From positions 43,655,874 to 43,719,873 of the forward strand of contig NC_054868.1 of NCBI RefSeq assembly GCF_018320785.1: a DNA stretch of 64,000 nt. Direction: 5' to 3'. Shown here piece by piece: positions 1-64,000 of this stretch. Below the pieces are notes generated by a model. It made no database searches and was not told the origin of the DNA. It saw nothing but the letters and a program-made list of their open reading frames with translations. Numbering within the stretch: position 1 is the stretch's first letter; every line of letters starts with the position of its first letter. Origin of the DNA: Cheilinus undulatus. Its lineage: Eukaryota > Chordata > Actinopteri > Labriformes > Labridae. The position numbers and the translations under genes were made by a program.

Positions 1-449
1 TTGCACAGATGGTCTCATTGATATTTTTAGTTTTTCCTGTTAAATTCATGCAAAGGACACATTCAGCTGGTTTCTTTAGTCAATAATGATATGAAGAATG
101 TCTGTGGCAGATTCAAGTTGAATTCTGTGCAAAAACATATGGAATAACACTAACACAGAAAAGAGAAGGAACTTTTCAGATGAGCCAAAATTTTTCCACA
201 TGTACTAGGGTGGAAAAATAATTTTATCTAAGCTGAAGGGAGAGAAGAGTTATAACGGAAGTGACAGCCAGGTCATCACTGCAGGGAGCAGACAGCCAAG
301 TTGTAGCAGAGCACAGCAGCAGGTAAGGTCTGAAAATACAGTGGAAAGATAACGTTAGGATGCAGCTTCTTTATTCAGGGCACAAAAAATCCATGATATT
401 TCAAACATGTTTTTAAAAGCTGATATCATTTCACTCTTGTCCTGCACAG
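1..449 (+). other. tmem131l: 3' part of the last intron of tmem131l
   Basis: This stretch has no open frame and ends in an acceptor (cctgcacag at 441-449) directly before the terminal coding exon. Its first 150 bases recur, diverged, near 17790-17935, 33820-33950, 37910-38050 and 53490-53620. The tmem131l intron was therefore copied with the array units that lie downstream. The intron assignment is inferred from the acceptor and the exon that follows; the rest of the gene is outside the window. Confidence 0.75.
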
Positions 450-761
450 CCATACTTCTCTGGGACCAGAAGCCTCTCCCCTATGTCCAGTCTGTTTGGA
501 TCCATCTGGACACCTCAGAGCGAGCCCTACCAGAGCCACCACTTCCAACCTGAGCGATCTGCCCCCATCTCCCCTGTCTCCCCCATAACACCCCCTCACT
601 CTCCCTTCAGCCGGGAGCCTGAGGGGAGGTATGCTCCCATCCAGTACTCCAGCTTCAACCCATTCGGCCCGCACATGAACCTGGACATATGGAACTCCTC
701 ATCCAACCGCAGCTCCAACTCACAGCTCTCCAACGACTCCGGCTACTGCGGTGATGTTTAA
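450..761 (+). CDS. tmem131l: tmem131l, terminal coding exon (partial gene)
   Basis: After the acceptor at 448-449 an open frame starts in phase 0 (Pro-Tyr-Phe-Ser-Gly) and runs 103 codons to a TAA at 759-761. Its features match the known C terminus of the TMEM131/TMEM131L family: an early LFGSIW motif followed by PQS, then near the end MNLDIW, a Ser/Asn-rich stretch and a final Ser-Gly-Tyr-Cys-Gly-Asp-Val (human ends Ser-Tyr-Cys-Gly-Asn-Val). TMEM131-family proteins are large membrane proteins linked to collagen secretion and, for TMEM131L, Wnt signalling; this exon is the cytosolic tail. The ATG at 483 is internal, not a start. Upstream exons are outside the window. The gene sits just before the TLR2 array in the same orientation, as in human chromosome 4. 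Broken copies of this exon lie at 18514-18592 and 38488-38620. Confidence 0.88.
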   Translation, partial: PYFSGTRSLSPMSSLFGSIWTPQSEPYQSHHFQPERSAPISPVSPITPPHSPFSREPEGRYAPIQYSSFNPFGPHMNLDIWNSSSNRSSNSQLSNDSGYCGDV

Positions 762-1020
762 AAGGAAAAAGGAAAACGGCAAACGTTAATAAGTGCAAAC
801 ATATAAAAACATTGATATGTAAAAGAAAGGAAATAAAAATGAATGTTCTTTTATCATTAATGGGGGAAATGTGAATATTCCTTTTCTTTTATGTTCCCAT
901 TTTCAAATGTTAAATGTTGTGAAAGGTTAAGCATTTGTTGTATATTTTTCTAGATGTTTTGCAGTTTTGATCATAGAAAATAAAAAAAAGGTTTTGTACT
1001 TGAAGTAATTCCTTCTTTAA
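762..1020 (+). other. tmem131l: tmem131l 3' UTR with poly(A) signals
   Basis: AT-rich sequence after the stop carries AATAAA at 832-837 and again at 979-984. Either could end the transcript. The first part of this UTR is also present after the broken exon copy at 38620-38730. From 1021 to about 1860 I see only non-coding sequence without a recognisable element. Confidence 0.6.
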
Positions 1021-1864
1021 ATATGCAACATAGAATTTAATTAATGCCATCCTCTGTTCTTGCAACTCCCTGCCTCTCTTTCTTTCTTTGTGTCCTTCTC
1101 TCCCTGACTATCTCAGTGGCCAGCCCCTTTGGTCTGCTCTTTTTTAGTAAAAAGACTGGCCAAAGCCTGGCACACACTACAAGATAACTGCCAATTTCTT
1201 ACCTGATCCCTCATGACCAAAGTCAGCAGAGACCCTATTATCAAATGGTTCCAAAGATTATCTTTCCTTTTGTTGTAGTGTGTAGTGAAGTGGCATTTCC
1301 CTCTCGACCTGCTCAAAAAACAATCGGACAATCGCTGCTCCAACTTCAGATTGTTATGTTAAATGTTCAATTTTACAGCCAGAAATCTTGTGTGTGGTGA
1401 GAGCTGAGGAAAGCTGAGTAGGCATGAGCAAAATTGTTGTGTGGAACCGAGCAGGAGCCAGTCAGGGAGCAAGCTGACTGAAGGAGGAAACACAGCAAAC
1501 ACAGCCTTGGCAATGGTAGTAAAATAAAGCATGACGTTAGACACATTTAAAATGGAGGAGCAATTATCTGATTTGTGGTAACAACACAAGTGTTGATACA
1601 ACCTGTCCTGTAAAATGCATCACAATCAAATTAAGAAGAGCCTGTCTGAAATTGCTATTGCAATGAATGTAGACGGTGATGATAGATCACTACATTTATT
1701 TTTGAGAGTCAAGACTGGTTGTTGGTGAATGAGTAAGTGATGCGCTCTGTTTGTCTTGTACACCACACCCTACAAACACAAAACCATTAAATCTGTCATT
1801 AGATGTCTACATGTGGGGTCTCTCACATTACAACAAAAAAATCTTTGAGTGCGTGCCAGGTTTA

Positions 1865-2500
1865 ACCCATCAGGGGTGAGCTCTTGCCTCAACAGGCCTC
1901 TCACTCATGCTCCTTCCTGTTGTCTTTCTCAATGTGCCTCTCCCCTCTTCTGTCCTCTTCTTCATACAGTTAGGTAGGTAGAGGGAGTTGGGGCATATAG
2001 CCTTATCTGGCAGGCGTGAGCAATAGTCCTAACAGGCTTTTTCATCCCTGCTCTACCTTCCCTGTTCACTTTCTCAATGTGCTTCTCCTCCTTTCAGTCC
2101 TCTCCTACTTCATGAAAATGGGGGAGTGGTGGTAGTTAGAGCATGCAGCCTTATCTGGCTGGGGTGAACTGTAGCCCTAAAAGGCTCTCACCCTTGCTCA
2201 GCCTTCCTTGTTTACTTTCTCAAAGTGATTCCTCCCCTCTTGCCTGTCTTCCCTCATGAAATTGGGGAGTAGTGGGAGTTGGGGCATACAGCCTTATCGG
2301 GCAGGGGTGAGCAATAGCCCTAACAAGCTTCACACCTGTGCTCTACCTGTTCCAGTTTGTTCCTGAATATACTTCTCCCTTCTTCTTACCTCTCTTCCTT
2401 CATGAAAATGAGGAAGTTGTGGGAGTTAGAGCATGCGGCCTTATCTGACGGGGGTGAATGCTGGCCCAAACAGGCTACTACCCATGCTATTTTTTCTGTT
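1865..2500. repeat. satellite, about 146-bp monomers
   Basis: Four to five imperfect monomers follow one another. The landmark gcatgcagccttatctgg or a close variant recurs at about 1991, 2141, 2282 and 2431, giving spacings of 141-150 bases. Monomers share a 'tcatgaaaatgggggagtag' block and a 'ctcaatgtgcttctcc' block. The same satellite, in more copies, lies at 38900-40000 before gene 4, so it belongs to the type A duplication unit. The region 2500-3240 shows nothing recognisable. Confidence 0.75.
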
Positions 2501-3244
2501 TTCTTTTTCAGTCTTCTTTTTATTCCCATTTACTATCTACTTTGATGAATAGTTGTTTGTCAGTCTTTCTTTTATACAAGAACACAGTCGCATAAAGAAG
2601 TTCTGCGGTCATTATCTTGGGTAATGAGGGGAGAGAACTGTCAGTTCTTGAGCATTACTTGACAAAACATAGGTGAAGGTGAACCCCTGTTAATGTGTGG
2701 GGTCTATAGTTGTCCATCTTGTTTCGTGGTTTGGTTGTGTGTTCATTGGTGGCCATGTTGTAGGATAAATTGTTTTGTTCTTGTCACTACACAGAGACTG
2801 TTGAAGGCATTGGTATGGTGGCCACTAAGGGCCATATAGTGCGCATGTAATTTATCTGTACAGCAAAAGCATAGGGATGAATGCATGTGTGGTGTTTATT
2901 TGGGGGAAGTTCCTTACTCGGTACTGATCCATTTAAGGTACAAGTATCTTGTGTTTATTTTAACATAAACACCAATTTATATTGAACTCATTGAAATTTC
3001 CACCACATAAGAGCAGAACTGGCTGGCTGAACTAATGCTTGGACGAAGGAGGAGAGGCTACTTTGATTTTTCCTGCTACAATGTAAACTTTAAAAATTCA
3101 AAATCTTGACATAAACCATGAGCATTTTAATACCTGTCTAGAGAAACACTGCTGACATTTGACTACACACAAATTAGTTTTTTCTTTCTCTGTCCATACA
3201 AGTTCTGTAAAGTAAAAAAACATTCCACTTATCCAAGGTCAGGT

Positions 3245-3640
3245 TGTGGGGGCAGTAGCCTTAGAAGGGAAGCCCAGACTTCCCTCTCCCCGGCCACTTC
3301 GTCCAGCTCTTCTTGGGGGATCCCAAGGCATTCCCATAGTTGCTCCAGCATGTCCTGGGTCTTCCTCGGGGCCTCCTCCCAGTGGGACCTGCCCGGAACA
3401 CCTCACCAGGGAGGCTTTCAGGAGGCATGTGGCCAGATGCCTGAGCCACCTCATCTGGCTCCTCTCAACGCGGAGGAGCAGCGGCTCTACTCAGAGTCCT
3501 TCCCGGATGGCCAAGCTTTAACCCCATCTCTAAGGGAGAGCCCAGACACCCTGCGGAGGAAACTCATTCCAGCCGCCTGTATCCGCGATCTCATTCTTTC
3601 GGTCACCACCCACAGCTTGTGACCATAGGTGAGGGGTAGG
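3245..3640 (-). mobile_element. LINE fragment, C-terminal end of reverse transcriptase ORF
   Basis: Read on the minus strand, pieces match the end of a fish LINE ORF2: a 'YGHKLWVVTERMRSRIQAAG' type block, then the 'RPRGRPRTCW' motif, then 'PEELDEVAGEREVWASLLRLLPP'-like residues. The frame is interrupted by several stops and shifts, so it is a dead fragment. GC content is much higher than in the surroundings, as expected for an inserted element. The clade was not determined. Confidence 0.7.
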
Positions 3641-3691
3641 AACGTAGATGAAAAAAAATCCACAGCATAATTTGAACAGCAGAATCAAATA

Positions 3692-5136
3692 CACTGTCCA
3701 TATAAAAGTATTCACCCCCTTAGATTTTTTTCCCTGGTTTTATAAATCAGTCATGGTCAATACAATTTGGCTTGTTTGACAACAGAAAAAAGACAAAAAA
3801 AACCCACCCCCTTAATCTCAAAGTGAAACTGTAATTCCAATTGAATAAAAGATGTAAGGTAAAATAAGTGACTACTTTAATATTTATTCCATGAAAAGTG
3901 ACTGACACAGGTGTCTTTATTCTACAATTACTTGAGACACATTCACTACACTCAGGTGATCCCTATTTCACTAACTCTAACACTAAAAACACCCGTGTCT
4001 GGAAGGTTCAGTCACCGGTTAGTATTCCTAGCTACCATTACACCATGAGGAAAAAGAACACTCCAAGTAACTCAAGAAATGGAAGGGATATTGTATATGT
4101 GGAAAATTGCTTAGATCAGGCCGTCCTCACAAAAAGAGTGACTGTGAAAAAAAGACAAGTGAGAGAGGACACCAAGACACCTATGACTACTCTGAAGGAG
4201 TTACAAGCTTCAGCAGCTAAGATGAGAGAATCTCTGCATACAACCATTGCCAGGGTCCTTCACCAGTCAAAGCTTTATGGGAGAGATACAAAGAAAAAGC
4301 CACTGTTGAAGAAAACTCGGATTAAATCTGGACTAGAATTCACCAAAAGGCATGTGGGAGATTCCATGGTCGAGTGGAAGGAAGTTCTTTGGTATGATGA
4401 GAACAAATTGGTGCATTTTGGCAATCAGACAAGACGCTATGTTTGGTAGATATCAAACACTGCCCATCACAATGAACACACTGCCCCCATTGTGAAGCAT
4501 GGTGGTGGCAGCATCATGCTGTGGGGATGCTTCTCGGCAGCTCCCCCTGGAAGGCTTGTGAAGGTAGAGGGAAGTGATGTGTCAAAAATGTAGTATAATC
4601 CTGGACGACAATCTTATTCAATCTGCAAGAGAACTACAGCTTGGAAGATTTATTTTCCAGCACGACAATGACCTGGAGTATATAGGGAAAGCTGCACAGA
4701 AATGGTTCTAGACAACAAGGAGAATGTTCTGAAGTGGCCATGTCAAAGCCCAGACCACAATCCAATAGAGAATTTGTGGCTGGACTAGATAAGGACTGTT
4801 TCCACACGATTCCTATAGCAACCTAACAAAGAGTGGAGTAACACAGCAGTGTCTACAGGTGCAAGCCTGATTGAGTCCTATCCACACAGACACTGCTGTG
4901 ATTGCAGCCAAAGGTGCATCTACTAAATAATGACTTGAGGGAGCTGAATATTTATGCAGTCACTTAGTTCATATTACAAAATTTTATTGAATTATAATTT
5001 TGATATCTGTTTTCACTTAGACACTAAAGAGAGTGTTTTTTTGTCAATAAAGCCAAATTAAATTGACCATGATTGATTTACAAAATCAATGAAAGGGTTA
5101 AGTATCCAAGGGGGTGTATACTTTTTAAAGGCACTG
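3692..5136 (+). mobile_element. Tc1-like DNA transposon, near full length, decayed
   Basis: Terminal inverted repeats are visible: CACTGTCC...AAAAGTATTCACCCCCTT on the left and its imperfect complement on the right, each flanked by a TA target (3690-3691 and 5137-5138). The open frame 3898-4449 covers the N-terminal and middle part of a Tc1 transposase (KELQAS, LHQSKLYGR, then VLWYDENKLVHFG, the DDE catalytic block with the first Asp) and stops after RRYVW. Further matches follow downstream in broken frames: [16 protein letters not shown] and SPDHNPIENLW. The right end sits about 250 bases before the 5' exon of gene 1. Remnants at the same relative place precede genes 2 and 4, so the insertion predates the split of those units. 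Confidence 0.85.
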
Positions 5137-5384
5137 TATTTTGCTGATTCAAACCTTTTATTTCCATCATAGGGACTAAAATAGAAAAGGCATTACTCTG
5201 TTGATGGTAAATGCTTAAGAGATTTCCTGATTTTGGTTCCATCTGCATCCTACAGAACTGGATGAAACAAAAAAAAAAACAACTAATAATTGCGCAACTG
5301 TTGTTTGGGGTAATCCCAGAGCTCCTCCTCTCATTTTTATTTTTAACAGTCAACTTCTTAATGCTTAATAAGCAAGTAATTTAA

Positions 5385-5497
5385 ATGGAAGAGACGGTTC
5401 CTAAATATATATGCATCACTTCCTCAATCTTTGTCGTGCTACAACTGCCACAGACGGACACACGAGAGTTTACCTTGAAGACACAAGATTCAATAAG
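5385..5497 (+). other. tlr2: non-coding 5' exon of TLR2 gene 1 (start approximate)
   Basis: The end is set by a conserved block, gaagacacaagattcaataag, followed by the donor gtatgg at 5498. The same block and donor occur once before each of the six genes (ends at 5497, 19475, 27503, 40844, 47745, 54334). The 3' partner is the acceptor at 10660-10661, nine bases before the ATG. An AT-rich tract, taaatatatatgc, near 5401-5413 could be a TATA-like element, so transcription may start about 30 bases later. The exon start is a guess; the donor is solid. Confidence 0.7.
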
Positions 5498-6859
5498 GTA
5501 TGGTTTTTTGTTTTTTTTTTTTGTTTTTTTTTGGTATTTATTTTTTTCATTGTTATTTAGTCCCTTCTCATACTTAATATAGCGTGAAGCTAGCTGCTTT
5601 TAGAATAATAGGCTGATTATTTCAACTTCGATTTTAATGGTTAATTATGCTTACATGCTGGTGTTCAACATATCTGACATTTTAGGAACAGAAAATTATA
5701 TTAGAGATTTGGTGACACTTTTTGCTCAAGACACTATAATCATATCCATGCAAAATAGCCTCTAACATGTGCTACAGGTTCTTAACTCAGTAGGATTGAT
5801 TTCAGTATCTGCAGATATTAGTTTTAAAAGGTAATTGTCAGTATGGGCAGATATGAACATTTCTGCTGCTATTTTCAACCAGTGCATTTGCTGTAAATAA
5901 CCATTGTGTGTACGAATAAGTTTGTTGAGTTTTAATCTGGACCTGCCTGCAGACCTTCATCAGCTCTTTAGGTTTAGGTTTAGGTTAGTTTAAGGTCTGA
6001 CCTGCATTTATATATATATATATAAGTATTGACCTGGGTCATTTTATAAATGTCTGCATAATTTATGTTGACACAAATACAATATTGAGCACCCATAATC
6101 CAAAAGTCTTGTACAGCAATGTGTGGTTTTATAAATATACACACTAAGAATTACCCCAAAACACACCAGAGTGCTACAGCACACTAAATACAACTGAGAT
6201 GAATAGATGGATGGATTGATGATCAGATGTGTTTTTGTGAAAAAGTCAACTTTGCTCTGTTTTTCTGGATTTGTTATTTGTCTGGTAACCCAAAAATCCT
6301 AGCTGAGACTGAAGCTCCCACCTCCATTTAGTTGCTGCTTGTACTAACCAGGCTCACCTTCCAACACCTGTTTAGAGTATTCACTAATGTCAATCCATTT
6401 CTACACTGTCGATTATGTTCAGGGTCGAGGAAGGCTGGAGCCAATCCCTGCTATTATTGGTTGGAGAGCAGGGTACAGCTTAGACTGGTTGTTAGTCAAT
6501 CACAGAACTGACATAGAGAGACAAACACGCAGCCACGCTTAAACTCAAGGTGGATTTAGAATCACCAGTTAACCTAAAACATATCAACATGTACAGTGGC
6601 TTTAAAATGTTTTTACCCTCTTGGATGTTTACCCTTTGATTTTATAGATGAATTATGGTCAATATAATTTGGCTTCTTTTCAAAAGAAGCAAAAGACCTA
6701 TTTAATGCCAAAATGAATAAAGATTTCTATGAAGTAATGCCAATTGAATAAAACTATGTAATGTAAAATAAGTGACTGCATGAATATTCACCCCCCACCA
6801 AGTCATTATTTAGTAGATGCCCCTCTGGCAGCAATTTGTCTGTGTGTATAGGGCTCAAT

Positions 6860-6931
6860 TAGGGATGCACCGATCCACTTTTTTTCAGTTCTGATCCGAT
6901 TCCGATAAATATGTGCCGATACGGATACTGA

Positions 6932-6982
<51 letters not shown>

Positions 6983-7855
6983 TTTCTTTTTTTTACAATT
7001 ATTGTTGTTGGTATAATGTGTGAGGATACATGAGGCTGTAGTAAACCACCCAGCTCCTCTTATTAAAAAGCAAAAAAAAAAAAAAAAAAAAAAAGTAAAT
7101 AAAAGAAAAATGAATTGAATTTAAATGTATTCCAAACAAATTTATTTGAACTGCTAAAAAATATCATTGTTTCATTATCCAAACATTATCCAAAAAAACA
7201 ATTGAGTATAAGTTATAAATCCCCGTCTATAATGCTCTTTAATGAACCTCCCGCCACTAGAGACCACCGTAGCATCAGTTAATGGCCGCAGCCTTCCTCT
7301 CTGACCCTTCACAGGATGTAAACAATAAGAAGGACGGCGGTGGCTTACGGCTAACCTGTTAGCGTATAGTAGGAAGACCGGGGTATGACAGTTTTCCAAA
7401 GTAGTAAATGGAAATAAAGTGGTATGTGGGCTGTCAAGGGTTAAGCTCATGTATGACTACTTACCCGAAGTGAAAAGAGGCCAAATATCAAAGCACAATA
7501 TTAATCTGCAAAAAGGAACGAAGGCGGGCAGCACTAGCTTTCAATACTAGCGCTGCCCGTTATCAGGCTAACGTCACATCCACTCTTTTTGTGTTCTTTC
7601 GTCTTTAGACTAGTTTTGACTATTCTAAATATAGATTTACGTTTAATCTACTAGGTAATTATACCGCTAAGAACATCCCCAACTGATACTAGTTCAGTTA
7701 CACACAGACTGTCTCGTGTTAGACTGCAGTGCGTTCATGGTCTACCGGAAACTGTAGGATGATTTGGATCAGCGCCGTCAGGCAGATACCCGATCTATTA
7801 ATTATGTTCATATCAGACCTGATACCAATATTGAATCGGATCAGTCCCATCCTTA
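6860..7855. mobile_element. hAT-type non-autonomous element, 996 bp
   Basis: The 8-base target duplication GGCTCAAT flanks it perfectly (6852-6859 and 7856-7863). Terminal inverted repeats are TAGGGATGCACCGATC on the left and the complement of TAAGGATGGGACTGATC on the right. Inside is a (TA)n tract at about 6937-6974, an A-tract and a small palindrome (gggcagcactagc / gctagc-like, 7529-7560). No transposase frame is present. It interrupts the older Tc1 remnant in the intron of gene 1. Confidence 0.88.
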
Positions 7856-8911
7856 GGCTCAATCAGGCTTGTGCGACTAGAAACTGCAATTTTACTTCAT
7901 TCTTAGTTGCAAAACTCAAACTCTGTCAGGTCGCACATGGATTGGGTGTGAACATCCCTTTTTTAGTCCAGCCACACCAGAGATGGGGACTCAAGTCTGG
8001 GACTTGGACTCTCTGTGTCACCCTCGTGAGCCATAGATGTACGCAATGTTAAAATATTTGGTTAATAATTCCCTTAATATCATATGTTTGTGGGGAACAA
8101 ATTACTGTTAGAATCTCTGCTTTGTCGCTTATTGATAATGAACGGACATAAAAGACAATAGGAAGATTAAAACTGTAAATACGGTTCATGGAGGCAGCGA
8201 GAAACAGAGACCGATATATACGAGGCTGATAAATGAGTAACTAAGGAGCTCAGGAGATTTCAGCTGAATAAAGTCAAATTTAGCTTGATTTTACCCATAT
8301 AAAAAAATGTACACCATAAATAATGATGGAAGTTTCTTAAGGAGAATGGATAAATAGTATACTCTGTTGAAGATCTGTATGAATGAGAATTAGAAATGCT
8401 GATTGAGTTTTTTTGTTGTTGTTGTTGTTTTTTTTTTTTTTTCAGAATAAACAGTTCATTAACAGTGTTTTTGTGTTAGTATAAAATTACTACCATTAAA
8501 GAAATATATCTGACATATAACAAGAACATTTAATCTCCAGTGTCTCAGTGTCTGTCTCTATCAGTCAAGTGTGACACAGAGATGAGCTTTATTAAGAGGA
8601 GAGCTTAAACTGATCATGTTGATGAGGGAATAAGAGAGAGCATATGTTTCATCTTATAGCAGAGGTACATATGATATATAGAAAATACATTCCAACAACA
8701 GAACTGTGGCTAGTGGAAACACTGAGTGGCTAGTAACCATTAGTCACAGTGGCTGCCTGGTGTGAAAAAAAGTTCATGTCAAGCCCTGTTCATATATAAG
8801 TGTACACATGCACACACCACGGCGAGCCAGCCACAGACAATACCCCACCCTAGTGATGGTGATAACACAGTACAGGATTTAGATTCCTTAGAATGATGCA
8901 GTGGTCTAAGC

Positions 8912-9962
8912 CAGTGGTTCTCAAATGGTGTGCCAAGGCACACTAGTGTGCCTTAAGGCAAGTCTAGGTGTGCTGTGGGAATTTGTACCATATGTTATTA
9001 CTACAACTTTATGGCAAGAACTGTAACCAGGCCTGTCCACAGATCTGGCTGGACCCCTGAAAAGCCCCTGAGAATGGGACATCCCCAGTTGGGATTTATT
9101 AATGATATCAGTGTGTGTGTGTGTGTTAGATCAGTAGTTTTGGTGCTAGCATCCTGGCTAACAGTTACCTCATCTAGAGCTGAAAAGCATGGCAAGCTAT
9201 TATTGGGTTGAAATTTGTGTTAAAGTTATGAATTTGTGCAATTTTTAACCAAGTTAAAAAAAATTCAACCCATTTTTGCCACTTCTTTTGACTGCTTTTT
9301 TGCCACTACTTATTACTACTTTTGACCAATTTTTTGCCACATTTACACCGTTTTTGCTACCTTTTTGCCACTTTTCGCACAATGTTGCTATTGTTTGGCC
9401 ATTTTTTGCCATTTTCTCCCATCACTTTTAACCCCTTTTACCATCTTGTAGTAACTTTAACACTATTTGCCACTTTTCTGCCACTTGTGATCTATTTATG
9501 CCACAGTTTTTGCCACTTTTTGCCCACTTTTGCCTTTGACTGCTTTTTTGCCCACTTTTGCCTTTTTTTCCTATCACTTTTATCCCATTGTTACCACCTT
9601 TTCACACAGTTAATCCTTTTAGGCCAATTTTAACCCATCTTTGCCACAATTTTGACACTTTAAACAAGTTTTGGCCAATTTTTGCCCATTTCTGACTTTG
9701 TTTAGCCACTTTTTGCCCAATTTTGCCATGTTTTGTCATCACTTTTAACCCATTTTTGCCACCTTTTGCCCACTTTTGCCATCTCCATAATCCCCCAGTT
9801 TGCTGGGCCCCAGAAAGCTCTCCCCTTAATCTCCCCTTATAGGCTACCTTGATGGTAACATTATTTAAAAAGTCTGTTTTGTGTCGATTTAAATTTGGTG
9901 TGCCTTGAGATTTTGGCTTAACCTTAGGTGTGCCTTGGGCAAAAAAAGTTTGAAAACCACTG
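8912..9962. mobile_element. hAT-type element nested within another hAT, 1051 bp
   Basis: The target duplication GTCTAAGC is exact at 8904-8911 and 9963-9970. Ends are CAGTGGTTCTCAAA and its near complement TTTGAAAACCACTG. It is non-autonomous and half of it is a degenerate minisatellite (9265-9790). It is the innermost and therefore the youngest of the layered insertions in this intron. Confidence 0.9.
9265..9790. repeat. degenerate minisatellite, unit about ttttTGCCAC
   Basis: The words 'ttttgccac', 'tttttgccat' and 'cacttttgcc' recur dozens of times with irregular spacing. A pyrimidine-rich open frame of 103 codons (9322-9633) arises only from this repeat and is not a gene. Confidence 0.8.
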
Positions 9963-10397
9963 GTCTAAGCAGACTGGACGTCAGAGACAAATCATAGAAC
10001 GCTCATTACAACCATCGGAGACTTGTAACTTGACTTGGACTCGTGACCAAAGACTTGAGACTTGACTTGGACTCGTGACCAAAGACTTGAGACTTGACTT
10101 GGACTTGCAAAAAATGACTTTCGTGCATCTCTGAGCCACACATTCTCTCTTGGATTGAGGTCTGGCTTTGCGAAGACCATGGCCACTCCAGAACATTCAG
10201 TTTGTTGTTTTTTAAACCATTTCACTCCACTCAGGTGATCCCTGTTTCACTAAATGTGAGACCACTAGCACTAACTGGCTGAACCTGTGTTGAAAAATGT
10301 CAGTCAGTTTAAATGGAATAAAGGCTTATTTTACCTTACATATTTTCATTCAATTGACATAACTTTTGTAAAGACCACAGACAGAGCAGACTGTGAG

Positions 10398-10439
<42 letters not shown>

Positions 10440-10516
10440 TACATATGTACTTATTTTTACTTATGGTAATTATGTGTATGTCTCTCCATTTTATATATAT
10501 ATATATATATATATAT
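10398..10516. repeat. (TA)n microsatellites
   Basis: Two TA tracts, 10398-10436 and about 10494-10516, sit 150-260 bases before the coding exon of gene 1, inside its intron. Confidence 0.9.
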
Positions 10517-10670
10517 GTCATATTTGTTGTCCTTTTTGCTCTTGTAGCGTGCCTTTGAATGCTCATGTTATAAATGACTTCTTTTTAACCCTGTTGAGCA
10601 TTTTGTATTTCTTTCTGTAAGAACATTACTCAAATGATCTTGCTTTGTCTTGCTTTTCTAGGAACTCAAG

Positions 10671-13034
10671 ATGACACTCCACACCTGTCTCATGTTTTTC
10701 CTGCTGATACATGGAAGCCTCTCTCTCGCCAGACCGCAGTGTTACACATGTGACCAAACAACCTGCAAGTGCTCAAGACAAAACTTTGAAAAAGTCCCTG
10801 TAACCCCTCTAAAGCTCGTCACTGAACTCGACCTGTCATTCAACATGCTGACAACCATAGAGAAGAACAACTTTGATGCACATGCCAGTTTAATATCTTT
10901 GCTCATGAACAACAACCAAATCAACACGATTGAGGAGCAAGCATTTGCAGAACTGACTATTTTAGAGAAACTGGACTTGTCCTTCAACAGACTGGAGATG
11001 TTGTCTCCTGGATGGTTTGAGAAGCTGTTTTCTCTTCAGCATTTGAACCTTTTGGGCAATACATATAAAACACTGGGTCAAGGTGGTCTTTTCCAGCCAC
11101 TGAAGAGATTGAGGATCCTTTATTTTGGAGGACCTGACTTTCTGTATGTCAGAACGGTGGACTTTTCTGGCCTCAGTCATCTTGAAGAAGTTATTATTGA
11201 TGGTGTGAATTTGAAGGGCTATGCAGGAGGAAGTTTAAGTCAAACTGGGCCAATCGAGCGTGTTACACTCAGTCTAGGTCTTCAATTTCGAAAAAATCCA
11301 GTACTTGTCAGAACCATTTTGACAGATGTTGTTCATGCAAACACAACCCTGACATTCAGCAACACCAGGTTTTCCACTGTCCCTGAAATGGTCCTGTTTA
11401 ATGTGGTCACAGACGGTGGAACAAGAAATCTTCATTTTAAGAATGTGAACATGTCAGGTGCAGCTTGTTACGCCCTTGTTTATCGACTGTCAGGCTCCAA
11501 TATAATTAAACTTACTTTGGAAGATGTAAGACTCTCCATGTATTTTATGATTCCATCTTTGGACCTTGACTTTTTGTATTTGGAGGAGGTAGTTCTAAAG
11601 AATGTCATTATCCCACAATTCTACAGGTTCCCAGCCCTGATATTTCTGGCACCTATACTGATGGTTGTTCAAAGGGTGACTGTGGTCAACTCCAAATTGT
11701 ACGCAATACCTTGTCAATCCTCTGTCTCTTTCTCACATTTGGAGTATTTGGACATCAGTGAAAACTATTTAACTGATATGGCTCTTAGTAACTTGATGTG
11801 TGATGGTAAAGGTGTTCTAGGGAGTCTGCAAACCTTCAAAATCGGCTGGAATAGCTTACGGGTGATCAACAGCAGGATCTTCATGGGACTGGAAAAGCTT
11901 GAACATCTTGATATAAGTGGAAATGCATTTCATAGCATGCCTGAGACTTGTTACTGGCCACCCAGTCTTCAGGTTTTGAACCTTTCTTCCTCTCATTTAA
12001 CAAAAGTGACAGCATGTTTGCCACAGAGTTTACGCATTCTCGATCTATCAGACAATGCGTTGACTGTTTTCAGTGTCAAACTGCAGTTTCTTAAAGAGTT
12101 GTACATCTCTGGAAACAAGCTAAGAAGTTTACCAGATGGTGGTTTCTACCCTGGTCTTGTAATGCTTTCCATTCAAAATAACGACCTGCAGACATTTAGC
12201 AGAAATATTCTAAATGCTTACAGCAATCTGACAAGTTTAGAGGCAAGTACCAGCACATACGTTTGTTCATGTGACTTTGTGGTGTTCATGAAGAGTGAAG
12301 TGGTCCATCATCAGGTCTCAATCAAAGATGAGTTCAAGTCGTACATCTGCGACTCCCCTGATGGAGAAAGAGGGAGAAGCGTAGGAGATGTGAGCTTGTC
12401 TGTGTTCGAGTGTCACACAGCCTTGGCTTTTTCTTTACTCTGCTTGTTCATCCTTGGAGTGATTTTGCTCATTGTAGGTTTCTGTAACAAATTCAATGTT
12501 TTGTGGTATCTAAAGATGACCTGGAACTGGCTGAGAGCTAAGAGGAAGCCCAAGTTAAAGAAGGGAGAGCTTGAGTTTGACGCCTTTGTGTCGTACAGCG
12601 AAATGGACTCTGGCTGGGTGGAGGCACACCTGGTCCCTGAGCTGGAGCAGGTGGAGCCTCGTCTCCGGCTCTGCCTTCACAAGAGAGACTTCTTACCTGG
12701 AGGCTGGATCCTGGACAACATCATGGATGCCATAGAGAGGAGTCACAGAACTCTGTTTGTCCTCTCTCAGCATTTTGTCAGGAGTGAGTGGTGCAAGTAC
12801 GAGCTGGATTACACTCATTTCAGAATGTTCAATCATAACGATGACTCGGTTGTACTGATTCTGTTGGAGCCCATTGACAAAGACAGCATCCCCAAAAAGT
12901 TCTGTAAGCTCCGGAAGGTCATGCACTCTAAAACATACCTGGAGTGGCCTGATGACGACACCCAGATCCCCAGATTCTGGCAGAGCTTGAGAAAAGCTAC
13001 TTTGAGACCTGGAATGGACAACAGCAATGTGTAA
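10671..13034 (+). CDS. tlr2: TLR2-type Toll-like receptor, gene 1 of 6
   Basis: A single 787-codon exon encodes a pattern receptor of the TLR1/2 subfamily. In order: signal peptide about 1-20; cysteine-rich LRR cap (CYTCDQTTCKCS); five clear N-terminal LRRs; a central LRR block without the Asn ladder (about 190-395), as known for TLR2; seven clear C-terminal LRRs; LRR C-terminal cap with C532, C534, C560, C581; membrane helix about 583-605; TIR domain about 634-780 with FDAFVSYSE, the BB loop RDFLPGGW (Pro676) and FWQSL. The TIR and 'FHSMPETC' region match human TLR2 best. The start follows an acceptor at 10660-10661. This copy has the most divergent ectodomain; it also has Ile-Lys-Asp at 'VSIKDEF' and His in 'MHSKTY'. 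The 3' UTR lacks about 110 bases with the AATAAA kept in genes 3-5; the next AATAAA, at 13767-13772, lies in an inserted LINE. TLR2 naming rests on motifs and synteny, without a tree. Confidence 0.93.
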   Translation: MTLHTCLMFFLLIHGSLSLARPQCYTCDQTTCKCSRQNFEKVPVTPLKLVTELDLSFNMLTTIEKNNFDAHASLISLLMNNNQINTIEEQAFAELTILEKLDLSFNRLEMLSPGWFEKLFSLQHLNLLGNTYKTLGQGGLFQPLKRLRILYFGGPDFLYVRTVDFSGLSHLEEVIIDGVNLKGYAGGSLSQTGPIERVTLSLGLQFRKNPVLVRTILTDVVHANTTLTFSNTRFSTVPEMVLFNVVTDGGTRNLHFKNVNMSGAACYALVYRLSGSNIIKLTLEDVRLSMYFMIPSLDLDFLYLEEVVLKNVIIPQFYRFPALIFLAPILMVVQRVTVVNSKLYAIPCQSSVSFSHLEYLDISENYLTDMALSNLMCDGKGVLGSLQTFKIGWNSLRVINSRIFMGLEKLEHLDISGNAFHSMPETCYWPPSLQVLNLSSSHLTKVTACLPQSLRILDLSDNALTVFSVKLQFLKELYISGNKLRSLPDGGFYPGLVMLSIQNNDLQTFSRNILNAYSNLTSLEASTSTYVCSCDFVVFMKSEVVHHQVSIKDEFKSYICDSPDGERGRSVGDVSLSVFECHTALAFSLLCLFILGVILLIVGFCNKFNVLWYLKMTWNWLRAKRKPKLKKGELEFDAFVSYSEMDSGWVEAHLVPELEQVEPRLRLCLHKRDFLPGGWILDNIMDAIERSHRTLFVLSQHFVRSEWCKYELDYTHFRMFNHNDDSVVLILLEPIDKDSIPKKFCKLRKVMHSKTYLEWPDDDTQIPRFWQSLRKATLRPGMDNSNV

Positions 13035-13350
13035 ATCACACTGTGAGCTTAAACTTTTGGATTTGCCTCTCAGGTTTTTATTCTACGAGTTTGTTTCATA
13101 GGCCAGCATCTTTCAATATATTACTAGTATCTAATGCTAATGGTGTAAAGCTCACGCTAGCTGTCCTTCGAGCATTACTATGAATTAATGTGAGTTTGTG
13201 AATAGAAATAACAGCATTACTGTATGCTACTGCAACTAACATTTGTTCTTGAATTAGTTTGTAGTTTTATCACTCTGTAGTTGATTAACATTACCAGAAT
13301 ATCACATTTTTTCAGTATTAAAAGGTTTTCTCTCATCTTCAAGCATGTCT

Positions 13351-13793
13351 ACCATTACCATCTTACTTACTGAGCTTCTCCATCTCTCTTTTAGCAATCA
13401 ATGCGACACATGTTCCTCTGGACAGCTGCTTTTGCATGTTCCACGAGTCAGGTCTGAACTGGGAAAGACTGCCTTTTCCTATTCAGCTCCTGACTCGTGG
13501 AACAGGCTACAGCAGCTGCTCAAGATTACTGAGGTTTTACCTTTTGGGCTTTTTAGAAATGTTATTTTAAACCTTCAATCTTAGCTCTGTAATTGTTTTA
13601 TGTAAGTGTAACCCTTATTGTCATTTCATCATCACCAGTCTGATGATTTTAATGCCCTTTTTTCAGTCTCACTCTGTTTCTATTGTTTTGTATTCTCTGA
13701 ATTTATTCTGTAATTGACTCGACATCATTTTAAATGAGGGTGTCCCTCAATGATTTCCTGAATATAAATAAAGGTTGATTGATTTATTGATTG
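13351..13793 (+). mobile_element. 5'-truncated LINE 3' end
   Basis: A frame (to 13584) carries 'VPRVRSELGKTAFSYSAPDSWNRLQ', shown here only as family hallmark positions 13440-13515, typical of the C terminus of fish LINE reverse transcriptases. It ends in a (TTGA)n-like tail. The repeat ATGTCT(A) at 13345-13350 and 13794-13800 is a target duplication. The same site is empty after gene 2 (near 25410), so the LINE arrived after the units separated. It brings an AATAAA at 13767. Confidence 0.8.
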
Positions 13794-13799
13794 ATGTCT

Positions 13800-14430
13800 A
13801 AACATTCTTTGTGATTGTTGATGGGTTGGATTGCCAGCAGGTTATAGAACAACCAACAGGGTTTATGTCAAATGCTAAAAACAGAGAAATGAGCTCTTTC
13901 CACTTTGTATGTCCTAAATGCTTTATGTCAGGAACAAATGCAATGCACACTTTTCCTTCAGCTTATGGTAATATCAAAAGGCAGACAGCAGCTCCACCTC
14001 CGCAATGCTTAGGATTGATACTGTTAATCTTCTGGTCAATCATGGTTTTGTAGACTGTGGAGAAGGTGCAGAATGCCTTGTCCAGTCTGTTCTTTAAGGT
14101 TTATGCATGCAAGAGAAAACTGACCAACAACCGCACCTGCATGTTATTCCAATTACAAGAATTTAGACTCTACATGATTTCTGTAAGACTAGCTTGTTTA
14201 CATGCGCTTTCCAAGTCCAGTTTTAGTTGTACCAAGGATTCACAATATGACTATGTTATACGCTTTACTGTTGCTAACTTAGTAATCACCTTACTGTTCC
14301 TGTCAAATAATAATATCATCGCTGGCCTTACTGCAAACCCCCAATTACCTGAACAGAAGTACAGAGAAAACAAATACGTGCTCACACTACACCCATTGAT
14401 TCAGGTTACTGACACATTAGCTCCAGCCCC
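13800..14430 (+). other. downstream flank shared by array units
   Basis: This non-coding stretch is repeated, with changes, after gene 2 (25415-25900), gene 4 (45840-46260) and partly gene 5 (52140-52450). It marks the right part of the duplicated unit. The 125-codon frame at 14057-14434 is not kept open in the other copies, so it is not called a gene. Confidence 0.6.
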
Positions 14431-14700
14431 TTGAGGAAGGAGAGGGAACCTACTGAGCAGTTCGAATCTTTAGATGCATGGAGATATGCACACTACTTTG
14501 AATTTGTTGCAGGAAATTACAAGAATGAGAAATTGAAGTGTAAACTGTGCTCAGGCCAGAAACAACTATCCACTGCTGTGAACTCCTCATCAAATCTTTC
14601 CAGATACCTGCTAACACCAACAACACAAAGCTAAAGACCCCCAGGACCAAAGTGAGTCATCTACCAAGCAGCTGATTTCAACAACAGCAGCAGGTAACCA
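14431..14700 (+). mobile_element. hAT transposase N-terminal fragment (BED zinc finger)
   Basis: The frame 14431-14634 reads W-x-YAHYFEF, then KCKLCSGQKQLSTA, then SSSNLSRYL: the BED-finger layout found at the start of hAT transposases. It stops after 67 codons and no catalytic domain follows. A second, more broken copy lies after gene 4 at 46340-46660, so this is a passenger older than the duplications. Confidence 0.7.
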
Positions 14701-14937
14701 AAAAAGATGAGATCCATAGGTTTGTGGCAGCATACATGGTGGAGGAAAGCTACCTACTGAGGCCTTGAACTTGACATATTTTTCTGTGATTTTGACAACT
14801 TTGCAGTCACCTTTTTATGAAAAAATAGAAAGGAGAGATCATTGGTAAGCCTGCCTCTTTAGAATTATGATTTGTGCAAATTGCAGTGTTATGTAGAAAT
14901 TTCAGCAGGCAAAAATGATCTTTGGTCGACTTAATTA

Positions 14938-16217
14938 TAGGGGTGTGAGGAGACACTTATCTCACGAGACGAGATTTTAGACTTTTTTCCTTTTTTCAAT
15001 TTTTGGAAAAAAAAATATATGAATGGAAAATATGTCCTTTATATGGCTGAAAGTCATAATTGCAAAGCATTCAGGTCTATTCAGAGATGTTTAAACTCCT
15101 CTTGTACAAAATAGGCTATCAATGCTCACACACAGTTTGTCTTGTCTCACTGACTCAAACTGTACATTTTAATGCTCTTCAATCAGACCTTTCATTTTAA
15201 TAGTCTAGCACATCTTTATTTTACTACACTATGTACTCATTGCTACAATAATAAAGCATTTAGATCATTTTTAATGGAATTTAAAAACAATTTAAAACAG
15301 ACTGAAATATAAAGAGCTGCATCAGTAAAGCCGAACTATTTCTCAACCTCTAAAGGTACATCCATATTTAAAACACTCAAAAGAAATATTTCTGTCAGTA
15401 ACACGTTTGTTTTTTTACAGTAATTTAGAGAAATAGATTATTTTATCTTTTTTTTTTTTTGGTCTTTTTTCCTATATGACCTTTGACAGTGTTGGACACG
15501 ACGCACAGATGAGGGTGTGTGTTAATGTGTGTGCGTTGGTGAGTGAGTGTGTGTCTCTGCTCTGTCTGCTGTCAGACTTACAAGGACCATTTAACTAGAG
15601 CTAGAACTTTGCTTTTTGGAGCTAACGGTGGACTCTTATGGCACTCAAACAGAGTTTGTCTTGCTAAGGCTACTCCTGCAGTATACAACAGCCCGTTGCG
15701 CTACTCATGTTAAGTTTCTGATTGATGATACGCACAGCCAACAGCTGATGGATTTGTGACTGACAGACAGTGAGAAGAGAAGGAGAAATGACGAAGAAGC
15801 GACTGAATCAAAATTACAAAGTCACAAATACCAGCACTATGAGCGAGTCTGGGCGCATACACAAACTCACAGAGACTGCACAGGTTTCCAGCAGCAGCAT
15901 TTAATCATTTCACACTGTTATGATAACTTGTTATGCATTGGCAGATAATGCACAGCCCCGAGTAGTGCACGCGGAGGAGGGGGTGGGGGATGGAGCAAGG
16001 CTCTGAACGAGCCACAGATCAGCTCCTTTACTTCATTTAGCTGGCAGACCAGTGATCTTTTATGACTTCCAATTAGGAATTGGTTTTTGTCAGGAGAGCT
16101 GCTGCTCCTGGTGTCTGGGCGATATTGATCTCACAAGATGATTTTCACCTCGACGAGACATCTTGTGACATTTTCATCTCGCAAGATCTTGTGGCTCAAG
16201 ATCTCATCACACCCCTA
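14938..16217. mobile_element. hAT-type non-autonomous element, 1280 bp
   Basis: Ends are TAGGGGTGTGAGGAGA and the complement, ending TCATCACACCCCTA. Sub-terminal blocks 'cacgagacgaga' and 'ctcgacgagaca' also pair as inverted repeats. Flanks CTTAATTA and GTTTATTA agree at 6 of 8 bases, as expected for an aged target duplication. No transposase frame. The homologous flank after genes 4 and 5 lacks it. Confidence 0.8.
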
Positions 16218-16540
16218 GTTTATTAACTTAACGTAATATGACAGATGTACTCAACTGCCGAATAATTTTTAGTGGAGCACACACTAAGACCCATCTTGTT
16301 ACATAACTTCTTTTGTTAACATCACTCACATATCCTTACGCCTTTTACTGCATCAAATAGTACCATTACATTATATTACACTATTATGGTAATATTTAAC
16401 ATTAAGCATTGTATTTTTTGTTAGCAATTAAGTTAAAGAGGATCTCAGATGACAAGGAGTAATGCAAAAGTAATTTAACTAGTAGTGTAACTAGTCACTT
16501 TCTGAAGCTGTTGCATCAAATATGTCTTTGTTTCCTGCAG

Positions 16541-16907
16541 GTTTACTTGGAGTAGTGCCAACAGCCACTGCAACAGTCCATACACCTACTGTGAGAAGAA
16601 CAACTACATCGGTACGATCTAGGGACTGAGGTCTACCCATATTTCCCAGCATTTTTGAAGCCTTCCTGATTCTGATCAATAAAAATTTGATTTAACCCAG
16701 TTAGGAATGGAACTTTACTTATTAGTGTTTTTCTGGGTTAAAGTAAAGCATTTCTGCACTTATCTTGCAGGCACTGGAACTTTTCCGAGCGGTTATCCCA
16801 GTCAGGAGGGTCAGATTGTTCACTGCAGTCAGACCAGCTGGAGTGAGTAACAGCCTCAGGAATCGCCCTCAGCCTGGGACACAGCAGCCTGTGTGGGCAG
16901 CAAGGTG
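16541..16907 (+). pseudogene. tmem131l: tmem131l relic: two internal exons
   Basis: Two exon-like blocks keep splice signals. The first (16541-16611, acceptor tttcctgcag, donor gtacga) reads in one frame as a Trp-Ser-Ser...Tyr-Cys-Glu-Lys-Asn-Asn-Tyr stretch. The second (16771-16907) continues in phase with Gly-Thr-Gly-Thr-Phe-Pro-Ser, ending Thr-Ser-Trp, then meets a TAA unless the donor-like TGGA|gtgagt is the true exon end. The same pair, the first block shortened by about 22 bases, lies at 36701-37040. Assignment to tmem131l is inferred from order: they stand before the copied last intron and last exon. Direct comparison with the intact exons, which are outside the window, would settle it. 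Confidence 0.6.
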
Positions 16908-17002
16908 AGTGTTCACACTAATAAACTATGGGACTGCTCAGACGCCTGTTTAAATCTAACTCATCACTGAACTCATCAAAATCTGGAGACAGACAATTTG
17001 TT

Positions 17003-17186
17003 TGATTTTTAAAGATTCTTGGGGTTTTTATGCCGGTCAGACAGGAGAGCAGTGGATAGAGTTGGAAACAGGGAGGAGAGATTGGGGGAGAAACTTACAA
17101 AAGGGGCCAAAGACCAGACTTGAACCCAGGCCACCCATGTTCATGGGGGTGCAGCCTAACCTCTAGGCCATCAGTGCCCTGGTGAT
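17003..17186 (-). mobile_element. tRNA-derived SINE
   Basis: On the minus strand: an A-box-like block 'tggcctagaggttag', a B box 'gggttcaagtc', then a body 'tctccctgtttccaactc' and an AT-rich tail. An orthologous insertion sits at 37137-37312, so it predates the unit 2 / unit 4 duplication. Confidence 0.8.
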
Positions 17187-18513
17187 GGAAAAAATTTATA
17201 GATTTTTTTGTTTAACCTGAAAAGAACAACGAACATTGTTAAATTTTTGATACATTATAGGCCGAACCAACTAAAACAAACAATTCAGAGTAACAGTAGA
17301 TGGAACTCACTGACCAATCAGGTGAGTTCAGTGTTACACTGTACTGTTTAATACTGTAAACACAATGATGCAAAAAGAATTGAGAGGCAAAGACGAACAA
17401 TTTTGCAGACAATAGTTTTTTTTTTTGTCACTGACTTCAGAGTAAAGAAACTCAAATTTCAAAGATGGACAGAGAGCCGCTTGCTTCTATGAAACCTGCC
17501 TTTGCTACCTCCTCCACTGAGTCCGCTGCATCCCCCTGAACACCTGTGATAACCAGTTTAATGTTTATTTCATTTGAATTTCAGTAACTTCAAAAACACA
17601 TGCACACACATTAAAGACACTGGTAGCTTCTTCACTGAGGCTGGTGTTGCTGTCAAAGGAAGTTATCCACGTTTAAAATGGCATTTTCTGCTGTAAATAT
17701 CAGAGCAGAAGTGAAAGAGTGAGGAGAGTCATTATAAAGTTATTTTTTTTATCATACTTACATTTGGACTTCTGCTTCTTCTTTCTTGCACTGATGGTCT
17801 CATTGATATTCTTTAGTTTTTCCTGTTAAATTCAGGGGAAAGACTCACCCAGCTGGTATCTTTAGACAACAGTGAGATGAGGAATGTCTGTGGCAGACTG
17901 GATTTTAACTCTATGTAAAAACACATTGTATCATCACCTTTGAAACACAAAATTAGACAAGGCAAAAGAAATTTGGCCTTGTGACAGGTCTGTCAGTTAT
18001 TCACAGAAATCTAGAGGTGCCCCTCAAAAAAATGTGCCCGGTAAGGTGCAGATGACATTGAGTAAATGGGCCAATGTCCTTTCTGTTGGTATTGAATGCA
18101 TTTTTTTTTTTTTCTTTAAGTGATATGTAGGAACTGACGGAATTTATTCCAGGGATCGGAGGGATAAGGGGAGACTCAAAGCACCCAAGCTTGAAGCATA
18201 TGGCACGTTACAAGGCGTTTTGATAGATACAGAAAAGAGGATGCAGTTTTGTTTAGGACAAACTTTTCCAAAGTTGATTTTATATAAGCTGAAAGGAAAG
18301 AACTGAAGCGATAGCCAGGTCATCACTTGTCATCTCTGCAGGGAGCAGACAGCCAAGTTGTAACAGAGCACAGCAGGTAAGGTCTGAAAATACCATGGGA
18401 ATATGATGCTAGGATGCAGCTTCTTTATTTAGCTTTAGAAAAGACACAAACAATCTATAATATTTCAGAACCATGTTTGAAATCTCATATCATTTCTTTC
18501 TCATCCTGCACAG

Positions 18514-18592
18514 CCATACTTCTCTGGGACCTGGAGGCTCTCCCTCCTGTCCAGCCTGTTTGGAACAATCTGGATGTCTCAGAGCGAGCCTG
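18514..18592 (+). pseudogene. tmem131l: tmem131l relic: truncated terminal exon
   Basis: After an acceptor (catcctgcacag) the sequence matches the start of the exon at 450: PYFSG, SLFG, IW, SQSEP are kept. It breaks off after about 26 codons where transposon-type sequence begins, so the rest of the exon, the 3' UTR and the satellite are lost in this unit. Confidence 0.85.
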
Positions 18593-19114
18593 ATTAACCA
18601 GTGAGTGGGTCTTCCAGACACAGGTGTCTTTATACTACAATCACTTCAGTCACATTCACTGACTAAGTTGATCCCCATTTCACTAACTGTGAGATTACTA
18701 GCACCAATTGGCTTGACCTCAGTCAGTCACTTTAAATGGAATAAATATTCATGCAATCACTTATTTTACCTTACATATTTTTATTTAATTTACATTACTC
18801 TGTAGAAATCTGTTTTCATTTTTAAATCAAAGAGTTTTTTTCTGTTGTCAAATAAGCCAAATTAAATTGACCATGATCGATTTACACAATTATATAAAAC
18901 TTCCTAAGGGGGGGTGGCATGTGGCCTAGTGGTTAGAGGCACGCCTGGGTTCAAATCCGGTCAGAGGCCCTCTACTTCATGTCTCTCCCTCGGTCTCGTC
19001 CCTGTTTCCGACTCTATCCACTGTCTTCATCTATCAAATAAAGGCACAAAAATGCCCAAAAATAAATCTTAAAAAACAAATCCAAGGGGATGTATACGTG
19101 TTAAAGGCACTGTA
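18593..19114. mobile_element. Tc1 remnant before gene 2 (same insertion as 3692-5136)
   Basis: Sequence such as 'acacaggtgtctttat' and the right end ggtatacgtgttaaaggcactg followed by TA and 'ttttgctgattca' match the Tc1 copy before gene 1. The transposase middle is deleted. A SINE sits inside. Confidence 0.75.
18908..19077 (+). mobile_element. tRNA-derived SINE inside the Tc1 remnant
   Basis: It shows 'gtggcctagtggttag' (A-box region), 'gggttcaaatccgg' (B box), the 'gtttccgactctatcc' body and the 'aataaaggcacaaaaatg' tail. The matching place before gene 4 (about 40455) is empty. Confidence 0.82.
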
Positions 19115-19360
19115 TTTTGCTGATTCAGACCTTTTATTCCCATCATAGGGACTAAAATAGAAAAGGTGTTACTCTGTTCATGGTACATGCTAAAGAGATT
19201 TCCTGACTTTGGGTCCATCTGCACCCTACAGAACTGGATGAAACAAATAAAAAAAAAAAAATTATAATTGCGCAACTGTTGTTTCGGGTAATCCCAGAGC
19301 TCCTCTTCTTGTTTTTATTTTTAACAGTCAGCTTCTTAATGCTTAATAAGCAAGTAATTT

Positions 19361-19475
19361 AAATGGCAGAGACGGTTCCTAAATATATATGCATCACTTC
19401 ATCAATCTTTGTCGTGCTACAACTGCTACAGACGGACACACAAGAGTTTACTTTGAAGACACAGGATTCAATAAG
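19361..19475 (+). other. tlr2: non-coding 5' exon of TLR2 gene 2 (start approximate)
   Basis: It has the conserved block ending attcaataag at 19475 and donor gtatat at 19476. The donor lacks the G at +5 seen in the others (gtatg), so splicing here could be slightly weaker. The paired acceptor is at 22625-22626; the intron is 3151 bases. Confidence 0.7.
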
Positions 19476-20247
19476 GTATATTTTTTTAGTGTTTATTTTT
19501 CATTGTAATTTAGTCCCTTCTCATACTTAATGTAGCGCAGAGCTGGCTGCTGGTGGACTTATAGGCTGATTATTTCAACCTTGATTTTAATGGTAAATTA
19601 TGCTTACATGCTGCATTGATATAATACCTCAGGTGTTCAACGTAACTGACATTTTGAAAACGGAAAATTATTTAGAGGTTTGTAGACATTTTTTGCTCAA
19701 GACTACATATGTGTGTCCCATTTTCATGTATTAATCATCAGTATCAGCATATAGGAGCATTTCTGCTGCTATTTTCAACCAATGCATTTGCTGTAAACAA
19801 CCGTTGTGTGTATGAATAAGTTTGTTGAGTTTTAATCTGGACCTACAGACTTACATCAGATTTTTTAGCAGTTTAAGGTCTGAACTATATTTATATTTAA
19901 GTATTTGCTGTGCTTGTTTTATAAATGTCTACACAGTTTATGTTGACACAGATACGATATCATGCAGCCCTAATCTTAAACTTTTGTATAGCAACGTGTG
20001 GTTTTACAAATGTACACACTAAGAATTTCCTCAAGCCACACCAGAGTGCTACAGCACACCAAATACAACAACTGAGATGAATAGATGGGTGGATGGATGA
20101 TGATGATTTTTTGGGGGGAAAAAGTCAACTGTGCTCTGTTTGTCTAAATTGTATATTTTCTTTCTGTCTGGTAACCCTATAGATTCCAGCTGAGACTGAA
20201 GCTCCCACCTCCATTCAGTTGCTATTTATACTAACCAGGCTCACCCT

Positions 20248-21417
20248 CAGAGGTGTCAAAAGTATTCACATTCATTACTCAGGTAGAAGTATAGATACTA
20301 GGGTTTAAAAAGACTTTGGTAGAAGTTGAAGTATCAACTCAAGCTTTTTACCCAAGTAAATGTATAAAAGTAGTTTCAAAACTACTTAAAGTATAAAAGT
20401 AAAAGCAATATAAGGGGGAAAAAATGCCATTAAGGACAAAAGCTTAGGCTGCACCACAGGGGCCAATTCTATTCTACAATTCCATTCTACCATTCGATTC
20501 CATTTTACTTTCCATTCCATTCTATTCTACCATTCCATTTCATTATACTTTCCATTCTATTGTACCATTCTATTCCATTATACTTTCCATTCCATTCTAC
20601 CGTTCCATTCTATTATACTTTCCATTGCATTCTACCATTCCATTCCATTGCATTCCATTCTACCATAGTGCACTACCCCACCTCCCCAAAAAGCATTATG
20701 ACTATAATGTTAAATCAAAATGTTAAAGTTGAAAAATTTGGGATGCACCTGTTTCAGCCACATTTATGCCCATTGAAAATTAACACATTTTAGTACAATG
20801 CAAATACATTGAAGGACCATATATGTGTACTACTGAGCATTAACATGTGTTTTATGGAGCAGAAGATATGATGACTAGTTGCCTATAAGTACTGGTCTTC
20901 ATGGCTACCAACGTCCTCGATGGTGCTTGGTTGGGACATTTCACTCGAGTCCTCTTGAGTCTCTTCCACAGACATCTTCGTACTAAGTTACATATGTCTG
21001 CCATTTCCTTGCTGGAGTGTGACGGGATTTGTGTCATGTGAGCAGGTGCGATGGATCCCAATAGGGTGTCAGAATGGTATTGTGTTTATACTTGTCATCC
21101 AACCACAATGAAATTTACTCTATCCAGATGGCGCGATTTATCTGGATAGGTTTTAGGGATTTTATTTGTGTTTTGGTTTTTTGGGGGTTTTTTTTCTTTT
21201 ACAATGACAAGCCAGAATGAAAACAAGCTGAAATAAAATAGGAGCAATGAGGCTATTTTTAAAATGTCAGGTAGCAAGTACAGATAATTGCATGAAAATG
21301 TTAGGAGTAGAAGTAAAAAGTCGGCTGAAAAATAATTACTCCAGTAAGTATAGATACCCAAAATTTCTACTTAAGTAAGGTAACTAAGTATTTGTACTTC
21401 ATTACTTGACACCTCTG
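20248..21417. mobile_element. hAT-type non-autonomous element, 1170 bp
   Basis: The exact target duplication CTCACCCT is at 20240-20247 and 21418-21425. Ends are CAGAGGTGTCAAAAGTATTC and the complement, ending TTGACACCTCTG, with long 'agtaagtatagata' style sub-terminal repeats. The matching sites in the introns of gene 1 (about 6353) and gene 4 (41562-41569) hold the target once, without insertion. Confidence 0.92.
20464..20665. repeat. minisatellite, unit about ttccattctac
   Basis: Repeats of 'ccattccattctacc' and 'ttatactttccattcc' lie inside the hAT element. The 77-codon frame at 20560 comes only from this repeat. Confidence 0.85.
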
Positions 21418-21584
21418 CTCACCCTCCAACACCTGTTTTGAATATTCACCAATGTCCATCCATTTCTACACTGTTGATTGTGTTCAGGATCGAGGAAGGC
21501 TGGAGCCAATCCCAGCTATTATTGGTTGAAGGGCAGGGTACAACATAGACTGGTTGTTAGTCAATCACAACTGACATATAGACA

Positions 21585-22440
21585 CGAAAAACAAAATACA
21601 AAAAAAATCTTTAATGGCGAAGTGAATAAAAATTTCTATGAAGTAATGTCAATGAAATATAAATATCTGGTTTAAAATAAGGGATTGCATGAATTTTCAG
21701 CCCCCACTAAGTCAGTATTTAGTAGATGCACCTTTGACTGCAATCACAGCACCGAGTCTATATGGATAGGTTTCAGTCAAGCTTACACAACTACAAACTG
21801 CAATTTTACTCCATTTTCATTGTGAAACTGCTCAAGCTCTATTAGGTTGCACAGGGCATGAACAGCCTTTTCCAAGTCCAGCTTTAAATTCTCTATTGGA
21901 CTGAGGTCTGGGCTTTTACATGGCCAATCCAGAGCATTCACCTTGTTGTCTTTAACCATTTCGGTGTAACTTTTACTATAATCTTTGGAGGCTGTGTTAG
22001 TAGTGATGTGCAGTGTTTTGTGCCTGCAATCATAGTGTCTTGTCTGATGACCAAAAAGGCATCATTTTGGTCTCATCAGACCAAAGAACATTCTTCTACT
22101 TGACCACAGAGTTTCCAACATGCCTTTTAAACTCTAGCTGAGATTTAAGATACGTTTCCTTCAACAGTGGTTTTCTCTTCACCACTTTCCCATAAAGCTT
22201 GGACTGGGTAAAAACCAAAGCAACAGGTGTTCTACACAGTTTTTCCCATTTTAGCAGCTGAAGCTTGTAAATCCTTCAGAGTAGTCGTAGGTGTCTTGGT
22301 CTTGACTCTCTCACTAGTGTCCTCTCACCGCCACTCAGTTTGTGAGAAAGCTGCATCTTGGCGATTTCCACATGTGCTATATTACTTCAGTTTCTTGATG
22401 ATGGATTAAGTAGAACTACGGAGGATGTTCAGCAACTTAG
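21585..22440 (-). mobile_element. antisense Tc1-like remnant in the intron of gene 2
   Basis: On the minus strand the block at about 22060-22100 reads VLWSDETK, the Tc1 transposase DDE block; neighbouring pieces match the family in broken frames. The same remnant is found in the introns of genes 1 and 4, not in genes 5 and 6. Its far (acceptor-side) end is also present at 30350-30400 in gene 3. Confidence 0.8.
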
Positions 22441-22635
22441 AAATTTTCTGTGTATTTCTCTATTTTTTATTTCAATGTGTCATATTATTGTCCTTCTTGC
22501 TCTGTGTGCTTTGACCTTAGATACTCTTCATGTTATACATGATTTGTTTTTAACCCTGTTGAGTATTTTGAATTGCTTTCTGTAAGAACAGTGCTCAAAT
22601 GATCTTGCCTTGTTTTGCTTTTCTAGGGACTCAAG

Positions 22636-24999
22636 ATGACACTCCACACCTGTCTCGTGTTTTTCCTGCTGATACATGGAAGCCTCTGTCTCTCCAGACC
22701 GCAGTGTTACACATGTGACCAAACATCCTGCAAGTGCTCAAAACAAAACCTTGAAAAAGTCCCTGTAACCCCTCTAAAGCTCGTCACTGAACTCGACCTG
22801 TCATTCAACATGCTGACAACCATAGGGAAGAACGACTTTAGTGCACATGCCAGTTTAATATCTTTGCTCATGAACAACAACCAAATCAACACGATTGAGG
22901 AGCAAGCATTTGCAGAACTGACTAATTTAGAGAAACTGGACTTGTCCTTCAACAGACTGGAGACATTGTCTCCTGGATGGTTTGAGAAGCTGTATTCTCT
23001 TCAGCATTTGAACCTTTTGGGCAATAAATATAAAACACTGGGTCAAGGTGGTCTTTTCCAGCCACTGAAGAGATTGAGGATCCTTTATTTTGGAGGACCT
23101 GACTTTCTTTATGTCAGAAATGTGGACTTTTCTGGCCTCAGTCATCTTGAAGAAGTTATCATTGATGGTGTGAATCTGAAAGGCTACGCAGGAGGAAGTT
23201 TAAAACAAACTGGGCCAATCGAGCGTGTTACACTCAGTCCAGGTGATCTTTTTCAGATGAATCCAGAGCTTGTAAGAAACATTTTAACTGACGTTGTTCA
23301 TGCAAACACAACCCTGACATTCAGCAACACCCAGTTCTTCAGATCAGATCAAATGTTCCCGTTTGATGTGGTCGCAGACGGTGGAACAAGAAGACTTATT
23401 TTTAAAAACATAAACATGACGACTGCAGCTTGTTTGGCCATTATTAATCGACTGTCAGGCTCCAGTATAACTAAAATTTCTTTTGAAGATCTAGGACTCT
23501 TCTTGACTCATGGGCAGATCATGAATGACCTCAAATTTGACCACTTGGAGGAGGCTGTTTTCAAAAATGTTGATGTCCCTGATTATTGGAATTTCCCAGT
23601 CCTAACATTCTTGGCACCTGTGCTGATGGTCGTTCGCAGGCTGTCAGTGGTCAACTCCAAATTGTTTGTTATACCTTGTATATCTTCGGTCCTTTTCTCA
23701 CATCTGGAGTATTTGGACCTCAGTGAAAATTATATACCTGATCTGGCTCTTAGCAAAATGTTGTGTGATGGAAGGGGTGCTTTAATAAATCTGCGAACCT
23801 TCAAAATCAGCTGGAATAGCTTGCGGGTGATCAACAGCAGGATCTTTACCAGACTGAAAAAGCTTGAGCATCTCGATATGAGTGGAAATGCATTTCATAG
23901 CATGCCTGAGACTTGTTACTGGCCACCCAGTCTTCAGGTTTTGAACCTTTCTTCCTCTCTTTTAACAAAAGTGACAGCATGTTTGCCACAGAGTTTACGC
24001 ATTCTCGATCTATCAGACAATGCTTTGATTATTTTCAACATCAGTCTGCCATTTCTTAAAGAGTTGTACATCTCTGGAAACAAGCTAAGAAGTTTACCAG
24101 ATGGTGGTTTCTACCCTGGTCTCGCAATGCTCTCCATTCAAAATAACGACATGCAGACATTTAGCAGAAATATTCTAAATGCTTACAGCAATCTGACAAG
24201 TTTAGAGGCAAGTACCAACACATACATTTGTTCATGTGACTTTGTGGCGTTCATGAAGAGTGAAGTGGTCCATCATCAGGTCTCAATCAGAGATGAGTTC
24301 AAGTCGTACATCTGCGACTCCCCTGATGGAGAAAGAGGGAGAAGCGTAGGAGATGTGAGCTTGTCTGTGTTCGAGTGTCACACAGCCTTGGCTTTTTCTT
24401 TACTCTGCTTGTTCATCCTTGGAGTGATTTTGCTCATTGTAGGTTTGTGTCATAAATTCAATGTTTTGTGGTATCTAAAGATGACCTGGACCTGGCTGAG
24501 AGCTAAGAGGAAGCCCAAGTTAAAGAAGGGAGAGCTTGAGTTTGACGCCTTTGTGTCGTACAGCGAAATGGACTCTGGCTGGGTGGAGGCACACCTGGTC
24601 CCTGAGCTGGAGCAGGTGGAGCCTCGTCTCCGGCTCTGCCTTCACAAGAGAGACTTCTTACCTGGAGGCTGGATTGTGGACAACATCATGGACGCCATAG
24701 AGAGGAGTCACAGAACTCTGTTTGTCCTCTCACAGCATTTTGTCAGGAGCGAGTGGTGCAAGTACGAGCTGGATTACACTCATTTCAGAATGTTCAATCA
24801 TAATGATGACTCGGTTGTGCTGATTCTGTTAGAGCCCATTGACAAAGACAGCATCCCCAAAAAGTTCTGTAAGCTCCGGAAAGTCATGAACTCTAAAACA
24901 TACCTGGAGTGGCCTGATGACGACACCCAGATCCCCAGATTCTGGCAGAGCTTGAGAAAAGCTACTTTGAGACCTGGAATGGACAACAGCAATGTGTAA
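22636..24999 (+). CDS. tlr2: TLR2-type Toll-like receptor, gene 2 of 6
   Basis: An intact 787-codon exon with the full receptor layout described for gene 1: signal peptide about 1-20, LRRs, cysteine cap, membrane helix about 583-605 and TIR from about 634, with BB-loop Pro676 kept. The start is fixed by the acceptor ttttctag ending at 22626 and a nine-base leader. Copy-specific points: Leu-Leu in 'SSSLLTKV' and Asn in 'ASTNTYICSC', both shared only with gene 6; Val in 'GGWIVDN', again shared with gene 6. The central LRR block reads PDYWNFPVLTFLAPVL, almost the same as gene 6. The 3' UTR has AATACA in place of the AATAAA of genes 3-5, but an ATTAAA follows at 25192-25197. It is a type A unit. 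Confidence 0.93.
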   Translation: MTLHTCLVFFLLIHGSLCLSRPQCYTCDQTSCKCSKQNLEKVPVTPLKLVTELDLSFNMLTTIGKNDFSAHASLISLLMNNNQINTIEEQAFAELTNLEKLDLSFNRLETLSPGWFEKLYSLQHLNLLGNKYKTLGQGGLFQPLKRLRILYFGGPDFLYVRNVDFSGLSHLEEVIIDGVNLKGYAGGSLKQTGPIERVTLSPGDLFQMNPELVRNILTDVVHANTTLTFSNTQFFRSDQMFPFDVVADGGTRRLIFKNINMTTAACLAIINRLSGSSITKISFEDLGLFLTHGQIMNDLKFDHLEEAVFKNVDVPDYWNFPVLTFLAPVLMVVRRLSVVNSKLFVIPCISSVLFSHLEYLDLSENYIPDLALSKMLCDGRGALINLRTFKISWNSLRVINSRIFTRLKKLEHLDMSGNAFHSMPETCYWPPSLQVLNLSSSLLTKVTACLPQSLRILDLSDNALIIFNISLPFLKELYISGNKLRSLPDGGFYPGLAMLSIQNNDMQTFSRNILNAYSNLTSLEASTNTYICSCDFVAFMKSEVVHHQVSIRDEFKSYICDSPDGERGRSVGDVSLSVFECHTALAFSLLCLFILGVILLIVGLCHKFNVLWYLKMTWTWLRAKRKPKLKKGELEFDAFVSYSEMDSGWVEAHLVPELEQVEPRLRLCLHKRDFLPGGWIVDNIMDAIERSHRTLFVLSQHFVRSEWCKYELDYTHFRMFNHNDDSVVLILLEPIDKDSIPKKFCKLRKVMNSKTYLEWPDDDTQIPRFWQSLRKATLRPGMDNSNV

Positions 25000-25184
25000 A
25001 TCACACTGTGAGCTTAAACTTTTGGACTTGCCTCTCAGGTTTTTATTCTACGAGTTTGTTTCATAGGCCAACATCTTTCAATATATTACCAGTATCTGAT
25101 GCTAATGATGTAAAGCTAATGCTAGCTGTCCTTCCAGGACACTTTAACAAAGTGCTTGTTCTACAAAACAAGATAATGATGTGA

Positions 25185-25197
25185 AATACACATTAAA
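25185..25197 (+). promoter_or_regulatory. altered poly(A) signal of gene 2
   Basis: The aligned position holds AATAAA in genes 3 (33123), 4 (45678) and 5 (51922). Here it is AATACA, followed two bases later by ATTAAA, the common alternative signal. Confidence 0.5.
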
Positions 25198-25899
25198 ATC
25201 TGCCTGATTAGACCAGCATTAATGTCACATTACAGCTGATGTAAATCTAGTAAGCTAATGTTTGTGAATAGAAATAACAGCATTACTGTATGCCCCTGCT
25301 ACTAACATTTTTACTTTAGTGACTTTGTAGTTTAATAACTCTGTTGTTGAGTGACATTACCGGAACCAAATATATTGTCAGTATTAAAAGGTTTTCTCTT
25401 ACCTCCAAGCATGTCTAAGCATGCTTTGTGATTGTTGATGGGTTGGATTGTCGGCAGGTTAGCGAGCAGCTCGCAGTTTTTGTGATGCATGCTTTTCCTC
25501 CAGCTTATGGTAATATCCAAAGGCAGATGACGGCACGACTTCTGCAGTGCTTTAGCATTGATACTGGTTGTGTTCCGGTCAAACCTGGTGAGAAGACTGT
25601 GGAGCATGTGCAGAACTCCTTGTCCAGTCGATTCTATTGAGGTTGATCCATTCAAGAGAAAACTGACCTACCACCTGGTTTCATGTTAGTCCAACTTTAA
25701 GAATTTCCACTAGGGATGATTTCTGTCAGACTAGCTTGTTTACATGTGGTTTCAAAGTCCAGTTTTAGTTGTACCAAGGATTCACAATGAGAACACATCA
25801 TATCCTTCTGTAACACTTCCTAACTTAATAATCACGTTACTGTTACTGTCAAATATTAATATCTTTACTGGCATTGCTGTAAATCCCTCAATTACCTGA

Positions 25900-26389
25900 A
25901 CAGGAGCATGGCGACCGGGACACGCCTGGATTTTCAGTTTGCATGTTAACAAGGCAGAGCTTTCAGATGATCCGCTCGGCTGAGGTGCAGAGAATTTTGA
26001 GATTGGCGATCTCGCCTATTTTTTTCACACGTCGCATACAGTTATGGACCATAATAGACAGGAAAATGATAAATGGAGAGTAATATTTACCCTGTTGTAG
26101 CACATATGAACATCCATGTGAGTAGAATAAATTATGTGTTTCTTGATAACGCTGAGGAAGGCCACAAGCTTAATTGCACCTCTTTATAAAGTTGTTTTCT
26201 AAAGATCGACTACTAGTAAAACTTTCTGTCTCCACACTGGCAGAATATATCACAGGAAATATAATCACAGTATAAATGCGCTTCTTCCTTTCATTTGTAC
26301 AGAATGCTTTTATTTTGAATAGTTCCTGACACACTTCCACTATACACTGAATCAAGTCGCTTGTAGGGGGGTACAACGCCTGAGAACTG
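25900..26389. other. gene-free stretch between genes 2 and 3
   Basis: Past the shared flank I see no convincing gene or element here. The short minus-strand frame near 26170-26376 has no recognised motif. Confidence 0.4.
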
Positions 26390-26545
26390 CTGACACTGCA
26401 CCAATCAATCTTTCAATCTGGTCCTCCCTTTTACCCTCACTTGTGAACAAGGCCCAAGATACTTGAACTCCTTCACCTGAGGCAAAGACTCACTCCCTAC
26501 CCGGAGGAAACAATCCACCATTTTCCAGCAGAGAACTGGCACTTC
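26390..26545 (-). mobile_element. LINE reverse-transcriptase fragment
   Basis: Minus-strand pieces read KMVDC, RVGSESLPQVKEFKYLG and SQVRVKG, the typical fish LINE stretch just after the RT core (the 'F-x-YLG' motif). It is short and broken. Confidence 0.65.
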
Positions 26546-26941
26546 ATTCAATCAGCTAAAAACAGAACTTAAGCCAATTTAAACTACTTTTGAATCCAAC
26601 GGACATAATACTTACTGGTAACTTTAGTAGTTTTTTTTTTTTTTTGCATAAGTACTTTTGTATACAAGTGCATTTAATGATACATAGTAAAGAATTTTAC
26701 TGCAAAAAATACAGCCAATTATGCCTCCAATTTCATGTTAAAGACCTAAATCATACAAACATTTACAGATAATTACAAAAATACAAAATGTGTTTTAATG
26801 GCAGATTTTGTTCTCATCAAATTTACAGTTTCTTGATCATTAAAATGAATTTAACACTGAGTGAGGAGGACCGCATGAGGCCCCAGGCCACCAGTTGTCC
26901 CCCACTGCCCTAACCCTAACCCTCAAAATTACTTGAAAATT

Positions 26942-27111
26942 GGGGCATGCCGGTAGTTGAGTGGCTAAGGCGCCAACCATGTATGCAGGCGACCCGGGCT
27001 CAAATCCAGCCTGTGGCACTATTCTCTGCATGTCTCTCCTTGTTTCTGACTCTATCCACTGTCCTATCAAATAAAGGCAATAAGGCCAAAAATAAATCTT
27101 AAAAAAAAAAA
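26942..27111 (+). mobile_element. tRNA-derived SINE with target duplication
   Basis: The 12-base repeat TACTTGAAAATT flanks it exactly (26930-26941 and 27112-27123). A 'gttgagtggctaagg' A-box region, a 'gggctcaaatcc' B box, the 'tttctgactctatcc' body and an A-rich tail are present. It lies just before the promoter region of gene 3. Confidence 0.9.
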
Positions 27112-27394
27112 TACTTGAAAATTACTCAGAAAGGACTGACTTTAATTTAGTGTTTCTAAGAAATTGATTGATAATATACCACTACAATTGAGCCCATATT
27201 GACATGTGAATATATTGTGGATTCAAACCTACATTTTTCATCATAAGGACTAAAATTGAACAGGTTTTACTATTTTGATAGTACAGGTGAAAACAACTTC
27301 CTGATTTTGGTTCTATTCGATTTACAGATCTTCTTCATTACAGAACTTTTTTTTTTATTATTCGCATTGAACTCTCTAAACAAGAAGTAATTCA

Positions 27395-27503
27395 AATAAA
27401 TGGGAAGTTTCCAGAATATATTTGAATCAATACACCTTGTTTCATGCAGTGGCTGCTACAGACAGACACAGGAGTTTACCTTGAAGACACAGGATTCAAT
27501 CAG
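27395..27503 (+). other. tlr2: non-coding 5' exon of TLR2 gene 3 (start approximate)
   Basis: It is the type B form of the leader exon, ending 'aggattcaatcag' at 27503 (the others end in aataag), with donor gtatgt. The partner acceptor is at 30563-30564; the intron is 3061 bases. No Tc1 insertion lies upstream, unlike genes 1, 2 and 4. Confidence 0.68.
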
Positions 27504-30500
27504 GTATGTTTTTTAGTATTTACTTTTTCATTCTAGTTTATTCCTTTGCTAACCTTAATACAGTGCATAATCAACATATCGGCTGTAAATATTTGCCCTA
27601 TGTACTAATCTCTTGTGAAGTTTCAGTCCGGACAAATACACCTTTGTCAGATTTAGTCTTTATTTCTGTTAATTCTCATTACTCAAACTTTAGAGCATGT
27701 TTCAATGTCAGTTATTTTCCCTTACTCATCCTCAAACCTCAAACTCAAGTGTATTTTAAGAACTGAAGGTTTAGACTATTTACAATGTGCACTTATTTGC
27801 TGAAATTAATTTAACAACTGCATATTAGATATCAGCTTATTCCACTATCATGCACCCACCTGCTAATTGATCCATACACATTCACACACCACTAACAACA
27901 GAAGGAGCAGTTTGGAGTGAAGCATCCTGCCCAAGAACTCATCAACATGTGGCTGCTTCTGGTTGAGGGACGACTGCCAGCAGAACCACATTCACTCCAT
28001 GCTGCATGAGAAAGCTATATGCTTTTGTAGAAAGCCCCCAACATACAGTGTTAAAATTAATTAATCAAATGTAAGCAAATTAGGATTAATCAAACATGAC
28101 GTTAGGTCAGACATATTTCAGTTATAACTGGTGCAATGCTGAAGTGTAAAGGCTGTATGTGGGTTTAACCACCTCAGCTGTTGGAGTTTCCCAAGGCATA
28201 TTAGGACTGTGGCAACACAGACAGAGCAAACTGTGGGCCTAAATCCTTGAGAAATTGTTCTAGGGTAGGTTGTTTGACAGCAACCACTTCAATTTGGCAG
28301 GACTAGTGGGTGAATCTTAGTCCGTTGGTAGGGGGGAACCGAGCAGATATCCATTTGGAGAATTTTTTCTTTTGTATCATAAGTCTTATTTTTGCTAAAG
28401 GTCATTTTCCATATAATATTATCTTAATATTCATAATTTTATTGTATTTTTTGCTTAATGTGGTGTGCTGTAATATGACATGCCCACTGGACTGTTTTAA
28501 ATATCCATTGCAGGGGATGTGCTGCTAATATTGCAAAGCAAGTGGATATCAGATTGCCTGATTCTGCATTTGTCACCGGCAAATCCATCTTGCAAAGCTC
28601 TCGTCTGAACTGTTTGGGCAGAACTTGACGACATTTCTTCATTAAAAGAAGAACGAAGAACAGCAGTGAGTTTTCTTTTCAAAAACAACAAAAGTCAAGT
28701 TCTGACATGTCAACAGTAGCCATGGTTCGCATTATGCAGTTCTCTCTATGGAGTTTGCACCTCGTTAGTGGCTACGTCACATGTTCCGTTGCTCTGATTG
28801 GCCCGTAAAGATGTGACACACAGAATGTCCATCCAATCACCCTCCAAGTTTTTTTTCAAAGCCTCTGCCCTTTCCCAAACACTGTCTATAAGAGGTTTAC
28901 CAAATGGATGTGTGAAACATTCATCTGGCATGTCAGGTTATTTTGCTTCATAATCATCAGAGCAACTGCACAAAGAAAGTGTTTGGGAAGGGAAAACTAT
29001 GAAAAATGAAAAACTATTGGTCTGGAAAAGTATGTTTTAATGATGAACACATAAATAGATATATACCAAACGATCCTGCTGATCACAACATGTATATTTT
29101 CTTATCGTATCTTTATTTAAAAAACAGAACCCTATTTTACTCTTCAAAGACTTTATACATACAACAAAGTGTATTAATATGGTAGTAAATATTACAATTT
29201 TATGAATGAATATGTCTAGAACCACACATTCTGCTTTTTGTGTTACTTTTTCATACAATGAATTTTTGCAATTATTAGTTTTAACTCAAAATTTCTATCC
29301 CACATTTGATATGGAATTTTTAGAATTAAACATCAGTTTAGGCTCAATTTAGGCAGCACAAGTTAAAATCAGTGATCACCAACATGTATTATACTGTCAG
29401 AATTTTTAGGACAATTTGAAAACAATAACCTAATTTTAAAAATTGTGTTGTCCCTGAAGGATTTTTTTGGGAGGGTGGGACCAACATTTTAGAATAGATT
29501 TGTGAGCATAAATTTGGTATCTTCAATAGCTTGGAAGAAGTGCATAATACTTAATGCCAGAAACTCAAAAAATATCCAGGGGAATCATGTCTGGGTTGGG
29601 ATTTGGGTTTGGGCTAAGCCCCCAGTATTTAAAACTTCTGGTCTGGTTTCGTTTATTATAAACCAATCAGAGCAGCAAAGCATATGATGTACAGGACATG
29701 TGCAACTCTAGAGTGCACTAGGCAATGTAGTCGCTAAAGCTGCAAATGCCAACCTTTCCTGGAGCCAGTAGGTGAATCAGACTCATGCTAAAGCAAGTCA
29801 GGAGAACAGTAACAATATCTTTCCTGCCAAGAAAAGCTTGCAGTGCAATTCTTTGCTGTTTTTGTAATAAAGAAATGGATACAGTAGCTCTGACAAAACA
29901 GTGGCTATCGCTCCATCAGCAGCCAATGTATACTAGTTTACAATACAATTAAACTCTATCTGTAATGACCCCAAAATACGACAAAGCTTTCAGGGCCATT
30001 CTTTGCTCTTCTTGTTAGAAAAATCATTGTCCAGTCCTTCTAAACCTGCCGCACAGCTATAGTCACATCTGTGCTAATCGCTACACTGGCAGACGCCATT
30101 GCTATTGGCTTGTAGTACTACTAAATCCTGCCCATAGCTACTGCCTTGTTCTCCTCAAAGGATTGGTCTGGTCTGTTCAAAACTCACCACAATCGTTTCA
30201 GACTGGAGCTTTGCAATGGCTCTGCCTGATATGAAAAACATGGAATCTGGCCAGTCTAATGGCTCTGTCTGTCTGTCTGTAAATACTCTTCATATCATTT
30301 GTTTTTAACCCCGTTGAGCGTTTTGGATTGCTTTCTGTTAGAACAGTGTTACAGAGGATGTTCAGCAACTTAGAAATTTTCTGTATTTTTCTCTAGCCTA
30401 TTTTTATTTCGATGTGTCATATTTATTGTCCTTCTTGCTCTGTGTGCTTTGACTTTAAATACTCTTCATGTCATACATAATTTGTTTTTAACCCTGTTGA

Positions 30501-30564
30501 GCATTTTGAATTTCTTTCTGTAAGAACAGTGTTAAAGTGATCTTGCCTTGTTTTGCTTTTCTAG
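27504..30564 (+). other. tlr2: 5' intron of gene 3, with an added block
   Basis: The parts 27504-28260 and 29890-30280 match the introns of genes 5 and 6. The roughly 1.6-kb block between (about 28270-29890) is absent from them; it holds unclassified repeat-like sequence and no supported gene. Near the 3' end two intron ends follow each other: a type B end (30277-30345) and then a type A end (30350-30564). Confidence 0.65.
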
Positions 30565-30573
30565 GGACTCAAG

Positions 30574-32937
30574 ATGACACTCCACACCCGTCTCATGTTT
30601 TTCCTGCTGATACATGGAAGCCTCTGTCTCTCCAGACCGCAGTGTTACACATGTGACCAAACATCCTGCAAGTGCTCAAAACAAAACCTTGAAAAAGTCC
30701 CTGTAACCCCTCTAAAGCTCATCACTGAACTCGACCTGTCATTCAACATGCTGACAACCATAGGGAAGAACGACTTTGATGCACATGCCAGTTTAATATC
30801 TTTGCTCATGAACAACAACCAAATCTACATGATTGAGGAGCAAGCATTTGCAGAGCTGACTAATTTAGAGAAACTGGACTTGTCCTTCAACAGACTGGAG
30901 ACGTTGTCTGCTGGATGGTTTGAGAAGCTGTATTCTCTTCAGCATTTGAACCTTTTGGGCAATAAATATAAAACACTGGGTCAAGGTGGTCTTTTCCAGC
31001 CACTGAAGAGATTGAGGATCCTTTATTTTGGAGGACCTGACTTTCTTTATGTCAGAAATGTGGACTTTTCTGGCCTCAGTCATCTTGAAGAAATTATCAT
31101 TGATGGTGTGAATCTGAAAGGCTACGCAGGAGGAAGTTTAAGACAAACTGGGCCAATCGAGCGTGTTACACTCAGTCCAGGTGATCTTTTTCAGATGAAT
31201 CCAGAGCTTGTAAGAAACATTTTAACTGACGTTGTTCATGCAAACACAACCCTGACATTCAGCAACACCCGGTTCTTCAGATCAGATCAAATGTTCCCGT
31301 TTGATGTGGTCGCAGACGGTGGAACAAGAAGTCTTATTTTTAAGAACATAAACATGACAGCTGAAGCTTGTTTGGCCATTATTAATCGACTGTCAGGCTC
31401 CAATATAACTACACTTACTTTTGAAGATCTAGGACTCTTCTTATCTCTAGGGCAGATCAAGGATGACCTTAAATTTGACCACTTGGTTGAGGTTGTATTA
31501 AAAAATGTCAATATCCCTGAGTACTACAGTTTCCCAGCCCTATTTTTCCTGATACCTGTACTAGTGGTGGCACACAGGGTGTCTGTGGTCAACTCCAAAT
31601 TGTTTGCCATACCTTGTGAAACCTCGAGCCTTGTCTCACATCTGGAGTATGTGGACATCAGTGAAAACTATTTCACTGATCTGGCTCTTAGTGAATTTAT
31701 GTGTGATGGTAAAGGTGTTCTAGGGAGTCTGCGAACCATCCATATCAGCAGGAATAGCTTGCGGGTGATCAACAGCAGGATCTTCACCAGACTGAAAAAG
31801 CTTGAACATCTCGATATGAGTGGAAATGCATTTCATAGCATGCCTGAGACTTGTTACTGGCCACCCAGTCTTCAGGTTTTGAACCTTTCTTCCTCTCATT
31901 TAACAAAAGTGACAGCATGTTTGCCACAGAGTTTACGCGTTCTCGATCTATCAGACAATGCTTTGATTATTTTCAACATCAGTCTGTCATTTCTCAAAGA
32001 GTTGTACATCTCTGGAAACAAGCTAAGAAGTTTACCAGATGGTGGTTTCTACCCTGGTCTCGCAATGCTCTCCATTCAAAATAACGACCTGCAGACATTT
32101 AGCAGAAATATTCTAAATGCTTACAGCAATCTGACGAGTTTAAAGGCAAGTACCAGCACATACATTTGTTCATGTGACTTTGTGGTGTTCATGAAGAGTG
32201 AAGTGGTCCATCATCAGGTCTCAATCAGAGATGAGTTCAAGTCATACATCTGCGACTCCCCTGATGGAGAAAGAGGGAGAAGCGTAGGAGATGTGAGCTT
32301 GTCTGTGTTCGAGTGTCACACAGCCTTGGCTTTTTCTTTACTCTGCTTGTTCATCCTTGGAGTGATTTTGCTCATTGTAGGTTTGTGTCATAAATTCAAT
32401 GTTTTGTGGTATCTAAAGATGACCTGGACCTGGCTGAGAGCTAAGAGGAAGCCCAAGTTAAAGAAGGGAGAGCTTGAGTTTGACGCCTTTGTGTCGTACA
32501 GTGAAATGGACTCTAGCTGGGTGGAGGCACACCTGGTCCCTGAGCTGGAGCAGGTGGAGCCTCGTCTCCGGCTCTGCCTTCACAAGAGAGACTTCTTACC
32601 TGGAGGCTGGATCCTGGACAACATCATGGACGCCATAGAGAGGAGTCACAGAACTCTGTTTGTCCTCTCTCAGCATTTTGTCAGGAGTGAGTGGTGCAAG
32701 TACGAGCTGGATTACACTCATTTCAGAATGTTCGATCATAATGATGACTCGGTTGTGCTGATTCTGTTGGAGCCCATTGACAAAGACAGCATCCCCAAAA
32801 AGTTCTGTAAGCTCCGGAAAGTCATGAACTCTAAAACATACCTGGAGTGGCCTGATGACAACACCCAGATCCCCAGATTCTGGCAGAGCTTGAGAAAAGC
32901 TACATTGAGACCTGAAATGGACAACAGAAATGTGTAA
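30574..32937 (+). CDS. tlr2: TLR2-type Toll-like receptor, gene 3 of 6
   Basis: An intact 787-codon exon with all receptor parts; membrane helix about 583-605, TIR from about 634, BB-loop Pro676 present. Residues 1 to about 300 follow gene 2 closely (QTSCKCSKQNLEK, SPGDLFQMNPELV), while about 305-395 look like gene 1 (IPEYYSFPALFFL, DISENY, MCDGKGVLGSL), so the ectodomain is a mosaic. In the TIR domain DSSW, FDHNDD and RPEM are shared with gene 5, and DDNTQ with gene 6. The signal peptide has Arg in 'LHTRLM', a charged change at its N-terminal side. AATAAA lies at 33123-33128. Promoter and 5' exon are type B, but the last 200 bases of the intron are type A. Confidence 0.93.
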   Translation: MTLHTRLMFFLLIHGSLCLSRPQCYTCDQTSCKCSKQNLEKVPVTPLKLITELDLSFNMLTTIGKNDFDAHASLISLLMNNNQIYMIEEQAFAELTNLEKLDLSFNRLETLSAGWFEKLYSLQHLNLLGNKYKTLGQGGLFQPLKRLRILYFGGPDFLYVRNVDFSGLSHLEEIIIDGVNLKGYAGGSLRQTGPIERVTLSPGDLFQMNPELVRNILTDVVHANTTLTFSNTRFFRSDQMFPFDVVADGGTRSLIFKNINMTAEACLAIINRLSGSNITTLTFEDLGLFLSLGQIKDDLKFDHLVEVVLKNVNIPEYYSFPALFFLIPVLVVAHRVSVVNSKLFAIPCETSSLVSHLEYVDISENYFTDLALSEFMCDGKGVLGSLRTIHISRNSLRVINSRIFTRLKKLEHLDMSGNAFHSMPETCYWPPSLQVLNLSSSHLTKVTACLPQSLRVLDLSDNALIIFNISLSFLKELYISGNKLRSLPDGGFYPGLAMLSIQNNDLQTFSRNILNAYSNLTSLKASTSTYICSCDFVVFMKSEVVHHQVSIRDEFKSYICDSPDGERGRSVGDVSLSVFECHTALAFSLLCLFILGVILLIVGLCHKFNVLWYLKMTWTWLRAKRKPKLKKGELEFDAFVSYSEMDSSWVEAHLVPELEQVEPRLRLCLHKRDFLPGGWILDNIMDAIERSHRTLFVLSQHFVRSEWCKYELDYTHFRMFDHNDDSVVLILLEPIDKDSIPKKFCKLRKVMNSKTYLEWPDDNTQIPRFWQSLRKATLRPEMDNRNV

Positions 32938-33122
32938 ATCACACTGTGAGCTTAAACTTTTGGACTTGCCTCTCAGGTTTGTATTCTACGAGTTTGTTTC
33001 ATAGGCCAACATCTTTCAATATATTACCAATATCTGATGCTAATGATGTAAAGCTAGCGCTCGCTGCCCTTCCAGGCCACTTTAACAAAGTGCTTGTTCT
33101 GCAAAACAAGATAATGATGTGA

Positions 33123-33128
33123 AATAAA
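33123..33128 (+). promoter_or_regulatory. poly(A) signal of gene 3
   Basis: AATAAA about 185 bases after the stop, in a block conserved in genes 4 and 5. Confidence 0.6.
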
Positions 33129-33299
33129 CATTCAAGTCTGCCTGATTTGACCAGCACTAATGTCACATTACAGCTGATGTAAATCTAGTTTGCTACTGTT
33201 TGTGAATAGTAATATCAACATTACTGTATGCTACTGTTAATAATCATTTTTTCTTGTTAGTTTGTAGTTTAATAACTCTGTAGTTGATTAACTTACCTA

Positions 33300-34440
33300 A
33301 ATGAAAGTTTAAACAAAGAGATTACTTTACAACCTAAGACCAAAACAACCCTGTGTTTGTCTTGGCCAGTTTCATGTTTTTGGGGTGCAGAGATCACCAT
33401 AACATCAGATTTAAAGAAATCTTAGTTTATATTTTTTATTACACACATCATGAAATGATCAGGAGTAATGGCTTAGAAGCTAAACAGAAAACTGTTAGTG
33501 TTTATTTCAAAATTGATACAATAAATAAAACTATCCATGTTTGTCTCCTCAAGCAAAATACCATGCATGTATTTCTCAATGAGTGCATTTTTTGCACAAC
33601 TTTATTCAATGGTTATTTTATTGTGAATAGCAGAACTGACACAAACACATGCACACATATTATATTAGACACTAGTGACTTCTCCAATTTGCTTTAACAG
33701 CAAATTATCCACTATTTAAATTTTATTGATCTGCTATAAATTTCAGAGCAGATGTGAAAGGATGGTCTCATTTAAATGTTATTTTATATTATATTTGGAT
33801 TTCTCCTTTTTTGCACATACAGTTTCATTTATATGTTTAGTTTTTCCTTTAACATTCAGGCCACACTGCATTGGTATCTTTAGACAATAATGAGATGAGG
33901 AATATCCATGGTAGATTGACTTTTAACTCTGTGCAAAAACTTACTGTATCATCACCTTTGAAACACAACATTTCATTTCTTCTTTTCCTGACCATCTCAG
34001 TGAACAGTCTCTTTTCTCTACTTTTTATTAGCACACAAAAATCATGTAATTTAAATTCATCAAAACTTGAATCACAAAAAAGCTAAGTTGTCTGACTGCT
34101 TGAACAATAGAAGAGCAGTTACTTTTATAATGCTAGCAATGTCAACTTTATGAAACTCAAAATCTAAAAACAGGTTTTGAGTCTTTAAACACCTGTCTAC
34201 AGAAACACTGCTGACATCTGATCTAGTCAATTTATTCTTTCTTTCTCTGCCCATGTAGTTAAACTCCAGTAGAAATCCCACATTGAAATCTGAATCTGTC
34301 AGAATCAAAGCACAAATGTATTGTTCATTCGAACCTACATTTCTCAGCATGGGAACTTAAACTAGATACTCAGATAGTTCCTCTGCTGATAGTACAAGTG
34401 AAAACAACTTCCTGATTTTGGTTCCATTTGCACTAAACTG
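33300..34440 (+). other. orphan type B leader without a receptor gene
   Basis: The sequence matches the region before gene 6 (52950-54080) and part of that before gene 5 (47110-47480), including the copied tmem131l intron piece (33820-33950) and the block 'cttcctgattttggttcc'. It breaks off at about 34441, just before the place where the 5' exon should start, at the border of an inserted repeat. No TLR2 exon follows until the separate type A leader of gene 4. Confidence 0.7.
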
Positions 34441-34443
34441 AAA

Positions 34444-36450
34444 AACAAACAAAACTAGGGCTGCAAGCAGCACTGAAGGGCACCTCGGCCTAGTCAGGGT
34501 GTGGCGCCACCGCCAGTGTGTGCTATTAGAGGGGTGTTAGCAAATCCTTAAAGTGAGCTGCAGCACAGCAGAGAGAAAAAAAGAGTACAGTTGACTTTTT
34601 TATGAGGTAGCACTGCCCCTCAACAGTAGGTGGCAGAGTGACAAAGGTGTATGCTGAGATGTGGAAGTGATAAGGGAAGAACCATTTATCACAGTGGTCC
34701 TCAACCTTATTCTACCCAAGAACCTTATTGTCTTAAAATACTTAAGGGAGAGCCACATTCCAAAACTGGGGATATAAGAAAATCCATAGGTCAGCTGATC
34801 CATAGTTGAAATAAAATGAAACAGTAAATTGTTGGATTATTCTGTAATTAGATGGTATACATTGGGTCACACAAAATGTCTATAGTGTTAGAGGAAAGGA
34901 TATGTTACTAATAACAAGCATATATTTTTTTTATTTATGCAAGTTCCACCTGGTCTAATGACATGGTAAAATATTAGTTTGTGCTCTGAGATGCTTTTCA
35001 AGTGCTGATGAATGATGGTTGGCTATTTGGGAATTCATTTACTGTAGTTCTGTGGCTTTATTAACATAAAAAAGATGCTTTCTAAATTTTTTTCCACTCA
35101 TTATTAATGCTTTTAGCTAAAGGGGGGAGGGCCTCATATTGGTCTTTGCCCTCAGCCTCAAAATGACTAAAACCAGCCCTGTCTCACACCTGCAGCTCTC
35201 TGAGACACATCATTCCACCCTGCCTCATTCTGTAGCTTTGGCGTCCTGTTTCTGCTCTTTTGACAGTATTTATTATCAGCAGAACATTAAAGATCAAATA
35301 AAACACCCACGTTTGGACATGTTTCACTAGATATTACATTATCTCAACATGTGATCCATGTGTGTGCGGGTCGCTGATGACCAACGACACGTATGATCAT
35401 CAATGATCATCATAAAATACCAGTGTGTGAGAGCATGGGCATTGAACACAAGACAGCACACCTCAATTAATGAGCTTACTGAAGAGACGCACCACCAGTG
35501 GACTTATTCTGCTCTCTCTTACCCGCATTCCTCCGTCGCGCACACCCAACGATAATAAAACACAGATTAAAAGTAAATAGAAGTTTTCATTGAGACTTGG
35601 CACTAAGAGCCACAGGTGACTAGAGAGCCATGGGCTAAGTATCCCTATCCTATACATTAATCAGAGAGTTACTTAATGCTGTGGTGCATTCCTCAATTAA
35701 TTTTGTCACTGTTTTACTGTAATTATTGTTAGGGGAGCTGATAAACATTTTAGGGTGGCTTCAGCCCCCAAAAAATGGCCTAACGACATCTCTGTTGATG
35801 ATGACGTGCATTGGCATAATTGTCATAAGATATGGGCGTGAGAGAGTGGCAGGAGAAAAAGTCAAAACGAGGAAATGGAAAGATTCAATTTGAGCACAAG
35901 ACAGCACAATACAATGAATTAACTTACTGAAGAGATGCAACACCGGCGGACCTCCTCTGCTCTCACACATGCTCCTCAGTCGAGCGCAACCAACGGTAAC
36001 AATAAACAGATTTGAAATAATAAATGTTTCAATTTGGAAGTTAAAGCCTGTCTTCTTTGTGTGGGTAACAGCTTTATTGATGTGACCTACCATGAATCTT
36101 TACTGATGACGGTGTTTACTTTTATAAAGGTTTTGAGTTAAGGGTTTTTTTTTCCAAGTAAGCCTTAAAAGAGCAGCAACTGGTCACTAAAGAGCCACAT
36201 GTGGCTCGAGAGCAGCCGGTTGAGTATCACTGATTTATCATGTGAAATTGAGAAACGAGTACACATTTTACGTCCAAGGTGCTTCTGGCGTTTCACAGAA
36301 GGGGGCGCTTCAGCAAAAAACATGAAATTAACATTGAAATCTGTAGAGAGGCAGACCCTTATCACATGTGAAATTTGAAGGCAATAAGATGTTTTATATG
36401 AGAGTTACACCCACTTCCTGTTTTATGGCGAAGGATCAAAATGGCCACCA
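34444..36450. repeat. interspersed repeat of unknown class, split by a hAT
   Basis: It opens with 'agggctgcaagcagcactga', a start I recognise as a common fish repeat, and resumes after the hAT at 36241 with 'gggggcgcttcagc' and 'ggatcaaaatggccacc'. Class and exact ends cannot be fixed by eye. Confidence 0.5.
34692..36232. mobile_element. hAT-type element, 1541 bp
   Basis: The exact target duplication ATTTATCA is at 34684-34691 and 36233-36240. Ends are CAGTGGTCCTCAACC and its near complement GGTTGAGTATCACTG. Inside, a block with 'cttactgaagaga' and 'caccagtggac' is present twice (35460-35600 and 35920-36060). No transposase frame. Confidence 0.9.
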
Positions 36451-36700
36451 TGGCCACTGGGGCATCTGTTGATGCAACATGTCAATGTTTGGACAGATAA
36501 TGAGGACTCAATCAGAGCATCAGAGTCAAAATCAGAGAATGATAGACCACAGCTTCCCAGTGATGAGTTCACTGATCATGGTTTACATATTGAATAGTTA
36601 CCTTTCTAATGCTGCAGTTTTGTGGTTAAGCAGGTACGTGCTAAAGTTTTAAGTCTTTCTGCTGAAGCTGTTTCATCAAATGTGTCTTTGTTTCCTGCAG

Positions 36701-37040
36701 GTTTACTTGAAGTAGTGCCAACAGCCACTGCAACAGTCCATACATCAGTACGATCTAGGGACTGAGGTCTACCCATATTTCCCAGCATTTTTGAAGCCTT
36801 CCTGATTCTGATCGATAAAAAATTTGATTTAACCCAGTTAGGAATGGAACTTTACTTATTAGTGTTTTTCTGGGTTAAAGTAAAGCATTTCTGTACTTAT
36901 CTTGCAGGCACTGGAACTTTTCCGAGTGGTTATCCCAGTCAGGAGGGTCAGAACGTTCACTGCAGTCAGACCAGCTGGAGTGAGTAACAGCCTCAGGAAT
37001 CGCCCTCAGCCTGGGACACAGCAGCCTGTGTGGCAGCAAG
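36701..37040 (+). pseudogene. tmem131l: tmem131l relic: two internal exons, second set
   Basis: Same blocks as at 16541-16907. The first (36701-36747) has lost about 22 bases, including the Tyr-Cys-Glu-Lys codons; the second (36908-37040) keeps the acceptor cttgcag, the shared TAA after Trp-Ser-Glu and the donor gtgagt. The close match to the first set shows that units 2 and 4 come from one another or from a common parent. Confidence 0.6.
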
Positions 37041-37136
37041 GTGAGTGTTCACACTAATAAACTATGGGACTGCTCAGACGCCTGTTTAAATCTAACTCAT
37101 CACTGAACTCATCAAAATCAGGAGACAGACAATTTG

Positions 37137-37312
37137 TTTGATTTTTAAAGATTCTTGGGGTTTTTATGCCGGTCAGAGAGGAGAGCAGTGGATAAAGTTG
37201 GAAACAGGGAGGAGAGATTGGGGGAGAGGGGCCAAAGACCAGACTTGAACCCAGGCCACCCATGTTCATGGGGGTGCAGCCTAACCTCTAGGCCATCAGT
37301 GCCCTGGTGATG
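37137..37312 (-). mobile_element. tRNA-derived SINE (orthologous to 17003-17186)
   Basis: Same family, orientation and place between the tmem131l relic exons and the copied last intron; a short internal deletion separates it from its twin. Confidence 0.8.
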
Positions 37313-38487
37313 GAAATAATTTATAGATTTTTTTGTTTCAACTGAAAAGAACAAGAATATTGTTAAATTTTTGATACATTATAGGCTGAACCAACTAAAA
37401 CAAACACTTCAGAGTAACAGTAGATGGAACTCACTGACCAACCAGGTGAGTTCAGTGTTACACTGTACTGTTTAATACTGTAAACACAATGATGCAAAAA
37501 GAATTGAGAGGCAAAGGCGAACAATTTTGCAGACAACCGTAAGTTTTTTTTTGTGTCACTGACTTCAGAGTAAAGAAACTCAAATTTCAAAGATGGACAG
37601 AGAGCCGCTTGCTTCTATGAAACCTGCCTTTGCTACCTCCTCCACTGAGTCCGCTGCATCCCCCTGAACACCTGTGATAACCAGTTTAATGTTTATTTCA
37701 TTTGAATTTCAGTAACTTCAAAAACACATGCACACACATTAAAGACACTGGTGGCTTCTTCACTGAGGCTGGTGTTGCTGTTAAAGGAAGTTATCCACGT
37801 TTAAAATGGCATTTTCTGCTTCAGAGCAGAAGTGAAAGAGTGAGGAGGGTCATTATAAAGTTATTTTTTTATCATACTTACATTTGGACTTCTGCTTCTT
37901 CTTTCTTGCACAGATGGTCTCATTGATATTCTTTAGTTTTTCCTGTTAAATTCAGGGGAAAGACTCACCCAGCTGGTATCTTTAGACAACAGTGAGATGA
38001 GGAATGTCTGTGGCAGACTGGATTTTAACTCTATGTAAAAACACATTGTATCATCACCTTTGAAACACAAATTAAGACAAGGCAAAAGAAATTTGTCCTT
38101 GTGACAAGTCTGTCAGTTTTTCACAGACATCTAGAGGTGCCCCCCAAAAAAATGTGCCCCGGTAAGGTGCAGATAACATTGAATAAATGTGCCAGTGTCC
38201 TTTTTATTGATATTGTATGCATTTATTTTTTTTTCTTTTAAAAGTGGTGATGTAGAATTGACAGAAATTATTCAGGGATCGGAGAGATTAGGGGAGACCC
38301 AAAGCTCGCAAGTTTGAAGCACATGTTACATCACAAGGCATTTTGATAGATACAGAAAAGAGGATGCAGTTTTGTTTGGGAGAAAACTTTTCCAAAAGTT
38401 GATTTTATTTAAGCTGAAAGGAAAGAAGAGAAAAAGAACTGAAGCGACAGCCAGGTCATCACTGGTCATCACTGCAGGGAGCAGACA

Positions 38488-38620
38488 GCCTTTAGCTGGG
38501 AGCTGGAGCAGCAGGTATGCTCCCATCCAGTACTCCAGCTTCAACTCATTCGGTTGCACATGAATCTGGACATATAGAACTCCTCATCCAACCAGCTACT
38601 GCAGCAATGTTTAAAAGGAA
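38488..38620 (+). pseudogene. tmem131l: tmem131l relic: 3' half of terminal exon
   Basis: From 'tttagctgggagc' on it follows the intact exon at 606-761 (RYAPIQYSSFN-like codons, then the MNLDIW region with a TAG in place of the Trp codon). The first half of the exon with its acceptor is deleted. The following 3' UTR is recognisable to about 38730. Confidence 0.85.
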
Positions 38621-38899
38621 TTTATGGAAATGGCAGACCTTAACAAGTGCTAACATATTAAAACATTGATATGTAAAAGAAAGGAAAGAAAAATTTATGT
38701 TCTTTTATCATTAATGGAGGCAATGTGAATATTCCATATAAAAAAAAAACATTAATTTCCACTTGTTAGCTGGCGCTTGTTAACAAGCTGTTTTAGGCTT
38801 GTTTTTGACATTGGAGGAAGAAATGACTGATTATTTGAGGTCACAAACACTTCAGGACTGAGAATGTTACATTAAAAAGTAAACACTAACAAACAGAAG

Positions 38900-40000
38900 C
38901 AGACTGCATAGTGGGAGTTAGGGCATGCAGTCTTCTCTGGCTGGGGTGAGCAATAGGCCTTAAAGGCTTCTCACCCATGCCCTGACTTCCTTGTTCTCCT
39001 CCGTATTATAATTCCCTCCCTTCTTTCTTCTCCTGTACCATGAAAAGTGGGAATAAGGGCATGAAGTCTTATTTTGCAGCAGTGAGCAATAGCCTTAATT
39101 GGCTTCTCGTCCATGCTCTATCTTTTCCTGTTTTCTTTCTAAATATGCCTCTCCTCTCTTCTGTCCTCTCCTAGCTCATGAAAACGGGGGAGCAGAGGGA
39201 GTTAGGGCATGCAGCCGTACCTAGAGGGGGTGTGCAGTAGCCCTAACAGTCTTTTCACCCATGATCTGTCTCTGTTTTCTCTTTCTCAATATGCTTCTAT
39301 TCCCTTCGGGGAGCAGTGGGAGTTAGGGTATGCAGCCTTATCTGGCAGGGGTGTGCAGTGGCCCAAAATGGCCTCTTACCCATTCTCTGCCTTCCCTGTG
39401 TTTTCTCAATATGATTCTCCCCTCTTCTAACCCTTGTTCTCTCATGAAAATGGGGGAGTAGTGAGAATTAGGGCATGCAAACTTATCTGGCAGGGGTTAA
39501 TAACAGCACTGACAGACTTCTTCCACCATATTTTACCTTCCCTGATCTGTTTCTCACTATGCTTCCCCACTCCTCTCCCCTTTCTTCCCTCATGAAAATG
39601 AGGGAGTACTGGAAGTGAGGGTAGTTCTGAGATGGTGTTCCATGCATCTTCTCAATGCCTCAAATATTTGGATACTGTTACAATGGGGCATCAAGGTTCA
39701 TCTGAAGCCCTTAACTCATCATTGTTTTCTGTATGATCGAGTTGGGTGGCCTGCTTTGACCACACACAGACAAAAAGCATATCCTTATTTTTAAGGCTAT
39801 TCTAAATCTGCTTCCCTCATACTTCTACTTGAAATGGGTAAAACAAGTTTCAGGTATACTGCTCCTGCAGCCTGGAATCAGCAACAGGGTGAACAATGAC
39901 CCTAACAGGCCCCTCACCCATGCTCAACCTTCCTTAATCTGTTTCTCATTATGCTTCTCCCCTCTTCTTACCTTTTTCCATGTATGAAAATTGGGTAGTA
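38900..40000. repeat. satellite, about 146-bp monomers, second block
   Basis: It is the same monomer as at 1865-2500. The landmark gggcatgcag or a variant falls at 38921, 39057, 39205, 39325 and 39471 (spacings 120-148), with two more degenerate monomers to about 40000. Short frames inside it are artefacts. Confidence 0.78.
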
Positions 40001-40055
40001 GTGGGGAACTCAGAGAAATAAATATTTAAAAGTACAAGTAAGAGGATGAATGAAT

Positions 40056-40494
40056 GAAAAAAAAGACTTTGTAATAACCTTTTGTCTGAGTTGCTTGGAG
40101 TGATGTCTTGTCTTCATGGTGTAATGGTAGCCAGGAATACTGATTAACCAGTAAGTGGGTCTTCCAGACACAGGTGTCTTTATACTACAATCATTTGGGA
40201 CACATTCACTGCACTCAGTTGATCCCCATTTCACTAATTGTGAGATTACTAGCACCAATTGACTGGACCTCTGTCAGTCACTTAAAATGGAAGAAATATT
40301 TATGCAATCACTTATTTTACCTTACATAATTTTATTTAATTTACATTACTGTGTAGAAAACTGTTTTCATTTTTAAATCAAAGAAAGTTTTTTTTGTCTT
40401 TTTTTCTGTTGTCAAACAAGGCAAATTAAATTGACCAAGATTGATTTATAAAAATCAGGTAAAAATTAGAAGGGGGTGCATACTTTTTAAAGGC
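40056..40494. mobile_element. Tc1 remnant before gene 4 (same insertion as 3692-5136)
   Basis: It carries 'acacaggtgtctttat', 'gttgtcaaacaag' and the right end gcatactttttaaaggctacag before 'tttgctgattcaaa'. The transposase part is reduced to a piece with 'tggtgtaatggtagc'. Confidence 0.72.
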
Positions 40495-40729
40495 TACAGT
40501 TTGCTGATTCAAACTTTTTATTCCCATCATAGAGACTAAAATAGAAAAGGTCTGTTGATGGTAAATGCTAAAGTAATTTCCTGACTTTGGTTCCATCTGC
40601 ATCCTACAGAACTGGATGAAACTAAAAAAATCAATTAAAATTGTGCAACTATTGTTTAGGGTAGTCCCAGAGCTCCTCTTCTTGTTTTTATTTTTAACAG
40701 TCAATTTCTTAATGCTTAATAAGGAAGTA

Positions 40730-40844
40730 ATTGAAAGGAAGAGATGTGTCCAGATTATATTTGAATCACTCATAGATCTTTGTCATGCTGCAACTGCTAC
40801 AGACGGACACACGAGTTTACCTTTAAGACACAGGATTCAATAAG
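40730..40844 (+). other. tlr2: non-coding 5' exon of TLR2 gene 4 (start approximate)
   Basis: Block 'gacacaggattcaataag' ends at 40844, donor gtatgt. The paired acceptor is at 43118-43119; the intron is 2275 bases, of which 542 are a later insertion. Upstream, aaggaagtaatt at about 40721-40732 has an ETS-like core; only some copies keep it. Confidence 0.7.
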
Positions 40845-41689
40845 GTATGTTTTTTTAGTGTTTATTTTTTCATTGTAATTTATTTCCTTGCCATACATAA
40901 CGTAGCACAGAGCTAGCTCCTGCTGATTATTTCAGCCTCGATTTTAATGGTTAATTATGCTTACATGCTGCATTGATAAATTACTGCAGGTGTTCAACAT
41001 ATCTGACATTATAAAAACGGAAAATTATTTAGAGATTTGTAGTCATTTTTTGCTCAAGATTACATATTTGTATCCCATTTTCTTATATCAATCATCAGTA
41101 TCAGCATACAGGAACACTTCTGCTGCTATTTTCAACCAATGCATTTGCTGTAAGCAACTGTTGTGTGTATGAATAAGTTTGTTGAGTTTTAATCTGGACT
41201 TACAGACCTTCATTAGCTCTTTTTAGCAGTTTAAGGTCTGAACTATATTCATATATTAGTATTGGCTATGGTTGTTTTATAAATGTCTACAGAGTTTATG
41301 TTGACACAGATACGATATCATGCAGCCCTAATTCATTAATGTGTTGTTTTACAAATGTACACACTTAGAATTGCCTCAAGGCACACCAGAGTGCTACAGC
41401 ACACCAAATACAACAACTGAGATGAATAGATGGATGGATTGATGATCAAATGTGTTTTTGTAAAAAAAAATGAACTATGCTCTGTTTTTCTGAATTTGTC
41501 ATTTGTCTGGTAACCCAAAAATCCCAGCTGAGACATTCAGTTGCTGTTCGTACTAACCAGGCTCACCCTCCAACACCTGTTTCGAATATTCACCAATGTC
41601 CATCCTTTTCTACACTGTTGTTTATGTTCAGGGTCGAGGAAGGCTGGAGCCAATCCCAGCTATTATTGTTTGAAGGGCAGGGTACAACA

Positions 41690-42990
41690 TAAAGATTTCT
41701 ACAAAGTAATTTCAATTAAATAGACATATTTAATTTAAAATAAGGGATTGCATGAATATTCAGCCCCCACTGAGTCTAAGTGGATAGGTCTCAATCACAG
41801 GTATCAGGCATGAAAAGCCCTTTTCAAGTCCAGCTTAAAATTCTCTATTGGACTGAGGTCTGGGCTTTTACATGGCCAATCCAGAACATTCACCTTGTTG
41901 TCTTTAACCATTTGGTGCAGCTTTCACTATAATCTTTGGAGGCTGTGTTAGTAGTGATGTGCAGTGTTTGGTGCCTGCAATCATAGCGTCTTGTCTGATG
42001 ACCAAAAAGGCATCATTTTGGTCTCATCAGACCAAAGAACATTCTTCTACTTGACCACGGAGTCTCCCACATGCCTTTTAAACTCTAGTCAAGATTTAAG
42101 ATATGTTTCCTTCAACAGTGGTTTTCTCTTCACCACTTTCCCATAAAGCTTTGACTGGTTAAAAACCAAAGCAACAGATGTTGTACGCAGTCTCTCCCGT
42201 TTAGCAGCTGAAGCTTGTAACTGCTTCAGAGTAGTCGTAGATGTCTTGGTCTTGACTCTCTTACTAGTGTCCTTTCACCGTCACTCAGTTTGTGAGAAAG
42301 CTGCATCTTGGCGATTTACAGTGCTTAACAAATTTATGAGACCACCTGTCATATTTGTCTCAGAGACCATCCAGCATCATGAAGTGATTTAATGCGGACT
42401 CTTTCATTTTCAGTGAGCTCTCCACGTTTTACCATTTTGAACAGGAATGAGGGATTTCAAACTGAATTCACCCAAATTTGAGCCGGCTCACTGGGCTTCT
42501 CTGAGAAGTAAGAAATTAATCAAGCATAACATTCAACCACTAAAACTCATTTTTCTGTTCAGGAATGCAAGTAAATAATAATTTGACATATTAATCAAGA
42601 AATATTAATGTGCTTTACTGTTTTTTCAGTTATTTTTATAAATCGGTAAATTTGAAAATTCATGGAGAACAATAATAATTATATTTTAGCATTAAAAATA
42701 TCATTTGGGTTAAAGAGCTTCTACATATTGGTGTAATAACTATTGCAGAAACATAAAAAAATGATTTTGGTAATTATCAATGCTGTTAATTTAGGGCAGC
42801 TGTGGCATAAACTTTCCTTTGGTTAGGGTTAGGGTGGTCTAATAAATTTGTTAAGCACTGTACACATGCTGGATTACTTCAGTTTCTTGATGATGGATGT
42901 TGCTGAACTATGGAGGATGTTCAGCAACTTAGAAATTTTCTGTATTGTTTTCTATTTTTTATTTCAATGTGTCATATTTATTGTCCTTTT
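41690..42990 (-). mobile_element. antisense Tc1-like remnant in the intron of gene 4
   Basis: It is the counterpart of 21585-22440; the minus strand at about 42010-42045 again reads VLWSDETK. It is interrupted at 42317 by a second Tc1/mariner-type element. Confidence 0.78.
42319..42860. mobile_element. Tc1/mariner-type MITE, 542 bp
   Basis: Terminal inverted repeats CAGTGCTTAACAAATTTAT and the complement, ending ATAAATTTGTTAAGCACTG, are flanked by TA on both sides (42317-42318 and 42861-42862). The intron of gene 2 has the matching site empty (gatttccacatg at 22363). No coding frame. Confidence 0.92.
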
Positions 42991-43128
42991 TGCTCTGTGC
43001 TTTGACCTGAAATGCTCTTCATGTTAAAAACGATTTGTTTTTTTACCCCGTTGAGCATTTTGAATTGCTTTCTGTATGACCAATTGTTAAAATGATCTTG
43101 CTTTGTTTTTCTTTCCTAGGGACTCAAG

Positions 43129-45492
43129 ATGACACTCCACACCTGTCCCATGTTTTTCCTGCTGATACATGGAAGCCTCTCTCTCTCCAGACCGCAGTGT
43201 TACACATGTGACCAAACAACCTGCAAGTGCTCAAGACAAAACTTTGAAAAAGTCCCTGTAACCCCTCTAAAGCTCATCACTGAACTCGACCTGTCATTCA
43301 ACATGCTGACAACCATAGGGAAGAACGACTTTGATGCACATGCCAGTTTAATATCTTTGCTCATGAACAACAACCAAATCAACACGATTGAGGAGCAAGC
43401 ATTTGCAGAGCTGACTAATTTAGAGAAACTGGACTTGTCCTTCAACAGACTGGAGACGTTGTCTGCTGGATGGTTTGAGAAGCTGTATTCTCTTCAGCAT
43501 TTGAACCTTTTGGGCAATACATATAAAACACTGGGTCACGGTGGTCTTTTCCAGCCACTGAAGAGATTGAGGATCCTTTATTTTGGAGGACCAAACTTTC
43601 TTTATGTCAGAAATGTGGACTTTTCTGGTCTCAGTCATCTTGAAGAAATTATTATTGATGGTATGAATCTGAAAGGCTACGCAGGAGGAAGTTTAAGTCA
43701 AACTAGGCCAATCGAGCGTGTTACACTCAGTCTAGATGGTCCATTTCAGATGAATGCAAAGCTTGTAAGAAACATTTTAACTGACATTGTTCATGCAAAC
43801 ACAACCCTGACATTCAGCAACACCACGTTCAGCGATTCCAATCAAATGTTCCTGCTTGATGTGGTCAAACACGGTGGAACAAGAAGTCTTATTTTTAAGA
43901 ATGGAAGGATTTCAGATGCAGCTTGTTACGCCCTTATGAAGCTACTGTCAGGCTCCAATATAACTAAGATTACTGTTGAAAATGTAAAACTCTTCATGAC
44001 TTTTGGGACTTTTGTGGGTGACCTTAAATTTGACCACTTGGAGGAGGTTGTTCTCAAGAAGGCCATTATCCCTGATTTTTGGAATGTCCCGGTCCTAATA
44101 TCCCTGGCGCAGCAACTGATGGTGATTCGTAGGCTAACAGTGGTAAACTGCAAAGTGTTTGATACACCTTGTGAGTCGTCTGTCCTTTTCATTCGTCTGG
44201 AGTATTTGGACCTCAGTGAAAATTATATATATGATCCAAATCTTTCACGGTTGTTGTGTGATGGAAAGGGAGTTTTACGGAAACTGCGAACCTTCAATAT
44301 CAGCAGGAATAGCTTGCGGGTGATCAACAGCAGGATCTTCACCAGATTGGACAACCTTGAACATCTCGATATGAGTGGAAATGAATTTCATAATATGCCT
44401 GAGACTTGTTACTGGCCCCCCAGTCTTCAGGTTTTGAACCTTTCTTCCTCTCATTTAACAAAAGTGACAGCATGTTTGCCACAAAGTTTACACATTCTCG
44501 ATCTATCAGACAATGCTTTGACTGTTTTCAACATCAGTCTGTCGTTTCTTAAAGAGTTGTACATCTCTGGAAACAAGCTAAGAAGTTTACCAGATGGTGG
44601 TTTCTACCCTGGTCTCGCAATGCTCTCCATTCAAAATAACGGCCTGCAGACATTTAGCAGAAATATTCTAAATGCTTACAGCAATCTGACAAGTTTAAAG
44701 GCTAGTACCAGCACATACGTTTGTTCATGTGACTTTGTGGCGTTCATGAAGAGTGAAGTGGTCCATCATCAGGTCTCAATCAGAGATGAGTTCAGGTCTT
44801 ACATCTGTGACTCCCCTGATGGAGAAAGAGGGAGAAGCGTAGGAGATGTGAGCTTGTCTGTGTTCGAGTGTCACACAGCCTTGGCTTTTTCTTTACTCTG
44901 CTTGTTCATCCTTGGAGTGATTTTGCTCATTGTAGGTTTCTGTAACAAATTCAATGTTTTGTGGTATCTAAAGATGACCTGGACCTGGCTGAGAGCTAAG
45001 AAGAAGCCCAAGTTAAAGAAGGGAGAGCTTGAGTTTGACGCCTTTGTGTCGTACAGCGAAATGGACTCTGGCTGGGTGGAGGCACACCTGGTCCCTGAGC
45101 TGGAGCAGGTGGAGCCTCGTCTCCGGCTCTGCCTTCACAAGAGAGACTTCTTACCTGGAGGCTGGATCCTGGACAACATCATGGACGCCATAGAGAGGAG
45201 TCACAGAACTCTGTTTGTCCTCTCTCAGCATTTTGTCAGGAGTGAGTGGTGCAAGTACGAGCTGGATTACACTCATTTCAGAATGTTCAATCATAATGAT
45301 GACTCAGTTGTGCTGATTCTGTTAGAGCCCATTGACAAAGACAGCATCCCCAAAAAGTTCTGTAAGCTCCGGAAAGTCATGAACTCTAAAACATACCTGG
45401 AGTGGCCTGATGACGACACCCAGATCCCCAGATTCTGGCAGAGCTTGAGAAAAGCTACTTTAAGACCTGGAATGGGAAACAGCAATGTGTAA
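43129..45492 (+). CDS. tlr2: TLR2-type Toll-like receptor, gene 4 of 6
   Basis: An intact 787-codon exon with signal peptide, LRRs, cysteine cap, membrane helix, TIR domain and BB-loop Pro676. It shares the N-terminal QTTCKCSRQNFEK and the helix-exit GFCNKFN with gene 1, but the start of its central block (SLDGPFQMN) with genes 5 and 6. The centre is distinctive: KHGGTRS, MTFGTFVGDLKF, and PDFWNVPVLISLAQQL, where the Phe kept in the other five (residue 320, aligned by eye with human Phe325 of the lipid pocket) is Val; also CKVFDTPC for SKLFxIPC. Lys-Lys replaces Lys-Arg after the helix. The acceptor is cttcctag ending at 43119; AATAAA lies at 45678-45683. Type A unit. Confidence 0.93.
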   Translation: MTLHTCPMFFLLIHGSLSLSRPQCYTCDQTTCKCSRQNFEKVPVTPLKLITELDLSFNMLTTIGKNDFDAHASLISLLMNNNQINTIEEQAFAELTNLEKLDLSFNRLETLSAGWFEKLYSLQHLNLLGNTYKTLGHGGLFQPLKRLRILYFGGPNFLYVRNVDFSGLSHLEEIIIDGMNLKGYAGGSLSQTRPIERVTLSLDGPFQMNAKLVRNILTDIVHANTTLTFSNTTFSDSNQMFLLDVVKHGGTRSLIFKNGRISDAACYALMKLLSGSNITKITVENVKLFMTFGTFVGDLKFDHLEEVVLKKAIIPDFWNVPVLISLAQQLMVIRRLTVVNCKVFDTPCESSVLFIRLEYLDLSENYIYDPNLSRLLCDGKGVLRKLRTFNISRNSLRVINSRIFTRLDNLEHLDMSGNEFHNMPETCYWPPSLQVLNLSSSHLTKVTACLPQSLHILDLSDNALTVFNISLSFLKELYISGNKLRSLPDGGFYPGLAMLSIQNNGLQTFSRNILNAYSNLTSLKASTSTYVCSCDFVAFMKSEVVHHQVSIRDEFRSYICDSPDGERGRSVGDVSLSVFECHTALAFSLLCLFILGVILLIVGFCNKFNVLWYLKMTWTWLRAKKKPKLKKGELEFDAFVSYSEMDSGWVEAHLVPELEQVEPRLRLCLHKRDFLPGGWILDNIMDAIERSHRTLFVLSQHFVRSEWCKYELDYTHFRMFNHNDDSVVLILLEPIDKDSIPKKFCKLRKVMNSKTYLEWPDDDTQIPRFWQSLRKATLRPGMGNSNV

Positions 45493-45677
45493 ATCACACT
45501 GTGAGCTTAAACTTTTGGATTTGCCTCTTCGGTTTTATTCTAAGAGGTTGTATATATAGGCCAACATCTTTCAGTATATTACCAATATCTGATGCTAATG
45601 GTGTAAAGCTAATGCTAGCTGTCTTTCCAGGACACTTTAACAAAGTGCTTGTTCTGCAAAACAAGATAATGATGTGA

Positions 45678-45683
45678 AATAAA
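45678..45683 (+). promoter_or_regulatory. poly(A) signal of gene 4
   Basis: AATAAA in the conserved 3' UTR block, about 185 bases after the stop. Confidence 0.6.
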
Positions 45684-46339
45684 CATTCCAATCTGCCTGA
45701 TTAGACCAGCACTAATGTCACATTACAGCTGATGTAAATCTGCTGTAATAATCATTTTTCTTTAGTTCATAGTTTCATAACTCTGTAGTTGATTAACATT
45801 ACCAGAACATCACATACTGTCAGTATTAAAAGGTTTTTTCTTACCTGCAAGCATGTCTAAGCATTCTCTGTGATTGACCATGACGTGACTACTGCTTTAC
45901 ATTGATACTGGTTGTTTTCCAGTCAAACCTGGTGTGGAGACTGCGGAGAATGTGCTGAACACCTTGTCCAGTCTGTTGTATTGAGGTTGATGCATGCAAG
46001 AGAAAACTGATGTACAACCTCATTTGCATGTTTGTCCAACTTTAAGACTTTCCATTTGGAATGATTTCTGTCAGACTAGCTTGTTTACAAGTGGTTTCAA
46101 AGTCCAGTTTTAGTTGTACCAAGGATTCACAACAAGACCACGTTATATTCCTCCGTAACGCTTTACTGTTGCTAACTTAGTAATCACATTACTGTTACTG
46201 TCAAATAATAATATCGTTACTGGTGTTTCTGTAAATCTTACCATTACCTGAACGGAGAAGAAAACAAATCCCTTTGATACATGCTGGTGCTACACTCACT
46301 GATTCAGGTTACTGACACATTAGCTCCAGTCCCATGAGG

Positions 46340-46660
46340 GGGGAGAGGGAAACAATGGGGCAGTTCAAATCTTTAGATGCATAGAGATATGCACACTACT
46401 TTAAATTTGTTGCAGGAAATGATAAGAATGAGATGGTGAGGTGTAAACTGTGCCCAAGCCAGAAACAACTCTCCACTGCTCTGAAGTCCTGCAAAGTTAG
46501 CAGACTAACACGAAGCTAGAAGCTAAAGACCCCCAGGGCAGGAGTGAGAATCTAGACATCTACCAAGAAGCTGAGGCTCGAATTCAACAACAGCAACAGG
46601 TAACCAAAAATGCTGAGATAATTAGGCTTGTGGCAGCATATGTGGTGGAGGAAATGTTAC
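46340..46660 (+). mobile_element. hAT transposase N-terminal fragment, second copy
   Basis: Aligns base by base with 14431-14700, with an early stop in place of the Trp codon and further damage after LSTA. It marks the right flank of unit 4. Confidence 0.65.
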
Positions 46661-47109
46661 TTCCCGTGGCCTTGTTCATATTTCTCTGAGGTACTGTTTT
46701 GGTTTGATTTTCAGGTAGCGTCTGTCTTTTGTGGATTTTATTAACACGACTTTTCTCAACGCGACACGACAGACGTCCTGAACTGAAGATTTACTACTGT
46801 AATAACCTCTCTTCCCAGCTTGTACCATCACTCACATATCCTTGCACTTTTTACTGCATGAAATAGTGCCATTACATTATATTACAGTAATGTGGGAATA
46901 TGTAAAAGTTTTTTATTTTATTAGCAATTTAGTCACAAAAGATCTCAGGTAATATAAAAGTAATTTAACTTGAAGTGTAAGCACTTAGTTTTAGTTGTGA
47001 GTAACCAGTTATGTGTAATGAATTACTTTTTCATGTAACTACTCCAATAGTGCTGATGAATGCTGAAACAGAAATGTAAATATATCCTTTTTTTAGGGTA
47101 CAAAAATCT

Positions 47110-47631
47110 TTTAATTTAATCATCAAAACTTGAATCACAAAAAAGCTAAGTTGTCTGACTGCTTGAACAATAGAAAAGCAGTTACTTTTATAATGCTAGC
47201 AATGTCAACTTTATGAAACTCAAAATCTAGAAACAGGTTTTGAGCCTTTAAACACCTGTCCACAGAAACACTGCCGACATCTGATCTAGTCAATTTATTC
47301 TTTCTTCCTCTGCCCATGTAGTTAAACTCCAATAACAATCCCACATTGAAATTTGAATCAGTCAAAATTAAAGCACAAATGTATTGCTCATTCAAACCTA
47401 CATTTCTCAGCATGGGAACTTAAAATAGAAACTCAGTTGTTCTGCTGATAGTACAAGTGAAAAAAAACTTCCTGATTTTGGTTCCATTTGCATTCACAGA
47501 ACTGAACTAAACTGAAAAAAAAAAAAATCACAGATCTACTGTTCCAGGTACTACAAAAGCTCCTCTTCTCATTTTTATTTCTAGCAATCTACTTCTGAAT
47601 GCTCATTAATCCCTCAACAAAGGAAGTAATT
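47110..47631 (+). promoter_or_regulatory. type B upstream region of gene 5
   Basis: Near-identical sequence lies before gene 6 (53700-54210), and a related one before gene 3. It holds 'cttcctgattttggttcc' and 'aaggaagtaattc', both with ETS-like cores (GGAA/TTCC); PU.1 and other ETS factors are known regulators of mammalian TLR2. The promoter role is inferred from position. Confidence 0.5.
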
Positions 47632-47745
47632 CAAATGGCCGGGAAGTTTCCAGAATTTATTTGAATAACCTCATACATCTTATACCGTGTTGTGGCTGCT
47701 ACAGAGGACACAAGAGTTTACCTGGAAGACACAGGATTCAATAAG
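47632..47745 (+). other. tlr2: non-coding 5' exon of TLR2 gene 5 (start approximate)
   Basis: Ends 'aggattcaataag' at 47745 with donor gtattt, which lacks the G at +5. The acceptor is at 49368-49369; at 1624 bases this is the shortest intron of the six. Confidence 0.68.
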
Positions 47746-47819
47746 GTATTTTTTTCAAGTATTTATTTTTTTTTATTGTAATATAGTTCTTTTCCTGCCT
47801 TAATGTTGTGCATAGATAG

Positions 47820-48260
47820 CTGATAGACAGATGGATACATACATACATTCATACATACATTACATATATACGTACATACATACACAGACAGACAGATAGA
47901 TTGATAGATGTGATATTATCGTGATACTTGGGTCACAATTCGATTTTATTGTGATTTTAAACATTATGCAATACAGTGAGAATTGCAATACTATATATTG
48001 CGATCTTTACCATTTTTTTCAACTGTTTAGCTGATTTAGCATTAATCTAGCCCTCATGTTTGTTGTATTTCCACAGTATTTTATTTTCATGTAGCACTTC
48101 TTGCAGACCTCATGTGTCATGTCCATCTCATTTGTGATCTGCTTGCATTCCTAGTGTCCTTCCCCTGGTGCTGGCATGTTTGCTGTACTAACTTTCTCCT
48201 GCTCTATGACTGTCACCTCTAACAACCTCACTGGACAAACAATTGTACAAACAAGTGATT
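47820..48260. repeat. tetranucleotide repeats and a hAT-like remnant
   Basis: Repeats of 'cata' and 'gaca' (about 47830-47905) run into 'gatattatcgtgatacttgggtcac', a start known from fish non-autonomous hAT elements. The same combination is at 54410-54960 in gene 6, where more of the remnant is left. It was there before genes 5 and 6 split. Confidence 0.55.
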
Positions 48261-49378
48261 TTTTTTTCCCATTATTATATACTTCAGTTCATATCAGCAA
48301 TTAATTTGAAAAAAAGCCTGTAAATATTTGCTGTACATACAAAAATGTTTGTGAAGTTTTAGCCAGGACAAATACCCCTACATCAGTTAAAGTCCTTTTA
48401 TTATCCTCACTTCTTAAACTTTAGGGCATGTTTCAAAGGATATTTGCTTTAACTTTCTTCATCCTCAAACTTTAATTTGTGTTTTTAAGAACTCAAGTTT
48501 TAGATATAAACTACAATTGCATCGCTTGTTGAGAGACGACTGCCTGCAGAGCCACATTTGCCCCAGGCTGCATGTGAAAGCTATATACTTCTGTAGAAAA
48601 CACCAAAACCAATAACAGTAAGATTGATTGATATAAATGTAAGCAAATTAGGATAAATCACAAATCAAGTTAGGACAGACGCATTTCAATTATAACAGGT
48701 GAAGTGTTTAAGTGTAACGACTGAGTGGGTTTCACCACTACAGCTGTTGGAGTTTTCCAAAGCAGACAAAGCCTGTGGTAACACAGATCAAACTGTGAGC
48801 TTAAAGCATTGGGAAGACATTTCATTAAGGCTGCTTAGTTCTGATAAAACCGTGGCTGATGCTACAGCTGAGATAAATGCTCCATCAGCAGCCATTATAT
48901 ACTGGCTTACAGTACAACTAAACTCCACCCGTAATTACTGCAAACTTATGCCATAGCAAGTCGGAGGTAGCGCAAAAAAACTTTTTGGAAAGAAAAGCTT
49001 TCAGTGTTTTTCTTTGCTTTTATTTGTAATGAAAATGTTGTTCAGGTCTGATGAAACTGCTGCTACACTATAGCCACATCCAAGCTAATTACTACACCAG
49101 CACCTGCTATTGTCATCAGCTTTAAGTGCGACTAAACCCCTCCTATAGCTATAGCCTCATTCTCTTGAAAGATGCTGATTGGTCAGGTCTGTTCTCAGGC
49201 CGAGCATGATTGGTTCAGATTGGAGCTTTGCAAGATAAATCCATCAGCTTTCTAAGGTTAGATGTGTCTATAAATACTCTTCATGTTATAAATGATTTGT
49301 TCTGAGCATTTTGAATTTCTTTCTGTAAGAACAGTGCTCAAATGATCTTGCTTTGTTTTTCTTTCCTAGGGACTCAAG

Positions 49379-51736
49379 ATGACACTCCACACCTGTCTCA
49401 TGTTTTTCCTGCTGACGCATGGAAGCCTCTCTCTCTCCAGACCGCAGTGTTACACATGTGACCAAACATCCTGCAAGTGCTCAAGACAAAACCTTGAAAA
49501 AGTCCCTGTAACCCCTCTAAAGCTCGTCACTGAACTCGACCTGTCATTCAACATGCTGACAACCATAGGGAAGAACGACTTTGATGCACATGCCAGTTTA
49601 ATATCTTTGCTCATGAACAACAACCAAATCAACACGATTGAGGAGCAAGCATTTGCAGAGCTGACTAATTTAGAGAAACTGGACTTGTCCTTCAACAGAC
49701 TGGAGACGTTGTCTGCTGGATGGTTTGAGAAGCTGTTTTCTCTTCAGCATTTGAACCTTTTGGGCAATACATATAAAACACTGGGTCAAGGTGGTCTTTT
49801 CCAGCCACTGAAGAGATTGAGGATCCTTTATTTTGGAGGACCAAACTTTTTTCATATTAGAACAGAGGACTTTTCTGGTCTCAGTCATCTTGAAGAAATT
49901 ATTATTGATGGTATGAATCTGAAAGGCTACGCAGGAGGAAGTTTAAGTCAAACTAGGCCAATCGAGCGTGTTACACTCAGTCTAGATGGTCCATTTCAGA
50001 TGAATCCAAAGCTTGTAAGAAACATTTTAACTGATGTTGTTCATGCAAACACAACCCTGACATTCAGCAACACCAGGTTCAGCGATTCCAATCAAATATT
50101 CCCGTTTGATGTGGTCGCAGACGGTGGAACAAGAAGTCTTATTTTTAAGAATGGGAATATGACAGCTGAAGCTTTTTTGGTTCTTATTAATCAACTGTCA
50201 GGCTCCAATATAACTACAGTTTCTTTTCAAGATCTAAAATTCTTCTTGACTCATGGGCAGATCAAGGATGACCTCAAATTTGACCACTTGGAGGAGGTTG
50301 TTTTTAAAAGTGTTGATGTCCCTGATTTCTGGAAATTCCCGGTTCTAACATTCCTGGCATCTGTGCTGAGGGTGATTCGCAGGTTGTCAGTCGTCAACTC
50401 CAAATTGTATTTTATACCTTGTATAACTTCGGTCTTTTTCACACATCTGGAGTATTTGGACTTCAGTGAAAACTTTTTAACTGATCGGACTCTTAGTGAA
50501 TTTATGTGTAAAGGTGTTCTACGGAGTCTGCAAACCATCAATATCAGTTGGAATCGCATGCTGGTGATCAACAGCAGGATCTTCACCAGATTGGACAAGC
50601 TTGAACGTCTCGATATGAGTGGAAATGGATTTCATAATATGCCTGAGACTTGTTACTGGCCACCCAGTCTTCAGGTTTTGAACCTTTCTTCCTCTCATTT
50701 AACAAAAGTGACAGCATGTTTGCCACAGAGTTTACACATTCTTGATCTATCAGACAATGCTTTAATTATTTTCAACATCAGTCTGTCGTTTCTTAAAGAG
50801 TTGTACATCTCTGGAAACAAGCTAAGAAGTTTACCAGATGGTGGTTTCTACCCTGGTCTCGCAATGCTCTCCATTCAAAATAACGACCTGCAGAAATTTA
50901 GCAGAAATATTCTAAATGCTTTCAGCAATCTGACAAGTTTAAAGGCAAGTACCAGCACATACATTTGTTCATGTGACTTTGTGGTGTTCATGAAGAGTGA
51001 AGTGGTCCATCATCAGGTCTCATTAAGAGATGAGTTCAGGTCTTACATATGCGACTCCCCTGATGGAGAAAGAGGGAGAAGCGTAGGAGATGTGAGCTTG
51101 TCTGTGTTCGAGTGTCACACAGCCTTGGCTTTTTCTTTACTCTGCTTGTTCATCCTTGGAGTGATTTTGCTCATTGTAGGTTTGTGTCACAAATTCAATG
51201 TTTTGTGGTATCTAAAGATGACCTGGACCTGGCTGAGAGCTAAGAGGAAGCCCAAGTTAAAGAAGGGAGAGCTTGAGTTTGACGCCTTTGTGTCATACAG
51301 CGAAATGGACTCTAGCTGGGTGGAGGCACACCTGGTCCCTGAGCTGGAGCAGGTGGAGCCTCGTCTCCGGCTCTGCCTTCACAAGAGAGACTTCTTACCT
51401 GGAGGCTGGATCCTGGACAACATCATGGACGCCATAGAGAGGAGTCACAGAACTCTGTTTGTCCTCTCTCAGCATTTTGTCAGGAGCGAGTGGTGCAAGT
51501 ACGAGCTGGATTACACTCATTTCAGAATGTTCGATCATAATGATGACTCGGTTGTGCTGATTCTGTTGGAGCCCATTGACAAAGACAGCATCCCCAAAAA
51601 GTTCTGTAAGCTCCGGAAAGTCATGAACTCTAAAACATACCTGGAGTGGCCTGATGACGACACCCAGATCCCCAGATTCTGGCAGAGCTTGAGAAAAGCT
51701 ACTCTGAGACCTGAAATGGGAAACAGCAATGTGTAA
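49379..51736 (+). CDS. tlr2: TLR2-type Toll-like receptor, gene 5 of 6 (785 residues)
   Basis: An intact exon, two codons shorter than its sisters: the Asp-Gly of 'MCDGKG' (residues 378-379 in the others) is missing by a clean six-base deletion in the central LRR region. Signal peptide, LRRs, cysteine cap, membrane helix, TIR and the BB-loop proline are all present. It is nearest to gene 6 up to about residue 300; 'SEFMC' is shared with gene 3, as are the TIR changes DSSW, FDHNDD and RPEM. Private changes include WNRMLVI, FSENF and FFHIRTED. The start is fixed by the acceptor ctttcctag ending at 49369. AATAAA at 51922-51927. Type B unit. Confidence 0.93.
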   Translation: MTLHTCLMFFLLTHGSLSLSRPQCYTCDQTSCKCSRQNLEKVPVTPLKLVTELDLSFNMLTTIGKNDFDAHASLISLLMNNNQINTIEEQAFAELTNLEKLDLSFNRLETLSAGWFEKLFSLQHLNLLGNTYKTLGQGGLFQPLKRLRILYFGGPNFFHIRTEDFSGLSHLEEIIIDGMNLKGYAGGSLSQTRPIERVTLSLDGPFQMNPKLVRNILTDVVHANTTLTFSNTRFSDSNQIFPFDVVADGGTRSLIFKNGNMTAEAFLVLINQLSGSNITTVSFQDLKFFLTHGQIKDDLKFDHLEEVVFKSVDVPDFWKFPVLTFLASVLRVIRRLSVVNSKLYFIPCITSVFFTHLEYLDFSENFLTDRTLSEFMCKGVLRSLQTINISWNRMLVINSRIFTRLDKLERLDMSGNGFHNMPETCYWPPSLQVLNLSSSHLTKVTACLPQSLHILDLSDNALIIFNISLSFLKELYISGNKLRSLPDGGFYPGLAMLSIQNNDLQKFSRNILNAFSNLTSLKASTSTYICSCDFVVFMKSEVVHHQVSLRDEFRSYICDSPDGERGRSVGDVSLSVFECHTALAFSLLCLFILGVILLIVGLCHKFNVLWYLKMTWTWLRAKRKPKLKKGELEFDAFVSYSEMDSSWVEAHLVPELEQVEPRLRLCLHKRDFLPGGWILDNIMDAIERSHRTLFVLSQHFVRSEWCKYELDYTHFRMFDHNDDSVVLILLEPIDKDSIPKKFCKLRKVMNSKTYLEWPDDDTQIPRFWQSLRKATLRPEMGNSNV

Positions 51737-51921
51737 ATCACACTGTGAGCTTAAACTTTTGGATTTGCTTCTCAGGTTTTTATTCTACGAGTTTGTTTTA
51801 TAGGCCAACATCTTTCAGTATATTACCAGTATCCGATGCTAGTGGTGTAAAGCTAATGCTAGCTGTCCTTCCAGGACACTTTCACAAAGTGTTTGTTCTG
51901 CAAAACAAGGTAATGATGTGA

Positions 51922-51927
51922 AATAAA
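51922..51927 (+). promoter_or_regulatory. poly(A) signal of gene 5
   Basis: AATAAA in the conserved 3' UTR block, about 185 bases after the stop. Confidence 0.6.
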
Positions 51928-52451
51928 CATTCCAAGCTGCCTGATTAGACCAGCACTAATGTCACATTACAGCTGATGTAAATCTAGTTTGCTAATGTTT
52001 GTGAATAGAAATAACAGTATTACTGTATGCTACTGTTAATAATCATTTTTCTTTAGTTCATAGTTTCATAACTCTGTAGTTGATTAACATTACCAGAATA
52101 TCATATATTGTCAGTATTAAAAGGTTTTCTGTTACCTCCAAACATGTCTAAGCATTTATTTTTTTGTAATTATTGATGGGTTGGATTGCCAGCAGGTTAG
52201 TAAGCAGCTTATGGTTTATGTCAAATGCTAAAAACATGGAAAAATGTACATCTCAGTCCACTTTTTATGTACTATATGCTTTACATCAGTTAAAAATGAA
52301 ATGCACACTTTTCCTCCAGCTTATTATTATATCAGAAGGCAGGCATCAGCGCCACTTCTGCAACGCTTAGCATTGATACTGTTTTTGTCCCGGTCAAACC
52401 TGGTGTGGAGACTGTGGAGCATGTGCAGAACTCCTTGACCAGTCGGTTCTA

Positions 52452-52740
52452 TTGAGATACACCACATTGCCAAAAGTATTCGCTCACCTGCCTTGCCATG
52501 CATATAAACTTAAGTTCATCAGATTGCAAGATGGAGAAGCACGATTTGTCACTTCTCTAGAGTCCATTGGTGGCGTGCTTTACACCACTGCATCAGGTGC
52601 TTTGCATTGCACTTGGTGATGTATGGCTTAGATGCAGCTGCTCACCCATGGAAACCCATTCCATGAAGCTCTCTACACAATGTTCTTGAGTTAATCTGAA
52701 GGCCCCATGAAGTTTGGAGGTCTGTAGCGATTGACCCTGC
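52452..52740 (-). mobile_element. Tc1/mariner-like fragment
   Basis: It begins with 'attgccaaaagtattcgctc', a known terminal repeat of a fish Tc1-type family, and continues with antisense transposase-like sequence such as 'ggaaacccattccatgaagc'. Only one end is present, so it is a partial copy. Confidence 0.65.
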
Positions 52741-52949
52741 AGAAAAAAAAAAAAAAATCACAGTACCTCACAAATTTTTTGTGAGGTACTGTTTTGGTTT
52801 GATTTTCAGTCAGCAGCTGTCTTTTGTGGATTTTTTTAACATGACTTAACACAACACGACAGACGTGCTCAACTGACGAGTTACTTCTGTAATAACTTCA
52901 CTTCCAAACTTGTAGCATCAATTCTTGAACTCTAGTCAGAAATCTTTCC

Positions 52950-54212
52950 CTGAATGAAAGTTTAAACAAAGAGATTACTTAACAACCTAAGGCAAAAACA
53001 ACACTCTGTTTGTCTTTGCCATTTTCGAGTTTTTGGGGTGTAGAGATCACCATAAAATCATATATAAAGACATCTTAGTTTACACTTTTTTTACATACAC
53101 CATGAAATGATCAGGAGTAATAGCTAGGAGCTAAACAGAAAACTCTTGCTGTTTTGTTCAAATTTGATAAAATAAATAAAACTATCCATGTTTGTCTCCT
53201 CAAGCAAAATATCATGCATGTATTTCTCAATGAGTGCATTTTTTGCACAATTTTATTGTGAATAGCAGAACTGACACAAACACATGCACACATATTAGAC
53301 ACTAGTGACTTCTCCACTGAGACTCATGTTGCTTTAACAGCAAATTATGCACTATTTAAATTTTATTGATCTGCTTTAAATTTCCGAGCAGAAGTGAAAG
53401 AGTGTGTGGAGCCATAAAATGTTATTTTTTATTATATTTGGATTTCTCCTTTTTTGCACAGACAGTTTCATTTATATGTTTAGTTTTTCCTTTAACATTC
53501 AGGCCACACTGCATTGGTATCTTTAGACAATAATGAGATGAGGAATATCCATGGTAGATTGACTTTTAACTCTGTGCAAAAACTTACTGTATCATCACCT
53601 TTGAAACACAACATTTTATTTCTTCTTTTCCTGACCATCTCAGTGAACAGTCTCTTTTCTCTACTTTTTATTAGGGAACAAAAATCTTATAATTTAATCA
53701 TCAAAACTTGAATCACAAAAAAGCTAAGTTGTCTGACTGCTTGAACAATAGAAGAGCAGTTACTTTTATAATACTAGCAATGTCAACTTTATAAAACTCA
53801 AAATCTAAAAACAGGTTTTGAGTCTTTAAACACCTGTCTACAGAAACACTGCCGACATCTGATCTAGTCAATTTATTCTTTCTTCCTCTGCTCATGTAGT
53901 TAAACTCCAATAACAATCCCACATTGAAATTTGAATCTGTCAGAATCAAAGCACAAATATATTGTTCATTCAAACCTACATTTCTTAGCATAGGAACTTT
54001 AAAATAGCAACTCAGTTCTTCTGCTGATAGAACAGGTGAAAAAAACTTCCTGATTTTGGTTCCATTTGCATTCACAAAACTGAACTAAACTGAAGAACAA
54101 ACAAAATAATCACAGATCTACTGTTCCAGGTACTACCAAAGCTCCTCTTCTCATTTTTATTTCTAGCAATCTACTTCTGAATGCTCATTAATCCCTCAAC
54201 AAAGGAAGTAAT
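52950..54212 (+). promoter_or_regulatory. type B upstream region of gene 6, with tmem131l intron remnant
   Basis: Bases 53490-53620 are a diverged copy of the tmem131l last intron (compare 1-150); no tmem131l exon is left. The part from 53700 on matches 47110-47631 before gene 5, including ETS-like cores in 'acttcctgattttgg' and 'aaggaagtaattc'. Confidence 0.5.
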
Positions 54213-54334
54213 TCAAATGGCCGGGAAGTTTACAGTATATATATATATATGAACAACCTCGTACGTCTTTTGCCGTGTTGTGGCTGCTACAGACGGACAC
54301 AAGAGTTTACCTAGAAGACACAGGATTCAATAAG
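54213..54334 (+). other. tlr2: non-coding 5' exon of TLR2 gene 6 (start approximate)
   Basis: Ends 'aggattcaataag' at 54334 with donor gtatgt. A short (TA)n expansion at about 54236-54250 sits inside or just before the exon and is absent from gene 5. The acceptor is at 59307-59308; the intron is 4974 bases, swollen by insertions. Confidence 0.68.
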
Positions 54335-54408
54335 GTATGTTTTTCAAATCTTTATTTTTTTATTGTAATATAGTTCTTTTCTTGTCTTATTGCTGTGCAT
54401 AGATAGCT

Positions 54409-54409
<1 letters not shown>

Positions 54410-54460
<51 letters not shown>
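54410..54460. repeat. (GATA)n microsatellite
   Basis: About twelve pure GATA/TAGA units, in the intron of gene 6. Gene 5 has a mixed tetranucleotide tract at the same place. Confidence 0.95.
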
Positions 54461-55337
54461 TTATCACGATTCTTGGGTCACAACTCCATTTTATTGCGAT
54501 TTTGAGTATTTTCCAATACAGTGAGTATTGCAATACAGTATTTTGAGATGTATTGCGATCTTTACCATTTTTTCAACTGTTTAGCTGACTTACCATTAAT
54601 CTAGCCCTCATGTTTGTTGTATTTTCACAGTATTTTATTTTCATGTAGCACTTCTTGCAGACCTCATGTGTCATGTCCATCTCATTTGTGATCTGCTTGC
54701 ATTCCTAGTGTCCTTCCCCTGGTGCTGGCATGTTTGCTGTACTAACTTTCTCCTGCTCTATGACTGTCACCTTTAACAACTTCACTGAACAAACAATTGT
54801 CCAAACAATTGATTTTATTTTTCCATTATCATATACTTCAGTTAATGTAAGCAATTAATTTGAAAAAAAAAAAAAGGAATACTTGGTGGACGAGACGATA
54901 CAATATATCACCAGACAAAATATCATGAAACTATGCTGTATTGGTTTTTCCTGAAACAATTTCTCCCAATATGAACAATCAATATATCCTGTAAATATTT
55001 GCCGTACATACAAAAATGTTTGTGAAGTTTCAGTCAGGACAAATACACCTACATCAGTTGAAGTCTTTTTTTTAATCTCCATTTCTTAAACTTTAGGGCA
55101 CGCTTCAAAGGATGTTTGCTTTAACTTTCTTCATTCTCAGACTTTGTGTATTTTTTGAACTTAATTTTTAGATCTAAACTACAATTCATGTGAAAGCTAT
55201 ATGCTTTCGTAGAAAACACCAAAACCAATAACAGTAAGACTGATCAATGAAAATGTAAGCAAATTAGGATAAATCAAAAATCAAGTTAGGTTAGGCACAT
55301 TTCAATTATAACTGGTGAAGTGTTTAAGTGTAAAGAC

Positions 55338-57909
55338 TAGGGGTGGGAACCAAGAACCAGTTCCGATTGGCTCGATCATCAACATCATTTACACTTTTTC
55401 TTAATGATTCCCTTATCGATGCCTCACCTCCGCATGCCATAAAATACAGACCTCGCATGTGACAGTCAGCTGAACAGAGAAGCTGAGAAAATAAACATTT
55501 ACCGGGCTATACAGTATCACCGCAAGGTGTTTGAAAAAAACATTAAACAAGCACCTGTCGGCATGCACGCATATGCACAATGAGCGGAGCGTGCGCCTCT
55601 GCAGGGTTTCATCTAATCCTTTATCAAAATGCTTCGAGTCTAGAATAAAACACATTCATAAGGAGATGTTTATAGGAGTGGGAGAAGTGAATTATACAAG
55701 TAAAACAGGTTAAATCATGGCAGGGGATCAAATGAAATTTCTCTTTCTTTCTCTTTCAATGACAGACGTGCGCTCTTTTTCCTCTCTCCCCTCCTCTCCT
55801 CCCAGAAGAAGAGACAGGTTAATCCAAATCTAATAGGCTATCATAGAATCTGGTCATGTAAAGTAATGTTCCGTGGGATTTTTAACAGAAAAAGATTGGA
55901 CTTCAATATTATTTATGTCTGCGTTGTGCTTCAATGATGAGCTCCGTCCTGTTGAGTGTTTATTTTACGATGATCTTATAAAAAGTTACAGAATACTTTA
56001 GCGCATAAAGCAGTGAATACTCTCATCTATATTTCACATTAAACAGGTAAAGATAAGTTTAAACATTTTTAAAAACCCTGAGTGGTTTCTATTGTACCTG
56101 GCATGGCTGCAGCAGGACGCAGCACCTGTGGGTATGCGTAATATATCAACACTGACGTTTTGCCAGTAAGAAGAATGAGAGTGTTTTTAAACTCACGTTG
56201 TCTTAGATCACATAGGAGCCAGCGGTGCACGTCTAACAGTTTGACTTTAGAGAAGACCTTACCACGGTGCCAGAACACTCCCCGCACCGTGATTGCGCCA
56301 TGGCGCGCAAGTATCTGTGCACCGGTAAATGTGCGAGTGTTCATCCTGTCCCGACATCATTAACAGGAGTTCAGTCATCACTTTTAAAGCGTCATCACAC
56401 ACAGGCAGTGGTGCTGTGGGTGGAAAAACACATAAATTCTTTATTATTAATGTAATCCCACAGCACCATCTTCATGATGGTAAAAGCAACAGCGTGGCTG
56501 TTTTTAGTACCCCAGGATACCGTATTACCATATTACCACCTATTTCTATTGAACTGTCACAAAAACAGACTAAAGTGGTCAAAAGTGTGGCTTCATTTCT
56601 CCAAAAATGACACACTCAGGGCAATGAGAAACGTCTGTCAAACAGTGATGTCTAATGCATGATAGTGGTGCGCGGTATATGCAGTAGACGGTATAAATGA
56701 TATAAATTTGGCCTACGGTAGAGATTTGGACTCTGCCGACCAATCGCAATAACTCTTGTTAATGACATCATCGTATCTACCTCAGTGTGAGTTAGCAGGC
56801 AAAACACGTGTTTTTTCCTCTCAAAGTCTGACGGCTGTTCCGCAACTAAGTCAGTGTGCCGTCTCTGTCAGCCTGCATGGGGCTAGTGCAGGCACTTAGC
56901 CTGTGTGCCAAAGCACACAAGCTAAGTGCTGCTTTGGCTGGTCGCAGAGGCCAGCGCTGCAGCGCTTCCTCTTAAAATGGCATAAACAACCATTTAAGTC
57001 TATTTTAACTTATGACTGTATTTTCTAAGTCCACAGTGAGTCAAAGACCCAGGCTGCGATGTTAAATGAGGCCAGAAAAGCTTCTGTAAACTAGCCATAT
57101 TCTCCGAACGGCAGCCAAAGCTAAGCTAACTCAAAGCTAAACACAATACTTCTGTCAAGCTCTTCAAAATAAAAGTCTGCGGCTGTTATTTTTCTGATAC
57201 ACATTTATTGTGAACGCCTTCACTAGGAAACGTGTTCAAGTCATTAGCAGCTTAACACACCTCATCAGGATAGAGATGAAATATGAAACTTGGAGAGCAG
57301 TTAGACAGAAGTAAACCTGGAGAGACTTCAAAAAGTACAACATGTTTTCTGTGTTCCTATACTTGGACATAAATTGAGTATGCCATCAGAGGTTTGTTTT
57401 AAGGGGAGAAGGGGGTTAATAACGCTTGAATTTGGATTAAAAAGCATTATCTCTTTGTAATTTAGTATACCGTGACATAATAATGTATCGTCAAAGGCAA
57501 GAAAAATACAATTATATGATTTTTAGGCCATATTGCCCTGGCCTAATGCATGACATGCATCTTTTAGCCCAATAATTGTTAATTTTGCACAAGAGTTCAA
57601 TTTATTTTGATACCTATGGAAAGCTAAGATCTAGAGTCTAGTTTTATATTTATTTTAAGGATTTGTCTTTTAAAGAAAATGAGCAGTAGTACTATATTCT
57701 AATTCAAGTTCAAAGATTAAAGATCCAGAGATTTTTTTTGTCTATTTTAGCATGTTCTCCTCCCAAACACTTGATGTTTAACATTTTTAGCCATCCAAAA
57801 AGAAAATTCACAGGTAGGAATCGATAAGGGAATTGATAAAGAATCGAATTGATAAGAAGAATTGATAACGGCATTGATATTGATAAAATCTTATCAATTC
57901 CCACCCCTA
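55338..57909. mobile_element. hAT-type element, 2572 bp
   Basis: The exact target duplication GTAAAGAC is at 55330-55337 and 57910-57917. Ends are TAGGGGTGGGAACCAAG and the complement, ending AATTCCCACCCCTA. The intron of gene 5 has the site once (GTAACGAC at 48714-48721). Short frames inside show no recognisable transposase. A further insertion seems nested at 56663-57542. Confidence 0.9.
56663..57542. mobile_element. probable nested hAT-like insertion
   Basis: The repeat CTAATGCATGA stands on both sides (56652-56662 and 57543-57553). The right edge 'ttaggccatattgccctggc' resembles a hAT-type end; the left edge 'tagtggtgcgcggtatatgc' pairs with it only weakly. The direct repeat is longer than the usual 8 bases, so the exact borders are open. 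Confidence 0.5.
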
Positions 57910-58172
57910 GTAAAGACTGAGTGGGTTTCACCTCTACAGCTGTTGGAATTTCCCAAAGCAGATAAGAACTGTGGCAACACAGAGCAAACTGTGAGCTTAA
58001 ATCATTGGGAAGACATTTCATTTAAGTTGCTTGGTTCTGATTAAACTGTGGCTGATGCTACAGCTGAGATAAATGCTCCAGCAAGTCGGAGGTAGTGCAA
58101 AAACACTTTTTGGAAAGAAAAGCTTTCAGTGTTTTTCTTTGCTCTTCTTGTAGTAAAAAAACTGTTGTTCAG

Positions 58173-58976
58173 TTGTAATGGGGATTGAAACCCGGGAAAT
58201 ACCCGGAATCAATAACGTTTTAGCTTATCGATACTGCTATCGAGTCTCACAGGCTCTGTGACGTAACGTCATTTTAAGATAAGACTGGTGTAAAAACATA
58301 CATCAGTTCTTTCAAGGGGAACATAAACTATAAATTTTTGTGCATCACATCAAACCAGAATGTACCTTCAACTGTCGGCTTGAGAAAAAAAGATGCTGCC
58401 TGTGAGACGCATGCACTCATATCTGCCTGCGCTGGGAGTTACATGCTCTCATATCCCTCACTTCAGCTGCTTCAGGACAGTTTTCTTCCTCAGCTTCTCA
58501 GATAAATGCTGAAAAGTGCTCCAAAACTTTGAGCAAGTCCTGTTTGTTAATAATCCAGTGTAGAAATCCGCGGTGGAGTTGTCAAAATTGAAGTTAATTA
58601 GTAAATTTTTCAAGCTGAAGAAGGAAAATATGATGTGTTCAGGTAACCTCAGTAAATTAGACGACTGTATTCTATATGTTATGATGTGTTCAAATGCCAG
58701 ATAAATATGGGGGCATTTAGTTTTTGACGAGAAATCTTAATAAATACAGTTGTAAATATGAAGAATGTGTTAATATTAGGGACATAAAATCAATGTGACG
58801 GACTGAATCATAGATTTTTAACTCAAACACTGCTACTAGTGCAAATATTTGTCCACATTTTGTTTTTCCACCAAACTATAAAAAAGTATCCATAGTGGTA
58901 TCAATAAGGACTTGGATCAATAAGCAGTATCAAGAAGGGTATCAATACCAATAAAAAGTAATGATCCCCATCCCTA
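58173..58976. mobile_element. hAT-type element, 804 bp
   Basis: Target duplication TTGTTCAG / TTATTCAG (58165-58172, 58977-58984; 7 of 8 match). Ends TTGTAATGGGGATTG and the complement, ending AATGATCCCCATCCCTA. The matching site in gene 5 (49038-49045) is empty. Inside, tracts of 'atcgat' type repeats echo the ends. Confidence 0.87.
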
Positions 58977-59317
58977 TTATTCAGGTCTGATGAAACTGCT
59001 GCTACACTATAGCCACATCCAAGCTAATTGCTACACCAGCACCTGCTATTGCCATCAGCTTTAAGTGCGACTAAACCCCTCCTATAGCTACAGCCTCATT
59101 CTCTTGAAAGATGCTGATTGGTCAGGTCTGTTCTCAGGCCGAGCATGATTGGCTCAGATTGGAGCTTTGCAAGATAAATCCATCAGCTTTCTAAGGTTAG
59201 ATGTGTCTATAAATACTCTTCATGTTATAAATGATGTGTTCTGAGCATTTTGAATTTCTTTCTGTAAGAACAGTGCTCAAATGATCTTGCCTTGTTTTTC
59301 TTTCCTAGGGACTCAAG

Positions 59318-61681
59318 ATGACACTCCACACCTGTCTCATGTTTTTCCTGCTGATGCATGGAAGCCTCTCTCTCTCCAGACCGCAGTGTTACACATGTGA
59401 CCAAACATCCTGCAAGTGCTCAAAACAAAACCTTGAAAAAGTCCCTGTAACCCCTCTAAAGCTCATCACTGAACTCGACCTGTCATTCAACATGCTGACA
59501 ACCATAGGGAAGAACGACTTTGATGCACATGCCAGTTTAATATCTTTGCTCATGAACAACAACCAAATCAACACAATCCAGGAGCAAGCATTTGCAGAAC
59601 TGACTAATTTAGAGAAACTGGACTTGTCCTTCAACAGACTGGAGACGTTGTCTGCTGGATGGTTTGAGAAGCTGTATTCTCTTCAGCATTTGAACCTTTT
59701 GGGCAATACATATAAAACACTGGGTCAAGGTGGTCTTTTCCAGCCACTGAAGAGATTGAGGATCCTTTATTTTGGAGGACCCAACTTTCTAGATGTGAGA
59801 ACGGTGGACTTTTCTGGCCTCAGTCATCTTGAAGAAATTATCATTGATGGTGTGAATCTAAAAGGCTACGCAGGAGGAAGTTTAAGTCAAACTGGGCCAA
59901 TCGAGCGTGTTACACTCAGTCTAGATGGTCCATTTCAGATGAATGCAAAGCTTGTAAGAAACATTTTAACTGATGTTGTTCATGCAAACACAACCCTGAC
60001 ATTCAGCAACACCAGGTTCAGCGATTCCAATCAAATGTTCCCGTTTGATGTGGTCGCAGACGGTGGAACAAGAAGTCTTATTTTTAAGAATGGGAATATG
60101 ACAGCTGAAGCTTTTTTGGTCCTTATTAATCAACTGTCAGGCTCCAATATAACTACAATTTCTTTTGAAGATCTGAAATTCTTCTTGACTCATGGGCAGA
60201 TCAAGGATGACCTTAAATTCGACCACTTGGAGGAGGTTGTTCTCAAAAATGTTGATGTCCCTGATTATTGGAATTTCCCAGTCCTAACATTCTTGGCACC
60301 TGTGCTGATGGTCATTCGCAGGCTAACAGTGGTCAACTGCCAATTGTTTGCCATACCTTGTATATCTTCAGTCCTTTTCTCACATCTGGAGTATTTGGAC
60401 CTCAGTGAAAATTATATACCTGATCTGGCTCTTAGCAAATTATTATGTGATGGAAAGGGAGTTTTACGGAATCTGCGAACCTTCAATATCAGCAGGAATA
60501 GCTTGCGAGTGATCAACAGCAGGATCTTCACAAGATTGGATAAGCTTGAGCATCTCGATATGAGTGGAAATGCGTTTCACAGCATGCCTGAGACTTGTTA
60601 CTGGCCACCCAGTCTTCAGGTTTTGAACCTTTCTTCCTCTCTTTTAACAAAAGTGACAGCATGTTTGCCACAGAGTTTACGCATTCTCGATCTATCAGAC
60701 AATGCTTTGATTATTTTCAACATCAGTCTGTCGTTTCTTAAAGAGTTGTACATCTCTGGAAACAAGCTAAGAAGTTTACCAGATGGTGGTTTCTACCCTG
60801 GTCTTGCAATGCTCTCCATTCAAAATAACGACCTGCAGACATTTAGTAGAAATATTCTAAATGCTTACAGCAATCTGACGAGTTTAAAGGCTAGTACCAA
60901 CACATACATTTGTTCATGTGACTTTGTGGCGTTCATGAAGAGTGAAGTGGTCCATCATCAGGTCTCAGTCAGAGATGAGTTCAAGTTGTACATCTGTGAC
61001 TCCCCTGATGGAGAAAGAGGGACAAGCGTAGGAGATGTGAGCTTGTCTGTGTTCGAGTGTCACACAGCCTTGGCTTTTTCTTTACTCTGCTTGTTCATCC
61101 TTGGAGTGATTTTGCTCATTGTAGGTTTGTGTCATAAATTCAATGTTTTGTGGTATCTAAAGATGACCTGGACCTGGCTGAGAGCTAAGAGGAAGCCCAA
61201 GTTAAAGAAGGGAGAGCTTGAGTTTGACGCCTTTGTGTCGTACAGCGAAATGGACTCTGGCTGGGTGGAGGCACACCTGGTCCCTGAGCTGGAGCAGGTG
61301 GAGCCTCGTCTCCAACTCTGCCTTCACAAGAGAGACTTCTTACCCGGAGGCTGGATTGTGGACAACATCATGGACGCCATAGAGAGGAGTCACAGAACTC
61401 TGTTTGTCCTCTCTCAGCATTTTGTCAGGAGCGAGTGGTGCAAGTACGAGCTGGATTACACTCATTTCAGACTATTTAATCATAACGATGACTCGGTTGT
61501 GCTGATTCTGTTAGAGCCCATTGACAAAGACAGCATCCCCAAAAAGTTCTGTAAGCTCCGGAAAGTCATGAACTCTAAAACATACCTGGAGTGGCCTGAT
61601 GACAACACCCAGATCCCCAGATTCTGGCAGAGTTTGAGAAAAGCTACTCTGAGACCTGGAATGGACAACAGCAATGTGTAA
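59318..61681 (+). CDS. tlr2: TLR2-type Toll-like receptor, gene 6 of 6
   Basis: An intact 787-codon exon with signal peptide, LRRs, cysteine cap, membrane helix, TIR and BB-loop Pro676. It is a mosaic: to about residue 300 it follows gene 5 (SLDGPFQMN, THGQIKDDLKF), from there to about 380 gene 2 (PDYWNFPVLTFLAPVL, SENYIPDLALSK), then gene 4 (RTFNISRN); SSSLLTKV, STNTYIC and GGWIVDN again match gene 2. Private TIR changes are Gln in 'LQLCL' and Leu in 'FRLFNH'; in the cap Thr replaces Arg in 'ERGTSV'. Homology to the sister 3' UTRs stops about 15 bases after the stop, so transcript ends must differ; the first AATAAA is at 62447-62452. The start is fixed by the acceptor tttcctag ending at 59308. 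Type B unit. Confidence 0.93.
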   Translation: MTLHTCLMFFLLMHGSLSLSRPQCYTCDQTSCKCSKQNLEKVPVTPLKLITELDLSFNMLTTIGKNDFDAHASLISLLMNNNQINTIQEQAFAELTNLEKLDLSFNRLETLSAGWFEKLYSLQHLNLLGNTYKTLGQGGLFQPLKRLRILYFGGPNFLDVRTVDFSGLSHLEEIIIDGVNLKGYAGGSLSQTGPIERVTLSLDGPFQMNAKLVRNILTDVVHANTTLTFSNTRFSDSNQMFPFDVVADGGTRSLIFKNGNMTAEAFLVLINQLSGSNITTISFEDLKFFLTHGQIKDDLKFDHLEEVVLKNVDVPDYWNFPVLTFLAPVLMVIRRLTVVNCQLFAIPCISSVLFSHLEYLDLSENYIPDLALSKLLCDGKGVLRNLRTFNISRNSLRVINSRIFTRLDKLEHLDMSGNAFHSMPETCYWPPSLQVLNLSSSLLTKVTACLPQSLRILDLSDNALIIFNISLSFLKELYISGNKLRSLPDGGFYPGLAMLSIQNNDLQTFSRNILNAYSNLTSLKASTNTYICSCDFVAFMKSEVVHHQVSVRDEFKLYICDSPDGERGTSVGDVSLSVFECHTALAFSLLCLFILGVILLIVGLCHKFNVLWYLKMTWTWLRAKRKPKLKKGELEFDAFVSYSEMDSGWVEAHLVPELEQVEPRLQLCLHKRDFLPGGWIVDNIMDAIERSHRTLFVLSQHFVRSEWCKYELDYTHFRLFNHNDDSVVLILLEPIDKDSIPKKFCKLRKVMNSKTYLEWPDDNTQIPRFWQSLRKATLRPGMDNSNV

Positions 61682-63729
61682 ATCACACTGTGAGCTTCAG
61701 TTTGTTGTTTACATGCATTGAAGTCCAGTGTTACTTGTAGTAAAGCCCAGTTCACTCTGATTGGTAACTTGCAGGATCTCTGCAATTGACGTTTCCCTCC
61801 AATCCTGCATTAGCAACCATGACCATGCACGGGAGGTTTGACAAGCTTTCAGCAAGTGCTAGTTTGCTGAAGTGGTGTGCTTACAGGACCTTCGACTCTT
61901 ACAGCCTATACTCCAAATGTTTAGAGTGGGGTGTTCAATATTTCACATTCCCGTAGCCAAAAAAACAAAAGGAGAGATGTTAGATATTCATAAAACAGTG
62001 TGGAAGACCACATGAGGAATGTTATCTGGACACCAGCGTTTGAGTTTTGAACAAAAACTCCTATATTAGCTTCACGTTAGCTCTCATTTAGCCTTTTAGC
62101 ACATTAGCCACAACCATTTAAGCAGGAAATGACATCCTACACAGAAAACAGAAACCATTACAACAAATAGCAGCACCAGTTACTTAATGTTAGACTCAAA
62201 ACTCAGCATTCAAGTGAAACTGGAGTCTTACCATTCAGTTCTCAAAAGCTGAAGAACCTAACCCTAGCCACTGTTCTGTTAAATCTATAGAATCCAACCA
62301 TGGTGATTTCTTTGGTGTAGTGGAAGAGAGAAAAACGTCCACTGTGGGTGCCGCTGAAGCTGCTGCTTAGTGTTTATGTTGCTGAGCCGTCTGCAGTCCT
62401 CTAGGTTAATACTGGCGAACGTAAACTCTGCTCACACTACTCCACTAATAAACGATACCATGCTTTTACAAGCATATTGTGGACATTTCTGTCAACTTTT
62501 CTGATATTTTCAGACACCTTTTTCTGGAAATGTGATATTTTTCTTTAGTCTCAAAATTTCGACCTTTTTTCCTCGTCATTTTGACTTCAATCTCGACTTG
62601 ACCAAAATTATTTTTTCCTTCAAAAATGGCCCTTCTCCTCTTCCATTTAGCCATTTGCTACCTAAGCTAAATCTCTGTCTCTGTTCATGTGGTCTCAGTC
62701 TTCCACACTGTTTCATTCATCTGACATCTCTCCTCTTGAGTTTTTGGCTTTGTGAAAGCTTTCAGGCCTCCCATGCATAGTTACGGTTGCTAACCTAGGA
62801 TTGGACAGTGGTCGTTTTAAAAGGGGGCTTAGTGAAGGGTCAATTGGATGAGATGTTATATCGCTGCAACAGCAATGACTCACACTCACACAATTTAAAG
62901 AGATTTAATTTTATAAAATGGTGCAACAAATCTGTCCTCACAAGAAGTGAAGTACTGCTCATGCAAACTCACAGAAGCAATGGCAGATACTCTCACCTTT
63001 GAGATTGAGTGTTCACTATTTTTTGCCCTTTTCTCTGTATCTTTTTCATCATGATAATGATCAGACATTAGACTTAATGATTCCTTCATTAAGGGTGATG
63101 TCACGAATTCCCCTAAATAAAGACGCTGTATGCAAAAAAAAAAAGAAAAACAGCTTTTGACAATTTAACAAACTGAATCATCGCTAACACCTTCAAATGG
63201 CCTGATTTCGGTGGCGACGGCTCAGTTCTCAGGTCCCCTTTACAATGTTCTAAAATGGCGTGATTGCATCGTGAATCTTATGTCTGGACTGGGCTTAACA
63301 AGTAGTTAAACTTCTTTTAACTTAATCTAAAAGTTCTGTGGTGACAAAGAAATGAGCAGTTTAAATTAAAAAAACATTTGTTGGCATTGGTGTTATATTG
63401 CAGATAGTACTGGGGGGTTATTTGATTTTAGGAGCCAACCTCAAGTGGACATTTGGACGACTGCAATTTATTTTTTTTTAAACTTAGCCTTATTTGTAAG
63501 AACTTTAGATTACTGTTTGAAGTTAAACTAGATTTCTCATGTATCAGTCCTCTTGTTCAAATAATGTCACATCTTTTAAAATCAGATTTATAGATAACAT
63601 AAAGCGTCTCTGCCTTCTCTGCTAAGAAAACTGTCCATTATTTCCCCTTAAGCATTCAGACCTGTACATATCATACAGAATATGTGCTTTACTTTTTGTA
63701 CAGATATGGCAAACGCTATACCTCTAACT
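61682..63729. other. gene-free right flank of the array
   Basis: At about 61697 the sister 3' UTR is lost and 'tttgttgtttacatgc...agtccagtgttacttgta' follows, which resembles the flank about 740 bases further on after gene 2 (25738-25780). This points to a deletion of the 3' UTR. AATAAA is at 62447-62452 and again at about 63116. I see no further gene; the short frames near 62466-63104 have no recognised motif. Confidence 0.5.
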
Positions 63730-64000
63730 CAGGGGTGTCAAACTCAATCACAGCAGGGGCCAGTTTCTGAATTAAGGTCTAACCTGAGAGCCTAATAGGG
63801 TCAACATTTAACCCTAAACGGTCAACTTCATTTTCACCAGTAATGAATTATGGAGGGAAAACTTAGCACTGATGATTTTGAGATTAAAAAAGTGAAAATA
63901 TTAAGTTTTAAAGCTCAAAATCTGAGAAAAAAAAATCATATTTATTAATTAAAAAGGTTAAAACACAAAATTAAAAGTCAAAATGAAAATATATGAGATA
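63730..64000. mobile_element. left part of a hAT-like element, cut by the window end
   Basis: Begins with CAGGGGTGTCAAACTCAATC, a start common to fish and mammalian non-autonomous hAT families, followed by AT-rich sequence. The right end is outside the window. Confidence 0.6.

Follow-up and report, generated by a model that had tools for sequence, protein, structure and literature searches.

Six tandem TLR2 genes in the wrasse Cheilinus undulatus: uniform ends, probably the product of gene conversion, around a divergent mosaic pocket block

Introduction

TLR2 is a sensor of bacterial lipoproteins, and most vertebrates have one or two copies of its gene. What do six intact copies standing side by side in the genome of Cheilinus undulatus, the humphead wrasse of coral reefs, have in common, and where do they differ? 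The window that we analysed is a stretch of 64,000 nucleotides (contig C4, positions 43655874-43719873) that contains all six. An earlier note on this DNA had described a TLR2 expansion at the ancestral locus; what it overlooked is that the near-identical ends of the genes enclose a divergent, mosaic block over the presumed lipid pocket. The reading that we consider probable is that of six tandem duplicates with ends made uniform by conversion and with a pocket block that has remained divergent and mosaic, an arrangement that would give one signalling output and several recognition surfaces.

Results

The window holds six intact TLR2 open reading frames on the forward strand, each with one stop codon, the terminal one. 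The copies T1 (10671..13034, a complete coding exon), T2 (22636..24999), T3 (30574..32937), T4 (43129..45492) and T6 (59318..61681), called from their open frames and Pfam matches, encode 787 amino acids each; T5 (49379..51736) encodes 785, the two residues fewer falling within the variable block described below. The ATG-to-ATG spacing from T1 to T6 is 11965, 7938, 12555, 6250 and 9939 bp, pairwise protein identity is 83.4-92.4%, and the similarity of T6 to the other copies ends ∼16 bp past its stop codon. A tblastn search with all six proteins (E 1e-3) found no further TLR2-like fragments in the window. When the genome (1.17 Gb, 46 contigs) was searched with T6, no seventh close copy was found among the 57 of 360 first-look candidates that were scored, and in this scored set identity to T6 above 33% over the full length was confined to the six window genes.

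Upstream of the array lies a TMEM131_like_N domain (C4:43632697-43633026, forward strand), the sole match genome-wide, and a TMEM131L Ig-like domain match in L009 has an E-value of 8.5e-6 and 26.1 bits, slightly below the cut-off of 28. The probable last coding exon of tmem131l (417..761, forward strand) was assigned by position and strand, having no domain match of its own. TMEM131L is also the neighbour of TLR2 in human. Downstream, beyond the window, follow a frame with a TEADIR3 motif, presumably PERCC1-like, and the thioredoxin-domain exons of a protein-disulfide-isomerase-like gene. The earlier picture of six uninterrupted exons of 785-787 codons on one strand beside tmem131l, 6-12.5 kb apart and free of premature stops and frameshifts, was accurate on every point (the spacing is 6250-12555 bp); its statement that the expansion stayed functional holds for the frames, from which function was read.

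The identification of the genes as TLR2 is likewise supported. LRR_8 and TIR domains exceed the Pfam cut-offs in all six copies. T1, the copy that was compared with solved structures, matches TLR2 ectodomains best (E-values 6e-93 to 1e-79), and its TIR domain matches the TIR of TLR2 at 4e-63 and those of TLR6 and TLR1 at ∼1e-42. In a quick tree of 63 TLR2 and TLR1 rows (TLR18, TLR25 and TLR28 were left out) five TLR1 rows are separated (SH-aLRT 100) from the TLR2 of fishes and tetrapods, among which all six copies fall; the six make a single clade (SH-aLRT 100), and close to it stand Labrus, Tautogolabrus and Notolabrus. TLR28 is characterized as highly homologous to TLR2 in the accessible part of PMC6043800. 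In a set of 17 rows the six-copy clade is recovered from the pocket block alone (100/98) and from each end alone (100/100). Since the six copies form a clade of their own, the expansion appears to be later than the split from these three wrasse genera, the closer relatives, other Cheilini and parrotfishes, being unsampled, and to this extent the lineage-specific expansion proposed earlier is supported; conversion could by itself help to produce the single-clade pattern.

The window is one of two TLR2 loci of C. undulatus. Teleost TLR2 falls into two clades, SE with the window genes and ME with genes of contig C22; the exon structure was seen in the C. undulatus genome only, and elsewhere these are names of clades. 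Contig C22 carries at least five TIR-bearing multi-exon TLR2 genes on the minus strand (last exons at 33.809, 33.839, 33.870, 33.886 and 33.914 Mb) plus an extra set of first exons. This cluster includes 10,000 N in two adjacent stretches, and four proteins of the C22 type are 41-45% identical to T6. For marbled rockfish the accessible part of PMC9569901 reports TLR2 genes of 821 and 798 aa, each on a chromosome of its own. A tandem pair of TLR1 genes is located on contig C10; this pair has a divergent block of its own, at aa 309-351 in a free fit.

Divergence among the six copies rises in a block that occupies alignment codons 193-408, i.e. 11247..11894 in T1, 23212..23859 in T2, 31150..31797 in T3, 43705..44352 in T4, 49955..50596 in T5 and 59894..60541 in T6, all on the forward strand. 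Variable columns number 125 out of 216 in the block, 25 out of 168 in the N-terminal part, 28 out of 179 in the C-terminal LRRs and 14 out of 200 in the transmembrane part with the TIR domain, the latter being under purifying selection (dN/dS 0.21). Silent divergence follows the same step: dS is 0.245 in the block and 0.057, 0.078 and 0.067 in the three other parts, a 3-4 fold difference. Four-fold degenerate sites are variable at 14 of 40 positions inside codons 201-420 and at 16 of 192 outside (P=4.8e-5), and over the 15 pairs dS ranges from 0.029 to 0.085 in the ends and from 0.17 to 0.37 in the block (codons 201-420). When block edges were fitted freely, a central block was obtained for 15 of 15 pairs, with a start at aa 202-203 in seven, an end at 390-397 in nine and both in five. 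Single-copy orthologues, too, evolve fastest in the block; the ratio of block to other ectodomain is 5.5 among the six copies vs 1.6-1.8 in seven of eight orthologue sets, the eighth (Simochromis-Oreochromis) giving 4.4.

The block is also a mosaic. In windows of 72 bases the closest copy switches every one or few LRRs, the closest pairs being T2-T3 at codons 193-240 (where one base differs), T5-T6 at 217-264, T2-T6 at 313-336 and T1-T3 at 361-384. At codons 313-336, T6 has two differences from T2 and 11 from its near sister T5. In a GENECONV-like run test T2 and T6 are identical at all 42 polymorphic sites of codons 309-332 (global p=0.001), with further identity runs in T4-T5 (global p 0.010) and T5-T6 (0.0195); with the 71 silent sites alone the test is not significant (best global p 0.40). 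For tree comparison the alignment was divided into codons 1-168, 169-288, 289-336, 337-408 and 409-787, edges that were set after the pattern had been seen, and each segment was tested against the trees of the other four. Fifteen of the 20 AU tests reject, and among segments 169-288, 337-408 and 409-787 every cross-comparison ends in rejection. The five non-rejections are those of 289-336 with the tree of 337-408, of 409-787 with the tree of 289-336, and of 1-168 with the trees of 169-288, 289-336 and 409-787.

As a rough neutral clock we used a spacer element found before T1 (4900..6500), with counterparts at 19000-20300, 27300-27600, 40290-41700, 47380-47830 and 53950-54410; the one belonging to T3 offers just 274-295 comparable sites. 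The K2P distance of the element is 0.18-0.48 in 14 of the 15 pairs and 0.069 for T5-T6. Measured against this element, the ends would postdate the duplications in 14 pairs, and the age of the block would be about that of the duplications. Other spacer stretches, compared between the T1-T2 and T3-T4 spacers, are 92.9% (1876 columns) and 93.4% (516 columns) identical, and two long stretches elsewhere are 88-89% identical. Judged by these similar stretches, the low dS of the ends in T1-T3 (0.059) and T2-T4 (0.050) is no clear sign of undue youth, and the anomaly lies in the block, which is too old (0.27 and 0.24). T5-T6 reads likewise, with ends (dS 0.085) near or above the spacer element (0.069), a block that is too old (0.21) and T6 codons 313-336 looking as if imported. 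The spacer clock is uneven, and therefore our confidence in an explanation by conversion is slightly lower.

The lipid pocket of TLR2 is placed in LRR9-12 in the accessible part of PMC8181103, and wrasse residues 261 and 371 correspond to residues 261 and 376 of a primate TLR2 record. From the accessible part of PMC5312493, where lipopolyamines are docked in the lipopeptide site, we compiled a list of 38 contact residues in LRR9-13. Two of these are gapped in our alignment; of the 36 aligned, 30 vary among the six copies, vs 57 of 95 neighbours at positions 250-380 (P=0.013), and 53 of 347 positions vary in the remaining ectodomain. Thirty of the listed residues are hydrophobic; 22 are hydrophobic in all six copies, seven lose this property in at least one copy and one is gapped. 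On this partial contact list the pattern fits, and does not prove, a lipid pocket of altered shape.

Evidence for positive selection in the block is weak. The dN/dS is 0.79 for the whole block and 0.85 for a pocket window set beforehand (codons 261-371), where the interval of dN-dS, −0.147 to 0.041, spans zero. Codons 241-300 alone exceed one (dN/dS 1.84, with dN not above dS in 1.1% of bootstraps), and these codons were chosen after the profile had been viewed. The codon site models M1a/M2a and M7/M8 gave a positive signal in the block and a stronger one in the control made of the ends; we discarded them, because significance in the control, as expected under recombination, makes them unusable here.

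The earlier note had given each copy a leader exon of its own. A pyrimidine-rich stretch with an AG splice acceptor nine bases 5′ of the ATG (10541..10661, forward strand, before T1) is present in six of six copies, and an upstream non-coding first exon is thus likely for each; the acceptors bear the claim out only in part, and the exon itself was located for none. Two 174-bp upstream elements that we considered as the leader exon were rejected, being mutually unlike and neither preceding all six genes.

Two deposited gene models, P0003 (T5) and P0004 (T3), lack 81 and 84 block residues, respectively, and the deposited records of T1 and T4 (the latter minus its first seven residues) retain the block. 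The gap junctions can be read as GT-AG. Models from Lateolabrax, Pagrus and Centropristis are missing 81 residues at the same position, and those from Epinephelus lanceolatus and Gymnodraco are joined in the same way as the two short wrasse models. A real in-exon intron seems unlikely: the putative T5 donor scores −4.2, close to an ordinary GT of this DNA (median −4.9 over all 3559), the block is present in the records of T1 and T4, and its missing part has edges that differ from the introns of the multi-exon TLR2 genes. We lean to an annotation artefact.

Do other fishes show such blocks? We surveyed 205 TLR2 proteins with a minimum length of 740 aa, T1-T6 among them, which gave 18,655 pairs with enough aligned sites. 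At ends distances >0.15 the medians of the block-to-ends ratio are 1.3-1.5. At ends distances <0.15, with the rows of T1-T6 and 31 pairs from unnamed sources excluded, a ratio of at least 3 was observed in 10 of 20 same-species pairs; between species it was reached by 8 of 104 pairs, or by 5 of 82 once mammals are removed. In seven of the other ten same-species pairs the block distance does not exceed 0.023, and these appear to be alleles, strains or duplicate records; the remaining three have ratios of 2.8, 2.8 and 1.6. The ten matches come from Alosa, Leuresthes, Odontesthes and Halichoeres (one each), Cheilinus (three, one repeating T1-T4 and two being C22 genes) and Oryzias latipes (three). 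Independent cases may be fewer than these pairs, because duplications may be shared among silversides, medakas and the wrasse C22 genes. At ends distances >0.15 the ratio is 3.0 in O. melastigma and 1.5 in Cyprinodon.

Freely fitted blocks extend over residues 201-397 in Leuresthes, 202-385 in Odontesthes, 183-385 in O. melastigma, 249-397 in Alosa and 203-383 and 203-401 in the Cheilinus C22 genes; narrower blocks were obtained for Halichoeres (233-346) and Oreochromis (293-338) and a wider one for O. latipes (186-468). Pholidichthys does not fit the pattern (19-65, 2dlnL 15), and the fit in Cyprinodon is weak (29). The 2dlnL of the block fit is 19-30 in four orthologue pairs and 44-240 in the remaining duplicate pairs.

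Within some of these groups the block and the ends have different histories, as far as deposited protein models, used here without DNA, can tell. The two Alosa genes differ at 4 of 537 sites in the ends and at 70 of 193 in the block, where one of them is near Sardina (32 of 197 sites differ); the ends recover the two as a pair (98/96), which the block rejects (p 1.5e-4). In the block tree Leuresthes b pairs with Odontesthes a (99/97) and Leuresthes a with Odontesthes b (100/98), the same-species pairing of these silverside blocks being rejected (p 2.4e-5 and 1.6e-8). In the C-terminal tree the two Leuresthes genes pair (100/99), as do, weakly, those of Odontesthes (78/77); the N-terminal part of silversides follows the block, not the C-terminal part. 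Medaka blocks pair by type, across species, as does the C-terminal part of P0124 and P0127. All five Oryzias rows, a single clade in the C-terminal tree (100/99), fall into two separate groups in the block tree; in the N-terminal part the two O. latipes rows pair (94/92, not starred). Some pocket types thus appear to be older than species in clupeids, silversides and medakas. Because silverside and medaka members stand on both sides of one bipartition (100/99) of the midpoint-rooted block tree, the types may predate the silverside-medaka split.

Discussion

We propose that gene conversion, or short unequal exchange, homogenises the wrasse copies on both sides of the block, in the N-terminal LRRs as well as from the C-terminal LRRs through to the TIR domain, the transmembrane part included. 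With ends and TIR domain kept alike, all products would be expected to share the same partners and adaptors. The block at codons ∼193-408, around the lipid pocket and the TLR1-contact region, would retain deep differences, possibly under selection, and would be passed among copies in LRR-sized pieces. The array would then most likely give a single signalling output with several lipid-recognition surfaces; ligand differences and expression of the copies are presumed.

This explanation has to be weighed against readings that dispense with selection or with conversion. The strongest competitor, which we regard as unlikely though deserving attention, holds that no selection for diversity acts: tolerant central LRRs drift, become poor templates for conversion, and the block is a passive leftover. 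The dN/dS values of 0.79 in the block and 0.85 in the preset pocket are what such drift would give, as is the faster block of orthologues (1.6-1.8 fold in seven of eight sets). Yet the block still takes part in exchange, as seen in T2-T6 at codons 309-332 and in the one-base difference between T2 and T3 at 193-240; residues of the partial contact list vary beyond their neighbours (P=0.013); and block types are retained across species in silversides, medakas and clupeids.

Far less credible is plain tandem duplication under ordinary constraint, with faster amino-acid change in the block and no conversion at all. It accords with the purifying selection on the transmembrane and TIR part (dN/dS 0.21) next to the fastest part of the protein, with spacer stretches as similar as the ends and with the non-significant silent-only test, but it is disfavoured by the silent step, since silent sites rise 3-4 fold along with the block; the conflicting segment trees (15 of 20 tests) and the greater proximity of T6 codons 313-336 to T2 (two differences) than to T5 (11) also oppose it. 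An assembly artefact, in which haplotypes or collapsed repeats were written as additional copies, we hold to be very unlikely. In its favour are the 10,000 N of the C22 cluster; the window, however, is free of N, encodes six distinct intact proteins, two of which (T1 and T4) are also deposited records, and has spacer elements whose K2P distances of 0.069 to 0.48 (7-48% difference) make duplication in assembly unlikely, being far above haplotype level. We retain conversion-uniform ends around a divergent mosaic pocket block as the probable account of the array.

A wider and more tentative proposal, which we put forward with clearly less confidence, is that tandem TLR2 genes of ray-finned fishes make a recurrent germline cassette system. 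Conversion would keep the solenoid ends and the signalling domain largely uniform within a lineage; a pocket cassette at ∼aa 200-395 would exist in several types, some apparently older than the silverside-medaka split, and in the wrasse it would have been reshuffled in LRR-sized pieces. Such a system would provide combinatorial recognition without somatic rearrangement. The presence of the same pocket types in several species, with ends that are more uniform, would mean that innate receptors can carry recognition variants for long periods. Six copies that differ mainly at the presumed lipid pocket make a natural panel for residues of lipopeptide specificity. There is also a warning, as old paralogy in fish TLR2 can go unnoticed in copy counts and in trees built from whole genes, and two deposited wrasse models lack 81-84 residues in precisely the pocket block.

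A literature search that covered few subscription journals found neither a wrasse TLR2 array nor conversion in fish TLR2 described. The cleaner-wrasse genome paper counts TLRs in wrasses, ‘TLR2’ being absent from its accessible text (PMC10463495), and ‘TLR’ is absent from the parrotfish genome paper (PMC10932694). Several known systems can be compared with the array. The multi-exon fish TLR2 genes (‘type-1/type-2’; medaka, fugu and grouper) are the sister TLR2 clade and have a similar central block, and they too are arrayed, on C22; unlike the window genes, the C22 genes have many introns and lie on a different chromosome. Atlantic cod is another teleost with expanded TLRs, partly in tandem (TLR8, TLR9, TLR22 and TLR25), with diversifying sites in ectodomain loops; cod, in contrast, is without TLR2, and a conversion-bounded pocket block is not described in the accessible part of that report (PMC4850435). 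Mammalian TLR1/TLR6 and avian TLR1A/B convert the C-terminal LRRs, the transmembrane part and the TIR domain and leave the ligand-binding part divergent, but there the conversion is one-sided and concerns another gene (PMC3125219, accessible part).

The closest parallel is avian TLR2A/TLR2B, for which the accessible part of the same paper (PMC3125219, Huang et al. 2011) describes conversion from the N-terminus to LRR8 and from LRR15 to the TIR domain, a divergent centre and positively selected sites in LRR9 and LRR10. The wrasse genes have the same layout of uniform N- and C-terminal ends with a divergent centre at about LRR8-LRR14. They differ in number, six copies vs two in birds, and in that the wrasse centre is itself a mosaic on the scale of LRRs; positive selection is not established in the wrasse. 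Two-sided conversion has thus already been published for birds, and, compared with what is accessible of that work, the wrasse array extends the bird TLR2A/B pattern to more copies and to a mosaic centre.

Gene models and spacers of the T1–T6 array

The deposited models of two of the six tandem TLR2 copies lack residues from inside the variable block (alignment codons 193–408): 84 residues are missing from the T3 model, P0004 (window positions 31175–31426), and 81 from the T5 model, P0003 (49989–50231). The splice donor at the T5 junction is weak. Block residues are likewise spliced out of gene models of Lateolabrax, Pagrus and Centropristis; the gap in P0003, P0004 and the models of these other fishes is either a common annotation artefact or an exonic intron.

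The T1–T2 and T3–T4 spacers have 1.9 kb in common (16502–18354 and 36662–38490; 92.9% identity). Since the similarity of this stretch is higher than that of the adjoining spacer element, it suggests that a bigger unit was copied by later duplication or exchange. Two related self-repeating tracts lie upstream of T1 (1871–2509) and in the T3–T4 spacer (38909–39621), and a Tc3-type transposase domain (HTH_Tnp_Tc3_2) is located between tmem131l and T1 (3895–4449).

Related receptor genes in the same genome and in other fishes

Another TLR2 array is present in the Cheilinus undulatus genome, on contig C22 (33809211–33919066, stretches L013–L024). It contains at least five multi-exon TLR2 genes with TIR on the minus strand, an additional set of first exons at 33.849–33.856 Mb and, in L022–L023, 10,000 N.

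In the own-genome search with T6, the TIR or C-terminal part also had matches in two more series of open frames, C9:14309505–14363766 and C16:1213202–1635641, which are possibly other TLR or IL1R-like arrays.

The presumed partner of TLR2 is a tandem TLR1 pair on contig C10 (L007:1459–4026 and L008:1459–3849), whose differences cluster at residues 309–351 (window numbering). One copy was deposited as 'toll-like receptor 6', while relatives of that record are named TLR1.

Among other fishes, cichlid TLR2 models P0088–P0090, P0093–P0100 and P0102–P0104 have the ectodomain in common with full TLR2 and lack most of the TIR domain; they are possibly isoforms or a TIR-less tandem copy. In Oryzias latipes, P0106, P0121 and P0122 differ from P0123 at 25–26 of ∼167 N-terminal sites and at 2–3 of 219 block sites. 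Here the N part is more divergent than the block, the opposite of the usual pattern, which is compatible with an allele carrying a converted N part.
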